Shown: positions 1 to 64,000 of the stretch, one piece after another | Position numbering within the stretch: the stretch's first letter is position 1 | Layout: each line of letters opens with the position of its first letter | Assembly (NCBI GenBank): GCA_963971425.1 | Contig: OZ020514.1 | Span: 17,209,406 to 17,273,405 of the forward strand | DNA: 64,000 nt | DNA from: Bryoerythrophyllum caledonicum | Taxonomy: Eukaryota > Streptophyta > Bryopsida > Pottiales > Pottiaceae | Direction: 5' to 3' | Notes under the pieces: model-generated | Told to the model about the DNA's origin: nothing | The model's database searches: none | The model's input: the letters and a program-made list of their open reading frames with translations, nothing else | Position numbers and translations under genes: made by a program

Positions 1-630
1 TAAAAATGTTAAATCTGAATTTGTAATTTGCCAGCCCTCCACTGCTTCCACAAATTTTTGAGATATGCGTTGGCTTTTTCTTTACCTCGTCCAATTTGTT
101 ACAATACCTTGGAAATGATGATAACGATGTTATATAGAAAAGTCTTACTTGAATGTTAAACGTACTACCTAAGTTATAGGGAGAGGAATCCAAGCCAAAC
201 AAAGATAAAGAAAAAAAGATGAAATATTCTAAGAATTGTCTGTAATAAACAAAAAATACTATCTTTATTGGAATTATTTTTCAGCCATTTCAAGTCTTAC
301 CTTCCATGATTTTTTAAAAATAATAAGCGGATAAATAATACAAGAAAATATGATTTTGATATGCAACTTGCACATCAATATTCTTTTTTTACAAAGGTCT
401 ACTCCAGAAGAACTTAGAAAGTTTCTAGAAGAACATGTAGCGAGAATTGGAAAATGTGCTTCCGGAAGATGGAAGTTTTCTAAAATTTTTTTCTCAAAAT
501 CAAGAAGGAATTTGTACACATGTACATTACATCTCTCTTTTCTACTAAATATTTAATAGATTTTGCAATTCTAGGAACCTAAACTATTCGATATCTGCCT
601 CAAAAAAAAAGTTGAATTAGTTCGCACTAT
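1..630. other. AT-rich stretch without a supported gene
   Basis: The first 630 bases are AT-rich and carry no convincing gene. One short open stretch near 390-470 (plus strand) reads like a small charged helix (PEELRKFLEEHVARIGK) and could be an exon remnant. It has no recognisable domain and no clear splice pair, so I do not call it. Confidence 0.4.
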
Positions 631-2142
631 TTATCTTCTATACCCTTCGCGCGACGAGGAGGCACCATCATTACGACACGTTTGAGGTCTATAAGAAGCT
701 CGCGGCACCTCTGTTTCCGGTCTCTGTCTATTCCGTAGACCATCGAAGATAGCCTTGATTTCTGGGGAAACATCGTTCAAGATAAAGTCAAGGGCCAAAC
801 TATGTAGCTGGGGTTGATGATACGTTCTTTCCGCAACCAAGTCCACCGTTGCATTGCGTAGCTCTGGGACTTCTTCCACCTCGCGATATAGCCACTCGAA
901 TTCCGCACCAGTGAGCGCCAGCTCTCCGGATGAGTTGTAATGTGGTGCAGGCCCAAGGCCATGCAATATTGTCTGTGTCTCATGATCAAAATGCCACCCC
1001 ATTACATTGTACAAAAACAACTTCAGACCGTAATCTAGTGGTTGGTTAAGATACAACCCCTCCGCTGCTCGCATTATGTTCGTTGGATCTTTTAAGGTGC
1101 CAAATGCCTTGTTTGTTGCAACCAAATCTGCTTGTGATACGTTGAATCTCCAGTTCCATTTAAGGGGTTTCCCTTCATCAGTGCCAACGTCAAAATTTGG
1201 AAAGTATTCTTGACGATACTCCCAATGTATCGGCATGAAATCTCTCAAGCCAAATTGCAAATATAGACGGGCATGATACGGCGAATGACAGATGATGCAT
1301 GAGCGACTTTGGATCATATGCTCAATGAGATATTGTAGATGGAATGAATGTCCACATGCTCCGAGCGTATAACACCCTTCCGGGCCCCATGGATATTGAC
1401 AAATGGGACAAGTTTGACCCTCTATAGTCATTGTCCCCGCAATTGCCCCTATTTTTTGTTGTCCATCTCTGCCCTTCTCATGGATATCAAAACGGTGATC
1501 TTCTTCTTGAATGCGCACCCAATCGATGCTACCATTGGCAGTAGTCACTTTTGGGTCCATGTCATCCCACCTACTTGGATACATTTTTTCCGACGTCGGC
1601 CATGATGTACGTAAGAAGGCTCTCAGCTTGTGGTTGAATGTCCACTCTTCAGCATTCTTTGTTATCTCAGCCTCACATTGTCTCGCCCGTGATGCCGCCA
1701 ACACCGTGTCCAACATCATGGTTTCCCGTTCGGTATGGAGTTGGAGTATGTCATTGTGCAATGCAAAAATATTTGCTTCATATTTCGTATTACAATTGCG
1801 GGCTTCTTCTAATTCAATCCGCAATTGGGCCATGCCAACAACCATCTCGTTCTTCTCCACTTCCAAGCATTCTGTTTTCAGAGCTGCTTCTTTTGCACGT
1901 TCTTCTGCTTCAGCCTTGTACGCATCATACTCCCCGCGTAATTGATCGTGTTGTTGTGCCGTCACATGTCCGATGGTAAGATCCTCCAATCTCGGACTAC
2001 ATTGATAATTCCATATCTCGTCAACAATTTGTAGATCCACATCTTGTTGAACGAGGGCGATCTCGAAAGGATGTTGAACGAGGGCCACATTTTGAGGGCC
2101 TTGTTGGTACCTACCATGACTGCGCTTCACCAGCCGGCACAT
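631..2142 (-). CDS. RING-H2 finger protein with coiled coil
   Basis: This is an uninterrupted 503-residue frame. Residues of about 65-160 are Glu/Lys/Ala-rich and probably form a coiled coil. A RING-type zinc site follows at about residues 242-290: CPIC, then CGHSFH, then CIICH. RING-H2 proteins usually act as E3 ubiquitin ligases, so that is the likely activity. The C-terminal 200 residues are unfamiliar and end in a basic Arg/Ser tail. It points the same way as the hAT transposase at 3.8-6.8 kb and is separated from it only by a GC-rich repeat array, so it may be a transposon accessory gene or a host gene. The first Met was taken as start, but upstream coding sequence suggests the true N terminus is near 2,690. 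Confidence 0.55.
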   Translation of the reverse strand: MCRLVKRSHGRYQQGPQNVALVQHPFEIALVQQDVDLQIVDEIWNYQCSPRLEDLTIGHVTAQQHDQLRGEYDAYKAEAEERAKEAALKTECLEVEKNEMVVGMAQLRIELEEARNCNTKYEANIFALHNDILQLHTERETMMLDTVLAASRARQCEAEITKNAEEWTFNHKLRAFLRTSWPTSEKMYPSRWDDMDPKVTTANGSIDWVRIQEEDHRFDIHEKGRDGQQKIGAIAGTMTIEGQTCPICQYPWGPEGCYTLGACGHSFHLQYLIEHMIQSRSCIICHSPYHARLYLQFGLRDFMPIHWEYRQEYFPNFDVGTDEGKPLKWNWRFNVSQADLVATNKAFGTLKDPTNIMRAAEGLYLNQPLDYGLKLFLYNVMGWHFDHETQTILHGLGPAPHYNSSGELALTGAEFEWLYREVEEVPELRNATVDLVAERTYHQPQLHSLALDFILNDVSPEIKAIFDGLRNRQRPETEVPRASYRPQTCRNDGASSSREGYRR

Positions 2143-2693
2143 GATTATCTTTGTTCCTTCGAATAACGGGCTTTGGTATCACTTGAACCGCTGGCAACTG
2201 TTGGCCTGGTGGATCAACCAAATTACTCTTTTCGCTAAACCACTCCGGCACGGGATTTTTAGGAATTGATAAGATAGGCAATCCCGCTTGTCCAACACAC
2301 ACTCTGTGTATACCATCGCAGCTATTCTTCTAGGAATGGTATTCTTCGCCCAACGTGTTTCGTGGGAGATGGCTCGTAAAATCTCTAAAAACCTCCATTT
2401 TATCTCTATGGAAGTAATGTTGGCATACGTCAATTGCTTCGTTCGGCAATGATCCTTGTGAACTTTCGGAGTATACCATCGGTCGAGGTGAGAAAAGCCA
2501 ATGTGCTCATACGCTTGCTGACATGTCCATGGCTCCGGTAGACTTTCCCATCCAAAGTACGCCAAGAGATTAAGGTCCCCGTAAATATCTAGCTCCAAAT
2601 CCGCAGCCTTCTTGGCTCTTTTGAAGGACCCGGGCCCAAATCTGGCACATTTAAATTCCTCCTCCCTCTACCATCTCCACCACCGCTATGCAT
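2143..2693 (-). pseudogene. Frameshifted N-terminal part of the RING gene
   Basis: Minus-strand coding sequence begins with an ATG near 2,693 (MHSGGGDGRGRR). It moves by one frame to a stretch with LELDIYGDLNLLAYFGW, and shifts again near 2,250-2,300 into a Pro-rich linker (PVPEWFSEKSNL, then IPKPVIRRNKDN) leading toward the RING frame. No single reading connects the pieces. Either small introns are missed or there are two frameshifts. I recognise no family for this N-terminal part. Bases 2,694-3,164 upstream hold no gene. Confidence 0.4.
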
Positions 2694-3164
2694 GGTTGCC
2701 ATGCTTTAAACAACCCTAAACCACTACAAAATACTTCTAATTGCTATTCTAATACTAACTAACTATTCTAATATGATTATGCCGCCTATAACTAATTGCA
2801 CTTCAAGATAGTGCTATAATTAATCCCATGCGAGCACTTCAAAATAATGTTGATAAGAGATTGTTAAAAAGTATCACATACACGGCTTCGTCAAATCTCT
2901 AACAACTTCAACAGCTTCGATACCTGTGCTGATGCTTTTGAGGACTAAAAATTTTCCTTTCGGGTAATCTCCGTCCTCAAAAGGACCACTTTTCCACCTT
3001 GAAAACCCCGCACACCGCCGTCAACGGAGAGGCAAGTGCGTCAGGGCGTCCAGGATTCGCGGGAAGGTGTGCAATAAACATTTTCTCCCTCCCCTTTTAT
3101 ACCCCCCTTGTCCGCCCATGTCCGCGCTTGTCCGTGGATGTAGGGTCGCACCTGACGTGCCATG

Positions 3165-3430
3165 TCCGCGTCATATCCGCGCCTCCTCCGCAGGCAGTTC
3201 GCGAGCAGTCCGCGAGCAGTCTGCGGGTAGTTTGCGAGCAATCCGCTCCCTGTCCGCGAGCAGCCCGCGAGCAGTCCGCTCCCTGTCTACGCGCAGTCCG
3301 GGGGCAGTCCGTGCCCTATCCGCGGGCAGTCCGCGGGCATTCCGCGGCCAATCCACTACCATTCCACGGGCAGTCCGCGGGCATTCTGCGACCTGTCCGT
3401 GCCAGTCCGATGCAATATCTGCGGGCACTT
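3165..3430. repeat. GC-rich subterminal motif array, left side of hAT
   Basis: About twenty degenerate copies of CAGTCCGCGGG or GTCCGCGAG are packed head to tail, with CCGCGG palindromic cores. The reverse-oriented motif (CCGCGGACTG) is clustered at 7,010-7,185 on the other side of the hAT gene. Dense, inverted subterminal motifs are typical transposase-binding regions of hAT elements. Terminal inverted repeats and the 8-bp duplication could not be placed. Translations of this array (SRAVREQSA-like) are artefacts. Bases 3,431-3,813 beyond it hold no gene I can support. Confidence 0.65.
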
Positions 3431-3813
3431 CACTCCATGTCCGCTAACTCCTAAACATTTTTCACATTCTGTTTACTGGGTACCTTATTGTGCGAGATGA
3501 ATGTCTTGAAAAAAATGACATTAAAAAGAAAGAGTATATTATGAAAAATATGGAAAACATATACAAAGAATATCAATAGACCTCGTCGTATGCATAATGG
3601 GGAATTTAATAGACATCCACTTGGATTCAAGATCGCATTCGAACTGTTGTGTCATTCTCTTCTATGCACCTTGGATCCACATCAGATTCATTCGTGCTCT
3701 CTTCATCGTCGAACTACGAGCACCGCAAGTGCTAGTGGTCGACGAAGGACTACACGAGGGAGGAAGAGACGTCGAAGGAATCAAGGAATACTAATGCCAT
3801 TTGTCGGTGAAGC

Positions 3814-6792
3814 TTACGACCTATCTGATGGAAGGGGTGGAAGGGCGAAAACGTCGAACTGCGATGAGGAGGCTTTGCAATGTGGAAGCGTTGTACCTAC
3901 ATCAACAATTGCATTGATGTCTACATCTAAGGACAAAACTATCCCTCTTCTACTTGTTACAAGCACCCTTCCACCCCTGCGTATAGAATGACCTCGCTCA
4001 CTTGTTAAAGTGAGAGGTTGCCTTCGAACGGTTGGACTATGAACATTATTCGACCAAATGGATTGCCGACGTTTTCGCCCTTGTCCAATGTTTGGGCGAT
4101 CGTTTTGAAGTGCTACCAATGAAGCACCGACCCCCCGTGTGGTCGCTTCACCAAATCTCCCCGCAACTACATGACTACGGGTGATCCGCCGATTTTGTAT
4201 TCCAACTTGGGGAGGTACATCAACCTCCGTGGTTGACACATTCACTACAACGTCGTCAATAGGCGTGGATAACCCTTGAACATTTAAAGTCCTAATACAT
4301 GGCGGATTGGAATTGCTATTGCAAACCACCTTCAATGGCACAAGAGACGTATCACCCGCCGGTGTAGTGGCCTCCTCATCCCTGTGATCCGGCATATGTT
4401 GTCTTTCCCCACCAAATGATAACAAATCACTTTCAGGGTGAGATGGCACGTCAACGTTTGCGTGGACGGCTTGGTGGTGAACGCCCCCTTCATATTCACG
4501 CCAGAGTCCTTGTCCTGCACAAAGTTGTCGAAATGACGGCCCATCATCATCCTTACAAAGGGTAGATGGCAATTCAACATGTTGTGGTTCTTTGCCTACA
4601 TTGAAATCATAAACAACTATATCTCCACTTCTACTAGCACCATCAAAGTGAAGAGCGTCATAATCCGTACCGTTATCCCCATCACGGTGACCCTCACCAC
4701 CGTCACCATCTAAATCTCCGTTGTCTGAATCAAAAGTACCAGCCTCCATGTCAGAATCACGAAGTCCATCATTGTCAACATGATGTCCTTCATCATTTGC
4801 ATCATCAAAATCATCTCCATTGCTTTCATCAACAGAATGCAAGCCTTTCAACTCAAGCCACTGGGCAACCCTTGTTCCTCTTTGATGCCTAAGGAGCCTA
4901 GAATTGGTGTAAATGTAAACGAGGTCCTCCGCCCAACTATGTTGTAGGCAATTGTGGGATTTATTATGAATATAAAAGTACATGCTCCAATTGCGTTCGC
5001 ATGCCGGAGCAAAACATACTTGAGCAAGGATGCGTCTTGCTATAATCTGCAATGGCTTTGCCGCGCCTCCCATGGCATCCCACCATTCATGGGACAGTAC
5101 ATTCAACACATTTGGTTGTATGGAATCTGCAAATGTTCCTCTGTTATTAATGAAATCTTGGTACTGATTGAGGACTAAACCTAGATCATCCTCCCTCGTA
5201 ACTAGGTTTCGAAGAACACCTTTCAAGATTGGTCTCGCAAGATCGTACTTGAGCAACGGGGCCCATCCACGCAAAGAAGGATTCAACATAGCCCCCGCCC
5301 AATGAAGGTTAGTAATCATGAGCCTCCACCTTGCGTTAAAGGCGTCTAATGCCCTTGTTGCCAAATCTTGTTCCAAGCAGAACGGGGCATTGCGGAATCC
5401 TTGAACGTGGTTCCCCAATTCATGCATGACCTTCCATGCATGACACATAGCGGGAGCATTGCCGTCAAACACACAAAGAGCAGGTACCACCGGCACCACC
5501 ACGTACTCAAAATTCACACAAATGTCCCAAAATCCATCCGAGCGTATAACGCATCGTGCATAAAGGCCTTTTGCATGTGCCCTTGGTTTTTGAGTCCGCA
5601 ATCCCGCTAGAAAAGCATGCCATTCTTCATCAACCACCATTCTCTCCAATGCCTAGCGAACTTGGAGGAGGCGTTGTATCATGAGAAAGTTTGTTGCAAA
5701 CCGTGTCTCATTGGGCAAACGAATAGAAAGATCGGGTGATAACCTTCGAAAGATTGCTTGTGGGGCATGGTGGTTCTTGATGAAAAAACAATCAACCCTT
5801 GCCTTCTTAACAATCCTTTCTACCTACGCTTCTTTGCCCCAATCTTCCAATAAAAGATCCAGGCAATGGAGAGCGCATCCTTGAACATAGAGATGTGGAA
5901 TTTCTTGCATGATGTCACAACATGCAGCCGCTATGACCGGAGCATTGTCCGTGCATATTGGGACAACATTTGCATGTCCAACCATGTGCAGAAACGGTCG
6001 GATTTGAGAAGCAACATAAAAGTGGTCTTTATAATTTCCCGATGTATCGATGGTGCCTATGAAAACTTTTGTGCATGACTTAACAACATTTAGCAAAGGT
6101 CGGTTCTGAACGTTGTCCCAGCCATCGCTACATATTGTAATGCCATACTTTGATATAGCATTACCCATGGCTACATTGACAGCCGTTTGTACATCAATTT
6201 TTTTGTTTGTCAACAACTTCGTACGTACGACATTGTAGGTCGGTGGATGGTAGGCGGGCATTCGTGCGCGTGTAGTTTTCTCAACCGCTTTTACAAACGC
6301 AAAGTGCTTAATGATATTGAATGGAATGTTTGCTTCATAGAAAGCACTAGACCAAGCCTTGTCCAAGAGTTGCCTTTTAGAAATGTTGAAGCCCTCAGGC
6401 AAGGTCGCTTGACGTAGCTCTCGAGGTTCCCTATCTAAGTGTACGGATTCCACGCCACGACTGCTTTGGGAGTTCAAAATCTGCTCCACGTCGTCCTCCA
6501 TGGATTGTATCTATAAGTGTTCCACTCCAATTCCATTCTCGTCATCCACACGTTGTTAGGAACAGGGTACATCGTTGGCAGCATCAGGACGATTAGGAAC
6601 AATCCCATCACAACCTTGAAACAACACACGCACATGTGGAGGCACCATCCTATACAGTTGGACGTCAAGACCTAGATTACAAGGATGACAACACCCCATG
6701 TGCGACAACATCCTGTCGCCTCTATAAACCATGGAGTGAGAACAAAACCGACACTTCACTTGTCGTGCTGCTCTTGAAGGAGCATTGCCCAT
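3814..6792 (-). pseudogene. hAT-superfamily transposase (BED, DUF659, hAT C-terminal), with stops
   Basis: One reading frame runs through the whole interval and is broken only by in-frame stops: TAA and TAG between 6,500 and 6,560, TAG near 5,821 and TAG near 5,656. At the N terminus is a BED-type zinc finger (CRFCSHSM then HMGCCH). The DUF659 region follows, with CSDGWDN, CTDNAPV and CALHCLDLLLEDW carrying the expected acidic residues. The hAT dimerisation region lies near 4,900-5,100 (EWWDAMG, IARRILAQV, ACERNWS). The last 270 residues are Asp-rich, low in complexity and unusual for the family. hAT transposases cut and paste DNA as dimers. This copy is dead unless the stops are read through. 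Inverted GC-rich arrays flank it. Confidence 0.85.
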
Positions 6793-7009
6793 GTCTTCGA
6801 ACTATAGATCCCATACAAAATTTCGACGTGGCATGGCATCGCACGTGATTCAGAGCCAACTAGAGGTCAGCAATTCCCACCTAAGCAATGGGATTTCAAG
6901 CAATACATTCTTGTATAAAGAATCCAAGGTCTTGAAAGCCACTATGCAAGATTAAGTACCATCACCTTGGGACGACACTATTTTATACTGCAATTCAAAT
7001 GGAGTAGGC

Positions 7010-7185
7010 ACGGTTGGGGCGCGGACTGGCAACGGACGTAGCCGCGGACTGTCCACGAACAACCCCGGACAACCCGCGGACAGCCCGCGAACTGCCGTGG
7101 ACTGCAAGCGACACTAGTTCCGACTGGCCGAGGACTGAGCGCAGAATGGCCGCGGACTGAGTGCAGAATGGCCACAGACTCAACA
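7010..7185. repeat. GC-rich subterminal motif array, right side of hAT
   Basis: Repeated CCGCGGACTG and GCGGACAGCCCGCG motifs form the reverse-oriented partner of the array at 3,165-3,430. They lie upstream of the hAT start codon, so they could serve both as transposase-binding sites and as promoter sequence. Confidence 0.6.
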
Positions 7186-7356
7186 CTCCTTCAACCCATG
7201 CTGAAAATTACAGCGACATGAATTTATCGCAGTTGATGACATGTCTGTACATGTGGCATGCAGATTCCTTTCTGAATCCAACGTGTCTCTCGAGAGGTAA
7301 ATGTGAAAATTGGATTTTCTGCCGTCAAAATGGCCTCGTCACAGTAAAGTCACAAT

Positions 7357-7432
7357 CCGTCACAATGTCAAGCCGTCATTGTGTCGTGACATCGTGACAT
7401 TGTGACGGAAATTCTCCCCGTCACGACACAAT
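7357..7432. repeat. Two interlocked perfect 13-nt inverted repeats
   Basis: CCGTCACAATGTC at 7,357-7,369 is exactly complementary to 7,396-7,408. ATTGTGTCGTGAC at 7,378-7,390 is exactly complementary to 7,420-7,432. The pairs interleave, so both hairpins cannot form without a pseudoknot. The block sits where the P gene of element 1 breaks off, so it may mark an element end or an insertion scar. Confidence 0.7.
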
Positions 7433-8185
7433 AGACAACCCTGCTTAAACAAAGCTTTCGAGTACGGCAATAGCTCCTCCGCAGACTTGCTCTTGCTCCG
7501 AAGCTATCGCGCTTCAGTGATGAATGCCTCACCGAGTTGATCTTCAAGCACCCTCATGGTTGCGGAAGAGACGTGATATTCAAGCTTAAAACGCTTTCAG
7601 TTTCCAGGAACAAAATTTTTGTTGGCATCAAAAAATGCAAGACTAGGCTTTAGTTTCTGCAACTCCCTACGGATGACGTTCTTCCTCTTGCGCCGATCGA
7701 TCCATTCTAAAGTTGTGTAGTTACTATCTAATACGCTCTTTGGTGTTTTGATGACCACCTTCGGGTAGTGCAGTCGTCGTTTTGGTCCGCTGTGGTTCAA
7801 AATGTGGTTCAACAACTTCACATGATCTGCATCAGTGAGGCTACCAAGCCACTTGGAAAACTCTCGATTCAGACCACAATCCTTCGTTGGCGTCGACTTC
7901 AGGTTGTCTTTCAATTTGATAAGGGGGTTGGTGTCAACGTCAATCAAGTCCCGTTGAGCACTTGCGGCCATCACATCTCGCTAGAGATTGAAAGTAGAAT
8001 CAAGCGACGTGATAATCTTAACCCCATTTGTGAGAATCAGCTGAGAAACTTGACTAGATTTGCTAGCATACTGTTGGTTCTTCGCAACGTCAATGAAAGC
8101 AAATCGACGTTGAATGGCCTCAATGAATTCCTACACGAGGCGCAACAATTGTGTTAGTAAAAGTGATCAATTGGTGACAAGGGTG

Positions 8186-8218
8186 TGCATATTCAGCTCG
8201 AGTTGAGCTGAATATGCA
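8186..8218. repeat. Family-1 palindrome inside the P intron
   Basis: Arms TGCATATTCAGCTC and GAGCTGAATATGCA are perfect complements around the 5-nt centre GAGTT. It lies in the probable intron of P and is identical to the copy at 9,737-9,769. Confidence 0.9.
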
Positions 8219-9736
8219 ATCGCAATCAGGATTGGTTACCTTATACGCCTTGTCGTTGGCTCTTGGAGCTCCACGGCCACCCGGCGTATTCTTCTTCTAT
8301 GGTGGTGTTGGACGACCTAGATTGGTCCATGGTATTCGTGCTAACAGGATGTTGGTCGACCACGTTGGCTTGAAGACGGACAAGTGATTGGCTCGCTTGT
8401 AGAATGCCGAGATCTTACGGAGCTTCTCTTTGTCATCAGACCATACGACAAAGCACTTCCACACGCGGAAGTGCCTCACTGTGGTCTCATCAATAGATTC
8501 ATCTTCTATCATCACTAAGCTTGCCGCCACGCTATGTTGGCCATTTATGATGTAGAACTTCCCCTTTCGAATGTCTTCCCAATCTCCATCAAGCTTCTCC
8601 TTTGTTATCGGCATTACGCAAAGCGTCTGCTTGATGGATATATCGGGCATGTGGATGAGGTAATTCATTACCGTGTCTATGCCCTTCTTCTCAAAGGCCC
8701 GAATTGTCCAATCCTCTGGTGTTGGTGTTAACTGCCGCACGTCCAAGTCCTTCTTCATGTCAGGGTCGTAGAGGAAGTAGTCTTCGCAATTTGTCCAAAA
8801 CTTATCGTATACCTCCGATGCATTCCCGTAGTCAATGGCTTCTCTGGGACGCAACTCGTGCGGCAGATTGGTGATCGCAGAGGCGATGCTTGCCTCACCG
8901 TCTGGCTTACCAACTTCTTGGTTTTTTGCACTTGATTTTAGTGCTCTTCGAGTTAAAGCCTCCGGAGCAAGTGATCGACGCTGCCTCTTCGGTGGCGTCG
9001 GGTTTGTAGACAACGACTTCCTTGGATTTGCCTTGCCAATTCGAGCCGCTGCAGTCCTCTGTCTAGTGTTACCGCCTTGACTAACGTTGCCACTCTTGGT
9101 CCTACGAGAGACCTCAACCAGAATCATCTCGGATGAGGTCTGCGAGTTTTGAAGAACCTTTATCGCCATTGCATGGAGGAGATTTGTCAACTTAGATGAC
9201 AAAGCTTTAGCGCGAAGAGGCCCACCAATGTTGTTCTTCCAATAATCTTTGTCCTGTTGTTTGAGGATGTCTCTTTTTATTGTCTCAAACAATGAGTTCT
9301 CAATACTGTCGAGAAAGGACTCAAGGCTGAAGACTTGAGTCATGCAATCGATGAGAACTGTGTACTGAAGATTGCTTTCAGTTGTCGTCTCACATTTAAC
9401 CACGAGGAACTTCTTGTGGTGGTCAAACTCGATTATCTTCTCATCCGGTGAAACGTGCAAGAATATATCCATGCCTTGATATTTGTGAGACAAAACCAGG
9501 CTGTTAGAGTGACCGATATGTTCGAACCCCCACGCCCCATGCCTCTCTGGATCTCAAAGCTGGTAGCAGTTGAGTAACTCGTGCTCCTCTCCGTCGTCGG
9601 ACTCGATTGCAATACTTGTTGGTTTATAGTATTGCTCCAGGACCTCTTGGTCGTTCATTGGATTTCTGCAATGGAAGCAGTACGTGAAGTTGACTTTTCT
9701 ATGGGTACTTAATGCGTCACAGTTTTTCCTCGATTG

Positions 9737-9769
9737 TGCATATTCAGCTCGAGTTGAGCTGAATATGCA
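9737..9769. repeat. Family-1 palindrome near the start of P
   Basis: A 33-nt copy with 14-nt perfect arms and centre GAGTT, identical base for base to 8,186-8,218. It is about 170 bp from the first unit of the phased array upstream of P. Confidence 0.9.
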
Positions 9770-9907
9770 ATACAACGATTTATTGCACAGATGTGGTTCC
9801 GTCAAGAAGTTTTAAGTCTTGTATTACAACCTGCGTGTGTTTGAAGTCATTTTTTTTATCTTCAGAATTGGAATTTCTTATAGATTTTAGATTTTTACCA
9901 TTTCTAG

Positions 9908-10381
9908 TGTACATTTAGCTTGACTCGAGCTAAATGTGCACACAAAGCCTGTTTTACCTTGCACATTCAGCTCGAGTCGAGCTGAATGTGCAGAGAAAGC
10001 TCCTTAGACTGTGCATATTCAGCTCGAGTCGAACTAAATATGCATACATAGCTGAAATTAAAATGCACATTCAGCTCGTGTAGAGCTGAATGTGCACATA
10101 ATGATCAATCATTCGCACACACACACCAATGAGCCCGAACTGCATATTCACATCGAGTCGAGCTGAATGTGTACACAAAGCTTATCATACTCTGCACATT
10201 TAGCTCGAGTCGAGCTGAATATGCAAATCTACCAAAACTGAACGTATACATTCAGCTCTACACGAGCTGAATATGCACCTCGTGATCAACCAATTGTGCA
10301 TATTGAGCTCGATTTGAGTTGAATGTGCAGCACGCTCAAGACGTGGATTGCATATTCAGCTCGAGTTGAGCTGAATATGCA
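9908..10381. repeat. Array of nine family-1 palindromes with a 52-bp step
   Basis: Units of 33 nt start at 9,908, 9,960, 10,012, 10,064, 10,141, 10,193, 10,245, 10,297 and 10,349. The step is exactly 52 bp except for one of 77 bp, so the spacers are 19 nt (one is 44). Arms follow TGCAYATTCAGCTC and its complement, with 5-nt centres, mostly GAGTC. Spacers are not unique: those at 9,993, 10,045 and 10,097 resemble those at 10,174, 10,226 and 10,278, so a block of about 181 bp was duplicated. The array lies directly upstream of the minus-strand P gene. Confidence 0.92.
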
Positions 10382-10807
10382 GTAATTATATGAATGAAAA
10401 ATTACATATTCATTCAAATTGCAAGTTCCGTGGGAGTCTGCCTACCTCGTTTCTATTTTTGCAGCCTCTTGATCTTCAACCAAATGGCTTAAAGTATGTC
10501 ATACAAAGGAGCTGTTTTAGTGACAAAATGTCTCCTCTTTGAATCGCAATCCAATCACTATTAGAAACTCAAAACTGAGATGAGTCGCCAAAACTCTACA
10601 ACTTGAAAACCTACCAACTCGCACACATCACAACTTACAAAAAATTACATCACAAGGATTTCATCCCGAAGTGAACCCGTATACTGCCTACGCACGAATG
10701 AGCACTATCTTGCAACCAAAGAAAGAAGCTTTTATCCTCACCTCCAAGGCTTCAATACTGAACTTTCTCCAGCAACTCTAACTCTGAATGCAACTTCTTC
10801 CTGGAGT
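10382..10807. other. Gap between palindrome array and next gene
   Basis: AT-rich sequence without an open frame of note. It probably includes the 3' untranslated part of the minus-strand multi-exon gene that ends near 10,808. No palindromes occur here. Confidence 0.35.
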
Positions 10808-12745
10808 TTAACGGAAATCTTGGGACTGCTTCAAACGTTGTGCGCACAACACTTGGCAAGAGCTACAAAGTGTAGAGTCAGTATTCACCCCAAGTAAAAG
10901 CGCAAGAAGCAACTACATAGTCAGATCATCTTTATCAAGAGAAGCAACCTTTACAGACGGCTATAGGAATGCACAGAAGAAGTACGAACCAAAGTGGACA
11001 GAAGAGCAACAAACCAGGTTGAAATCGACACAAGCAACAACTCACCATAGTTCGCACCGTTCAGGGTTGCATTTGCTGCTATCCACTTCATCTCCAACTC
11101 TTGATGTCTTGATTCTGAGTCCAGTGTGAAGAAGGTCCCGGTACACGGGGATCATGGACGCCAGAATATCAGACACATTGTATTTGTTGAAAATTGTGTT
11201 GCTGAACACCATACAAATCATCATCAACATCGGCATAATCTTCACAACCATTAGTAGTAAGATCGTCAGCCCATCTATTATCCTAAAAATGATGTTTGGG
11301 GTATCCACATTAATTGATTTATAAATTAATTAACTCACCACTTTGTGGCGTCCGTGGCGAGGTTATCACATCAAGAGTTGGATCCAGATAAAGTGCGCCT
11401 GCATCTGCACCTTGCGCGTTCACTGCTAAACGACCGTCACAGAGTATCAAAATCCCGACCATCATTAATGCGTGCATCGGGAATATTGTGCCAAACACAC
11501 CGACAAACTTCCAGATCATAGACTTGGCAGCCATCGCTGCCGCTCTGTCCACAACCCAAACCAGACTAAACAAGGGACATGCATGTGACAATAATGACAG
11601 TTATGCAGTTTGGTGTGAAGAAAATTACTTGATCAATGAAATTAAGGAGTGTTAACCCCACACAAACTCCTTCAAAGGCAGCAAAAAAAATTACTACACT
11701 TACCCGATGTCCCGGCGTCCACTGTCGCCGCACTCCTAATACGCACTCATGGCGCCGCACTCTTAAAACGCATTGTCTGTATCTCCACCCAAAACACTGA
11801 TCCAACAATGGAACGCCAAACTTCATCTCCCCGCCTCTAGAAATCTACAACCAACCCAAGCAATACAATCATGTCCTCCAATTTCAATGTCAATCTAACC
11901 TGCAAAATTAGAAACATTACCACATCTTAGTCAAGCATGATCTGAAAGTTGACTCACTAGACCAGCTTATATACCTTGGTAGTGCAAAAGGTGTGAACAA
12001 GAGAAACCCCACTTCCAAGTGGCTGAGGAGCAAAGACCACACTGCACAGAATCGGCAAATACCAGATAATCTTGTTAACGTGGAAGGGCTAATGAAGAAA
12101 TAAGAGTCAGTTGAGAGGAACAATTACCCGACTCAAGGATATACAAGAATCTTATACACTGCGTATGAGCTTCATGTAGCGTTGTCCGATCCAGAGTGCC
12201 ACACCAAAATCAAAAACTATAGCATCACTGTTACAAAAAGACACCTGCAATGAAGAGAGTACCACGTCGTGCTCTTATGACCGCCGGGTCATCATCTGGC
12301 GTGAGACGGCCGAGAATCAGTGGCACCAGGATCAGGTCCGTGAATTCCAAACCCTAGGCTTTATGTAGATCACGCACCTGGAAACTATCAAGTTGATTAG
12401 GGTTTGGTTCAACGTTGCAGAGCCGTTCCCGAAGCTGAAACGCTCGAAAGCAGCGGAAAAAAGAACGGCAAAAGAGTCAATGAGTAAGGAGCAGAGTGAG
12501 CAGATGGCGATGAAGGCAGCAGCGCGCGAGAGGGATGGGTTAGAGCGAGCAGGGGTGTTTGCGCCGAGGGCATGAAGCGTAAACCAGGTGCGTCTTGTTG
12601 TCTCTCTCCCCTTCTTCCCTCGCCCTTCGTGGGCTCCTACCTCGGGTTGGGTCATGTCGAGTCGGGTCTGGTGACCCGGAGGCCAGCCTTTCCTTGAATT
12701 CAATAGAATCACGTCCCACCAAGCAACGGAACACTCCCAAAACAT
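10808..12745 (-). CDS. Probable multi-exon gene, membrane-protein-like, unrecognised
   Basis: On the minus strand, several open stretches are bounded by good GT-AG signals. The GC-rich first exon (about 12,400-12,600) ends at CCAG|GTGCGT. Later exons fall near 12,165-12,240, 11,965-12,080, 11,704-11,836, 11,339-11,565 (donor GTGAGT), 11,046-11,274 (donor GTGAGT) and 10,808-10,862 (ending CGT TAA). Exons at 11.3-11.6 and 11.05-11.27 kb encode hydrophobic, probably membrane-spanning segments (MHALMMVGILILC; LTILLLMVVKIMPMLMM) and a Cys-rich tail (KCNPERCEL, then CSCQVLC). I do not recognise the family, and the phases of the first exons are uncertain. It lies between the P and T genes of element 1, so it may be host sequence, a captured gene, or evidence that the flanking pieces are separate elements. 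Confidence 0.4.
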
Positions 12746-12811
12746 GTCATTTCACCCAATCCAAACGCTATCTACGAGTTATTCTACCTTGATGTACTAC
12801 ATTGTTCCGTG

Positions 12812-12986
12812 AATATAGTGTAGACTAGACTATTTGAAATTTCCTACACTAATTGAAAATTTAGATGCAATTGTTGATTGACACACACTTGCTTGAGAAC
12901 AAATTCCCAATTAGAACTTGGCATGCACATGCTTTGGTGGAAATTAGTGTGAGTGATCTACATCAATAATCCCTCTACACTATATT
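12812..12986. mobile_element. Foldback/MITE-like element, about 175 bp
   Basis: AATATAGTGTAGA at 12,812-12,824 is perfectly complementary to 12,974-12,986. A second nested pair, CCTACACTAATT at 12,843 and AATTAGTGTGAG at 12,942, matches at 10 of 12 positions. The AT-rich core has no coding capacity. Target duplications are not clear. Confidence 0.5.
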
Positions 12987-15900
12987 TAGTGTTTAGTGTA
13001 GAGTTTTCCTAAAAGTAAAGGGAGGTGACCCCGCATGTCACCCGGAATCGTGGAGTCTTATGTTAGTAAGTGGGTCCACATGCACATGGTGATTTGGCTT
13101 GGGAAAGGTGTGGGGGATTCATTAGTCAACTTTTTGGAAACTTGGGGTACTATAGGGGGAGCTTTAGTTTGCATGGGGTAGGGCTTATGTCAAGCATTGA
13201 TTGTCATTACCACTCATGCATTTCATTGGTGCCAAAAAAAAATGCAATATTTGAGAGTTTTTTGTGGTGCATAAAAAATCTCACCCTATTTGGCACCTCT
13301 ACCATTCTATCTTTCCTCTTTGGAAAGCACTTTCAAGAAAACTCCACTATATACTGAAAAACGTGTGGAAAATAAATGTCTATAAATAGATATATAGCAT
13401 TTTTAAATTATGCTTTTAAAAAATACTACCTATTGATAATACTCTTCTTTCTAAAAAATATTTTTTGAAATTTAATTAGCTACTTGGCAATAAAGCATAT
13501 AATTTGGCTCATGAGTACGATATTTGTAACCCACATTCCAACTTTCTAGGTCAATGGAAATAAGACCACACCCATAGGAAATAGAATTAAGGACCACTTC
13601 TTTTCACTCCATCCCAACTTAGTTTGATTCTTTCATGCCTATTTCCACTACAAGTCAAGTCTTTGTAGAACCTTATGAAAAGCTAAACAACAATCATTTA
13701 ATTGATTTTCAACTGTATCAATAGAGAGGGTCTCCAACCTCTACTTCTGAAATGAATATATATATTAATACAAATGTTATTAATTCCATCATAGTAGAAT
13801 TTGGAAGATTATGGCTTTGAAGTGATGGTGAAGACTATTTTGGACATGTTATTGAATGGGCCTATTGCAACTTTACATGATGAATGACAATCTTACAATA
13901 TGAAAAAAAAATTGCCACTATTATATATAATTTGTGTTATATACATTTTGCACCTACTCTATAGGCTTGTATATATCATACTCAAAAACTTCTTGCAGTG
14001 AAAGCAGATCAAAGACACTGGGATTATACAATAATTTTTTTTAATTTCTTGTTTTGGGAAGATTTATGATTAAACAATTGAGTTACAATATTCAATCTTC
14101 TTCTTTTTGTGATAGCACATATATAAAAACCATAAATATAATTCCAAAGTTTTTATATGTTCAAAACAATTAATATTATTTAAAAGACATGCATAGATTT
14201 TGGCCTAATGGCAATATCATGGATAAAAGAGTGAGTTTAAATTAATATCTAAGTAGATTGGAATCTAGTGATTGGATGAGGGGGCTTCAAATTAAAAATC
14301 TAATTTTGAAAACTATCAAATATCTTTCATGGATTAAGAATCCTAATCTATGTAAAACGAAACTTCAATAATGAGATTGTATTTTTAAATACATATGCAA
14401 TAAGTCATTGATTTTGAAATTGAAGGTTCTTCAATCATATCAAACCTACCTCAAATGATCACTGTTTATTCCTAGGATATATCAAATTCCTACGGTTGGA
14501 CAATAGGATTCCAAATTTATTTGAAATTCAACTATAGATTTCTAAATGGAAAAAATGTGCAATTGATCAAGAATTTATAATCATTGATTACCATTACCGT
14601 ACCTAGTGGTCGCTTCAACACCTCTAAGTCAAAAGAATTATTTTTCTTTGTCCCAATGATTTGGACACACTGGGTTTCACCTAAGTATTACATGGGTATC
14701 ACCTATGCATTATAGGGGTAGCACCTTAACATTACATGGATAATCACCTGGACAAAAAGTTTATACTTTCCAAAATTTTGGACAACTCTCCATTTTAAAT
14801 GAAATATGTACAAAAACAACCACATTACATCGTTTTGGTCAAATTCAACAAATCATTTCCATTATTTGAATTATCTATACCATGATTTTTATTTTATTTC
14901 AACACATTTGATTGTACTATTGATAAATGTAAATAAAAATAAAGTCAAACTTGATGTACACTTCTTTTTGAAGGTCATTTTTTAAATCCCAAGAGTCATT
15001 AATAATTGCCATTTTGTTAGTTGAATATTTTTACAAAATTAATCATTGAATATCTAAAAATATAGTTTTGAAAATACATTAAAATATTAGAAAAATATAA
15101 TAGAAGCTTGATCACTAAGTATAAATTCTATGGATTAAATGTTACACATAGAATTGATAGTTATTCGCTTAAGATTTTGGAAATCAACTTAACACTGAAT
15201 ATCTTGAATGAATGATATTAGCCTGATGAACCTCCAAGTATTTAATTTCTATCAATTGACTCTACCAATATTTATAAATTTATATCATATCATAATTTAT
15301 CTCTATATATAACAATATTCACTATATACTTAATGAAGCCAAAACCTAGATGATACCCACATAGAGTCCCTTGCTAAGACAATGGAGAACAATATTGATA
15401 CAAAGAACATGTCGATAATTATTGAAGAATTTGGTAGTTTTTTATTCTTTTAATTGCCTTTAGATATTATCAATGAGGTAAAAGCCAAATTTGTATTGAG
15501 ATACCACCACGGGTGTTGGAGCATTTTGAAATATTAAAATGGACATGTAAGCTTGTCGTTAACATACTAGGTGAACTACATATGGTTGTTGATGAACAAG
15601 AACAAAATAAATAAAAATTATTGATGCAAATCTAATACTCAAATTAATTTTGTAAACATGTGTAACACTCTACTATTGAAACAGGGGAGGCCTAAGAGTA
15701 AACTCTACCATTGTTTTTCAACCGGAGTACTAGTGGTTTTCAATGGAAAATATTGATACGAGTATAGTTGTAGATAATGAACTTTAGTTTTTTAAACAAA
15801 TGTTTTTACACATGCATGTGATCTTTGACCCTTATTCATGTCGGAGAAAAGATAGTAGAAAATACTTATATATATTATGTAACGCATGAATTTTGTGTGA

Positions 15901-16454
15901 AAGAATGCATATGTAACTTGGTAGTACCCTTTGCAATAAGGGGAAGAGTGATGGAACCATTCTTTTACAAGTGCGCAAAGTTACACATCAACTTGCAATA
16001 TGTTTGAATGACATTAAAAAACATTGTGATCATAACTTTTTTAAGGCACTCAAACTTATGTCCATATTAGCGACAATTGCATAATGTTGCGATCAAAGGA
16101 TACGGATGCGCTATTAGAGCCGACACCAAAATACTTATAAACTGACTCTATAGGAACTTCCAAAAATTCTTCGATGGGGACTCTTGGGCCTTTGGGGTAA
16201 AAAATGATTTGAATTATAAAACACATAAATTAATAATAGCAAGTGAATCAATATCGTATGCGACAATATCATCTTGTAAAGTCAACTCAAAGGAGTAAAT
16301 ATTAATTCATAACAAATGAGATGAAGTAGTGAGTTCTTAAATCTTATCTTTAGATGATATGTAATGAATTTTCTTAAATCAATACCAAGGCACAATTCAA
16401 TTTTGATACGATAAACAATCTTATAGAAATGACATTTTGATTCAGTGGTAATCT
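12987..16454. other. AT-rich region without supported genes
   Basis: Nearly 3.5 kb of strongly AT-rich sequence with only short chance frames (for example 15,825-16,007). I see no family-1 palindromes, no transposon coding and no RNA gene. It could be old decayed repeat DNA. Confidence 0.5.
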
Positions 16455-16715
16455 TGATGCTAATCTAAACCCTAATCCTAGATTCCAAACACTAAACTCT
16501 AAAACCCTAAACCCTAATCTTTAAATCATTAAACCCAAACAATAAACTATAAATCCTTAACCCTAAAAACTAAACCCTTAAACCTAAACCCTAAATTCTA
16601 ATCCATAAATCTAATTCTAGAATTGTCTAGTCTGAAACCCTAAACCCTATAATTTACACTTCATACCATGGACTTGCAATCCTAAATCTTAAACCCTAAA
16701 CCCTCAATGTCAAAA
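16455..16715. repeat. Degenerate interstitial telomere-like repeats
   Basis: Scattered AAACCCTA motifs, some in direct succession (CTAAACCCTAAACCCT), alternate with mutated versions over about 260 bp. The motif is the complement of the plant telomere unit TTTAGGG. The degeneration points to an old interstitial tract or a telo-box-rich repeat, not an active end. Bases 16,716-17,302 hold no supported gene. Confidence 0.65.
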
Positions 16716-17302
16716 TGTCATTTGAATCCTAAACCTAAATCTTTACTTTTATAATCAATATATGGTCTTGATCAATATCCTTAATATGGAAAGAAATGAG
16801 TGTAATCAAATACCTATAACCCCAATTGATAACCTTAAATTGATACATAATTCTATACCTTAAATTTAAATTGATTCTTGCAGATTTAAATTGATACCCA
16901 TAACCCCAATCCATAACCTTAATTGATCATGTAAATAGAAACTTCCATTACGTCGAGATATGAGGAGAAACTTATGTGGTTGATAATTTTTTGGTCAATT
17001 TTGGAAGATGCTTTATTTGGAATAGCTCCTCCCAGCCAAACATGATGTCATTCCCTCTTTTTTTCTTAACGACAACTTGTTTAACGTGGTCAATACACCC
17101 CAACCTCTTCTCTCTCTCTCTTATTGCACCTTTCTGATACTTGGCAAGCCTTCGTGAATCTATACTGTCTCGAAGTACGCCTTGACATTTAAAAGACTTA
17201 TTGCATTCGAAGTCAAATTTCTCTGCAAGAAGTGGATACATTATTCTAGGTCTACTTAGTTGTGTTTGGAATTTCTAGAGATGCAGAGGTGTGTCGTCGT
17301 GA

Positions 17303-17491
17303 ATGGTGGCTGCGGCCGTGACATCGAGTAGGGTTTTCTCTTCCTTCTTCATTCAAGACATTTTGGTGCACGCAATCGGACCATTTGTAAGTGACTTCTG
17401 TCTAAACTTTATGGTGATTTACTTGGATTTTGGTTCGCACATTAGATACTATCATTTTCAATGTAATGAAAAAGTTGTAGGAAGAAGGTGA
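17303..17491 (+). pseudogene. Possible first exon of gene T, element 1
   Basis: An ATG-initiated frame of 62 codons ends just after GGAAGAAG|GTGATA, which could be a splice donor. The next acceptor (TTTGCAG at about 17,983) opens a frame clearly belonging to T. The peptide itself is not recognisable, so the link rests on position and splice signals. Confidence 0.3.
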
Positions 17492-17705
17492 TACTTCGAC
17501 GTCCACACAATCGCCTCCTTAGTACAGGTTTAGGTATTCGTTTTTTTATTTGTACGTCAGTATGGCATATATGTTCTTGCAACTGTCAAAATGTGTAGTT
17601 TTTGTTGGTATGAGTGCTTGAGGTTTTGATTCAATATTCTAGGTTTAAGAAATCATCAATTGTGCCCGATAATGACGCCGTAAGTTTTGGACATAGAATA
17701 TGTTG

Positions 17706-17854
17706 TGCACATTCAGCTCGACTCGTGCTAAATGTGCATAGAACATGCTATGTATATTTTTACAAAATATATGCAGTGCACATTCAACTCGACTCGAGCT
17801 GAATATGCAGAGCATGTGTTCTACACATTCAGCTCAAGTCGAGCTGAATGTGCT
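17706..17854. repeat. Three family-1 palindromes in an intron of T
   Basis: Copies start at 17,706, 17,777 and 17,822 with arms such as GCACATTCAACTC and GAGCTGAATATGC. Centres are GACTC, GACTC and AAGTC. They lie between a putative donor near 17,490 and the acceptor at 17,983. The family matches the array at 9.9-10.4 kb, but the spacing is irregular (71 and 45 bp). Confidence 0.85.
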
Positions 17855-17983
17855 TTGTTTTCACCTAAGTGTGGAGATGAACAATGATGCTATTTTTTTT
17901 GTTCATTCTGATTGATGTGGGATGAACCTTGGAATACTATTGTACTACGTCAACTAATTACACTTTCGCCTTAACTTTGCAGT

Positions 17984-18309
17984 GCCAAGATGGACACTTC
18001 AACCGGTGCCTCAATCGACAATGATTTTGGTTTGTTAAGTGACAACTTGTCTTTCCACGATCCAGTAGATGCTGATTTGATGGAATTCGAAGTTCTCCCA
18101 AGGCATTCTTGGGTTGGTAAGATAGTCAAAATTAAAAACTTGTCCAGTGTTACAATTGCCATTGGAATACTTCGTAACCTTCACACCACGGCTATTCCTG
18201 GGACTGATGCTCCATTAGGTGATACTCACGTTGCCATTCAGGTCTCGAGGACATTAGTTGAAGATGAAGCACCGGACAAATGGCGTTATTGTGTTAAGAT
18301 TTGGCCTTT
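17984..18309 (+). pseudogene. N-terminal domain of transposase T, element 1 (5' of the LTR insertion)
   Basis: After the TTTGCAG acceptor the frame encodes an Asp-rich lead and a beta-rich domain with AIGILRNLHTT, PGTDAPLGDTHVAIQVS and CVKIWP. It resembles the domain often found in plant En/Spm-type transposase proteins (AxGxV, then GxxLGxxxVxVxV, then a WP). Element 3 has the same arrangement near 50.2-50.4 kb (YAGVGVIDECSPKG, FLHVRVKSV). The frame breaks at the end of the LTR-type unit's target site and resumes at 22,721 with VGQVFYNSVNLL, so the two parts were one gene before insertion. Confidence 0.6.
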
Positions 18310-18696
18310 TGTCGTACCCCAAATTTTAAAATTTTTGTAATTAGTTATTTGGGAAGGGTATTAGCGTACCACCTTATAAATTTTAGAGGTAAGTAGCCTC
18401 CTAGTAGTGACTCTTAGGAAGAATTAGAATAGGAAAGAAATAGGACCCTGGGGAAATGCTAAAGTAGACAAGTAGTGGTTTAATACCAGGTACTAACACC
18501 CTAGCCTAGAGGGTAATTAAAAGGCTTGGAGGAGGAGGCTCGGCCGTGTTAAGTTTGCAAGGCCACGGGGGTTGGGAGACCTCATCCCAAAGAGGCCCTA
18601 CCGGCAACGGGAAGGAAGGTCCACCGGCACCGGCAAGGAAGCCCCACTGGCAACATCAAGGAAGCTCACATAGGCCCTAGTATAAGCAGCCGGGCA

Positions 18697-19431
18697 TTGG
18701 AGAGCTCCACATCACACAACAAGGCGGCTAAGAGTAGCTCCGAGCTGGATAGGTCCGAGCTGGAGAAGAGCCTGGTAGGTCTGAGCTCGGAGGGAGCCAC
18801 CGAGCCGAGTACACCGCACTGCCCCCTCACGCTAGGCAGCCAACAGTCGAGCGGGAGAACATATCGTCACCAACAACAGGTCCGAGCAAGGCTGGTGGCG
18901 ATCCCGAGCACGAGCTGTGTAGGTCCGAGCACGAGCTGTGCAGGTCCGAGCACGAAGGTGGTGAGTCCGAGCACGAAGGTGGTGAGTCCGAGCACGAGCT
19001 GTGCAGGTCCGAGCAAGGGCTGTGTAGGTCCGAGCACGAGCTGTGTAGGTCCGAGCACGAGTTGTATAGGTCCGAGCACGAGCTGTGTAGGTCCGAGCAC
19101 GAGCTGTGTAGGTCCGAGCACGAAGGTGGCGATCCCAAGCACGAGCTGTGCACGTCCGAGCACGAGCTGTATAAGCACAAGCACGAACTCTGTTCTAGGT
19201 CCGAGCCTGGTACAGAACCAAGCCAGGGGTCGTATCACCACCAACGACAAGAATGGTGCGGGGAATCCAAAGGTAAGTGAGGTCCAGGCTGAGAGTACCT
19301 CTCTCTACCGAGGAGTACGACCTGGGGCAAGAGAGAAGAAGACCGAGAGAGGAAGTCTTGCCAAAATGACCTCCATCACCAAGGAGGTCTCCCCACGATC
19401 CCAAGAGACCTGCTCGAGCTCACTGAATTGA
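18697..19431 (+). CDS. Repeat protein (GPSTSCV units) inside LTR-type unit a
   Basis: A 244-residue frame begins with a Ser/Glu-rich head. From about residue 67 it is built of about fourteen 7-residue units (GPSTSCV and variants such as SPSTKVV), encoded by a 21-bp minisatellite (GTCCGAGCACGAGCTGTGTAG) at about 18,895-19,195. The tail is Arg/Lys-rich. I recognise no family. The frame may be only the 5' end of the gag-like gene that follows, or a by-product of the minisatellite. Antisense frames over the same repeat are artefacts. Confidence 0.3.
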   Translation: MESSTSHNKAAKSSSELDRSELEKSLVGLSSEGATEPSTPHCPLTLGSQQSSGRTYRHQQQVRARLVAIPSTSCVGPSTSCAGPSTKVVSPSTKVVSPSTSCAGPSKGCVGPSTSCVGPSTSCIGPSTSCVGPSTSCVGPSTKVAIPSTSCARPSTSCISTSTNSVLGPSLVQNQARGRITTNDKNGAGNPKVSEVQAESTSLYRGVRPGAREKKTERGSLAKMTSITKEVSPRSQETCSSSLN

Positions 19432-19448
19432 AGGAAGACCTCCTTTGA

Positions 19449-21364
19449 ATGGGTTTCCTCTCGCTCCTAGACTTCTGCTGGAGTTTTTGTGTAGACTCCA
19501 CGGTGCCAGAGCTACAACAAGATCCGCTACCGGAGCCCGAGGAGAGTAGCATCCGAGCTTGCCCAGATCGTTGGACCATGGGAAGATGGCAGGAGGTGTA
19601 CGGATTCCCGCGACAGGGGGCGGGCTTCACGAGTTTGAAGAAGGAGGAGTACGCCAAGGGGCTCTTTGGTACCAAGGATGCCAAGAATGGCTATGCATTG
19701 CAAGATTGCCAAGATCCTCGGGCAAAGAGGGTTTTCGCTTTCCTCATGCCAATCTTCACCCGGAGAAACCTACCTGAGTCAGGATCACTCTGGCTATCAT
19801 CCTCTATGGTGCCTATCTGGGAGAGCGGATGGTGAATTGGGCACTTATCATGAAGGAGGTAGTGATGAGGTTGATGAAGAGTGTCAATAGCACGAGGCGC
19901 TCCCCCATTTGTCTATACCTCATCCACCTCTATCACCACTTCAAGGAAACCATTCCGAAGGAGGCTATGGCATACGGCACGCAGCTGATGATGAAGAAGT
20001 TTGAAAGGATGGAATCAGAGCCTGAGCCTAGATTAGAAGGAGGGAGTAGCTCGTAGCATTCAGAGGAAGAAGCCCTTCCACCTCCCAAGCGCCAACGACC
20101 TAGACAGGGAGGAGCACCTTCAACCCGGACTAGAACTGCTGCCCGGGCGGCCGCTACGGGATTAGCACAACTCGGGGGGAAGACTTACCGTGCCTCCGAG
20201 TTGGTAGAGGCTCTTCGGGTGTATGTGGACGATGTAGACAAGATCTTGGGCCAGTTGGGCAGCGTGCTCGGCAATACCTCTTACCACGGATTAGTCGCGG
20301 AGGCGAAGGAGAAGATAGGAGGAGCCGGTGACCTCCGCCATATGGAACAAAAGGTGAACCGACTCACTTTGGACATGACCAAAATGAAGAGCCGGGCCTT
20401 GGAGGCGGAGCGGAGTTGCAAGGAGGCCCTTCTCCAAGCCAATGCATCGACCTCGGCGTTGCAGCTGGTGGAGGAGGCGTTGCACGTTCCAGCGGAGGTA
20501 GTGATGAAAGCAAAGATGTTTGATGCGAGGTTGGAGAGGGATGGCCACATTTCAAGCAAGAAGGTAATTGCTTTCATGATGGAACAAACCGTAAAGATCA
20601 AAGCGGCGTATGCTAACATGAGGTTGTTGGTAAGCAACCTCACCCATATCCTACCAAAGTTCATAGAGGATTCGGAGGGTTCGGACACAGAGGGCGACTC
20701 GGGTTTGGATGCGGATTCGGAGAAGCAAGACTCAGGTGACCAAGGACTTCCGCCACGCAAGGGAGTGATTGACCTCAATAGCCCTGTCCCCCCTTCTCGA
20801 ATTCCCCCTGTGGAAGTTATCATTTGTCCTTCCCCTTCGGATCTCACCACACAAGTGCAAAGTGGAAGGAAGGATAACTTGGGTGCTACGATGGAGCCTC
20901 CACGCACAACCCTCATTCATCAATTTTCCCTTGGAGACCCCATTCGTACCACACCGACTGTTGCTCCTTCACCAGGTATGTCTCCGTTTAGGAAGAGCAC
21001 GAGTGAGAGTTCGGCCTACTTACACCTTCCAGTACAGGCTGAGGTTAAGTTGGGACACACCTCCATACCGGAGACCTTCATGGGGACCCCGGGCCTCGTA
21101 CCGACCCTTCCGGCCCGGTCCGAGCCTCATCGAAGCACGACTTCCGTGCTATTAACTCCGGGTGGTCCGGATGTCTCCTTGACTTCGATGGAGGCCCTAC
21201 CTCGGTCCTCCATGGCTGGATTGGCACCATCTTCATCTACCAATCTGCTTTCACCTCTTGTGACACTCGCAAAGGTTGCGTTGAATCCGGCTTTGAGCAA
21301 GAGCGCAAAGAAGCGGAAGAGGAGGGAAGAGAAGAGAAGACTTGAGGAGTTGACCCGGAAATAG
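19449..21364 (+). pseudogene. Gag-like plant transposon protein with coiled coil, unit a
   Basis: The reading continues through one frameshift near 19,760, a TGA near 19,777 and a TAG near 20,055. Shared blocks with the units at 29.3-33.0 kb and 62.9-64.0 kb include LMPIFHPEKP, preceded by a region starting WQEVYGF, then ILYGAYLGERMVNWALIMKE. This layout recalls the putative plant transposon protein family linked to Tat-like retroelements. The second half has a coiled coil (about 20,300-20,640), a Pro/Ser-rich linker and a basic end, KKRKRREEKRRLEELTRK, nearly the same as that ending at 60,798. The likely role is a capsid-like structural protein. The family name is tentative. Confidence 0.5.
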
Positions 21365-22390
21365 GGTCAGAATCATTAGTTGGTAGGTCACTATTCATTC
21401 GCGGACTAGGCCCCGCGTTGTCTTTGGATTTTGACTTGGTTTTGCCTTGGGTTTTGTGTAATAAGTGACCTCTGACAGTGCACGTCGTGTGGAGTGGCAG
21501 CCACCGCCGCCAAGAGTAGTTAATGTCACCGTTAGAAGGTATTGTTGAGTTTGGACTCTTGTGAGAGTCCTTAGCAGTATAAGAGAGGAGTCTCGTGGCC
21601 TCTCTCTTCACTACTTGATGTGTGTATTTGCTTTCAGTTTAATTCTAAACCTACGCTCTGAGAAGACCTTCGATGGTTGGAGAGCTCGGATTGCATACAT
21701 GACTGAGAGTGCCATTTCAAGTAGTCCACTCCTCAAGTCTATTCTAATTGTCTAATCATTGTTTCCTTGTTCCATCATGTAGATTAGTCCGGGTGGGTGG
21801 GAATAACAGGTGAGGTGAGAAGATAGCTAGTAGGGGCGTGACTCCAACTCTAACCGTTACAGTCGTTTCCTTGTTCCATCAAGTAGATTAGTTGGGTGGA
21901 TGGGAATAACATGTGAGATTGTACGTGTCTAGGGAAGGACGAGGGAGGAGTGACGGATGTATAAGGGTCCTAGCGAGTCTTGAGTGACCTTCCGGCGTAC
22001 CGGTTGGTGTCGGTTGTGAAGACTCGTATCATTCCCTGAAATATCCTACCTCCAGCCCCATCGGATGTGGAGGGAGACTAAGAGGAGGACGGATAGTGGG
22101 CGGGTAGGCCCCTTGCTCACTTACATTAAGCTGCTCGCAGCCTCGAAAACACGGGTCTAATACCTCTTTGGGGGGTCTCAGTGACACCATAACCATCCAA
22201 GTGAGTGAGTAGAGTTAGAAAGAGAGAATGGGAGGTAGAATAGCTGTTACTTGTGTCCAACGCTAAAATCTCTGTGAGTCCACGGACTACCGTCCGTGGT
22301 GATATAATCTCTATCTCGGTACTCGTGTACTCCGGATGTCTATAGTGTGCATAGTTGTAAAGATAACCCCCCCCTCTCTTAACCGGGGCT

Positions 22391-22495
22391 AAGTCGAAGT
22401 AGGCTCCTACCTGAAGGTCCCTACCTTCCGAGCGAAGTAGGCTCCTACCCGAAGGTCCCTATCTCCGAGCGAAGTAGGCTTCTACCCGGGGGAAA
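22391..22495. repeat. 40-bp minisatellite in LTR-type unit a
   Basis: Nearly three copies of a unit containing CGAAGTAGGCTCCTACCCG and AAGGTCCCTA. The flanks (CATAGTTGTAAAG before, AAAGCACT after) are the same as those around an unrelated 16-bp minisatellite at 62,057-62,202 in the homologous unit. Confidence 0.7.
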
Positions 22496-22720
22496 GCACT
22501 CGTACGGAGAGCGGGTTGGTGTATGTAGATAACGCTCAGGCGTTGTAATCTAACCCTTTCCCTTTCTTTCCTTTGATGTAATGATTGCGATATAGGTAAC
22601 ATTGTGTACATATAAACTGGTTGTTAGTCGTTGTAGTTCACGGTGATTCTCTGTGGGAACGATAACCTTAAGGGTATCTTTGTGTTAAGATGTGAATAGT
22701 TGCCAACACGTACTACGACA

Positions 22721-25253
22721 CCTGTTGGTCAAGTTTTCTATAATAGTGTAAATCTCTTGCATCACCAGCAGCGTGATACTTACAATTCTGTAATGGCAAT
22801 GAGAACCTAGTCTCTTGGAGAGAGGACTCGCTCTTATGAAAGTTCATCTAGGATCCCTTCAACCATGGTTTCAACAAAATCATCATTTCTCCTCTCTGGC
22901 GAATCTATCAACTCTAATGCTGGAAACCGTTGTTGCTCCAGGAGTTGTGTTCAACGCTTCCCACGATTGAATATTAAGGTATTGAGGATGAGGATGTATT
23001 TTGGAACCTCCGTTCAATTTAAAAGGCATATGAAGCTAGATGTTCACGGACAGTTTCATGTGGACAATAACGGTAGAAATGTGGCAACCATTGAGGGCAT
23101 TGATGTGTGCGCAGCTGTCTGGCAGCACATCATGGGCCTCAGTGAAACCTCGTTCTATGAATATGCCAAGGATGCAGCGGCTGGTGTAGTCGTGCAACCG
23201 CATGGTAATACTGGGAAACGGAAACCTAGAAATCACACAGTAGTCGCTACCGCAACATTACGTGTCATCCTTAATAGGAATGCTGACCACATGTCCTACA
23301 AGTCCCACATCTTGCCTTTGGGTGAGACATCTGTGGCCAAAGTTCTTCGCGCAAATTTCAAGTGGAAAGATCAAATTCCTGCAATTGATGCCCATTTAGT
23401 TGATTGCGGGCTTTCCCAAATTTCCATTTCAAGGCTGAGTAAGATCAGGCAGGTCCATTTTTCCGATTACAATGCAAAACAACATGGGGATAACTTTGCA
23501 CATTGTTCAACGTGTAATAAGTACCATTCCCATCGGAGGTTGCAGCAGCCTAGAAGAGAAGCTGTGCTATTATGGCTGTGGAGGTTGAATCTCCATTTGG
23601 ATTCAACATGGGCTCATCGAGAGTTGTATTATTCCAACCGTTACCGCTTTCAAGAGTTGCCGGATGAATGTATTACGATTATGCACGACAAGATGGATCA
23701 CTCGAAGACTGCATCTCCTCTCCTCTCTCACAAGACGAAACATTTGGATGGTCTGATGAAGTTGCCCATCTCTATTATTGGAATGCTTGCACATGGTCAT
23801 GGCGATGTTCGTTATGCTCATTATGGCTTGGACATTTATCCACATGATGTCAACTATATAGTGGGCTCTTTTGCTAGATTGTTGCGAGATTTAGAACAAC
23901 CTCCAAAGACATCGTTCCGACAATTATTTTAGGATTCGGGGAGAACTGCATTGTTTCGAGCTATTTTGCAAGGAGCTTCAGATACTTGTGTCCCATTCCT
24001 CCGCGCCGCACTTAAGTCTCTAGCTACAACAAAACTTTTGTTGCCTACATTGCATGTGCAAATGGACAATGAGGTGAGTGACAACAAAAATAGATATGTA
24101 TTCTGCTTTTGCTCTCTTCTTGTTGCAAAGGGTATCTTCCAAGAGGTTTATGTTAATTTCATGCTTGTTGGCCACACACATGATGACATTGATGCATTAT
24201 TTGGTCAATGGAGTATGGCTTTGAAGGAGAGTTTTCCCACGATCCCTTTGCTTATAAGATCATTTATGGAGAACAAAAGTGTGCCAACAATCCCTCACTT
24301 GATTGAAGAAGTCCCGGACTTCAAGTCCTTTATTAGTGAAGGTATTGTAGGTGGAGACGAAGCATTGCAGGGCCACACAAAGGCTCACCAATTCAAATTC
24401 TTTATTGACTCCAATGGATGTCCCATGATGAAATACAAGATTCTTTTTCATCAAGATGATTGGCTTCCTAGAGAAGGGGGTGGGATCAAATTGTAGAAGG
24501 AGGATTCAAATGGGAGGTCTTTGTGGCCACGTGGAGAACCACCTTCATTGCAGCCACATGCAATGCGCAATCTTTCTGAAGTGATTAAAGGTCTTTCTGG
24601 ATTCATTTCATATTGGGAGCGTCAAGCACGTGAGGATCATACAGGTGAATATTGAAGGCGATATGAGCCTTTGAGCTACTATTGGCGGACAGTGAGAGAG
24701 TCACTTAGTCTACCAATGGACTTGCCTACCTTTCTACAGGATGCTTTTGGGCCTTCTAGTTGTATTGATCAGACAATGGAGGACCAATTCACTAGTATGG
24801 GCGCTGTTCGTGAGGAGCATGATGAGGATGACCACTTTGTTGGGCAGAGTCGAGATAGGCCAGCCCCTTCTTTTCGGATTAATCGAGACATTTACTCAGG
24901 CTATTTTGTTGCATTAAGACCCTGTGATGGAAATGAACGTCCTGTTTGGATTGCACAAGCTCTCTCGGGCCCTAATTCGGATCTGGAAAGGCCTAATTCT
25001 ATCAAAATATAGTACTTCCGGCCCACTTCACGCGATGCAAATGTCCAAAGATGCTATAATGGATGGGCCTCTTCCAACGGTCTACAATGGACAATTGATG
25101 ACGAGCAACTTCCGCAATGGGAGGATACGGGATCTCTGTTGACTGCATGGAAGTCTAGAAGTAGGAGTGAATTTCTTGTTGTGAAGATACCTAGAAATCA
25201 AGTTCAAATCATTCAAGATTGTTTGATCAGGGATGCCGAGCTGTCTTCTTCGT
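22721..25253 (+). pseudogene. Transposase T of element 1 (DUF7869-like)
   Basis: A single frame continues from 22,721 to a terminal TAA near 25,253, with five internal stops (TAG at about 22,806, 23,930, 24,494 and 25,010; TGA at about 24,654) and no frameshift. The order is: Cys cluster (NRCCSRSCVQRF), a region with DVCAAVWQHIMGLS, FSDYNAKQHGDNFAHC, then TIMHDKMDHSKTASP, LHVQMDNEVSDNKNRYVF and GHTHDDIDALFG. The C-terminal domain has GYFVALRPCDGNERPVWIA and VVKIPRNQVQ. These match the plant family I know as DUF7869, with three acidic sites (MDHSK, MDNxxxDNKN, GHTHDDID) like a DDE-type transposase. Element 3 holds a homologue. It is interrupted upstream by LTR-type unit a and is followed by family-1 palindromes. 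Confidence 0.7.
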
Positions 25254-25330
25254 AATGGTTTTTCAGTACAAAGATGTTGCTCTTATACTAGTATCCAAGA
25301 ATGTGTGCATAAGATCGAAATATGTTGGCA

Positions 25331-25724
25331 TGATTTAAGCTCGAATCGAGCTAAAAGTGTACACCCATTTCTTGTGGAGATTAATACATTTTAGAATTTT
25401 GATATTTTTGTTATTTGCTATGCTGAATGGTTTATCGCATAGGAATTGCTTGGGCACATTCAACTCGACTCGAGGTGAATGTGTATGGCTTTCTTTTTGG
25501 AGAGAAATGAATGTTGGGCTTGATGATTTGCCTTTTGATATTTGCTATTCTGAATGTATTATCGCATAGGAATTATTGGGGCACTTTCAGCTCGACTCGA
25601 GCTGATAGTTTGCTTCAATTCGATAAATGCATTTTCCTGCCTTGACATTTGATCTTTCGTTTTTGAATGATATTTGGAGTTGTAAGTGTTGCTTGCTTTT
25701 AGCTTGACTGAAGCTAAAAATGTA
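25331..25724. repeat. Four family-1 palindromes downstream of T
   Basis: Degenerate copies start near 25,331, 25,453, 25,580 and 25,692, with centres GAATC, GACTC, GACTC and GACTG. The second and third lie in a 127-bp tandem duplication that also copies flanking sequence (ATCGCATAGGAATT). They mark the right side of element 1. Bases 25,725-25,919 hold nothing else I can name. Confidence 0.75.
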
Positions 25725-25919
25725 CTTCAATTTCTTTCTAGCCTGATTTTAAATTGAAAATAATTCCGCACCTCCCATTTTAGTGGACACCAAACTCGAA
25801 GATAGTATTCAAAGGTTACTATGCAAATCACTAAACATTTGCATATTTAGGTTAGCTCAAGCTTTTCATATTATTTTGGAAGGCTCCTAATCTCTCAATA
25901 TAATGAATATGGTGTTCTA

Positions 25920-27235
25920 CGAGTAGGAGTTGTAGGAAGAAAAGTGGGATCACTCGGTAGTTAGGGTCTTTAGTCAGCTAGGTTTAGTAGCAATTAACGA
26001 TGGGGCTCAAGGTTGCACCCGGCTACCAAACCCTAGGCTAAATTTTTTTATAAATTGGCATACTAAATAGGAGCGGAAAAATTAGATCTCAGATCCATAA
26101 ATTTTGGTTATGAGATTTGAAATCCGAATTTTCAGGGATAAGATCTTTTTACTTTTGAGATAAGATTTATCGGATTTCCAGCGGATAAGGTAGGCTTTTA
26201 GATTCAGGATTTTGTTAGTACTTAATAGATAAGTTTTAGACAACTCATCATCATGTTTTCTCTGATGAAGATTATTTTCTATCTATCACGTTTTCTCTTT
26301 TTCAATTTGTGGTGATTAAGGTTTCTTTCCTATGAGGAAGCGGATCCATTATGGTTGGGGTATTGTGATTTAAGTTCTTATGTGTTGAGTGTAATAAAGG
26401 TTGTACTTGGAACAACCGGTTAGGGCTTGCATTGGGATATCGCAAAGAAGAGCTAGAGGAAAGATTAGGTATACACTTGACATTCTGCAGGGACCGGAAG
26501 TAGCCAGAAAGGGGAAAGAGACGTACTGTAGGGCCTGGTAGTTCCTAGGGCACAAAATATCCGTGTGAACCCAAATTTTGGTTGAGGCCAGAATTTCCCC
26601 TTACGATAGGAAAAAAGCCCGGTGCGTACATCTAGAAGGAAGTTTACTTATAAATTGCAACACTTATTGAGTAGAACCACTATAGTACCAACCGGAATGT
26701 CGATGTAGTCCGGATCGACCTTTGTGTGACCGCATCTGGATGGCCATCTGGATGATGTGAGAAGGTGGGTCAGGCCGCAACAATCATCCACCGGTTAGCG
26801 GAGTAGAGAGAGTGGGTGTCCAGCCACTATAAATTTTGGGGCAGTGGGTGTCTAGCCACTTAAAGTCACAAGATAGTGGGAAATCCGGCCACTTATTCAA
26901 AACATGAACAGTGGCCTTCCGGTCACTGGTTTAAACCATCCGGAAGACTCTCTGAGGAGAAACATAGATAAATCAAACCACCGTCCGGCTATCCGGAAAC
27001 CAGTTCCGGAAGCTGTATGTAAGAACTCTGGAATGTGAAAGGATCCAAATAGTAGATCAAAAGGATGAATAGGAAAGCTAACCTGTGGAGTAGTGTTTGG
27101 TAGTTAGTTACTTTTTACCTATCAATTAGGAAAGAAACAATAGGTCTCTGTGGGAACGAACTTAGAGCGGACACTTTGGATACATTTAGCTACAACTAAG
27201 TACTATCCAGAGGAATACATACTCTACAACTCGCA
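25920..27235 (+). mobile_element. 3' part of an LTR-type unit (family B)
   Basis: The sequence is the reverse complement, with many changes, of 29,260-30,540. Shared blocks include GCTCAAGGTTGCACCCGGCT, AAAGATCTTATC (complement) and TAACCGG-rich stretches with repeated AGTGG(G)TGTCTAGCCACT. Near the end is GGTCTCTGTGGGAACGAAC, as in the other LTR-type units. The 5' gag-like part present at 30.5-33.0 kb is missing. It ends near ACAACTCGCAACA. Confidence 0.6.
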
Positions 27236-27239
27236 ACAC

Positions 27240-28324
27240 GTATGTTGATTAAAATGCTGCAGATGCATCTAAGTTACCTCGTACACCTGTTTCACAATCA
27301 AGCATTTATCCCTCCGTTGAACCAAAGGTACTCTCTTGGAGGGCAAAACAGAAAATGTCTACGCATGAAAGGATGCGGAATATTCACCGAAAGAGTACAC
27401 AACAATTTTTTTGAAGTGTGGCAATACAATATTATCTTTGGTGGTATGAAACAAACGTGGTGCAATTCTGACAAAAGTACTTAGAGAAGAGAGAACCTGG
27501 AATCACAAGCATACACGCCCACCACCAATCACAATTTGAGCGCGCTTTAGAGAGTATTGACTTGTACAATGACGCACACACCATGAACCAGTATGCCTCA
27601 TTCATGAAGAAAATGATCACTCAATGCACGAGTAATGCATCGCATGTATTTGATTGCGAGGTGACAAAACCACAAGGAGGCCAACATTTGCCTCAAGACT
27701 TGGAACTCCGCAAGTTCCTCGAGGGTGCAAAGACTTCATTTGGTAGGTTTTAAGCCTCTGGTACAAGAGGCATGCCTTAGAATGAACAAGCAATAAAGTC
27801 GGCCATGGAGATGCATATGTAGCACAACTTGCAATTCCTTCGAGAAGATGTCGGTTCTATGGGCTCTTTGAAAATGACACCATGGATTCAGAAGATGCGC
27901 ATTATAGGTGTAAGAGCAATTTTGGCATACATGGAATTTGTCGTAAATATACCAATGATATCCTATCCAAAAGAGAAATTTAGACAACGGTCTCATAGAG
28001 CTATGATAGGTCATGTTGCAAACCCAGGAGTTATGAACTTTTGGGCGGTGAATACAATAAATAAAGAAGTGTACAGATTGTGATGGAGAAATCGAAGCAT
28101 GGTTCATTTCAAAATTGTTAATTCAACGGCGATTCTAGCGGCTTTAAGCAACCCAATCCTTTCAGCTCCACACATTTCACCAGAGGACATTGCAGAGATC
28201 TTAGCCTTTTGAAGGAATAGGGCGAGACTTGCTTGGGCTTTGATGTACACCATGGCCCAAGTCCACAAGGCAAATGTCATTCTCAATCACACCGCTCCCA
28301 CAAATGTGCTTTTCCACCTCAATT
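27240..28324 (+). pseudogene. Kinase-like transposon-associated pseudogene
   Basis: Open pieces in several frames fit one decayed gene: SWRAKQKMSTHERMRNIHR, then QSQFERALESIDLYNDAH, then LAYMEFVVNIPMISYPKEKF, then SPEDIAEILAF and LAWALMYTMAQVHK. The last part, with VHKANVILNHTAPTNVLFHL, follows the layout of a protein kinase catalytic loop (H-x-D-x3-P-x-N-V-L), with NHTAPTN in place of the usual HRDIKPEN. The Asp is therefore lost or was never there. The gene sits between an LTR fragment and a Copia LTR. Family and function are uncertain. Confidence 0.3.
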
Positions 28325-28325
28325 G

Positions 28326-28585
28326 AGGTTCGAAAGAGCTAGGGAAAGGATTGCACAAGCAAATGAAATACACAAGGTGTTACAAACAATGATTGGAGTA
28401 AGATATGGCCTTCTTTCAAAGGCCTTCACTTAGAGTACCAATTGGTAACAATCTTTGCCAATATATATGGGACTACTTTAAATTCCTTTCACCTCTCTCC
28501 ATTTTCTCTCCTTTACTTTCCCTTCAAAATCTACCTCAACTAATTACAATTTCTTAATAACTATGAGCAACTCTAATCTCTAACA
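28326..28585 (-). mobile_element. Copia LTR (element A, minus strand)
   Basis: Starting at 28,585 on the minus strand it reads TGTTAGAGATTAGAGTTGC and aligns closely with 42,780-43,040 on the plus strand. A purine-rich tract (CAAAGTAGGAG) precedes it, as expected for a 3' LTR next to pol. The far end is approximate. Confidence 0.65.
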
Positions 28586-28639
28586 CTCCTACTTTGCAAG
28601 TAGTTACCTTTTTGTAATTCCATCGCCTTTGGTAACCTT

Positions 28640-29259
28640 TGATGCTACTCTTTTGCAAGTGCTTTTGTCAACACATCCGCCACCATGTCTTCCGTTGGAC
28701 AATACTTCAAGCATATCTGGCCACTCTCCAACTTCTCACAAATGAAGTGATGTTGCACATCAATGTGCTTCGTGCATGAGTGGTCTGTGGGGTTCTTTGC
28801 AAGAGCTATGCACCCTTGGTTGTCACACATGATGGTCATTGCTCCTTGAATAAATCCCACACCCACTCAAAGCTTGCAAAGCCAAATGGCCTCCTATATA
28901 CTTTTGCTAGTTGCCATGCACTCCGCCTTCGTCGTGGACGAGGCAATGGTTGGTTGCCTCTTGCAATTCCAACTCCAACAAAGAATACATACCCTGCTAT
29001 TGAACAATGTTCGTTCACATTTTTGGCCCACTCCGCATTGCATTACCCCCTCACAGCAATGTCCTCACCACCAAGGCCCAATTTGTGGTCTATAGGACCT
29101 TGCAAGTATCGCATGATGCGCTTCACGGCACTCCAATATGTCATACCAATCCTAGACATGAATTGGCTCACCATGCTCACAACAAATGCAAGGTCGGGCC
29201 GTGTGCCTACCATGGCATACATCAATGACCCAACTCCACTCTTGTATGGCACATGTCGT
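28640..29259 (-). pseudogene. Ty1/Copia pol, RT end and RNase H (element A, 3' part)
   Basis: The frame from 29,252 carries KSGVGSLMYAMVGTRPDLAF, FMSRIGMTYWSAVKRIMRYL and a degraded RNase H start (GYVFFVGVGIARG). A second piece (TIMCDNQGCIALAKNP, then HIDVQHHFICEKLESGQI) is in another frame and ends with DMVADVLTKALAKE. These are standard Copia blocks for the reverse transcriptase end and RNase H. The frames between 28,850 and 29,040 do not join. It is the continuation of 32,977-33,337, from which it is separated by a 3.7 kb LTR-type unit. Confidence 0.85.
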
Positions 29260-32200
29260 GGTTACTAGAGTAGGTATTCCTTCGAATAGCAATAAATTGT
29301 AGCTAAATGTACCCAAGGTATCCGTTCTAAATTTGTACCCCCAAAGACCTATTGTTCCTTTCCTAACCGATAGGTATAAACTATCTAATTACCAAACACT
29401 ACTCTCTTGGTTAGCTTTCCTATTCATCCCTTAATCTACCATCCAAATCCTTCCGGATTCCGAAGGTCTCACAATAGTTTCCGGATCCTTTCGGATCTCG
29501 GATAACGTCTTACGGATTTAGTTTTGGAGATTTTAAACTAGTGGTCGGGTCCCACTGATCCTATTTTGTATGAGTGGCCGGATGCCCCACTGTCTTGTGA
29601 CTAAAAGTGGCTAGACACCCACTGCCTTGTAACTTGTAGTGGCTAGACATCCACTCTTCTACTCCGCTAACCAATGAATAGTTGTTACAGCTTGACCTAC
29701 ATTCTCACATCATCCGGATGGCCATCTAGATGCGGTCACACAGAGGTTGATCCGGACTGCAATGACATTCCGATTGGTACTACAATGGTTCTACTGAATG
29801 AGTGTTACTCTTTTGTAAGTAAACTTACTTCTAGACATACACATCAGGCTTTTTCCTATCGTAAGGGGAAATTCCGGCCTCAACCAAAAACAGAGTTCAC
29901 ACCGGTATTCCGTGCCCTAGGAACTACCAGGCCCACCCCTGCAATATATTCCTTCTTCCCTCCTGCCTACTTTTGGTCCCTGCAGACAACCAGATCTCTA
30001 CCTAACCTCTCCTACAGCACTTCCGGGCGGTCTCCTAATGCAAGCCCTAACCGATCGTTCCAAGTACAACCTTTATTACACTCAACACATAAGAACTTAA
30101 ATCACAATACCCCAACCACAATGGATCCGCTTTTTCACAGGAAAAAAACCTTAATCACCACAAATTGAAGAAGAGAAAACGTGATAGATAGAAAATACTC
30201 TTCATGAGAGAAAACAAAATGATGAGTGGACTAAAACTTATCTATTAAGTACTAACTAAATCCTGAATCTAAAAGCCTACCTTATCCGGTGGAAATCCGG
30301 GAAATCTTATCTCAAAAGTAAAAAGATCTTATCCCTGAAAATCCGTATTTCAAATCTCGGATCCATAATTTATGGATCTGAGATCCGGTTTGTCTGCTTC
30401 TAACTAATAAACCAGTTTAGGGTATTCTTTGGCCTACGCTTTGGTAGCCGGGTGCAACCTTGAGCCCCATTGTTAATTGCTACTAAACCTAGCTGACTAA
30501 AGACCGTAACTATGGAGTAACCTGGTTCTTCTTCCTAAGACTCTTACTTCTACTAAATTACCTCTATAGCGGCTGCACTGGCCTGTGGCTGCTCCGGAGT
30601 GGACGCTGGCCGCTCCGGCGTAGACTTGGGCTCCTTGTCCTTTTGTCTGGAAGGGGATTCCGGATCCTCCGCTGTTGATGTGCCGGTCTGGGGTGATGGT
30701 GACCGGACTCGAAGGTTGGGTAGGTCTCAGAAACTTCCGCTGGGGCTGACATCCATATCAGTCGCCGCTTGGCTGCGAAGGAGAAGGGTCGCCCGTAGTT
30801 GAACCGAAGAAGGAGACTCTGACGGAATCTGGAAGAATAGAGGGGTTTCCTGTGAGAGGCCTTCCGTCATGACACTCTGCCACTTCTAGAGGGTCTCTGT
30901 GCTTGGGAAGGGCACCCCGCTCCAGCTCATCGGAGAAGCTAAATATGGAGGCCCAATGAGGTCATTGAAACCTCCGGCCAACGTCTGTGGTGTTTCGGCT
31001 GCAGGTTCGGGTGGAGTTCTAGATGGCTCGACTCTAGTCGGTGTCGCAAGTGTTGCCTCCGGAACTGGAACCTCGAGTGTCTTTGGAGTTGCAGAGGTCA
31101 GGTTCTTCACCAGCTCCACCATCTTGCTCCAAGTCTCCTCCATCTTCCGGTTGTGGTGTAGGAGAAACCGGATGATCTTCCCCCTGTTGAGTTTGTCATC
31201 CTTCTCCTGGCTACTGTGTAGAGGAGAGCCCGGTTGATGGTATCTATCGAAAAGTTGAGGACTTCGCAAACTTCGTCAAGGCCTGAGCGGGCATCCCCTT
31301 GAGCATCTTTCGCCTTCTCCACGCGCTTCCACAGCCGGACATTGGTCTGGATGAGGGTGGTTTGTTGCTGCTTGAGCTGCTGGATTAAGACTTCCTCGGC
31401 CTTCAACTACTAGAGTCGTAGGATGAGATCCAGGGAGTCGTTTGTCTCCACCTCTTCCATGATAGCCATGATCATGGCTGTCCTCTCCTTGATCTCACCT
31501 TCTTAGATCCTTACCCGCCAGACTACATGGTGACAGAGCTACGCAACGTCCTCTAGAATGGTGTCGGTCAGTGTCGGGGCAAAAGTTGGCTATGGCTCTT
31601 CTCCAGAGTTGTAGGGTTCGGCTCTTTGTTCTCTCGACGGTGGTACCTCGGTCAGGCTCTGGGTCTCCATCTCCTCCAGAGGCTAGCTCGGACCTGCGGG
31701 TTCCGGAGTCTTCTGAATTGATCTGCTCCGCTTCTGGAATCTCTTGGTGATGAGCGGGGATGATGATGTCTGCAACTTCAAGTCCTCCAAGGCCTCCTTC
31801 TCTTTGTCTTTCTTCCACCCACCATGAGACTGGATGCTCAGTAGTTTGTCGAACTCGTCCTGTTCTTCCGGACTCAACATCTTCTTTTTGGCGTACAAGT
31901 GCGCCACGTAAGTTGAGAGAGGTGTTGCGAGGGGCCTTGGAAAGATTCTTGACTATCCGGTGAATCTGGTCTCCCATCAGGTTTGCCCAGTCCATTGTGT
32001 GCTTTCCTCTCATCGATCCCATGATCAAACTAGGTAACTTCGCCACTACCTTCTTTGGTTTCTCCGGATGGAAGATGGGGTTTAGGTAGGCGACGACTAA
32101 TCTGGCGTCCGGATCCGTAAGGTCGCTGAGGACATACCCGTCCTTAGGGTTGGCCTTCTATAGTAACTCCCCCTTCAATAGGTCGTTGTTGCGCTCCGCC

Positions 32201-32976
32201 ACCTTGACTACGTTCTGACGGAAGCCGTAAGTGTCCCTCTAGACCGCTGCAGTCCATTCTTCTAGATGCGCTTGGATGCGTCATTCGTAATGGTTCGGCG
32301 GCTTTCCCACGAGCTTTGTCACCATCGCCTCATTGAGGAATGCCCATGGCGCCCCGAGAAGTCCGTTGCAGCCTATCAGCTCTAAAAAAACTCTAAAATC
32401 CCAAACTCCTCTTCTGAAGTTGGCCACTCCGGCGCCACCTTCTGCAGCAGTAGGTTTCCGGCGGCCGGAGTCTTGCCCATCTTTCCGGCCATCCGACCCC
32501 ACCTCTCGGTGTCCTTGCGCCTCGCAATCGTTTCCGAAACCCTACACGCACTGACCTCATAAAGTCCCTCATTTCTAGACTATTTTCGTACTAGAGGATC
32601 AGAAGACACAAGGCGTAGAGAAGTAGTAGAGAGCAGAGAGTGCAGGAAACGACGAACAAGAATGATGGCGTCCTCCGCTGGCAGACACGTTATATATTCC
32701 CCACAATGTACGGATACCGTTGGGGTCATGATGACAATACCGGATCCGGATATCATCTTATCCAAGACAACCGGTTCCAGATTCCACCATACTTCGATTT
32801 CCGGACCTCCGGAAGAGTACCGGAACTGTTATTTTAAAGATGCCAGTTTAGCAGTGAAACCTTATTTCTACCGAGGACCTATTTATGTTAGTAAAACCAA
32901 GCTTACTGCCTATTTTTATTTTTTTCTCCCATTTCTTTCCGGATTTAGTGCTAGTGTTTGGAAGCGAGTGGGAACG
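29260..32976 (-). mobile_element. LTR-type unit b (3.7 kb), nested in Copia element A
   Basis: The Copia frame breaks exactly here: comparison with the copy at 42,110 shows that the flanks (TATGGCAC on the left, GCCTTCC on the right) were contiguous. In element orientation the unit begins GTTCCCACT near 32,976 and ends CCACGACA near 29,260. An AT-rich leader with a TATA-like string (ATATATAAC, near 32,690) precedes a gag-like gene, followed by 1.3 kb of LTR-type sequence. The target duplication is not clean; a few bases seem lost on the right. It shares its start (TTCCCAC) with the unit at 62,946. Confidence 0.7.
30552..32540 (-). pseudogene. Gag-like protein of LTR-type unit b
   Basis: The N-terminal piece (32,540-32,281) has ELIGCNGLLGAPW and TKLVGKPPNHYE, parallel to FLDNIGCSGLMTAPW and TELIGTSNNQYN at 63.6 kb. 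Downstream pieces read VVAYLNPIFHPEKPKKVVAK and MDWANLMGDQIHRIVKN, then an acidic linker, a coiled coil (31,406-31,110, QQLKQQQTTLIQ) and a Pro/Thr-rich end. At least one frameshift (about 31,910) and several stops break it. It matches the proteins in units a and c, so it is a real conserved protein of this retroelement group, probably capsid-like. Confidence 0.5.
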
Positions 32977-33337
32977 CCTTCCATCTCACCTTGAATTGCG
33001 TCAAACTCTTCCTTCAAAAGCTTCAACAACTTAACATTCTCATCATGAGGGATACCAATGGACTTGCACTCCTCCATGTTGAAGCGTTTGAGCACCTTTT
33101 CAACATACTTCTTTTGACTCATGGTAATAGTGCGTGCCTTGCGATCTCTCACAAATTCTACACCAAGACAATACTTTAATTCATCAAGATTGTTCATCTC
33201 AAACTCCGTGTTGAGCTTAACTTTAAACCACGCCAACTTAGCCAAAAGGCTAGCCAAGATGATCAAGTCATCCACATAGATGAAGACTATCAACAAGTAC
33301 TCACTCATTTGCTTAATGTACAGGGATTGGTTCACGT
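32977..33337 (-). pseudogene. Ty1/Copia reverse transcriptase (element A, 5' part)
   Basis: The frame starts near 33,337 with LYIKQMSEYLLIVFIYVDDL. It includes the catalytic YVDD box and continues through DELKYCLGVEFVRDRKA and KYVEKVLKRFNMEECKS to GEMEGVP, where unit b is inserted. The upstream part of RT is absent. At about 33,340 the strand of Copia coding flips, giving a head-to-head junction with a plus-strand fragment. Confidence 0.85.
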
Positions 33338-33349
33338 CGAAGCAAAATG

Positions 33350-33900
33350 GAGTGGCCCATTGGTATCCCTCATGATGTGGTTATCAAGTTGTTGAAGCTT
33401 TCGGAGGAAATTCAAGGACGCTTAAACATAGACAAATGCAAGCCCATTGGAAACCCGCTTCATAAGAATGTCAAACTATTGAAGCTCTCCAAAGAAGACT
33501 TTGACGCCATTCTAGATGTGATGGAAGACGTGCCATGCAATGGTGGAGTTTGGGCCTTGATGTGTATTAGGGTAGCAACGCGGCTTGACCTTGCATCCGC
33601 GGTGAGCATGGTACACCAATTCATGTCTAGGGCAAATCCTTCACATTAGAGTATTGTGAAGCGCATCATGCGGTACTTGCAAGGTACCAAGGACCACAAA
33701 ATGTGACTTGCAAGTAAAGGCATTGCTTTAAGAGGGTACTATGATGCGGATTGGGCAAGAGATGCAAACAAGCGTCGTTCAACAACGTTGTATGTATTCT
33801 TTTCGAGGCGTTGCTCTAAAAGGTTTAGGATCAAGGACGTTCTCCATGTGCCCAAGTTGCAAGCAAACTTGCTCTCAGTGAGCAAATTTGTGACAAGGGT
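33350..33900 (+). pseudogene. Copia RT/RNase H fragment fused to a protease-region fragment
   Basis: Plus-strand blocks PIGIPHDVVIKLLKLSEE, PIGNPLHKNVKLLKLSKEDF, VATRLDLASAVSMVHQFMSR and RGYYDADWARDANKRRSTT are Copia RT end and RNase H start. The PIG-P-H/N-V-K-LLKLS block occurs twice, so there is an internal duplication. At about 33,800 the sequence jumps to a normally upstream region, KDVLHVPKLQANLLSVSKFV, which follows the Copia protease. The order RNase H then protease is the reverse of normal and shows two different insertions joined. Confidence 0.7.
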
Positions 33901-34474
33901 AAAAGCAAGCTACACCGGTATAAAAAACGTGCCACAAGTTGTTTTTGTAGGAGTAACACACATTCTTTTGTCTACCAAACAAGATGTACCTTTGTTTTCA
34001 GATTTTTGATGATGGAATGTTGTTCCCAACTTGAATGGCATTAAACAAATGCTAAAAATTTGGTTAGTCGATCAATGATTTCATCTGTATGACTGAATTT
34101 GTGGGAGAAATATACTTGTCACAAAATACTAGATTAGTACAAATATATTGTTTTTGAGTGATTTGTGATACGTATGATAATGAAAATTTGCATGCACATT
34201 GATAGCGTGACGTGAATCGACTATTCAATAAAAAAATCAAATTTTCAAATCCAATTGGTAGAAAACATGCCGATCGTACATGGTTCAAAATGACTAAGGA
34301 TTGGGTCGTTTCTTTAATGGATTTTTGTCAAAAATAGTGCTTCATATATAACCCTAGGTCGGCATATGGTGGCTTTCTTTTTAAAAAGTTTTTTTATATC
34401 TTTTTTTTGAAAGTTCAATTTAAAATATACTAAATATATACCATGGTCTTTGCCCAAAATAGGGTGGGTGTAGC
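33901..34474. other. AT-rich insertion within Copia remnants
   Basis: About 570 bases of AT-rich sequence separate the protease-side fragment from the integrase region of the same kind of element. I see no coding, terminal repeats or palindromes. Confidence 0.35.
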
Positions 34475-35350
34475 ATGCTTTCACCCACAAGTGGAATGAA
34501 GGTGCAATTCAACGTAAATGGATGTGTGTTGAGGGCACCAAACAAAGATGTTTGTATGGAAGCACCTCGTGAAGGCAACTTGTATGAAGCAACTTTCATG
34601 AAAGTGTTTGAGGCGGATGCGGCCAACGTGGCACAATCATCAATAGAAAGCGTTGCGTTGGAGCTTTGGCATTGTCGTCTTGGTCATTTAAACGTGAAAA
34701 GTGTGCATTTACTTGAACGCATGGTAACTAGCATGACTCTTGGCAAAGATGAATCATCAATGTCATTTCTTTGAAGGGTATGTACAAGGCAAGCACCATT
34801 GGGCACCATTTTCGAAGGACGAAGCGGCGCATGCAACAAAGCCTTTGGAGATTGTGCATTTGGATGTGTACGGCCCTATAAAGACCTCTTTTATAGATGG
34901 TGCAAGATATTTTGTGACCTTCATTGATACTTTTTGAGGAGGGTGTGGGTGTACATCTTGAAGAGAGAGGGGGAATGCCTTGAAGAGTTCAAGAAGTTCA
35001 AGGCCCTTGCAAAGAAGCAATCTGAGCAGAAGATCAAGGTGTTTTTGTCTGACAATGGTCGGCAGTTCATATCCAAAGGCTTTCAAAGTTTCTTGAAGAA
35101 GCATGGGATTGAGAGACACAAGTCAACACCTTACTCGCCAGAGCAAAATGGAGTCTTGGAACGTACAAATCGTACCATAGTAGAGATGGCGAGGAGCATG
35201 ATCCATGCACAACGCCTAAAACTTGAATCTGGGCAAAACCGGTGGTCAATGTGGTCTTCAACCGCAATCAATGTCCAACGAGGTCCTCTCGTCACCATCA
35301 CACCCCAAGAAGCTTGGAGTGGCATAGAACTGCGGGGAGAATCGAAAGAA
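34475..35350 (+). pseudogene. Copia GAG-pre-integrase and integrase core
   Basis: LELWHCRLGHLNVKSVHLL marks the GAG-pre-integrase zinc region. The integrase catalytic triad is visible: Asp in EIVHLDVYGPIK, Asp in FLSDNGRQFISKG and Glu in EQNGVLERTNRTIVEMARS. TPQEAWSG follows. A frame change near 34,770, a TGA near 34,936 (after FVTFIDTF) and a degraded end make it inactive. Integrase joins retroelement DNA to the host genome. Reverse transcriptase is missing downstream because element 2 coding begins at about 35,470. A Copia RT of similar type resumes at 41.7 kb, so element 2 and Copia may be nested. Confidence 0.75.
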
Positions 35351-35469
35351 TGTTTTGCAGCGTTGGGATGCATATGTAGTTTGGTCGATAGATCCTCTGA
35401 AGTTGCAGAGGATTTCCAAATTCTACAACGACACCAACTACCAGGACCATGCATAGCCGACATGGGGAA

Positions 35470-37059
35470 ATCAGATCTTGAGTTGCAGAAGAATTTGGCT
35501 CAACTCAGAACGACCAAGCTACTAGCAAGGAGAGGGCGCAACTCGCGGCAATGGCGTAGTCTTTGACAAGGAGAAATACACGATAAGTCTTTCTCTAGAA
35601 TTATCCTCGAGTCGAGGATAATACTTGATAGTTAACAACTTCCATTTTATCCCTTCTCCATGTCTTTTTTAATACCAATGATAATGTTTAGATATTTGAC
35701 ATGGTTGGGTTTCTTGAATTGCAGTTATTCTCCAAACTTATTGTCAACCGCTTCCAGAACATCGACCCCACGAAGTAAGGGAAGCAGGTGAACAAGTCGT
35801 CAGATATCACGAATGAGATCAAGGTGATCACATTGCCTGATGACATTTTCAAGCTGTGGGAAAATTTTCTCGAAAAGCACACGAAAGGCGAGATCATCAA
35901 CCCGGATACGATGGTTATGTATATTGAGGCTAAAAATTTTGAAGCCTCTCCCATTCATCATGAATTCCTCAAGAGGTTGGGCCACCTCTCCGATAAGGAC
36001 TTACGGGACGTGTTCACCTACCTGGTTGATAGTGAAGGCCCGAATGGGTATCCGAAAGTCATGCTGCGGCGGACAAGTGTTGTTCACGGGTCCTGCTATC
36101 ACTACGAGGAGTGGGCACTACGAGGAGATTGCCGGAAGAGGAAGCGCATTGTCCTTCAGGAATTGATTGCAATTGATCCTTCTTTGAAGTTTTTGATGCC
36201 AGACGGGTCCACAAACAACGAGGTGTGGAAGGTATGGAAGCAAAAACACTACGTGTCTTCTGCGACGTACAATATGCTCTTTGTCTAGCCCGACAAGGAG
36301 TTCTTCTCTATGAGGCTCACAAATGCTAGGAAGCTAAAGCGAGCATCTCAGTTGGTGGAGAAGTTTCCAAACGTGTTTCCATTCTTTCGGAAGTTTTTGT
36401 ACGTGAAGAGCCACATCGACCCCGTTGTTGGACCAGCCAAGCTTCGCGATTTTGATGGGGAGAAAATGGAGTTCTCTGAATATTTTGATCCGCCTGCGGA
36501 GGACAGAGAGTGGTCCCTTGGTCTCCTTGACCTTTGACAGGTCCCCCAATGGTCTTCCAAGGAGGACTCATTTGATGAGCTATACTTCTCGGAGTTTCTA
36601 AAGACCTTGAAGACACAGAGAAGAAAATCCACCCTTAACTCTCCGACTGTTTGGGTGAGGATAATCTCTTTGGAGCAGCGAGCGGTGCAATTGGAAAGTA
36701 TGCGCAGAGGAAGATGTCAAAATATGTGTGCCTTCAGTTGAGGTACATGCCATCCGCATACAAGCGGCTGAACTTAGGGACATCGAGGTCGAAGTGTATT
36801 GAGGTATACCTTCTACTCCTCATAAGGGACAACCATCTCGATTCTCCTGCGCTACTGAAGAAGATTGATCTGAATTACTCTGCCGCGGATATCCCATACT
36901 ACGCCGAGAAAAACAGTATTTGGAGGCATGCTTCACTGTTCACAGCTACGAATTGCGTATGGAGTTCTACCTTGAGCTCCTATCGGCCTTCAGCAAGCCC
37001 GAGGGCAGAGATTTCAGAGTCTATTGTGGCTCCAAGCTGGTGTTGGCGAGTAAGGTAAT
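35470..37059 (+). pseudogene. Gene P of element 2, C-terminal part
   Basis: A first short exon (FGSTQNDQATSKERAQLAA, then FDKEKYT after a small disruption) ends in a probable intron with a family-2 palindrome. After TTGCAG at about 35,726 the frame gives LIVNRFQNIDPTK, HEFLKRLGHLSDKDLRDVF, YPKVMLRRTS, YHYEEWALRGDCRKRKR and IDPSLKFLMPDG. These align with the P exon of element 1. Later pieces (KHYVSSATYNML, RKLKRASQLVEKFPNVF, SPALLKKIDLNYSAADIP, EFYLELLSAFSKPEG) align with element 3 (AALLKYSLNYNNVVDE, then CNKDRLKAVVERV). Several stops and frameshifts are present. The N-terminal half with the GQH box is missing. Role unknown; conserved between elements. Confidence 0.6.
35600..35622. repeat. Family-2 palindrome in an intron of P
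   Basis: ATTATCCTC and GAGGATAAT are perfect arms around GAGTC, 23 nt in all. It lies between the degraded donor near 35,580 and the acceptor near 35,725. Confidence 0.9.
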
Positions 37060-37079
37060 TGATCTCCTTCATTACTAAG

Positions 37080-37206
37080 TTTATCCTCGGGTCGAGGATA
37101 AACCTGATGAATCACCCATTCACAATATAATTCTATTTTTGGTTGTTCTGAATCATGCCTCTTCATGTATGGCTTAGTAACTGTTTATCCTCGTCTCGAG
37201 GATAAC
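37080..37206. repeat. Two family-2 palindromes in one intron
   Basis: Copies at 37,080-37,102 (arms TTTATCCTC and GAGGATAAA, centre GGGTC) and 37,183-37,206 (arms GTTTATCCTC and GAGGATAAC, centre GTCT or GTCTC). The intron runs from GAGTAAG|GTAATT near 37,055 to TTTTGTAG near 37,283. Confidence 0.9.
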
Positions 37207-37283
37207 TCTCATGCTCGCCTCTCCATTACTGTTTTCTGTTGGTATCGAGTTTAACTCATTATTTTTTGTCTTCTCTTTTGTAG

Positions 37284-38880
37284 ATGTTTGGAACGTCATT
37301 TTACGGTCTGGTGGACAAGGACTATTGCAATTTGTACAAACACAATGCGAAAAAATTGAGAAGTATGACATAAACGACTTCCTCTATAAGGATTGTCCGT
37401 ATGTTAGTCGTCCCCTGCCGCCGGATTCCGATGCTCCCGAATCCACACCAACACTCAACACTTCAGATCGCAGGCCCTCAAGGATCGTTGCCGCTCGCAC
37501 AAGTTCTGCACAGAGGACTTTGGAGACTGCAACTGCAACGACCTCAACCTCTGGAACCGAAGCTCCCATTCATCGACCTAGAGCCTAGGCAGCTTCGGGT
37601 GTTCGTCCTAGAATCCGTCAGGTTTCAGTCATCATCTACGAAAAACCTGCGGTGGATGCCGACCGTCCACTCTCGTGTAGATTTCCTCCTCCGCCAAATC
37701 CCCCAGAAGCTAACGACGAGGATACTCCGGAATGGGATACTTATGGGAGTAATATTGGTGTGAACCTCTTGTCTCTTGGACCCGTGTCGGCTGGGCCATC
37801 TTCTCATCATGTTGGTGATGAAGGCGAATTACCGGTGCCATCATCCTTTGGAGTCGACGTTGCGGTGCTCCCCAATAAGGTCCCTTCCTCAGATATTCCT
37901 AGTCTTCAAGGGAAAGCCTCTTCTATTTTAGCACCTCCATCTAAGGAGGCACCACAAGCTGAAGGGGGCAAGAAGCGGGATGTTGCCATCATCCTGCTTT
38001 GAGATTCTAGTGACGACGAAGGCCCCAAACCTCCGGTGGCTGGCCCATCAAATGTTAAAACTCCTGGAGTTAAACATCCTTTGGAACCGACTATGATTGA
38101 GGCTTCCGACTTCTTTATCAACGTTGCTGGAGAAGCCCTACCCCCTGAAAGGTTGTGAAGTATGAACCTCGTGGTGATTTTTATCAGCATCTAGCGTACA
38201 AACGCCTAATAGAGGAGAATGATAAGCACGATATGTTGGACCGCTTGGAAGAGTCCAAGCGCAGGGAGGCAGAGATGGAGGCCGCTCTTGAAAAGCAGAG
38301 GATGGAGTTTGCTTAAGAAAAGGCGCGGATCGAGGCGACTATCAAGGCTGAGCTTCAGCTTCAAATGAAGGCAGACTTGGCCCAGATGTACGTGAGGAGC
38401 CTTGTGAATTCAGAGGCAACATCATCTGGTCCTCCTCCCTCTGAGGTGCCTGTGAACACGAGTAATCCTCGTGTCAAAGATAACTTAGGTTCAGGGCTCT
38501 TTACTCCCCTGCATCCTTCGGCTGGATTACCTCAGAGGGAGCCGTATGTTCCTGTTCTTAAAGCTTCATCTACTCATCACCAACAATCAAATCCTGGGCA
38601 AGCATTTGCGTTTGCTCCCTCTAAGGAGCCCTCTCCAAGAAGATGCCCTCCTACGGAGTATCCTCGACCCGAGGATACGCCGGGTATCTACCTACACCAA
38701 AACCCGCTTCCACTCAGAGCTCCCCTTCAACAGTCAAAGGAGTGTGACGTAGAGTCCCGCGTTGTTGACGTTCTTGTGGTGGCTATGGATGTCAATACGG
38801 TGGAAAAGGATCGAGTGGATTACGAGCAGTCACCTTATGGACCTCGAAACGGAGCGTCTGATTCTGACCAGGTTGGCTAG
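37284..38880 (+). pseudogene. Pro/Ser-rich linker and coiled-coil region, element 2
   Basis: After the TTTGTAG acceptor a short exon reads MFGTSFYGLVDKDYC. Low-complexity Pro/Ser/Thr-rich pieces follow (37,400-37,990). From about 38,155 comes a charged helix (YQHLAYKRLIEENDKHDML, then EAALEKQRMEFA), probably a coiled coil, with a TAA in frame near 38,315. The last part to 38,880 is again Pro/Ser-rich. Element 3 has a similar Pro/Ser-rich stretch between P and the HAD gene (54.5-55.6 kb). It may be the C-terminal tail of P or a separate gene. I know no family for it. Confidence 0.4.
38658..38678. repeat. Family-2 palindrome within coding sequence
   Basis: GTATCCTC and GAGGATAC flank the centre GACCC, 21 nt in total. 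Unlike the intron copies it lies within an open frame, where it encodes EYPRPEDT. Confidence 0.8.
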
Positions 38881-39107
38881 CTCTTTTTTTCCATTTTTTT
38901 CGGGCTATTTTACGAGAGCTACAGCCGTGTATTTTTTGAATGACTATTCATAGTCTCCAGTAGGTCTTATATGGGTTTGTTGGACTGTAGGCATCGAATC
39001 CATGAGTTTTAATGTACATTAGGCGGAGTGTACATACTTGTAAAAGCATTTGCTTATAAATTATCGAACTGTTTAACAATTCAATTTTCTTCAATTGTTT
39101 TCTCAGA

Positions 39108-40080
39108 TGAGAATGGATGATATTGTTCATGGACCTCTTGCATTGAAGCCTCGGATTGGGAATGATTTACAGAAGTCGCTATGTGGGGGAAAATTGATGC
39201 AATCTGTGACACTTCCTTTGCATATTGCTCAATGTGCATTTCATTAGGTAATTTCCATTGACTTTAGTGTATTCATTCTGTCCCATGACTGTTTGCGGAG
39301 GAGTTTGTCCGTTGTCCCCAACCGGAAGCCACACAAGTGGCTTAATATTGTTCTGGATATTAATGGCATCCTGTACGAAACATAGCATGCCCCTGGGTTG
39401 TCTAGAGGCTCAGGGAGTCGGGCAGCGTATTCTTGCACCATCCCTACGTACATAGGTCCGAAAGCTGTATATACTCGCCCTGGAGTTCCTGCGTTTCTGG
39501 CGGACGTCCAAAACATCACGAACTCTATTGTCATCTGGATCTCCATGAAGAAGTCCACTTTTGTTGAAATTGCGAAGAATCTTTTTTCGGACATGCCTTC
39601 TCCAGCTCTGGTTCTTGGTCAGGAGAGCTATGAAAGAATTGAAACCTCGCCCAATAAGTTCTTGATGGATAAAAATAATTCGAACAAGATGATGTTTTTG
39701 AAAACTCTGTAATCAACTTTATTTAGGCAACGACTTGAGTCGATGGTCTTAGATTTGGACAACACCCTTCTCATCAAAGACAGCCCGGAGAAGAGCATTT
39801 GTAATCATATGGGAAATGCCATCTTTCTTCGTCCGTGGAGACATGCGGCTTGTAATGACCTGTTCCTTACTCAGGAACTTGTACCTTGGCTGCGACGTTT
39901 GGTTTCCGAATGCCCTGTTGGGCAATTACATGATTATGTTAATAACAATCGCATAGGAGTTCCACCGTTGGCGCCTAATAGTCCTTGCGTGAAATATATT
40001 GTAGATGGGATGGTGCTCTCAAACAAGAACGTTGGTTTTGTCTATGAAATTCGACATGGTTCTACTTCGTCGGCTTCATA
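39108..40080 (+). pseudogene. FCP1-like HAD phosphatase-domain protein, element 2
   Basis: An exon at 39,108-39,244 (after TTCTCAG) is followed by a HAD domain of the FCP1/NIF type. Motif I reads LNIVLDINGIL, with the nucleophile Asp kept and the second Asp changed to Asn. Then come PKAVYTRPGVPAFLADV, SIVIWISMKKST (motif II region), FLKTL, and DNTLLIKDSPEKSICN with NAIFLRPW (motif III/IV). The end carries GQLHDYVNNNRIGVPPLAP. FCP1-like enzymes remove phosphate from protein Ser/Thr. A TAG follows motif I near 39,383 and another stop lies near 39,710, so it is probably inactive now. It lies downstream of P, as in element 3. Confidence 0.65.
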
Positions 40081-40440
40081 GTTTCATCGGCTTCTATTTT
40101 GTAATATAGTAGGCATTTAGTATCGACATTGTAAACACCCTTTTACATTTTGAATATATAAATATTTTTCAACTTCAACAAGTTTTTTTGTAATTTATTG
40201 GCATTGTCTCGTGTTTTTCGTTTTCTATATGCTGCTATTTATCTTTCGGTCGGTTTTAGGATTTATCATTGTTTTCAGTATTATTGTTAATCCTCTGGTC
40301 GAGCGTATTAATTTTATTATGGATTCAAGGTATACTGTATTCCTTTGGGCTTTCATATTTATCCTCAAGTCGCGCATTTGTTGGATTGTTGTGACTGTTG
40401 TGAAATCATCGCTTCTTTTATCTCGTGTGTCTTTTGCAGG
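40081..40440. other. Gap with two half-preserved family-2 palindromes
   Basis: This looks like an intron or intergenic spacer ending in TCTTTTGCAG at about 40,440. AATCCTCTGGTCGAGC near 40,289 and TTATCCTCAAGTCGCG near 40,361 look like decayed family-2 palindromes. Confidence 0.5.
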
Positions 40441-41258
40441 TTGTGAAGGCTACCATCCCCCCTCTCTGTAGGAGTGATTGTAGTAAACCACCCTCCAATT
40501 GTGGCTTATTTTCTGAGTACTCTGGGTTGCTTCCCGGAGGTTTTTCCCAATCCCACACTATTCAAAGTCGTTTCTTATGTGCACTGCAATCGATGCTGCC
40601 TTTGCTATCATGGACTTTTCTACACAAAAGGTCAATGATGGTGTTGTTGATAGCCCTCCTGAGGGGAGGGCTAGAATTCCTTGTGTGGCATCTCCTTCGC
40701 CACTCAAGCGGATGTGTGCTTCTGTAGAGCCTGTTGGCGATTGCACTCCTAAACGGCAGCTCTATGTTAATGGTGCAATTGATGTAAACGAGGTGAAGGA
40801 GTCTGAGCCTGTCTCTTCCAATTTGATTATTCCGTCTTCGTTTATTCCTGTCCAGCCTTCTGCTACCCCTGCTAAGCGGAGGCGACTTCCTAGTTCAAGA
40901 TCTGAAGGTATTGTTGGAGTTAGTTATCCTCCCTCTCATTCAACGGGATTGCATACTGAATCTCTTGGTTTTAAATCTAGTTCTTGGAGATCCACATCTT
41001 TACAGTTTCGTCGAAATTCACTATGCTTGAGTGGAGGTCGTGGTTCTGGGGCTGATAGTGGTCGGTGCCATCAATCACGTCATTCACCTCTGCAAATCCG
41101 TGAATTATTTGGAAGTGGATGATTACTATAAACCCTATTCTCGGAGGAAGGAAATTATGATTGGATATGCGAAAGTGAAAGCGCAGGCGGCCTTGCTTCT
41201 CCAGACACAAGGAGATGGTTCAACTATTCCTTCTAGTGAGGGGAGAACTCCTAAGTAG
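40441..41258 (+). pseudogene. Downstream exon of element 2, unrecognised
   Basis: After the TTTTGCAG acceptor, pieces read HPPIVAYFLSTLGCFPEVF and NPTLFKVVSYVH. A frame change near 40,570 leads to a Ser/Pro-rich stretch with two basic clusters (PLKRMC; PAKRRRLP) that look like nuclear localisation signals. A short end reads KVKAQAALLLQTQGD. It is probably the tail of the HAD protein or a further accessory gene. I recognise no domain. The next 380 bases to 41,640 hold no gene I can support. Confidence 0.35.
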
Positions 41259-41639
41259 TAACAGTTTTATATGCTTTAGAAGTCCTTCCTTGTTTTGTTG
41301 TAGAGACGATAGCATAGATCCTAGACTACCATAAACAAAAATTAACTTGTGGTTACCTTTGTTGGTAAACGATGTCATGAAAATAAAATTTTAGTATTAT
41401 TATTTTCCATTGTACTCCCCCCTCTTTGACTATGGTAGAATTATATTCTCTATGACTATCTATTAATAGTATGTCTTGTATCATGCAATTATAGAGCGTC
41501 GCAATGATGTTGTTTTATTGTTGGATTTGAGATCTTTCTCGAATGTTACATGATGTATGCCTTCGTTTGCAACAACTTTTCATGATCTTTGTGTCCAAAG
41601 TAATAGGCTTTTAGTCTCAAATCTCACAGTTTGTCTCAT

Positions 41640-42739
41640 TTTAATGAATATGGTGTTAAGAGCCATATTTTGCCTCGACATGAGATAGAACGTGCCAATG
41701 TGGCGTTATTATAGGATCCTATAAACATGTATGAGGCTATGCAATCGGTGGATGCAAGCAATCCTTGTACATCAAGAAAATGAGTGAGTACTTGTTGATA
41801 GTACTCATCTATGTGGATGGCTTGATCATCTTGGCTAGCCTTTTGGCTAAGTTGGCATGGTTTAAAGTTAAGCTCAACATGGAGTTTGAGATGAACAATC
41901 TTGATGAATTAAAGTATTGTCTTAGTGTAGAATTTGTGAGAGATCGCAAGGCACGCACCATTACCACGAGCCAAAAGAAGTATATTGAAAAGGTGCTCAA
42001 GCGCTTCAAGATGGAGGAGTGCAAGCCCATTGTTATCCCTCATGATGTGAATGTCAAGTTAATGAAGCTTGCGAAGGAAGAGTTTGAAGCAATTCAAGGC
42101 GAGATGGAAGGCGTGCCATACAAGAGTGGAGTTGGATCATTGATGTATGCCACGGTAGGCACACGGCTTGACCTTGCATTCGTTGTGAGCATGGTGAGCC
42201 AATTCATGTCTAGGATTGGTCTGACATATTGGAGTGCCGTGAAGCGCATCATGCGATACTTGCAAGGTCCTATAGACCACAAATTGGGCCTTGGTGGTGA
42301 GGACATTGCTGTGAGGGGGTATTGCAATGTGGAGTGGGCGAGAAATGTGAATGAGCGTTGTTCAACAACGGGGTATGTGTTCTTTGTTGGAGTTGGAATT
42401 GCAAGAGGCAACCAACCATTGCCTTGTCCACGACGAAGGCGGAGTGCATGGCAACTAGCAAAAGTATATAGGAGGCCATTTGGCTTTGCAAGCTTTGAGT
42501 GGGTGTGGGATTTATTTAAGGAGCAGTGACCATCATGTGTGACAACCAAGGGTGCATAGCTCTTGCAAAGAACCCCACAGACCACTCACGCACGAAGCAC
42601 ATTGATGTGCAACATCACTTCATTTGCGAGAAGTTGGAGAGTGGCCAGATATGCTTGAAGTATTGTCCAACGGAAGACATGGTGGCGGATGTGTTGACAA
42701 AAGCACTTGCAAAAGAGCGGCATCAAAGGTTACCATAGG
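41640..42739 (+). pseudogene. Ty1/Copia pol 3' half (RT and RNase H), element C
   Basis: The sequence begins with an integrase-to-RT linker (YEAMQSVDASN), then jumps by internal deletion into RT: LYIKKMSEYLLIVLIYVDG. The catalytic box is YVDG instead of YVDD, so the second metal-binding Asp is lost. A long frame continues (KYIEKVLKRFKMEECKP, SGVGSLMYATVGTRLDLAF, GYVFFVGVG) to a frameshift in RNase H near 42,390. The end (MCDNQGCIALAKN, DMVADVLTKALAKE) is in another frame. It is nearly identical to element A and cannot be active. Confidence 0.9.
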
Positions 42740-42779
42740 TGATGGAATTACGAGAAGGTAACTACTCGCAAAGTAGGAG

Positions 42780-43040
42780 TGTTAGAGATTAGAGTTGCTC
42801 ATAGTTATTAAGAAATTGTAATTAGTTGAGGTAGATTTTGAAGGGAAAGTAAAGAAGAGAAAATGGAGAGAGGTGAAAGGAATTTAAAGTAGTCCCATAT
42901 ATATTGGCAAAGGTTGTTACGAATTAGTACTCTAAGTGAAGGCCTTTGAAAGAAGGCCATATCGTACTCCAATCATTGTTTGTAACACCTTGTGTATTTC
43001 ATTTGCTTGTGCAATCCTTTCCCTAGCTCTTTTAGAACCT
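42780..43040 (+). mobile_element. Copia 3' LTR (element C) with a partial duplicate
   Basis: The LTR starts TGTTAGAGATTAGAG directly after a purine tract (CGCAAAGTAGGAG). It aligns with the minus-strand LTR at 28,326-28,585. Shortly after it, at 43,058-43,160, a second diverged copy of its inner part occurs (GGCCTTTGAAAGAAGGC, then a CTTTGCTTGTGCAA string), so there was a partial tandem duplication. Confidence 0.65.
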
Positions 43041-43160
43041 GAATTCTTTTAAATATAAAGGCCTTTGAAAGAAGGCATTGTTTCACGCAAAGAATTGTTT
43101 GTGCTCCTTTGTGTTTTGCTTTGCTTGTGCAACTATCTTTTCACTCCTTTTCACTTCAGT

Positions 43161-44570
43161 AATGACCACATCATGCTCAAATACCTCCTGCTGAACCACT
43201 AGGACATACTCAATATTCTAAAGTTCATTAAAGTTCAAAATATTGTGGATCAAAACTTAGTGCACTAAACATATTGTATTTCAGTATGTGAGTATTAAGT
43301 CTCACAAATAAATATCAATGTCTACTTAAGAAGTATTTAATTAAAAAATGATATAACACTTGAGTCAATTGGACTCGTGACTGTTCTTACCTCGCTGGCC
43401 CTTGTCTCCCCACCCTTCCACAATCAGTTCTTGTTGGAGAATTGGATGTCCTAGATGAAGATACATTTTTAAACTTCAAGAATGGTAATGGATTACCTTG
43501 GTTGCCGGGTGCCTAATTGTTGTCCTTGCTTTGACATTTGAAGTCGTCTACAATGACATTTGCAGCATTACCCCATTGCATTAAGCTTCCTAATGCATTT
43601 GGTATGAGAAAATAACTCATCAATAATACTTGAATGGACTCGTCTTTCTCTCTCTCCTTACAAGAATGCCCAAAAATGTTGGTCACCTAGAGATGAAGAA
43701 AGAAAGTAAAAGTGAATGGGATATAACAGATGATTCGGGCAGGCCCATCAGTCTTATAGATACAAGACATACCAGGCCCGTGTGTTGCTCTGTTTGCGCT
43801 AATCCTACGAAACTTGACCAATCTTGGAGTTGCACACACCGCTCTGGCATACAATCTACATGGTTGTGCTCAGCTTAGAGAGCCCTATGTTGTCATTGCT
43901 TTTACAGTGCCTTCTCTTTCTTTGGATTAGAGTATTGCGTACTTCGTCTCTTCCGTCTACCCTTGCTAGTCATCCTCAGCAGCCGGTCCTATTGATTAAT
44001 CACCATTTTGCATTCACCATGGCAACTTGCATGTAAAACCAATGAAAGACTTGACAATTTTTCAAAGTTGCATAGCTAAAGTAATTATTCTATTTTGAGC
44101 ACCTTCAATCGGAATGGCCCATGCAATATAGATATTTTAAGTTATGTAGACAACCTTTGTTTGAACTTAAAATGCGTCGCTAAATCCAAGGTACACCATC
44201 TCTATTGTTTGCCTCCGCCGTCACATGCATCATATTCCTGAATTTGTTCTGTGTATTTTTGTAGTAACAACAATATACATGAAATATTACTAAACGATTA
44301 TCCTTTGGACTTAGGCGGCACTACTGGCAATGTACCCAATTTTTGTATTCCTTACTTTGATATTGTAAAAGAAATTGTTGTATTCATTCTTGAGCCGTCA
44401 GAAAGGATGCAAGTAGATCTGGCAGACCATAAAAACACATTTTTGTCCTAATTGGACAACTCGGACTTCCTCACTTAATCACTTAGGTAAGGAGTTGAAC
44501 TCTTTTTTGATACAGTGGCTTACATTATCAGTGGTTGTTTTAGCTCCTTTGCCGTTGAGAGTCCCTGCCT
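43161..44570. other. Region without a supported gene
   Basis: Short frames only (for example 43,630-43,878 and 44,251-44,451), with no known motif and no clear link between them. It may hold the decayed 5' part of the pseudogene that follows. Confidence 0.4.
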
Positions 44571-45780
44571 ATGTCGTCGTTGACATCCCAACATGGGGGT
44601 GTTCTGCATGTCATGTCCGTTGGTGAGGATGGCACTGTTGATGTTCCCGAGGCACTGCTTTGTATAAGTTTTGGGTTTAGGACTGGAACCGTTCATGTCA
44701 AACAAGAGGTATTTGATAGTTCAAAGCTCTGGAACATACTATCTACCAAGTGAAAGATTGGAACAAAACCAAATTTGTGTGGTACGTGTGTCGTGGTACT
44801 TTCAAAATATATGGCGTTACGGACGGTCAAATGTCTGCTCATGCGTTGTGTGCCAATATTATTCCTATTTTAGGTGATACGATGCTAGTGCTCAATTTAA
44901 GCAAACATTCTAGCCCAACCATTCTGCTTCTTAGTAACACTAAGATTGAGGATGTCTCTAATCTCAGCTTTGAGGAATCATCGTACATCTTCAAATCAGA
45001 AGACCTAGTTTGTCCAGATGAGTCAATTCATACACCCATGGTATCCTTGACGTCTCCACTACTTTCCTTTGGAAAGCCCATCTCAAGTCTAAGAGTATCC
45101 GTAGTATCATTCCGTATGTCTGCAAGACTTGGTCTGAGAAGGGGTCCTGCTCTTAGTTGACTCGCATTGAATTTGATAGTTTAGAATTTTACGTATGAAG
45201 AATCTTCCTTTGAAGTACAATGGAGACATGATGTTGAATTGCCTCTACTTTTGGAAGGCATCTCAACTTAATTTGGAGGCAAGATGGATAGGATGAGTAT
45301 ATAATACAATGGTCACCTATGGTGTGGGACAATGACAAAAAACATCATGAACGACTGTGGTCTCAAATAGCGCAAGTCATCATGAATTTGACATCTTCTA
45401 TGCCTGGACCTCAATTGTCACTGTAGTTGTATGAACGAGGGTGCACTAATCAAACCAAGTGGAGTGGTCTTGCCATATCCCTGTCTCCTGCCAAAAGCGC
45501 TCCATCAGGGAAATCAATCTTGTAATGAAAAATTTGTCAATCCCCGCCAATTTCTCTTGCCCTTTGTGATGTGTGTATTTATTATAAGAGGTCTACTGAT
45601 TCCGAACGCATCCGTCTTGCCATTCATCTTGGATATCACCATCATTCCATCTCGAAAGGGGTTGACCAAACCGCGATGGACGTGATGCAGGAGTGCGTTG
45701 CCAAAGCAGGTCAGCCCACACCGAAAGCGACTAATTCCGCAATCATCATGCTACAAACAAGAATTATTTGTTAGATTTCC
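44571..45780 (+). pseudogene. Decayed transposon-type gene with Cys/His (FLYWCH/GCM-like) motif
   Basis: The plus-strand frames are badly broken but read as one gene: WNKTKFVWYVCRGTFKIYG and LGDTMLVLNLSKHSSP, then AHLKSKSIRSIIPYVCKTW, WDNDKKHHERLWSQIAQV, and near the end LCDVCIYYKRSTDSERI, IRLAIHLGYHHHSISKG and AGQPTPKATNSAI. The C-x2-C ... H-x-G-x-H-x-H pattern is like the zinc motif of FLYWCH/GCM-type DNA-binding domains found in many plant transposases. At least eight stops are present. It ends about 250 bp before the element 3 palindromes begin. The assignment is weak. Confidence 0.3.
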
Positions 45781-46062
45781 CTATCCATCTCGAGTCCGTA
45801 TCTTTAAACCTTGAAGGAGCATCCATGGATGGTGTCCTAGATGAGCTCAAGACTCTATCATTGCCAAACATACAAAATTTGGTGTCAATATGCAAGTAAC
45901 TGATATTTAACAAAATGTGGACGAAACGATCAATTGTTGACCAAATTAGATACTTGTGACGACCATAAACACCTACTAGATTGTCCAAAAATATACAATG
46001 TGTATGGGTGAAGGATATTTAGAATCTACAGACGATTGATAAAATGTCGCGTGACTTCTCTT

Positions 46063-46081
46063 CTCGGGGGGCAGCCGACCT
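46063..46081. repeat. Family-3 palindrome, left edge of element 3
   Basis: A partly decayed copy (CTCGGGGGGCAGCCGACC) of the GTCGGC-GGGCA-GCCGAC family. It is the leftmost clear copy I find. Confidence 0.5.
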
Positions 46082-47633
46082 GAGGGTGCGTTGACGACCT
46101 TAACTCATTGTCTTCCGTAATAATAGTAGCGCTTTGTATCGCAGAGATATAGTAGGAGGAATTCAAATGCAAGTGTCGGCGGGTAATCGTGACGAATTGT
46201 CCGAGGATAAGGTGAAACAAACCGTGATGGACGATGGCGTTATGCACAAAGTCCGCGATCATGAGCATAAAATTCTTTTGAATAAAGGGCTCAAATCCTG
46301 CGACTAGTGGAGACATGCATTAGATAGGGGAGGGTGGTTTGTAAGCACGAGGAGGCTAGATATGATCAGAAATGAGCTAGATACAAAACAATGAAGTCAA
46401 CGGTTGACAACACTTTCACAAACAAAAACGATTGCATATATGAGAAACAATCGAAACGTTTGCATATATGAGAAATAGTCAAAACGTTTGCATACGTTGA
46501 GCCTAGCGTATAGCCGCAGTCGGCGGGGTGTGGACAAGAATGCTCTCTTCTATACAGAAGGAGACCTCGCCATCTAATAACCAAGAATAGTACATACAGT
46601 GCAATCTGACAACAATTGAGTCCTATGATTAGGATTAAACAGAAATTCATCAGCTGGCAGCTGATTGAAATAAGAATCAGCCCTCATCTCCACAATTGAC
46701 TGAGATGCCACCAACTTCCAGAGTTGCAATTGCAGCGCTCGCTGCCCCAGGCGGAATACGGTGAGAACTAGGAGGGCCATTTTTAGTGTGCGACGGATAG
46801 CGGTGCGAGTAAAGAACAATTTTGCAGTTTTGTACCTCTGAAAGACAAGGTTCTCTTTGCCATCTCCTGGTCCAGCATTCCCTTGCAACAATCTTCTTTG
46901 ATTCCTTCTTCCTTGACATTGGCATCCACCATTCAACTTTGAAATTCCCGTAGCAATCTCCGGGTGTCGGATTAACGCATTCAAGAACTCGGCGCATCCA
47001 CACAGGAAGGTAATGACCGTTGCTAGGACAGTAGAGGACAAAATCACCAAGTAAAATGTCTCGATATGGATTGAACGACAGCTTTCAACGGCTCAATTCA
47101 GGGCCATAGAAAGGATATGCGTCGGGGTCATCCTCAGGGATAATGTCCAGAATTCCAATGACGTCATTGGGCGACGTAAAGCCGCGAGCATGATCACAAA
47201 TCCAATTTGAAAAAGGCCAGAACCGTTACTGGAGAGACTCGCGGGTTGGTCGTAGTGGACCAGAAATAAGTTGATGGATATGCTCTCAGTACAAAATGTA
47301 GGGGGCCATATCCTCCCCATATCTCTTGTCCCGAGACATGCCGGTCTTCCAGAACTCTATATATTTGGCAATTCCGTTCTTGATGAAGGATTGCTTCTTG
47401 CTGATTCTAGTGGCCCGAGCAACCTCCTTCTTAAGGTTTCTTTTAATCTGGTTGACTCGGACGTCTCTCCGGAGGGGCTTAAATGGGACTGGCTTTAGAT
47501 CTCCAACAGGAAGGCGTGGATTACTGTGCTCATCCGCGGTCTACATCCTGACAAGCTCACCTAAAGGAGTCCAAGGAGATTCAGTCGCATTAATTGAATG
47601 AGAACATGAACTTAAAGCAAAGATGTTTAGGTC

Positions 47634-47654
47634 CATCGGCGGGCCGCCGGCGGA
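47634..47654. repeat. Family-3 palindrome in an intron of T
   Basis: CATCGGC, GGGCC, GCCGGCGG: a GC-rich inverted repeat between two exons of T. Confidence 0.75.
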
Positions 47655-48927
47655 GAAGGTAAACGACGAAGGTGGCAAAAGTCGAAGGGAGATGAGAATA
47701 GGAGCATTTTCGCCTTGAATGGCTTACCTGGAGGAAGCCAAGATGAATCAGTCGCACACTTCTTATATCTCATGACCGGCCATCCAGCGTCATCTCCTTC
47801 CTCCTCCACGTAAAACTTGAATAGGTGCATCTCTCCGAGTCCCACAATCTTGTTACTGCCGTCATGATGATATCCAGCAATATAACTCTTAAAATCCGCA
47901 ACCTCTTGGACAAGTTTTGGAATGAACGCGATAGTCTTTTGCGAGTCCATGAAGGCTTTCATGAGGTCAACCAACAGTAAGTATTCTTCCGTTTGATGAG
48001 TTTCAAAAGATATCTAAAACGTGCGTCAATATCCTCATGAGTGTGGCCAAAAATCAAGAATTCCACAGTAACCTCCTTGAAGATTTTTCTAGCTGTGAGA
48101 AGCAAACAAAACGCCATGAGGAACTGATTCTTGTTATCCTTGGCGGAGTTATCAAGTTGGAGAAACAACTTCCGAGGAAGCGGGACTTGCGGTCTACCGG
48201 GAGGACCATGCGGAAATGGATCTCCTTTAGATTCTGGAATCGAGGACATACATTAGGACTTCCCATGAAGTAAAGCATCAAAGAAAGGATTCAGGGGTGG
48301 ACACGTGAATAGCTCCTTTGCCTCTCACATGGGGCGCCTCTCTAATGCTCTTAGAACACGGAAAAGTGAAGAGATGGTGAAATTCAAGTCCCCTGGCCAT
48401 AACAACGTCGAGTAATGAGCCTAGACACCGTCACCGTGTCCATGTGTGAGCATGCCGGTACATGAAATCAAAATCTGACCAAGCCCGGTGGTAGCCTTGG
48501 TAATCCTCTGCATTCTAGGAATGGCCGTCTTGGAGGTATCCATCTTGTAATGAAATATGCAAAGGAACTCAGACGGGTATTGAATAGATTGAGTCGACCA
48601 GTCGGAATAAACATTTATGCATGCCCTATGGTAGTTTAGGTGCCTGTTTCTGTCATCCGTAAGTCCTTGCTACTCGTCTGACCCGCGAGGATATTTTGCG
48701 ATAAACTCCACTAGGAAGTCGCACTCTGTGCACCTGGAGAAGTTGTTGCCCACAGACTTTGCTTCTACATTCCTGAAGAACCTCTTCTTCATGTTACTCA
48801 CCGCGGATTGCGAAATCAGCTTGGCATTGCATTTGACGTTTACCTAGATGAGACATTTTCAAGGATCATTCAATAATATAGAAAGACGATGGTGTCAAAG
48901 GTATGCCTAGTAGGCAATGAATGAGTT

Positions 48928-48949
48928 CCGTCGGCGAGCCGTTGACGGA
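48928..48949. repeat. Family-3 palindrome in an intron of T
   Basis: CCGTCGGC and GTTGACGG around GAGCC, in the non-coding gap (about 48,850-49,020) between the core exons of T. Confidence 0.75.
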
Positions 48950-50702
48950 GCTCGCTAAAGCGACAGAGAAGATAGACCATGCCAAATACAAAGATAGACG
49001 AAAGTGAAGACAATACTTACAAAGTTGGCAATGTCACGTAAGTGATTCCAATTCATGGCCGCTTAAAGGACCTTCAACGCGGCGACCCTCTTGTTTCCGA
49101 TGACACGGAACTCATTTGGCATCCAATCCGCACTATCGTTGATAATGTTGGATATGGTACCACGAGCCTGATAGTGTGAGGCCTAGGCCGCATAATGCGT
49201 GCGTTAATGTGGTTGCCATTCGCGCGACCGATCTTTGAATCATATTTGTAGTTGTAGTATGCGGACTTTGACACACCGTGAATGTTGTACCAAGCGACTT
49301 CACAAACATGGACACCCATAAGGGTGATGTATAATTTTTGGAATCCAAGAATTTGGTGAAGCTGGTCTGCAACAGCATAGGCCATTTCGCGTTGTTGTTC
49401 GAAGCTTGACGCGTAGTACTTCCTTCCAATCTTGCGACTGTCTTCCCAACGAAATAATTGGCAGCATCGTTTCTTACAACACCATTTTGCGCTAACAAGG
49501 CGGCACTCATCTGGGTCCTGAAGGCACTAGAACTTGGAGACCGACAAATCAACCTTCGGCAAAAGCTTCCAACAAACACCCTTGTAAGGATCCTTAGGCA
49601 CACCCTAAGCCCGTCATCCTTGCATGGAGCTTGACTATGCGTTGAGCAGAATGTAAGGTACTCAAAAGAAAGTGGACCACCTTCAAGGCGCTTGTGAGTT
49701 AATTGCTAGCGCATCATTGTCATCTGAAGATCTTTGTCCTCTAAGACAAAGAGGACCCCAATATTAGTGTCTCAAAAAATCTTTGAATTGCGTGCCTCAT
49801 GTGGCAAGCACACTTAGAACATGGCACGCCCAATAAAGGCCAAGTTGTCATCTAGGAGCTGACAGTACTTGTTCCCCCATTGTGGTCGGTCTGGGAATGA
49901 ATTCGGATCACATAAACCATCGTGGATAGCGGATGGATTCTCAGAAGAGTGATAATTATGTTGTCGGAGGCCGCCGATGAGATATCTTTGTCACTTCCAA
50001 CGGCCATTTCAGTCTCCGATTCGGATCCCTCCATACAATTATAGGGCCCATGATTATTATTGTTGTTATATACCCTATCGGAACGGTTGTCGTCGTCCGA
50101 TGCTTTAATGTCAGTATCGCTCAATGTAGAGTCTACCCCCAGGGCATCATCAGAGCCGACATCAAGTGGAAAGGAACGAACCCGATAGCCACTCCATAGG
50201 ACTAGGTAGCCCATGGAATTGTCGAGAGCGCCGATGGAAAGAATCTCACAATGTGTGGGATGGCCGATGTATTTGGGATTGACAGATTTAACTCTGACAT
50301 GCAGAAAGAAGCTGTGAGGAATGAAAAATCCCTTCGACATACCCTTCGGTGAGCATTCGTCGATGACTCCAACTCCTGCATAACATCTCTGATTGCAGCT
50401 GACATCAAGTAGGACCACCTCTATGCCATTGCAAAGGTCCAGAAACTCTTGGATGGGCTTCAAGTTATGAACTTAGAGAGAAGGTTTCTCCGCAGGCTCC
50501 TCGATAAGTTCATCGATGTCAGCGTAAGGCCTAAGATCAGCGGCCTCCCAGTTGATCGACCGACCTTCGTAGTCCCGCAACATGGAAACGCCATCCACAG
50601 GAAATGGAATGGGCATCTCCAGTGCATCGGACACTTCAATAACCTTCACACGTATAATCCATGGGTCCCTAAGAACAACCCTCTTGACCATCGCCCTACC
50701 TG

Positions 50703-52743
50703 CAAAGTAGAGGTCGGAATGAGTGAGAGCAACAACACCTCTACGGGGCTTTCATCATCCAGACTTCCAGTTCCTAATGAACAACACCATGGGTTCAGGA
50801 TCCATGTTGACGTCAGTGATATGAAATCACTTGACACAAAGGATAAGGGAATGGCTCATACAATGATTTTGTTGACAGCCCGCCGAAGAGGGTGGCTCTG
50901 AAATCTCAAAGTTGATGAACCTGACGAACAACCACACCAGTCCCTAAATTAGCTTCAGAGTTGTTGGGCAACGGGCCTTGTAAACCATGCGGTCGGCTGC
51001 CTGTCGACAACTGAATGTTACACGTAACGTCTAGCATGTGAACGATGTAACAGGCATCCGCCGAGTATATATTATCATCCGCCGACGGACTTTGGAACAG
51101 AAAACAAAATTGGTGGACACATAGTTAGTAGTACTTGATTTGTAAAGAGTAATTTAATTTAATTAACTACATGATACATGACAGTGAATAACTAAGCATA
51201 TTTAGGTGAAGGAGTGAAATAAAAAAAGGACCCATGCTCGACCACTGATAACGGACTTGTGCATGACCAGATATTTGGACTCGTGACGAAAGGACTCTAA
51301 GAGAATTAGCACCAATTGCAAGCGTGAGAAGGCAGAGCATTGAATAGGAGGTGTGGGAGTCCTGAAATGACGAGGGAGTCCCAAGGGTCGAGTTCATATC
51401 CTCACCATCATGCAAACTTTATGGCGCACGAACTTCAAATTTAAAATTAGCCGCCAAAATCAATCAACAACACCCGCTCAAGGGCTGTCGAGAGCGTGTC
51501 AAATTTTGCAGGTACAAAATGGAACAAGGTGTAGAGATGAAATCAAATCAGTCAAAGCGACATCGTAGGTATAGGACCCTATACCCTAGGCCAAATGATA
51601 GTTGAGGCGACATTAATGATGTCACTTCAATTCCAGGTATCATGGCCCCAAAACCCTAGTTTCTATATTAATATCTGAGACGACACTTCAAGATGGCATG
51701 TCTCTTGGGAATTGATACTTGGATCAGGCTTAACACTCAAGCATGAAGTCTCCGCTGCTTGTCATCCTTCCAATGAAGATTGAACAGCTGCGACGGTCCA
51801 TCGGATTCGAGTACGAAACCCTGTAGTCACCCAATTTTGGTCATTTGTAATCGTGCTCTTCCTAAATTTGCGTTCTTGCTTAGTTAAGCACGATTACGGC
51901 TTTAAGCTTAGAGTTTGAGTCCATCCGCCGATCATCACCAGCCGACGGTTGTCGGAGGCTAGTAGAAGCGTTTCAGCACAAGCCATCAGCCGAGGAGTAA
52001 TTCCCACCCGCCGTCAAAATGGCAACAATAGAGAGGTACGTATATCATCACCGTCGATGGCCAGCCGACGGATTTCAAGTTCCGTATTAGAGATGCCCTT
52101 TTAGTCTATGGTGTTTCGTCGGCGGCCCTCCGATGGATGTTGTATTCAGTGTAGTTAAATTTATTGTTGTATTTGAACTTTCGTACAGAAGTGATCACAA
52201 GGGGATGTAGTCAGGTTTTAGAGTGAATACGTCATAGGGTCTTCAAGAATGTAATTTTGTGATACAGATTTGACTGTGTTCGTTGGCGGCCCACTGACAA
52301 ATGATGAGTTGGTAGAACTCACTGTGGTCGTTGGCAGCCTGCGAACGAAGTCTATGGCAGGTGGTCTGATAAACGTCTTCCTTTATGTCGCGCACGACTG
52401 TAATTCCAAATAAGCCGAAGTGGCTCGTCGGTAGTGCTGCGGACCTCGAAGTGGACGTGGGATGGCCGGCTGATAGCAATCCACGAGTCACATGTGAAGT
52501 TCACCCACAGTTAACGTCGTGAGGCATCACATGGAGAAAGGAGGTGACTGCCGAGTTGGGTATCAACGGGAACCACAACTCTAAAACGTTTGTGGGTGGG
52601 CCTTGTGTCCGTGCTTGACATGAAGGAGGACCTAGAGGACTAGTCAAAAGTGCGACTCCTAATTCAGGTGAAGGTAAAAATGGCTGACAAAACCTGGGCA
52701 TCATCCCAGTTCAAATTTCATGGCTGACTTGCTGTCAAGAGCT
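50703..52743. other. Divergent T/P spacer rich in decayed family-3 palindromes
   Basis: About 2 kb between the diverging T and P genes. It carries at least six family-3 palindromes or remnants, near 50,992, 51,090, 51,927, 52,051, 52,117, 52,281 and 52,329. Short frames on both strands show no domain. By position the missing N-terminal half of P should lie here, but I cannot recover a GQH motif. Confidence 0.5.
52051..52136. repeat. Two neighbouring family-3 palindromes
   Basis: CCGTCGATGGCCAGCCGACGG-type copy at 52,051-52,071 (arms CCGTCG and CGACGG) and a copy at 52,117-52,136 (arms CGTCGG and CCGATG, centre CGGCCCT). The second is nearly identical to 54,461-54,478. Confidence 0.75.
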
Positions 52744-54411
52744 ATGCATCACTGCTCAGAAGAGCGGGATGTAGTTCATCGACGTGACTTCTGAAGACAT
52801 GAAAGATTTGCTTACCTGTTTTGGAGAAGCGAAAGACCTCAGGGACGCGGAGAACTCCAGGGCCGGGATCATGACGGTTTCAAAGTCTAAGACGGTGAGG
52901 AAGCCTAGGAACTCCTGGAAAGCGGCTAGCGACGCTCTCACTGAAGTTGCTGGAACTCTCGACACCGGAGAGTCGAGTTTGAAGGTAGTCAAGAAGAGGG
53001 CGTCAAAGAAGGAGACAAAGGTGAAATTAAATCATTGATTATGTTTCGTCGACGGGCAGCTGACAACATTGTGATTGAGCTCATGTAAATGTCATCTTTA
53101 TCATTTTACAGGAGCTCTACAAGGAATACCTTGCAACACTGTTGGAGAAGGACTCCAAGACGGACACGTTGAAGCTGCCGCTTGCCTTTGCACCAGACAA
53201 ATTTTACAACAAGTGGCAGGAAGTATTCGACGGATGGGATCGGGGCACCTTGATTGGTGAGGATGGGAGGAAGCCCCAAAACATCCTTAGAATTCCTCAA
53301 CAGGACCTCACCCTCCACGACCTTCAACACATTCTCGCCCTCCGGGACGAGGAATCCATGAAGCTTGCTCATGAAATCCTCGCGAAAAAGGTATACTCGA
53401 AGGAAACCGGGGGGCACAACAAGGATGCGGAAGGAGTTTTGCTCAAATCTTGGCGTCAGGATAAGAAGATGGAATACATCATCAAGAACAAGCTCATGTT
53501 GATGTACCAGAAGTATCTGTTGAAGAAGGCTGGCGATAACACCTACTCACCTTGGCCGGTTGAAGAATACATGCAGCTAGCTGAGGAGAAGGACATCAGC
53601 GACGAAACCATCATGAACATCAGACGCGAGCTGGAGCATAGTGATCCGGGGAAGGCCTACCTCAAAGGGAGGTACAACGGGATTACTCCAAGTACCACCT
53701 CAGCTCCAACGGAGTTCCATGCGGCATTATTGAAGTATTCCCTCAACTACAACAATGTCGTAGATGAGTGTACTGTCCATCACGAAGTTCGAGTTGCGCA
53801 GGAGCTTGACAACGTCGTGAGCTAGATCGACCAACCCGGACTCTTCATTCTTGAGAAGGCGGCGCTCGAGATGTTCATTGTATTTGGCTTTGATAAGTGC
53901 GGGGTTCCGATCTATTGCAACAAAGATCGGCTCAAGGCTGTTGTTGAGAGGGTATTGCGGGGTGAGGGGATGAAAGGGAACTTTTCGCCCCTTCAGTCTT
54001 CATCACAAAAGACGAGTCCTATTTTGTTATTGAGACTAAATGTCGTTCGAAGAAGTTGGATTGCGCAGTCCACACTATTCGCTACCTTCCAGACTCCAGC
54101 GGTAAATTCACTCCCTCCGCCATGGATGAGAGATCCATTGTGCATGTCGGCATCCTCTTCAACCAGCCCAAAGCTCCATGGGACCGCCTGCGTCAGTTCC
54201 AAAAGGTAATTGGATTGACAAAGCCTCTCAGTCCATTCTATGATGACGCTGCCTCGGCCTCGCCTGATAGTTGGGCTAGAGATGAATGCCATCCAAGCTT
54301 AGGGTTGCTCTCATCAATTTTGCAACCCACACTAGTGAAGGGCGACTCAAGCTTGACCATCTTCAACACTTGGGGTGGAGGCAACGTGACTGCATTGGCC
54401 TTGGTAAGTCA
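52744..54411 (+). pseudogene. Gene P of element 3
   Basis: An exon ending near 53,022 (EDMKDLLTCFGEAKDL; basic tail KVVKKRASKKETK) is followed by an intron (GTGAAA to TTTTACAG, about 53,023-53,111) with a family-3 palindrome. The next exon is long and open to 53,825 (ELYKEYLATLLEKD, FYNKWQEVFDGWDRG, LTLHDLQHILALRDEES, AALLKYSLNYNNVVDECTV), then a TAG and FILEKAALEMFIVFGFDK. A frame change near 54,000 leads to KLDCAVHTIRYLPDSSGKF and VHVGILFNQPKAPWDRLRQF. The donor GTAAGT is near 54,405. It aligns with element 2 at LLKxxLNY and the block after it. The N-terminal GQH region was not found. Best-preserved P exon in the window. Confidence 0.6.
53047..53066. repeat. Family-3 palindrome in the P intron
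   Basis: CGTCGAC and GCTGACAA around GGGCA. It lies within an intron of about 90 bp between well-defined GT and AG signals. Confidence 0.75.
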
Positions 54412-54460
54412 CCTCTCCTTCATCCATTCATTCCTTCTTTCCTCCATCTTCTCGTGTCAA

Positions 54461-54478
54461 TCGGCGGCCCTCCGATGA
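54461..54478. repeat. Family-3 palindrome in the second P intron
   Basis: TCGGCGGCCCTCCGATGA, downstream of the GTAAGT donor at about 54,405. It is almost the same as the copy at 52,117. Confidence 0.75.
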
Positions 54479-54530
54479 GACAACTTTCATATTGATCATC
54501 GACCGAGACTGTTTGCCCAACAGCGACACA

Positions 54531-55579
54531 AAGCGACAGTGATCGAATTTGTTCGTGAGGAGGCGGAGGTTGTTGTCGCGATAGAGCGAGTGCAGGCTAT
54601 GTCCTTCTCACCAGAGAGAGGTCACTCACTTGCGCTATCACTTCCAACTAAGCCCACTGTGGAACCCAATGAGATGGTTACATTGACTGACACTGACCAG
54701 GATTCAGAGAATGGGACCGAGATGGGTGACGATGCGATGGACGACAACTTTTTCCTCGGAAACGTGCAGAACAATGGGCTGCTCACAACAGCCGACTTAG
54801 GTGTTCGTCTCGATGAAGCACACCTGATATGGCCTCAAAAGGGAGGAAAGGCACCAACTGTGGTGCTACCAAAGGTGGAGCCGCAGCGAAATGACTGTCC
54901 CCCTGCACCAAGCGGGATGACTGTCCCCTTGTTTGCACAGCTTGTGGATGAAACCGTCGTGCGCTCACAAGGTGCCTTCGTCCCTCCCCAACCTGTGACC
55001 TCCATCGACCCTAGAATCGGCGGTCCGCCGAAGCCGCCTGCACCAAGCCAAGTTGTATGTGGTGGGCCTGTACCGCATGAGAATCCTTCGAGTTCTTCAC
55101 AGCCAAGCGCGTCCACTACTCCAAAATCCGGCGATGTTCTACATCTTGCATCGGTGCCAACAATGGTGAGTAAGAAGAAGAAACCGAATGTGAGGATTAT
55201 TCCTCCAAATCGGAGTACTACATTGCGGCTTCCGAAATCAGTGGAGGCCATACTCCCTAGAGTTCCGCGCCCACCGAGCCACTGCAAGAGAAGTAACGGA
55301 GCCATTTGCAAAACAGCAAGGCATCGTCGGAAGAAGGTGGTGTTTCTTTGCGGGTATTGTCATCGAGGTGCAATTACAAGAACAGCAAGGAGGTGCGATC
55401 TCGGAAGCGGTCGCCTCTGCCTCTAAAAAAGGGATTGCGAAAGTCAAAGAAGGGGGGTAGCGGTGGTTCGACCCCAAGAGAACTCTCGGTGTGCCCTGAC
55501 TCTGCTGATCATCCCAATACGAGGCTTTCGCCTACTGCTTCTTCTATGAGGCAAGATACCGGCAATACATCCGGAGGTT
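54531..55579 (+). pseudogene. Pro/Ser-rich linker region, element 3
   Basis: A 295-codon frame (54,539-55,426) is acidic at the start (TLTDTDQDSENGTEMGDD) and then rich in Pro and Ser, with a basic part (SKKKKPNVRIIPPNRS). A frame change near 55,310-55,430 gives the likely end, LPLKKGLRKSKKGGSGGST. It takes the same place between P and HAD as 37,284-38,880 in element 2. It may be the disordered tail of P with nuclear signals. No enzymatic motif is visible. Confidence 0.4.
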
Positions 55580-55736
55580 AGTCACGAGATAGTGTAACTA
55601 GGAGATTTTACTTGTAGTTTAGCACACTACCTTTCTAATAAATGTACTTTATCACGTGAATTCAAAGCTCCTTTTCCATGGTTGTTCTTCAGAGTTCGCA
55701 GTCTATTCTAAGAGTGTGTTTTCATGTTCCACTTCT

Positions 55737-55757
55737 CAGTTGGCTGGCCGCCGACTG
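55737..55757. repeat. Family-3 palindrome upstream of HAD copy 1
   Basis: CAGTTGGC and GCCGACTG surround TGGCC, between the linker region and the first HAD copy. Confidence 0.7.
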
Positions 55758-55799
55758 TATATCTTGTTGCTTCCATATTTCTATCAATTAGCAATTCAT

Positions 55800-56615
55800 C
55801 CGGATATTCCTCCTGCTGCTCTTTCAACTCCAGCAGTTGACGAAGAAGGAGCGGATCGAGAAACGGAGGCATTTGAGCACAACATTCAGGTGGGCAGATA
55901 ACCACTCAATAACTATTTCCTTTCCCTCCAAGTAAACGGTTTGTTACACGCCCTGGATATTGACAAGGACGAGTCGTTGTATAGCAAGATCCGGCCACGC
56001 ATGGTTGAGTTTCTTAACTACTGCGTTACGAACTTTAGTATTGTGATCTGGAGTTCGGAGAATCCAGATAGGCATGCCCATGAAATGAAATCCCTTAGGG
56101 ATGCATGTCCCTACATTAAAAGGCTTGGTTATATTTTTGATTAGTCGTACTGCGACGTGGCAAGGTTTGGTATTGGGGGTCAGAAACTCTACCTGTAGAG
56201 GCTGTCTACGTTTTTCTTGAGTCCCTCGGTGCTAAAAGGAACTGAAGCTAATAGCGGCAACACCCTGTTGATTGACATTTCTCCTTTTACGAATGTCTAG
56301 AACAGCCCATATAATGCCATCCATCCGGATTCCTTCACCATGGATTCAGTTGAGACCTCTACGAATGAGTCCTTTGATCTCTTCAAGGTCTCAAAATTCC
56401 TTGAAGCCATGAAAGTGTCGGGCATGCTTGTACCCTTGTATACCGCAGTTGCAGCTTGCCTTTCCTTGATGAAAGAATTGGTTGTGCCTTTTAAAAGTCC
56501 AAGAAAGATAGGCATTTGCCTCGTAGAAAAAAACAAAATGTCCACTGCCAAGGCCGTCACCCCTAGAATCTTTCGCCTCCTACCAAGTGATTCAAAATGG
56601 GAGCAATACATATAG
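55800..56615 (+). pseudogene. HAD (FCP1-like) copy 1, element 3
   Basis: The frame opens with AVDEEGADRETEAFE, followed by a stop, and then FLSLQVNGLL in the place of motif I, where the nucleophile Asp is replaced. FSIVIWSSENPDRHA (motif II region) follows, then SYCDVARFGIGGQKLYL, NTLLIDISPFTNV and NSPYNAIHP. TAG stops occur near 56,142, 56,195 and 56,298. Copy 2 lies directly downstream and shares every block, so this is a tandem duplication. With motif I changed it is unlikely to be a phosphatase, even apart from the stops. Confidence 0.55.
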
Positions 56616-56663
56616 TCGTATCCAAGCAATAGGCATCCACGTCCTGGTACTACTTTGAACTTG

Positions 56664-56684
56664 TTGTCGGCGGGCAACCAACGC
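56664..56684. repeat. Family-3 palindrome between HAD copies 1 and 2
   Basis: GTTGTCGGC and ACCAACG around GGGCA. The spacer that follows (to the CTCTAG acceptor near 56,852) resembles the one after copy 2, including AATAATCAC and ACTTATTGTAT. Confidence 0.65.
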
Positions 56685-56852
56685 TTGCAAAATCCATGTT
56701 GTAATTCACGCTTGTATAAATCTACAAAAATAAAGATTGTCTCCAACAATTCTCTATGGTTCTTATTCAAAATATATGTCTACATAATAATCACAATGTC
56801 CAGCGCACATATTTTATACTTATTGTATCTATGTCATCGATTGTTGCCTCTA

Positions 56853-57514
56853 GGTGCCCCACATTGTCGATGGGTCTCAAGCGGAGGGAGATTCCATCCA
56901 GAAGCATCATGAGGTGCCAACTGTGAAGGTCAATCACTACTTCCTTGTCCTAGGTGTAAACGGTTTGTTGATCGCAAAGAATATAGGCAGGGACGGAAAG
57001 TGGCATACCAAATTCCGGCCAAAGTTGGCAGAATTTATCAACTCTTGCGTGGATAACTTCCCAGTTGTGCTTTGGAGTAGCAAAAGTCAACCTAAGCTCG
57101 CTGCTCAATTGGTAGCCCTTAGAGGCCATTGCCCGGTTCTTAGAGTAGTCAAACACGTATACGATAATTCCTACTGTGATGTAGCTAAGAATCTGGTAGG
57201 AAATCGGAAGGTTCACCTTATGAGATTGTCTAAATTGTTTTTTAGCCGAGAGGCAATGTTAGGATTTGGCGCCAATAGTCAGAACACCCTTTTGCTTGAC
57301 GATGGTTCTTACAGGAATGTCAGGAATAGTCCTCTAAATGCAATGCATCTGATGACATTCACCCTAGAGTCAATGGAGTTGGACAAGAACGTCGTTCTTC
57401 CCGGGGTCGTAAAATACCTTTCCGCTTTGTTAGACTCAGGCTTGCCTCTATCCAAATTTAATTGGAGGAATCCTAGCTTTGGATGCCCTCGACTCTCCCC
57501 CAATGATTCACAGT
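56853..57514 (+). CDS. HAD (FCP1-like) copy 2, element 3
   Basis: The open frame follows a TTGCCTCTAG acceptor. Blocks in order: VPHIVDGSQAEGDS, HYFLVLGVNGLL (motif I; the nucleophile Asp is Gly), KFRPKLAEFINSCVDNF, VVLWSSKSQPKLA, VYDNSYCDVAKNLVGN, NTLLLDDGSYRNVRN and SPLNAMHLMTFTLES. FCP1-like HAD enzymes need the first Asp of DxDxT, so this protein is probably a pseudophosphatase used for binding, if it is expressed. It is the best-preserved frame of the three HAD copies in element 3. The stop at 57,514 may instead lie past a missed splice, since a family-3 palindrome and a further exon follow. Confidence 0.55.
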
Positions 57515-57581
57515 GAGGGGACTTTGTTCTGGCGGACTCGAGCAGTAGGCATCCTCCTTGTATGGTTGCATAGTAGTTCGG

Positions 57582-57603
57582 CGTCGGCGGGCAACCGTTG
57601 CCG
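57582..57603. repeat. Family-3 palindrome after HAD copy 2
   Basis: CGTCGGC and ACCGTTGCCGA around GGGCA, in a spacer or intron like the one at 56,664. Confidence 0.7.
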
Positions 57604-57748
57604 AAATTGCCCAATTTTGCCAGGCTTTGACATTCATGTCTGTAACACCATTTTCCTACGGAATAAAATCCCTCACAATAATCACCGCCTCCCTTGCACA
57701 TGGCTCATTACTTATTGTATGCATTTGAATCGACTTTTTCCTTCAAGT

Positions 57749-58057
57749 GGAATGTCTTGACGAGCACATGGAGGAGCTGGTTCGGATTGCTAAGAACCTG
57801 GTCATTCTATTACTGGATGACAACTCACTAGAGAGACCAAGTCGTCACCCGATCGACGGCTCGTAGTCAACGGCTTCCGTCCCCAAAATTCGTCCTACCC
57901 ACCACTTGGGTATGGAAGATGACGATCGAGACTTTGCACCATCACCGCTGGAGGAGGTGGGGCCCGAATGTGTGCACCGTGTTCTTATCGAATCCGTCGC
58001 GGACCACGGTATCAACGAAGTAGACAACAACCAAGCGTTTGCCTCTGCCAGAGCTTA
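57749..58057 (+). pseudogene. Exon following HAD copy 2, acidic tail
   Basis: After a possible CTTCAAG acceptor the frame reads ECLDEHMEELVRIAKNLV, then after a TAG a Pro/Asp-rich stretch (GMEDDDRDFAPSPLEE) ending at a TAG near 58,057. It may be the C-terminal tail of HAD copy 2 or the lead into copy 3, from which it is now separated by LTR-type unit d. Confidence 0.35.
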
Positions 58058-59099
58058 GCCTCGAGCGATCAGAGTAGTCGGCGGACTGCTGTCGTACCAC
58101 GAATTTTTTAATTTTGTTAGTTAGTTAGTTAGTTAGGGATCTTAAATATGACTAGTTAGATAGATATAGGAATTAGCCCTAGAGGGTAGAAGTCAGCTAG
58201 GGTTACTCACTTTTGGGCCAAAAAAATATACCCGAAAGTATATTTTTTTGGACAAAAAAACTTTATTTTGCCCAATTTGATGGGAAGAAAAGGTTTTTCT
58301 TCAAAAAAAAGTATGTTTCAGGATAGATCTATGCTTGATGTATGTGATTGGATAAGAAATCAAAGAAAAAATCAACATTGAGTCCTATTTTGGGAGCCTT
58401 GAAGAAATATTTTGTTTTTTAGCAATATAAGTGTAAATAAGTTTCCGATCTAGAATTTTCAACTATAATATATGAACACATTATGGCGTGGATGTGTCCC
58501 AAAACTTTTGAAGTATTTGACTTCTTAGAATACTCAAAACATGTATATTTGGCAAATGTCATATACTTGTGACAGGTATGTACTGATGATAGATATACCT
58601 ATATTGGCCAAACCGTAAGTCAGAACTCAACATTTTTGGAGTTCCTAGACTTTAAATTAAGGCAACTATCACATTCCATCAATAGAATTCCAAGATCAAT
58701 CCCACATTTGCACTATGCAGCAAAAGAAGGTTCGTGACTCTTTCTAAAACCATTTGTGACACTATAAATATACCACCTTAGTGGACTTTCACCCTAGACT
58801 AGTATTAACCTTTAAGGTAGATTAGAGTTAAGAAAGTTAGAAGGTATTTCAAAACCCTTAGAGTGGATAAAAAGTAGTCTAGGACCCAATCCTAGCCGGA
58901 GTGGAATAAGGAGCCCGGGAGGGGAAAACTCGAAGCTCAATAGTTGGAGCGGAGTGCAAGAAGCCCGGAGAAAAATAACTTGAAGCTCAACAGCTGGAGG
59001 GGAGTATGAGGAGCTCGGAGGGAAAGAACTCGGAGATAACAACTGAAGCCTGAAGGAAACTTCTACGGCCCAAGCCTGGACTTCTTATAGGATTAAAAC

Positions 59100-59700
59100 C
59101 TGGAGAGTGAACAACACCAGCCGAGCCCGAAGGCCAGCACCAGCAGAGCTCAGAGACTAGCACCAATACGAGCTTGGAGGCCATCACCAGTAGAGTCCGG
59201 AGGTCAGCACCAGCAGAGCTCGGAGGCCAACACGAGTAGAGCCCGGAGGTCAGCACCAGCGGAGCTAGGAGGCCAGTAGTAGCCGGAGCCTGCAGGCAAG
59301 CACCAACGGAGCTCGGAGGTCAACATCAATACGAACCCGGAGGCCAGCACCACCAGAGCGCGAGGAGGAGGTCCGAGCAGGTAGCCCAAATAGGAAGTTG
59401 CTCACGAGCTCTACCCAAGCTAGAGGCCGGTACAAGAACAAGCAGCGGAGCAGGAGGAGGTCCAAGTAGGCAACCCAAGCACCTGAGCACGAGGAAGGAG
59501 GAAATCCGAGTAGGCAACCCAAGTACCGGAGCATGAGGAAGGAAGAGAGCCGAGTAAGCAGCCCAAGCACTAGAGCGCGAGGAGATCCGAGCAGACAACA
59601 CTCGAGCACCAAAGACGACGAGGATTCTGAGCATGCGATAAGCGCGAAGGAACTCAGCCCGGAGGCGAGGATCACCACGGAGCACGCGAGGAGTAGGACT
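59100..59700. repeat. Degenerate minisatellite in unit d
   Basis: Imperfect repeats of about 27-30 bp around GAGCTCGGAGGCC and AGCACCAGC. Unit a has a different 21-bp minisatellite at the matching place. Reverse-strand frames over this region are repeat artefacts. Confidence 0.65.
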
Positions 59701-60016
59701 TCAAGGGAGAAGAAGAACTCCGTAAGGACGACAACAAGGAACATGAGCAAGCAGGCGGGAGGAACATCATCAACTCCATGAGCAGCGCAACAAGGAGCAC
59801 ACGTGGACTAAGCGGACATAAGGATCGCCATCATCACGAGAATAGGAAGGCGAAGGCAAAGACAGAACCGTGAAGGCAACCATCACCAAGAGGACTCGGA
59901 ACGGACTCGGACTAAGACCACCATAGCACGGATCGAGCTTGGAGGCGAACAAGTAAAGGAAGAGGACCGCAAGCAGAAAAGCGTTAAGCAAGTGCGGCGC
60001 AAGCTGAATATAAGTG

Positions 60017-60420
60017 AGCCCGGAAATCTGGCCCGGAAATCTGGCCTGGAAATCTGGCCCCGAAAACTGTCCCGGGAGTCCCAAACCTTGAGAGAGGCAT
60101 AACTCCCTCAATAATTGTCCAAATGGGACAAATGATGAGTCTATCGGCATCTACGCGACAAGGAAATATCAATCAAGTGGTCGATTGTCCCGTTTGGATA
60201 CGGAACAAGGAAGATACACGGCCCGGAAAGTTGGCCCGGAAGGCTGGCCCGGAAAACTGTCCCGGGAGTCTTGAACCTTGGGAGAGGCATAACTCCCTTG
60301 ATACTTGTCCAAGTGGGATGATTGAGGAGTTTATCGGCATCTACGCAACAAGGAAATGTCAAAAACGTGGTCAATTGGCACGTTCAGATGCAAAATATAG
60401 AAGATATGCTGCCTAGAAGG
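60017..60420. repeat. Direct tandem duplication of about 205 bp in unit d
   Basis: Both halves contain AACTGTCCCGGGAGTC, GAGAGGCATAACTCCCT and TATCGGCATCTACGC in the same order, 200-210 bp apart, with many differences between them. Confidence 0.75.
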
Positions 60421-60798
60421 TTCAGCTTGGATGAGAGCTTGGAAGGGAGCTCGGATATGCAGAAGAGGACGACCACCACCGCCACGGCAAGGAAGGCAAG
60501 CTCGGATAGGCAAGGGAGAAGGACCACCACCACAAAGGAGAAGAAAATGAGCCTGGAACGGGAAGGAGAGGACAAGATCGAACCAGGGAGGAGAGGACGT
60601 CCGGGCCAGCCCGGACTCTTAGAGATCAAGACGAGGAGCTCCATTGCTGGAGAAGTGGTCCGGGCCAGCCCGGACTCGTGGGGATCAAGACAAAGAGCAC
60701 TTGCGGCAGCCGCACCCACCCCGACTTCAAGCCAAAGTTCCACGAAGCGCAAGAGGAGAGAGGAGCGGAAGAAACTCGAGGAGCTGGCCCGGAAGTAG
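60322..60798 (+). CDS. C-terminal remnant of gag-like protein, unit d
   Basis: A 158-codon frame with a Thr/Arg/Lys-rich body ends in KRKRREERKKLEELARK, nearly the same as the end of the gag-like gene in unit a. The conserved gag-like blocks (FHPEKP and neighbours) are absent, so this copy keeps only the C-terminal basic tail behind expanded repeats. A capsid role is therefore excluded for this copy. Confidence 0.35.
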   Translation: MRSLSASTQQGNVKNVVNWHVQMQNIEDMLPRRFSLDESLEGSSDMQKRTTTTATARKASSDRQGRRTTTTKEKKMSLEREGEDKIEPGRRGRPGQPGLLEIKTRSSIAGEVVRASPDSWGSRQRALAAAAPTPTSSQSSTKRKRREERKKLEELARK

Positions 60799-62056
60799 GC
60801 CAGGATCTTGGTTTGTAGGTCACTGTTCAGTCCGGGATTTGGCCCCCGATTGACTTTGATTTTGACTTGGTTTTGCCTTGGAACTTGTATAATAAGTGAC
60901 CTCTGATGGTGCACATCGTGGGGAGTGGCAGCACCGCCGCCAAGAGTAGTTAATGTCACTGTTTTTAGTTAGAAGGTATTGTTTGAGTTTGGACTCTTGT
61001 GTGAGTCCTTGGCAGTATAAGAGAGGAGTCTCGTGGCCTCTGTCTTCACTGCTTGATGTGTGTACTTGCTTTTAGTTTAATTCTAAACCTACTCTCTCAG
61101 AAAACCTTCGACGGTTGGAGAGCTCGGATTCTATATGACTGAGTACCATCTCAAGTAGTCCACTCCTCAAGTCCATACTAACCGTCGAGTCATTGTTTCC
61201 TTGTTCCATCAAGTAGAGTTAGTCCGGGTGGATGGGAATAACTGGTGAGATGGTTAGATTGTTAGTTTGGGCGTGACTCTAACTCTGACCCCTTATGATT
61301 GTTTCCTTGTTCCATCAAGTAGAGTTAGTCCGGGTGGATGGGAATAACATGTGAGATTATAACTGGTTAGGGGAGGACGAGGGGGGAGTGATGGGTGCGG
61401 AAGGAGTCTTGATATGTCTTGCATGACCGGTCGGCGGCAGGATGTCATTGATTATGAAGATGTACCCTGGATCCCGGATGCATCAACCTTTGGTCGGATA
61501 GGTTGATCCATAGGAGCATTACACACCATCAACCCTTCATGTTGAGGACGGAGTAGACTGGCTTGACCCAAGGGCAGTAAGCCCAGACCGACTCTAACAG
61601 CTCGGATTATCTTGAGAGAAGAAAGGAGATCCAACTAACCCCTTTGCGAGGTGAACATCGGAGTAATATGAGGAGGACTTTGTTCCCTGAAGAAAAGGAG
61701 TAGGAATCGGGTATCCCCAAGGCTAATAGCTAGGCGAGCCGACTACGTACTATTCCTTTAGCTGATTCTGAGGTGAAGGAAGGTCTAACAACTTGGATGG
61801 TAGTTAAACCCTGTACTTGCCACAAGAGTAGTATTTGTCCTTAAGGCCCAAGCCTTATCCCCTCTTACGGGGGAAACCCAGTGACACCACAACCCTCCCA
61901 AGTTAGCGAGTAGGAGTGATTGAAGAAACTGTGAGAAAGAAGTGTCGTTTACTAAAATCTATTTGAGTCCGTGAACCGTCGTTCATGGTGATAAAACACT
62001 CTCCGGATACGTAAGTATCTCGGATGTCTATAATGTACATAGTTGTAAAGTCCATG

Positions 62057-62202
62057 TGGGATCCGGGCCGTGTAGGATCCGGGCCATGTAGGATCCAGGC
62101 CATGTAGGATCCGGGCCATGTACGATCCGGGCCATGTAGGATCCGGGCCATGTAAGATCCGGACCATGTAGGATCCGAGCCATGTACGATCCGGGCCATG
62201 TA
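62057..62202. repeat. 16-bp minisatellite in unit d
   Basis: About nine units of GGATCCGGGCCATGTA with single changes. The flanks match those of the unrelated 40-bp minisatellite in unit a. The reverse frames with repeated HGPDPTWPGSYM are artefacts of this repeat. Confidence 0.9.
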
Positions 62203-62415
62203 AAGCACTTGGGTGGGGCGGTTGGTGTAATTACCATTCACACCCTGTGATCTAAACCCTTCTCTCCTTTCTTTTGATGTATCTATTGTATATTTGACAT
62301 TGTACAGATCGTGGCTTGTTGTTAGTCGTAGTTCTCGGTGACTCTCTGTGGGAACGATTACCTTAAGGGTATCTTTGTGTTAAGATGTGAATACTTGCTA
62401 ACGCGTACTACGACA

Positions 62416-62945
62416 ACTGCCGACCGCTACATCTACCCCATACCCGGCTGCTAGCGTGAGCTCCAAAGTTGTTCCAAGGAACATTTAGGTAGATCCTTCA
62501 AGATACTACCTTGTCCTAGAAGTTAGAGAGCTTCTAATGGTTGAACGATATGATTATCAAGGGAAAAGATAAGAAGCCCCATTATCATCACAAACCTAGG
62601 TCGGGTCTTCTTGAATTCTTGACGTTCTGCCAGTCCAACTTCGGATTGGCATTCTCGTCCACCGAGAAACACAAGCCCATGATCAAACACATGGGTTACT
62701 TGCGCAAGGTGTACCCTGACCTACGTAAGGACATCCGAGAGATGACCAATGCCTATTGTGATATCTTTGCCTCGGTGAATCCCAAAACAATGAAGCGTGA
62801 CATTTTGATGAAGCGGCTTGCTCGCCTTTTTTGAGATAGACGCTATCTTATCGGGCCAGACGCTAATAAACGGAATACACTTCTGATCGATCATTATCCC
62901 TTCCGAAATATCCTCAACGATCCTTTTAATGCAGTTGTGGGAAGT
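62416..62945 (+). pseudogene. HAD (FCP1-like) copy 3, element 3
   Basis: Coding resumes after unit d: PRSGLLEFLTFCQSNFG, LAFSSTEKHKPMIKHM (in the place of VVLWSSK), then NAYCDIFASVNPKTMKRDIL, a TGA near 62,832, and NTLLIDHYPFRNILNDPFNA. The order and the NTLLID-x2-P-x2-N block match copies 1 and 2. Motif I is not recognisable upstream. The copy is cut by LTR-type unit c at 62,946. It shows that element 3 continues across unit d. Confidence 0.6.
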
Positions 62946-64000
62946 TGTTCCCACAGGGTTCCGGAAGTTAACCTTAAAATCCGGCATAAACAAAAAAAAT
63001 TAGTATTAAAAGATTAGTAAAATAGACTAATGTAGTACGAAAGTAGAAACTAGAAGATAAGATAAGTGAGGAACCGGTTAGGTCCTTAATAGCCCTAACG
63101 GAATGCGTAATCCGGAAGGCCGGGCACGACAGTATCCGGCCATAACCGAAGCACCTCGGATAAATCCAGAACCGGAAGAAGAATGCAGATGATACCCGGA
63201 AGGAAAACCGTCATAATGACGTCTTCAATAGTGACGTCAGAGCCGTTATAAAACATCGTACTTTGTGGCCGTTATAAAAAGAGGCAACCGACGGGAATAC
63301 CGAAAACAATTATCTTATCTCCTTCTTTCCTTTTCTCTCTTTTCTCTCTTTTCTCTATTCCTTTCCCTTCCTCCCTCTACTGGTATCTAAGTCGGTTGCT
63401 CTTCAAGCATCCGGTAGTAATTCGAGAGCTTTTTTGAGGTCAGTTCGTGCAGTACGACCGGAGAATTGAAGGGTGAGCGCCATGGCAGGAGAGCGAGTCA
63501 GGAAATCGGAGAGAGTGAAGAGCACTGCCACCGGACGACCGCCCATTGTGAGGGTGATACCAGAGTACCCGACGGAAGACAAACACCTTCACGTCTTGTT
63601 CCACTTTCTGGACAACATAGGATGCTCCGGTCTGATGACGGCACCATGGGGAACTAAAGACAAGAAGATCGTGACGGAGTTGATCGGCACTTCAAACAAC
63701 CAGTACAATGTAAGCCTTCGAGCTCATCCAGAGAAGTGGACCCGGTCAGAGTGGAAGCGGACCTACGCCTTTGAGGATGGGGACATCAAGGTGGCGGAGC
63801 GGAAGGACGACCTCGCGGACGGAGAATTCCTTGGACCACCTGACCCAAAGGAAGAATACACGATCCGTAACCTAAATGACCCACAGGCCTAGATCGTGAT
63901 GGGGTTTCTAAACCCTATCTTCCACCCGGAGAAACCCAAGCGCCTGGTATTAAAGTGGGCAACGACCTTCTTGGGAGCCATGCGGGGCAAGATCACCGTA
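62946..64000 (+). mobile_element. LTR-type unit c, 5' part, runs off the window
   Basis: It starts TGTTCCCAC, as unit b does in its own orientation (GTTCCCAC), and continues with an AT-rich leader (AAATCCGG, then A-rich) and a TATA-like GTTATAAAAAGAGG near 63,272. A gag-like gene begins at 63,473. The 3' end is outside the window, so its length and duplication cannot be judged. Confidence 0.65.
63473..64000 (+). pseudogene. Gag-like protein of unit c (partial)
   Basis: The ATG frame encodes a basic start (ERVRKSERVKS), then FHFLDNIGCSGLMTAPWG, KIVTELIGTSNNQYNV, SEWKRTYAFEDGDIKVAERK and an in-frame TAG at 63,890. The reading then continues with MGFLNPIFHPEKPKRLVLKW and FLGAMRGKI to the window edge. 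These blocks match units a and b. It is the best-preserved N terminus of this protein here. It probably is a capsid-like structural protein of a Tat-like retroelement, but I cannot name the family with certainty. Confidence 0.55.

Follow-up and report, generated by a model that had tools for sequence, protein, structure and literature searches.

Results

Three decayed elements in the window

The window, by which we mean the whole 64,000-nt stretch of moss DNA analysed here (source genome 437 Mb), contains three decayed elements, each accompanied by one family of palindromic dyads. In element 1, the gene P lies on the reverse strand; its first exon (8300–9553) was recognized from 80 homologs, from an AlphaFold2 model with a fold search and from 87% identity to a full genomic copy (copy A), and a ParB-fold domain occupies about residues 265–391 of the 418-aa exon 1 frame. 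The second exon is present in part (7546–8034, reverse strand), with two internal stops, and was traced by tblastn with its counterpart in element 2 (35779–36285) and with copy A (89% for 7600–7980). The gene T lies on the forward strand in two parts: an N-terminal part at 17990–18340, found with moss T proteins as tblastn queries (55% over 17996–18310), and the remainder at 22811–25171 (DUF7869, PF25273; Pfam, 291 homologs and tblastn), where the frame region has one TAG, at 23930–23932. Palindromes of family 1 (f1) lie in the P intron (8192–8212, by consensus search), upstream of P (9743–10375; one at 9743–9763 and an array of nine at 9914–10375, spaced mostly by 52 bp), upstream of T (three at 17712–17848, by consensus search) and between T and the end of the element (four at 25335–25718, the last with five mismatches). 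The T-side terminal inverted repeat follows at 25889–25916 (reverse strand), with one mismatch in 28 against copies A and B.

Element 2 retains the end of P exon 1 (35313–35585, forward strand; 79% to the P of L003 and L006 over 35328–35585), upstream of which the DNA is copia-like (rve domain in 34928–35563), and the start of exon 2 (35779–36285, forward strand; 78% to L003 and 31% to element 1). Its palindromes, of family 2 (f2), run over 35601–38678, at 35601, 37081, 37185 and 38658, with weaker ones at 38463 and 40359. Fragments of a HAD (NIF-like) phosphatase lie at 39386–40078 (forward strand), detected by tblastn against copy A (31–41%) and against L001, and the HAD-side terminal repeat, at 41630–41657 (reverse strand), agrees exactly with that of element 1 in its final 16 bp.

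For element 3, the evidence for whose palindromes (family 3, f3) comes from the window, we found a DUF7869 homolog of T at 46908–49508 (reverse strand; piecewise 22–41% to other T by tblastn), two pieces of a NIF-like HAD phosphatase at 55845–57513 (forward strand; Pfam PF03031 for 56854–57513, and tblastn between both pieces) and 16 imperfect sites of GTCGGCGGSCCGCCGAC at 46063–58093, from pattern and consensus searches. The original prediction placed homologous genes, P with T and/or HAD, in each range; P is present in elements 1 and 2 and both T and HAD in element 3, but tblastn within the window gave no recognisable P for element 3: the single match there (E 0.097) is at chance level.

Palindrome families and their counts

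The dyads read TTCAGCTCGA-S-TCGAGCTGAA in f1, TTATCCTCGA-S-TCGAGGATAA in f2 and GTCGGCGG-S-CCGCCGAC in f3; arms separated by five bases had been predicted, and instead all three dyads are of odd length with a single C or G (S) at the centre. Sites were counted with fuller consensus sequences against 40 blockwise dinucleotide shuffles, in which the top count was 1 for each family. The f1 consensus gave 18 sites in the window, every one at 8.19–25.72 kb (shuffle mean 0.05), and that of f2 gave seven (shuffle mean 0.12), six at 35.6–40.4 kb and the seventh, at 25459, a five-mismatch overlap with an f1 site. For f3 there were 16, every one at 46.06–58.09 kb (shuffle mean 0.35), a count that is partly circular because this consensus was derived from the 12 sites of the first f3 pattern, the count of which is not. 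The first patterns, searched with up to two mismatches, were CAGCTC-N5-GAGCTG (20 matches; shuffle mean 1.95, largest 6), TATCCTC-N5-GAGGATA (four, at 35.6–38.7 kb; shuffle mean 0.18) and GTCGGC-N5-GCCGAC (12, none exact, at 46.06–58.09 kb; shuffle mean 0.89). Sixteen of the 20 family 1 matches lie at 8194–10373, 17714–17846 and 25337–25604, and the other four are strays with two mismatches each, at 53.7 and 59.1–59.3 kb. These counts confirm that the window holds three elements with a palindrome family each. On their sequences, f1 and f2 are graded variants, because an 11-bp core, CTCGASTCGAG, and the terminal repeat are common to both.

The proteins

Residues of about 265–391 of P adopt, in the AlphaFold2 model (pLDDT mostly above 80), the fold of a ParB/Noc/KorB-type N-domain, as judged by Foldseek and VIA-align. 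No Foldseek match reached E 0.001, no Pfam match exceeded the cut-off, ParB was not reached by a sequence profile, and PDB sequences gave no match at E up to 1. ParB has an arginine-bearing nucleotide-binding motif followed by a helix-turn-helix; at that motif P has NGQHS, which together with a YNR-NH stretch is conserved in the alignment of P homologs, and no helix-turn-helix was identified in P, the fold model being that of the ParB-domain part. By eye the end of exon 2 resembles a methyltransferase; no methyltransferase match for this exon was found in Pfam, NCBIfam or PDB sequences. T is a DUF7869 protein by Pfam and is transposase-like. The protein spellings were first spotted in the ORF tails and counted afterwards.

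Full-length copies and short elements

Near-identical genomic copies define an f1 element of 22.7–23.0 kb with 28-bp terminal repeats and a 4-bp target duplication, the latter seen in both full copies as well as 19 of the 20 short elements; T and P are transcribed divergently, and the NIF-type phosphatase follows. Genome-wide, an exact 25-mer of the terminal repeat occurs 826 times (control 0), exact f1 797 times and exact f2 867 times (reversed controls 0). All three copies with an identified T (A, B and E) have the sites, several sites are 0.2–0.6 kb from the T-side end, and 19 of 20 fetched short elements, which have no genes, keep the terminal repeats and one f1 palindrome, all of which would fit binding sites for T or a subterminal synapsis signal for transposition, with P unrelated to the sites. 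We regard this explanation as rather unlikely: the majority of f1 sites are distant from the ends, within introns of P or on its upstream side, and the short forms could retain the palindrome through mere nearness to an end, the 237-bp form consisting of the left 93 bp of the element, palindrome-bearing DNA from 0.43 kb in and the right end.

The short elements also include a 163-bp form. Within them the 33-bp dyad shows 0.015 differences per site in both the 163- and 237-bp copies and the 17-bp core 0.025 and 0.029, respectively, compared with 0.018 and 0.045 in the DNA outside the dyad; post-insertion conservation of the palindrome is hardly above that of the remainder. No short elements bearing terminal inverted repeats were found around seven isolated f2 sites. 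The presence of sites in gene-less 163-bp elements, as well as on the upstream side of both P and T and past the end of T, argues against RNA hairpins, acting in splicing or as small-RNA triggers, in place of DNA sites. Such hairpins, very improbable in our judgement, are suggested by the perfection of the dyads, several of which directly follow the P splice donor, but with one base between the arms a loop is impossible without opening pairs.

Palindrome and P lineage

Every one of 42 P-bearing sequence sets, drawn from the moss genome and from independent contigs, contained a single palindrome family. The sets overlap (at most 37 are independent) and are mostly f1, most having been found with an f1-type P as query, with f2 represented by two independent sets. 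Neither an even genomic spread independent of the genes nor a mixture of families within single elements was seen for f1 and f2 when we looked for them. Palindrome divergence rises with P divergence (r 0.87; 4 of 720 permutations), across only six lineages and with the largest distances from L003. The proposal that palindrome and reader evolve together within each lineage is supported in part: related mobile elements have one family each and palindrome change tracks P change, but f1 and f2 grade into each other. This co-divergence could be plain co-inheritance without selection. Common descent might even account for the whole pattern, sites being multiplied in tandem in each lineage and spread by copying with no co-evolving reader; the families are nested by descent, and near-identical copies differ in tandem number (two against seven of a 34-bp unit). 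We consider this improbable, because the palindrome word stays unchanged when contigs and own-genome copies with P of only 46–59% identity are compared (L001, L002), and also at those intron starts that can be read for proteins down to about 32% identity to element 1 P (P0047), which would not be expected of unselected DNA.

Discussion

Taken together, the elements are probably giant Sola1-like transposons whose ParB-like P putatively reads the palindromes of its own element. Each range of the window would then be a decayed copy of a giant moss DNA transposon, and the palindromes, observed in promoter-side, intron and subterminal DNA, its own recognition sites. P may recognise only the palindrome of its lineage, perhaps loading as ParB does at parS, and would act in cis on the copies of its own element; the likeliest effect would be to preserve their accessibility and expression in the face of silencing, or to license them for T. 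With P, T and the sites carried by a single element, divergence of the palindrome would accompany that of its reader, probably beginning in the outer arms and reaching the core around the central base only at the end. T, which shows the same linkage to the sites, could take the place of P as the reader. Returning to P as the reader, we tentatively suggest a eukaryotic self-recognition system like ParB–parS, in which P might load at lineage palindromes on every copy of its element, gene-less derivatives included, spread over kilobases and mark self, as silencing protection or a transposition licence; as readers separated into lineages that do not cross-react, change in the palindrome would proceed from its ends towards its centre.

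ParB-like proteins in giant eukaryotic transposons are already known (PMC12477816), and what is new here is the cognate-looking sites, their matching to lineages and the short elements. The genome supplies likely targets of such proteins in hundreds of copies, for two or more reader lineages that are clearly distinct, along with gene-less derivatives retaining one site, and so opens to testing how a selfish element distinguishes its own DNA from all the rest and how specificity splits into lineages. If true, this would be a second, independent case of motif–reader co-evolution beside VANC.

Comparison with known systems

P shares the ParB-type domain fold with bacterial ParB, Noc and KorB. The sites of those proteins are palindromic, like the palindromes scattered over the moss element. 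P differs from them in its lack of sequence-profile similarity, its altered nucleotide motif, the absence of an identified helix-turn-helix and its setting in a eukaryotic transposon. In maize En/Spm, TNPA binds subterminal repeats, and is alike as an accessory protein with many short element-internal sites; the moss sites also run through introns, and the likeness is one of description. En/Spm elements have a 3-bp duplication and CACTA ends, unlike the moss elements, and VANDAL elements have a Mutator-type transposase and a 9-bp target duplication, as against T and 4 bp. Sola1 transposons have a 4-bp target duplication and terminal inverted repeats, and the moss f1 elements show both.

Sola1 in Physcomitrella is listed in a review table (PMC9033089). 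On the strand that does not code for its transposase, Sola1-1_Ec32 of Ectocarpus (21.5 kb) encodes a ParB-like and DNA methyltransferase protein, which its authors suggest binds and epigenetically modifies the element's own sequence, and similar proteins are cited in algae (PMC12477816). The moss element is likewise a giant DNA transposon (21–23 kb for the two) with a ParB-like accessory protein opposite the transposase; it has a NIF phosphatase in addition, its P exon 2 resembles a methyltransferase end by eye only, and the passages of PMC12477816 considered here name no recognition site.

The closest working analogue is VANDAL/VANC of Arabidopsis, described in PMC5735166, so that the original statement that no transposon group was known to be described in this way does not hold: lineage-specific motifs with a matching reader are reported there. 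VANC is an anti-silencing protein encoded by VANDAL elements, with DUF1985/DUF287, neither of which was found in P (ten homologs and copy A exon 2 against Pfam, E up to 10), and the VANDAL21 motifs, YAGTATTAC/T, are non-dyad whereas the moss sites are dyads (PMC5735166). In both systems an element-encoded protein is accompanied by short motifs, its targets in VANDAL, that lie in introns and in non-coding DNA upstream, occur as tandem multiples and differ between related elements, and motif–reader co-evolution has been proposed for VANDAL (PMC5735166); the moss elements, too, carry lineage-specific, tandem-multiplied motifs in their non-coding parts.

Palindrome families in the window

The original prediction held that each of three related elements carries its own palindrome family, with palindrome and reader perhaps evolving together, and pattern tests on the window bore out three families (f1, f2 and f3, of elements 1, 2 and 3) in three non-overlapping ranges; the pattern is real and strong, and had been correctly spotted. 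De novo detection in the window gave 25 dyads with a score of at least 9, recovering f1 and f2 but missing f3, because the f3 copies are too decayed. The f1 family is a 33-bp dyad, TGCAYATTCAGCTCGA-S-TCGAGCTGAATRTGCA, and f2 a dyad of about 21 bp; these two share CTCGASTCGAG, and f3 resembles them only in the single central C or G common to all three consensuses.

Several imperfect f1 sites (window 8192, 9743 and 10355; loci L051 and L055) seem to differ at a CpG of the core by a C-to-T change (or G-to-A), as though the sites were methylated and deaminating. Within many of the copies L010–L033 of P, the protein with a ParB/Noc/KorB-fold domain, the central bases were uniformly G or uniformly C, which gives the dyads an orientation that may stem from tandem duplication.

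Anatomy of the elements

In the 437,360,962-bp assembly (894 contigs; window at C1:17209406-17273405), P had at least 92 matches (91 of 1490 first-look candidates scored), many of them open and near-identical. Matches with at least three stops lay mostly on the window's contig, C1 (21 of 23; 65,181,171 bp), which possibly represents a chromosome of low recombination, conceivably a sex chromosome, that retains old element copies. Two full f1-type copies, A (C15) and B (C7), aligned end to end in two joined pieces at 98.7% and 99.6%; from this alignment, copy A is 22,698 bp, AACACCATATTC to GAATATGGTGTT, and copy B 23,010 bp, flanked by 4-bp duplications (TTGA and TTAA, respectively). The gene order is T, a transposase-like DUF7869 protein (copy A 8158-5378, left strand, from the A/B comparison), then about 12 kb on P (rightward; in copy A, exon 1 lies near 20.0–21.3 kb and exon 2 extends to roughly 22.9 kb), followed by a phosphatase of NIF type (E 8e-19 to Pfam NIF) and finally the element end.

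Window element 1 is a copy of this element in which about 4.4 kb of unrelated position, lying inside T, separates its N-terminal part from the remainder; its T-side end lies at 25889-25916, and its P-side end was sought in the window and not found. Element 2 has its phosphatase-side end at 41630-41657, the last 16 bp being identical to those of element 1, and a search of the window found no ends for element 3. An f2 relative, copy E (C1:16264200-16280199), carries P (70% to the P of locus L006) and T on opposite strands, with 21 f2 sites at up to two mismatches and no f1 sites; no ends were found in this stretch, which stops inside T, so that copy E may be incomplete. T and P are divergently arranged in both the f1 and f2 lineages.

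The window's mobile proteins match moss proteins, the named T homologs including Ceratodon purpureus and Physcomitrium patens, and one P homolog being named as P. patens. The window also holds remnants of hAT-type transposase with DUF659 and a hAT dimerisation domain (3817-6510, minus strand), a degenerate, plant-telomere-like CCCTAAA array (16465-16614) and an extra NIF-type phosphatase fragment (62541-62936) beyond all three palindrome ranges, with no f1, f2 or f3 sites nearby.

Position of the palindromes

At up to three mismatches, copy A has 19 sites and copy B 24, located past the 3′ end of T, in its 5′ flank (a 34-bp tandem with two sites in A versus seven in B), upstream of P, in the P introns and near the phosphatase. 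None of the 19 sites in copy A falls within recognised exons; in element 3, one f3 site (48930) lies inside a stretch aligned to T, and non-coding placement is not claimed for that element.

In database ORFs, translated intron starts spell the palindrome directly after the splice donor. We examined 96 proteins, dropping 18 without an anchor, 14 without a donor and 20 with too short a tail, and considered ORFs reaching at least 12 residues beyond the donor. The f1 spelling occurred in 16 of 35 group-1 proteins (found with an f1-type query) and the f2 spelling in six of nine group-2 proteins (found with an f2-type query, whose own record, P0202, is among the six), counts that are a description rather than a blind test because the spellings were noticed in the same tails beforehand. 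No protein among these 35 and nine showed the opposite family's spelling or both together.

One family per element

Exactly one family was present in all 42 P-bearing sequence sets at up to one mismatch (330 f1, 24 f2 and no f3 sites), of which at most 37 are independent, since L004–L006 repeat L001–L003 and two of the short loci fall within A and B; only two independent sets, L003 and copy E, carry f2, and most others were found with one f1-type protein. Loci L001 and L002, with P 46–48% identical to that of element 1, carry f1, and L003 (78% to exon 2 of element 2's P) carries f2. These three are CADCWO01 contigs from AVDCRST_MAG81, a cyanobacterial genome bin in which moss transposon DNA is evidently present; AVDCRST_MAG94, the source of P homolog P0004, may be a similar case.

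Half-sites derived de novo, written from the central base to the outer end, were TCGAGCTGAATATGCA (alpha), TCGAGCTAAAGTG (beta), TCGAGCTGAATnTG (L001 and L002), TCGAGGATAAAT (L003) and, based on two sites, TCGAGCTGATTTT (L007). With sets grouped at 85% P identity and one taken from each of the six resulting lineages, half-site distance correlated with P distance at r 0.87, a value reached in 4 of 720 label permutations; all 16 sets, many near-identical, gave r 0.80 (0 of 5000 permutations), elements 2 and 3 standing outside the comparison because they are without a comparable P domain, as does the later-fetched copy E.

Genome-wide distribution and short elements

The genome has 797 exact copies of the 17-bp f1 and 867 of the 19-bp f2, with none for either reversed-pattern control. 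Among the first 50 f1 places listed, 46 had one of the listed terminal repeats or P matches within 5 kb (random places, mean 1.1) and 48 had one within 20 kb (mean 3.9).

The exact 25-bp terminal repeat has 408 + 418 occurrences. Among the matches listed in the first half of C1 were 22 closely spaced inverted repeat pairs; the 20 fetched are short, gene-less elements of 162–163 or 236–237 bp, 19 of them flanked by a 4-bp duplication. The f1 palindrome was present at up to two mismatches in 19 of the 20 and exact in 12. Two points count against our reading. Difference from consensus per site in 18 copies was 0.015 for the 33-bp dyad and 0.025–0.029 for the 17-bp core, while the remaining sequence gave 0.018 in the 163-bp form and 0.045 in the 237-bp form; there is therefore no clear constraint after insertion. 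Both lengths also have their ends in common and may therefore descend from one origin. The palindrome was part of what founded the short-element families, and we do not claim later selective upkeep.

The probable reader and comparison with known systems

The analysis demonstrates the transposon anatomy, the non-coding placement of copy A's sites, the match between site family and lineage, and the ParB fold of P. With moderate confidence we regard P as the reader: it would bind the palindromes of its own element, and the effect would act in cis on the element's own copies. As a model of action, the closest precedent is VANC, the anti-silencing protein of Arabidopsis VANDAL elements, which binds short motifs in its own element's non-coding parts and causes loss of DNA methylation (PMC5735166). 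In the paper on the giant Ectocarpus transposon Sola1-1_Ec32, the authors propose that transposon proteins of the ParB-methyltransferase type bind the element that encodes them and modify it (PMC12477816). Sulfiredoxin is named as the commonest eukaryotic representative in a survey of the ParB fold, whose main text has no words beginning transpos or plant (PMC12704722). We place the elements described here in a known class, the giant ParB-bearing transposons, with motif and reader matched in the manner of VANC; what our results add for such transposons is their likely cognate sites and lineage specificity.
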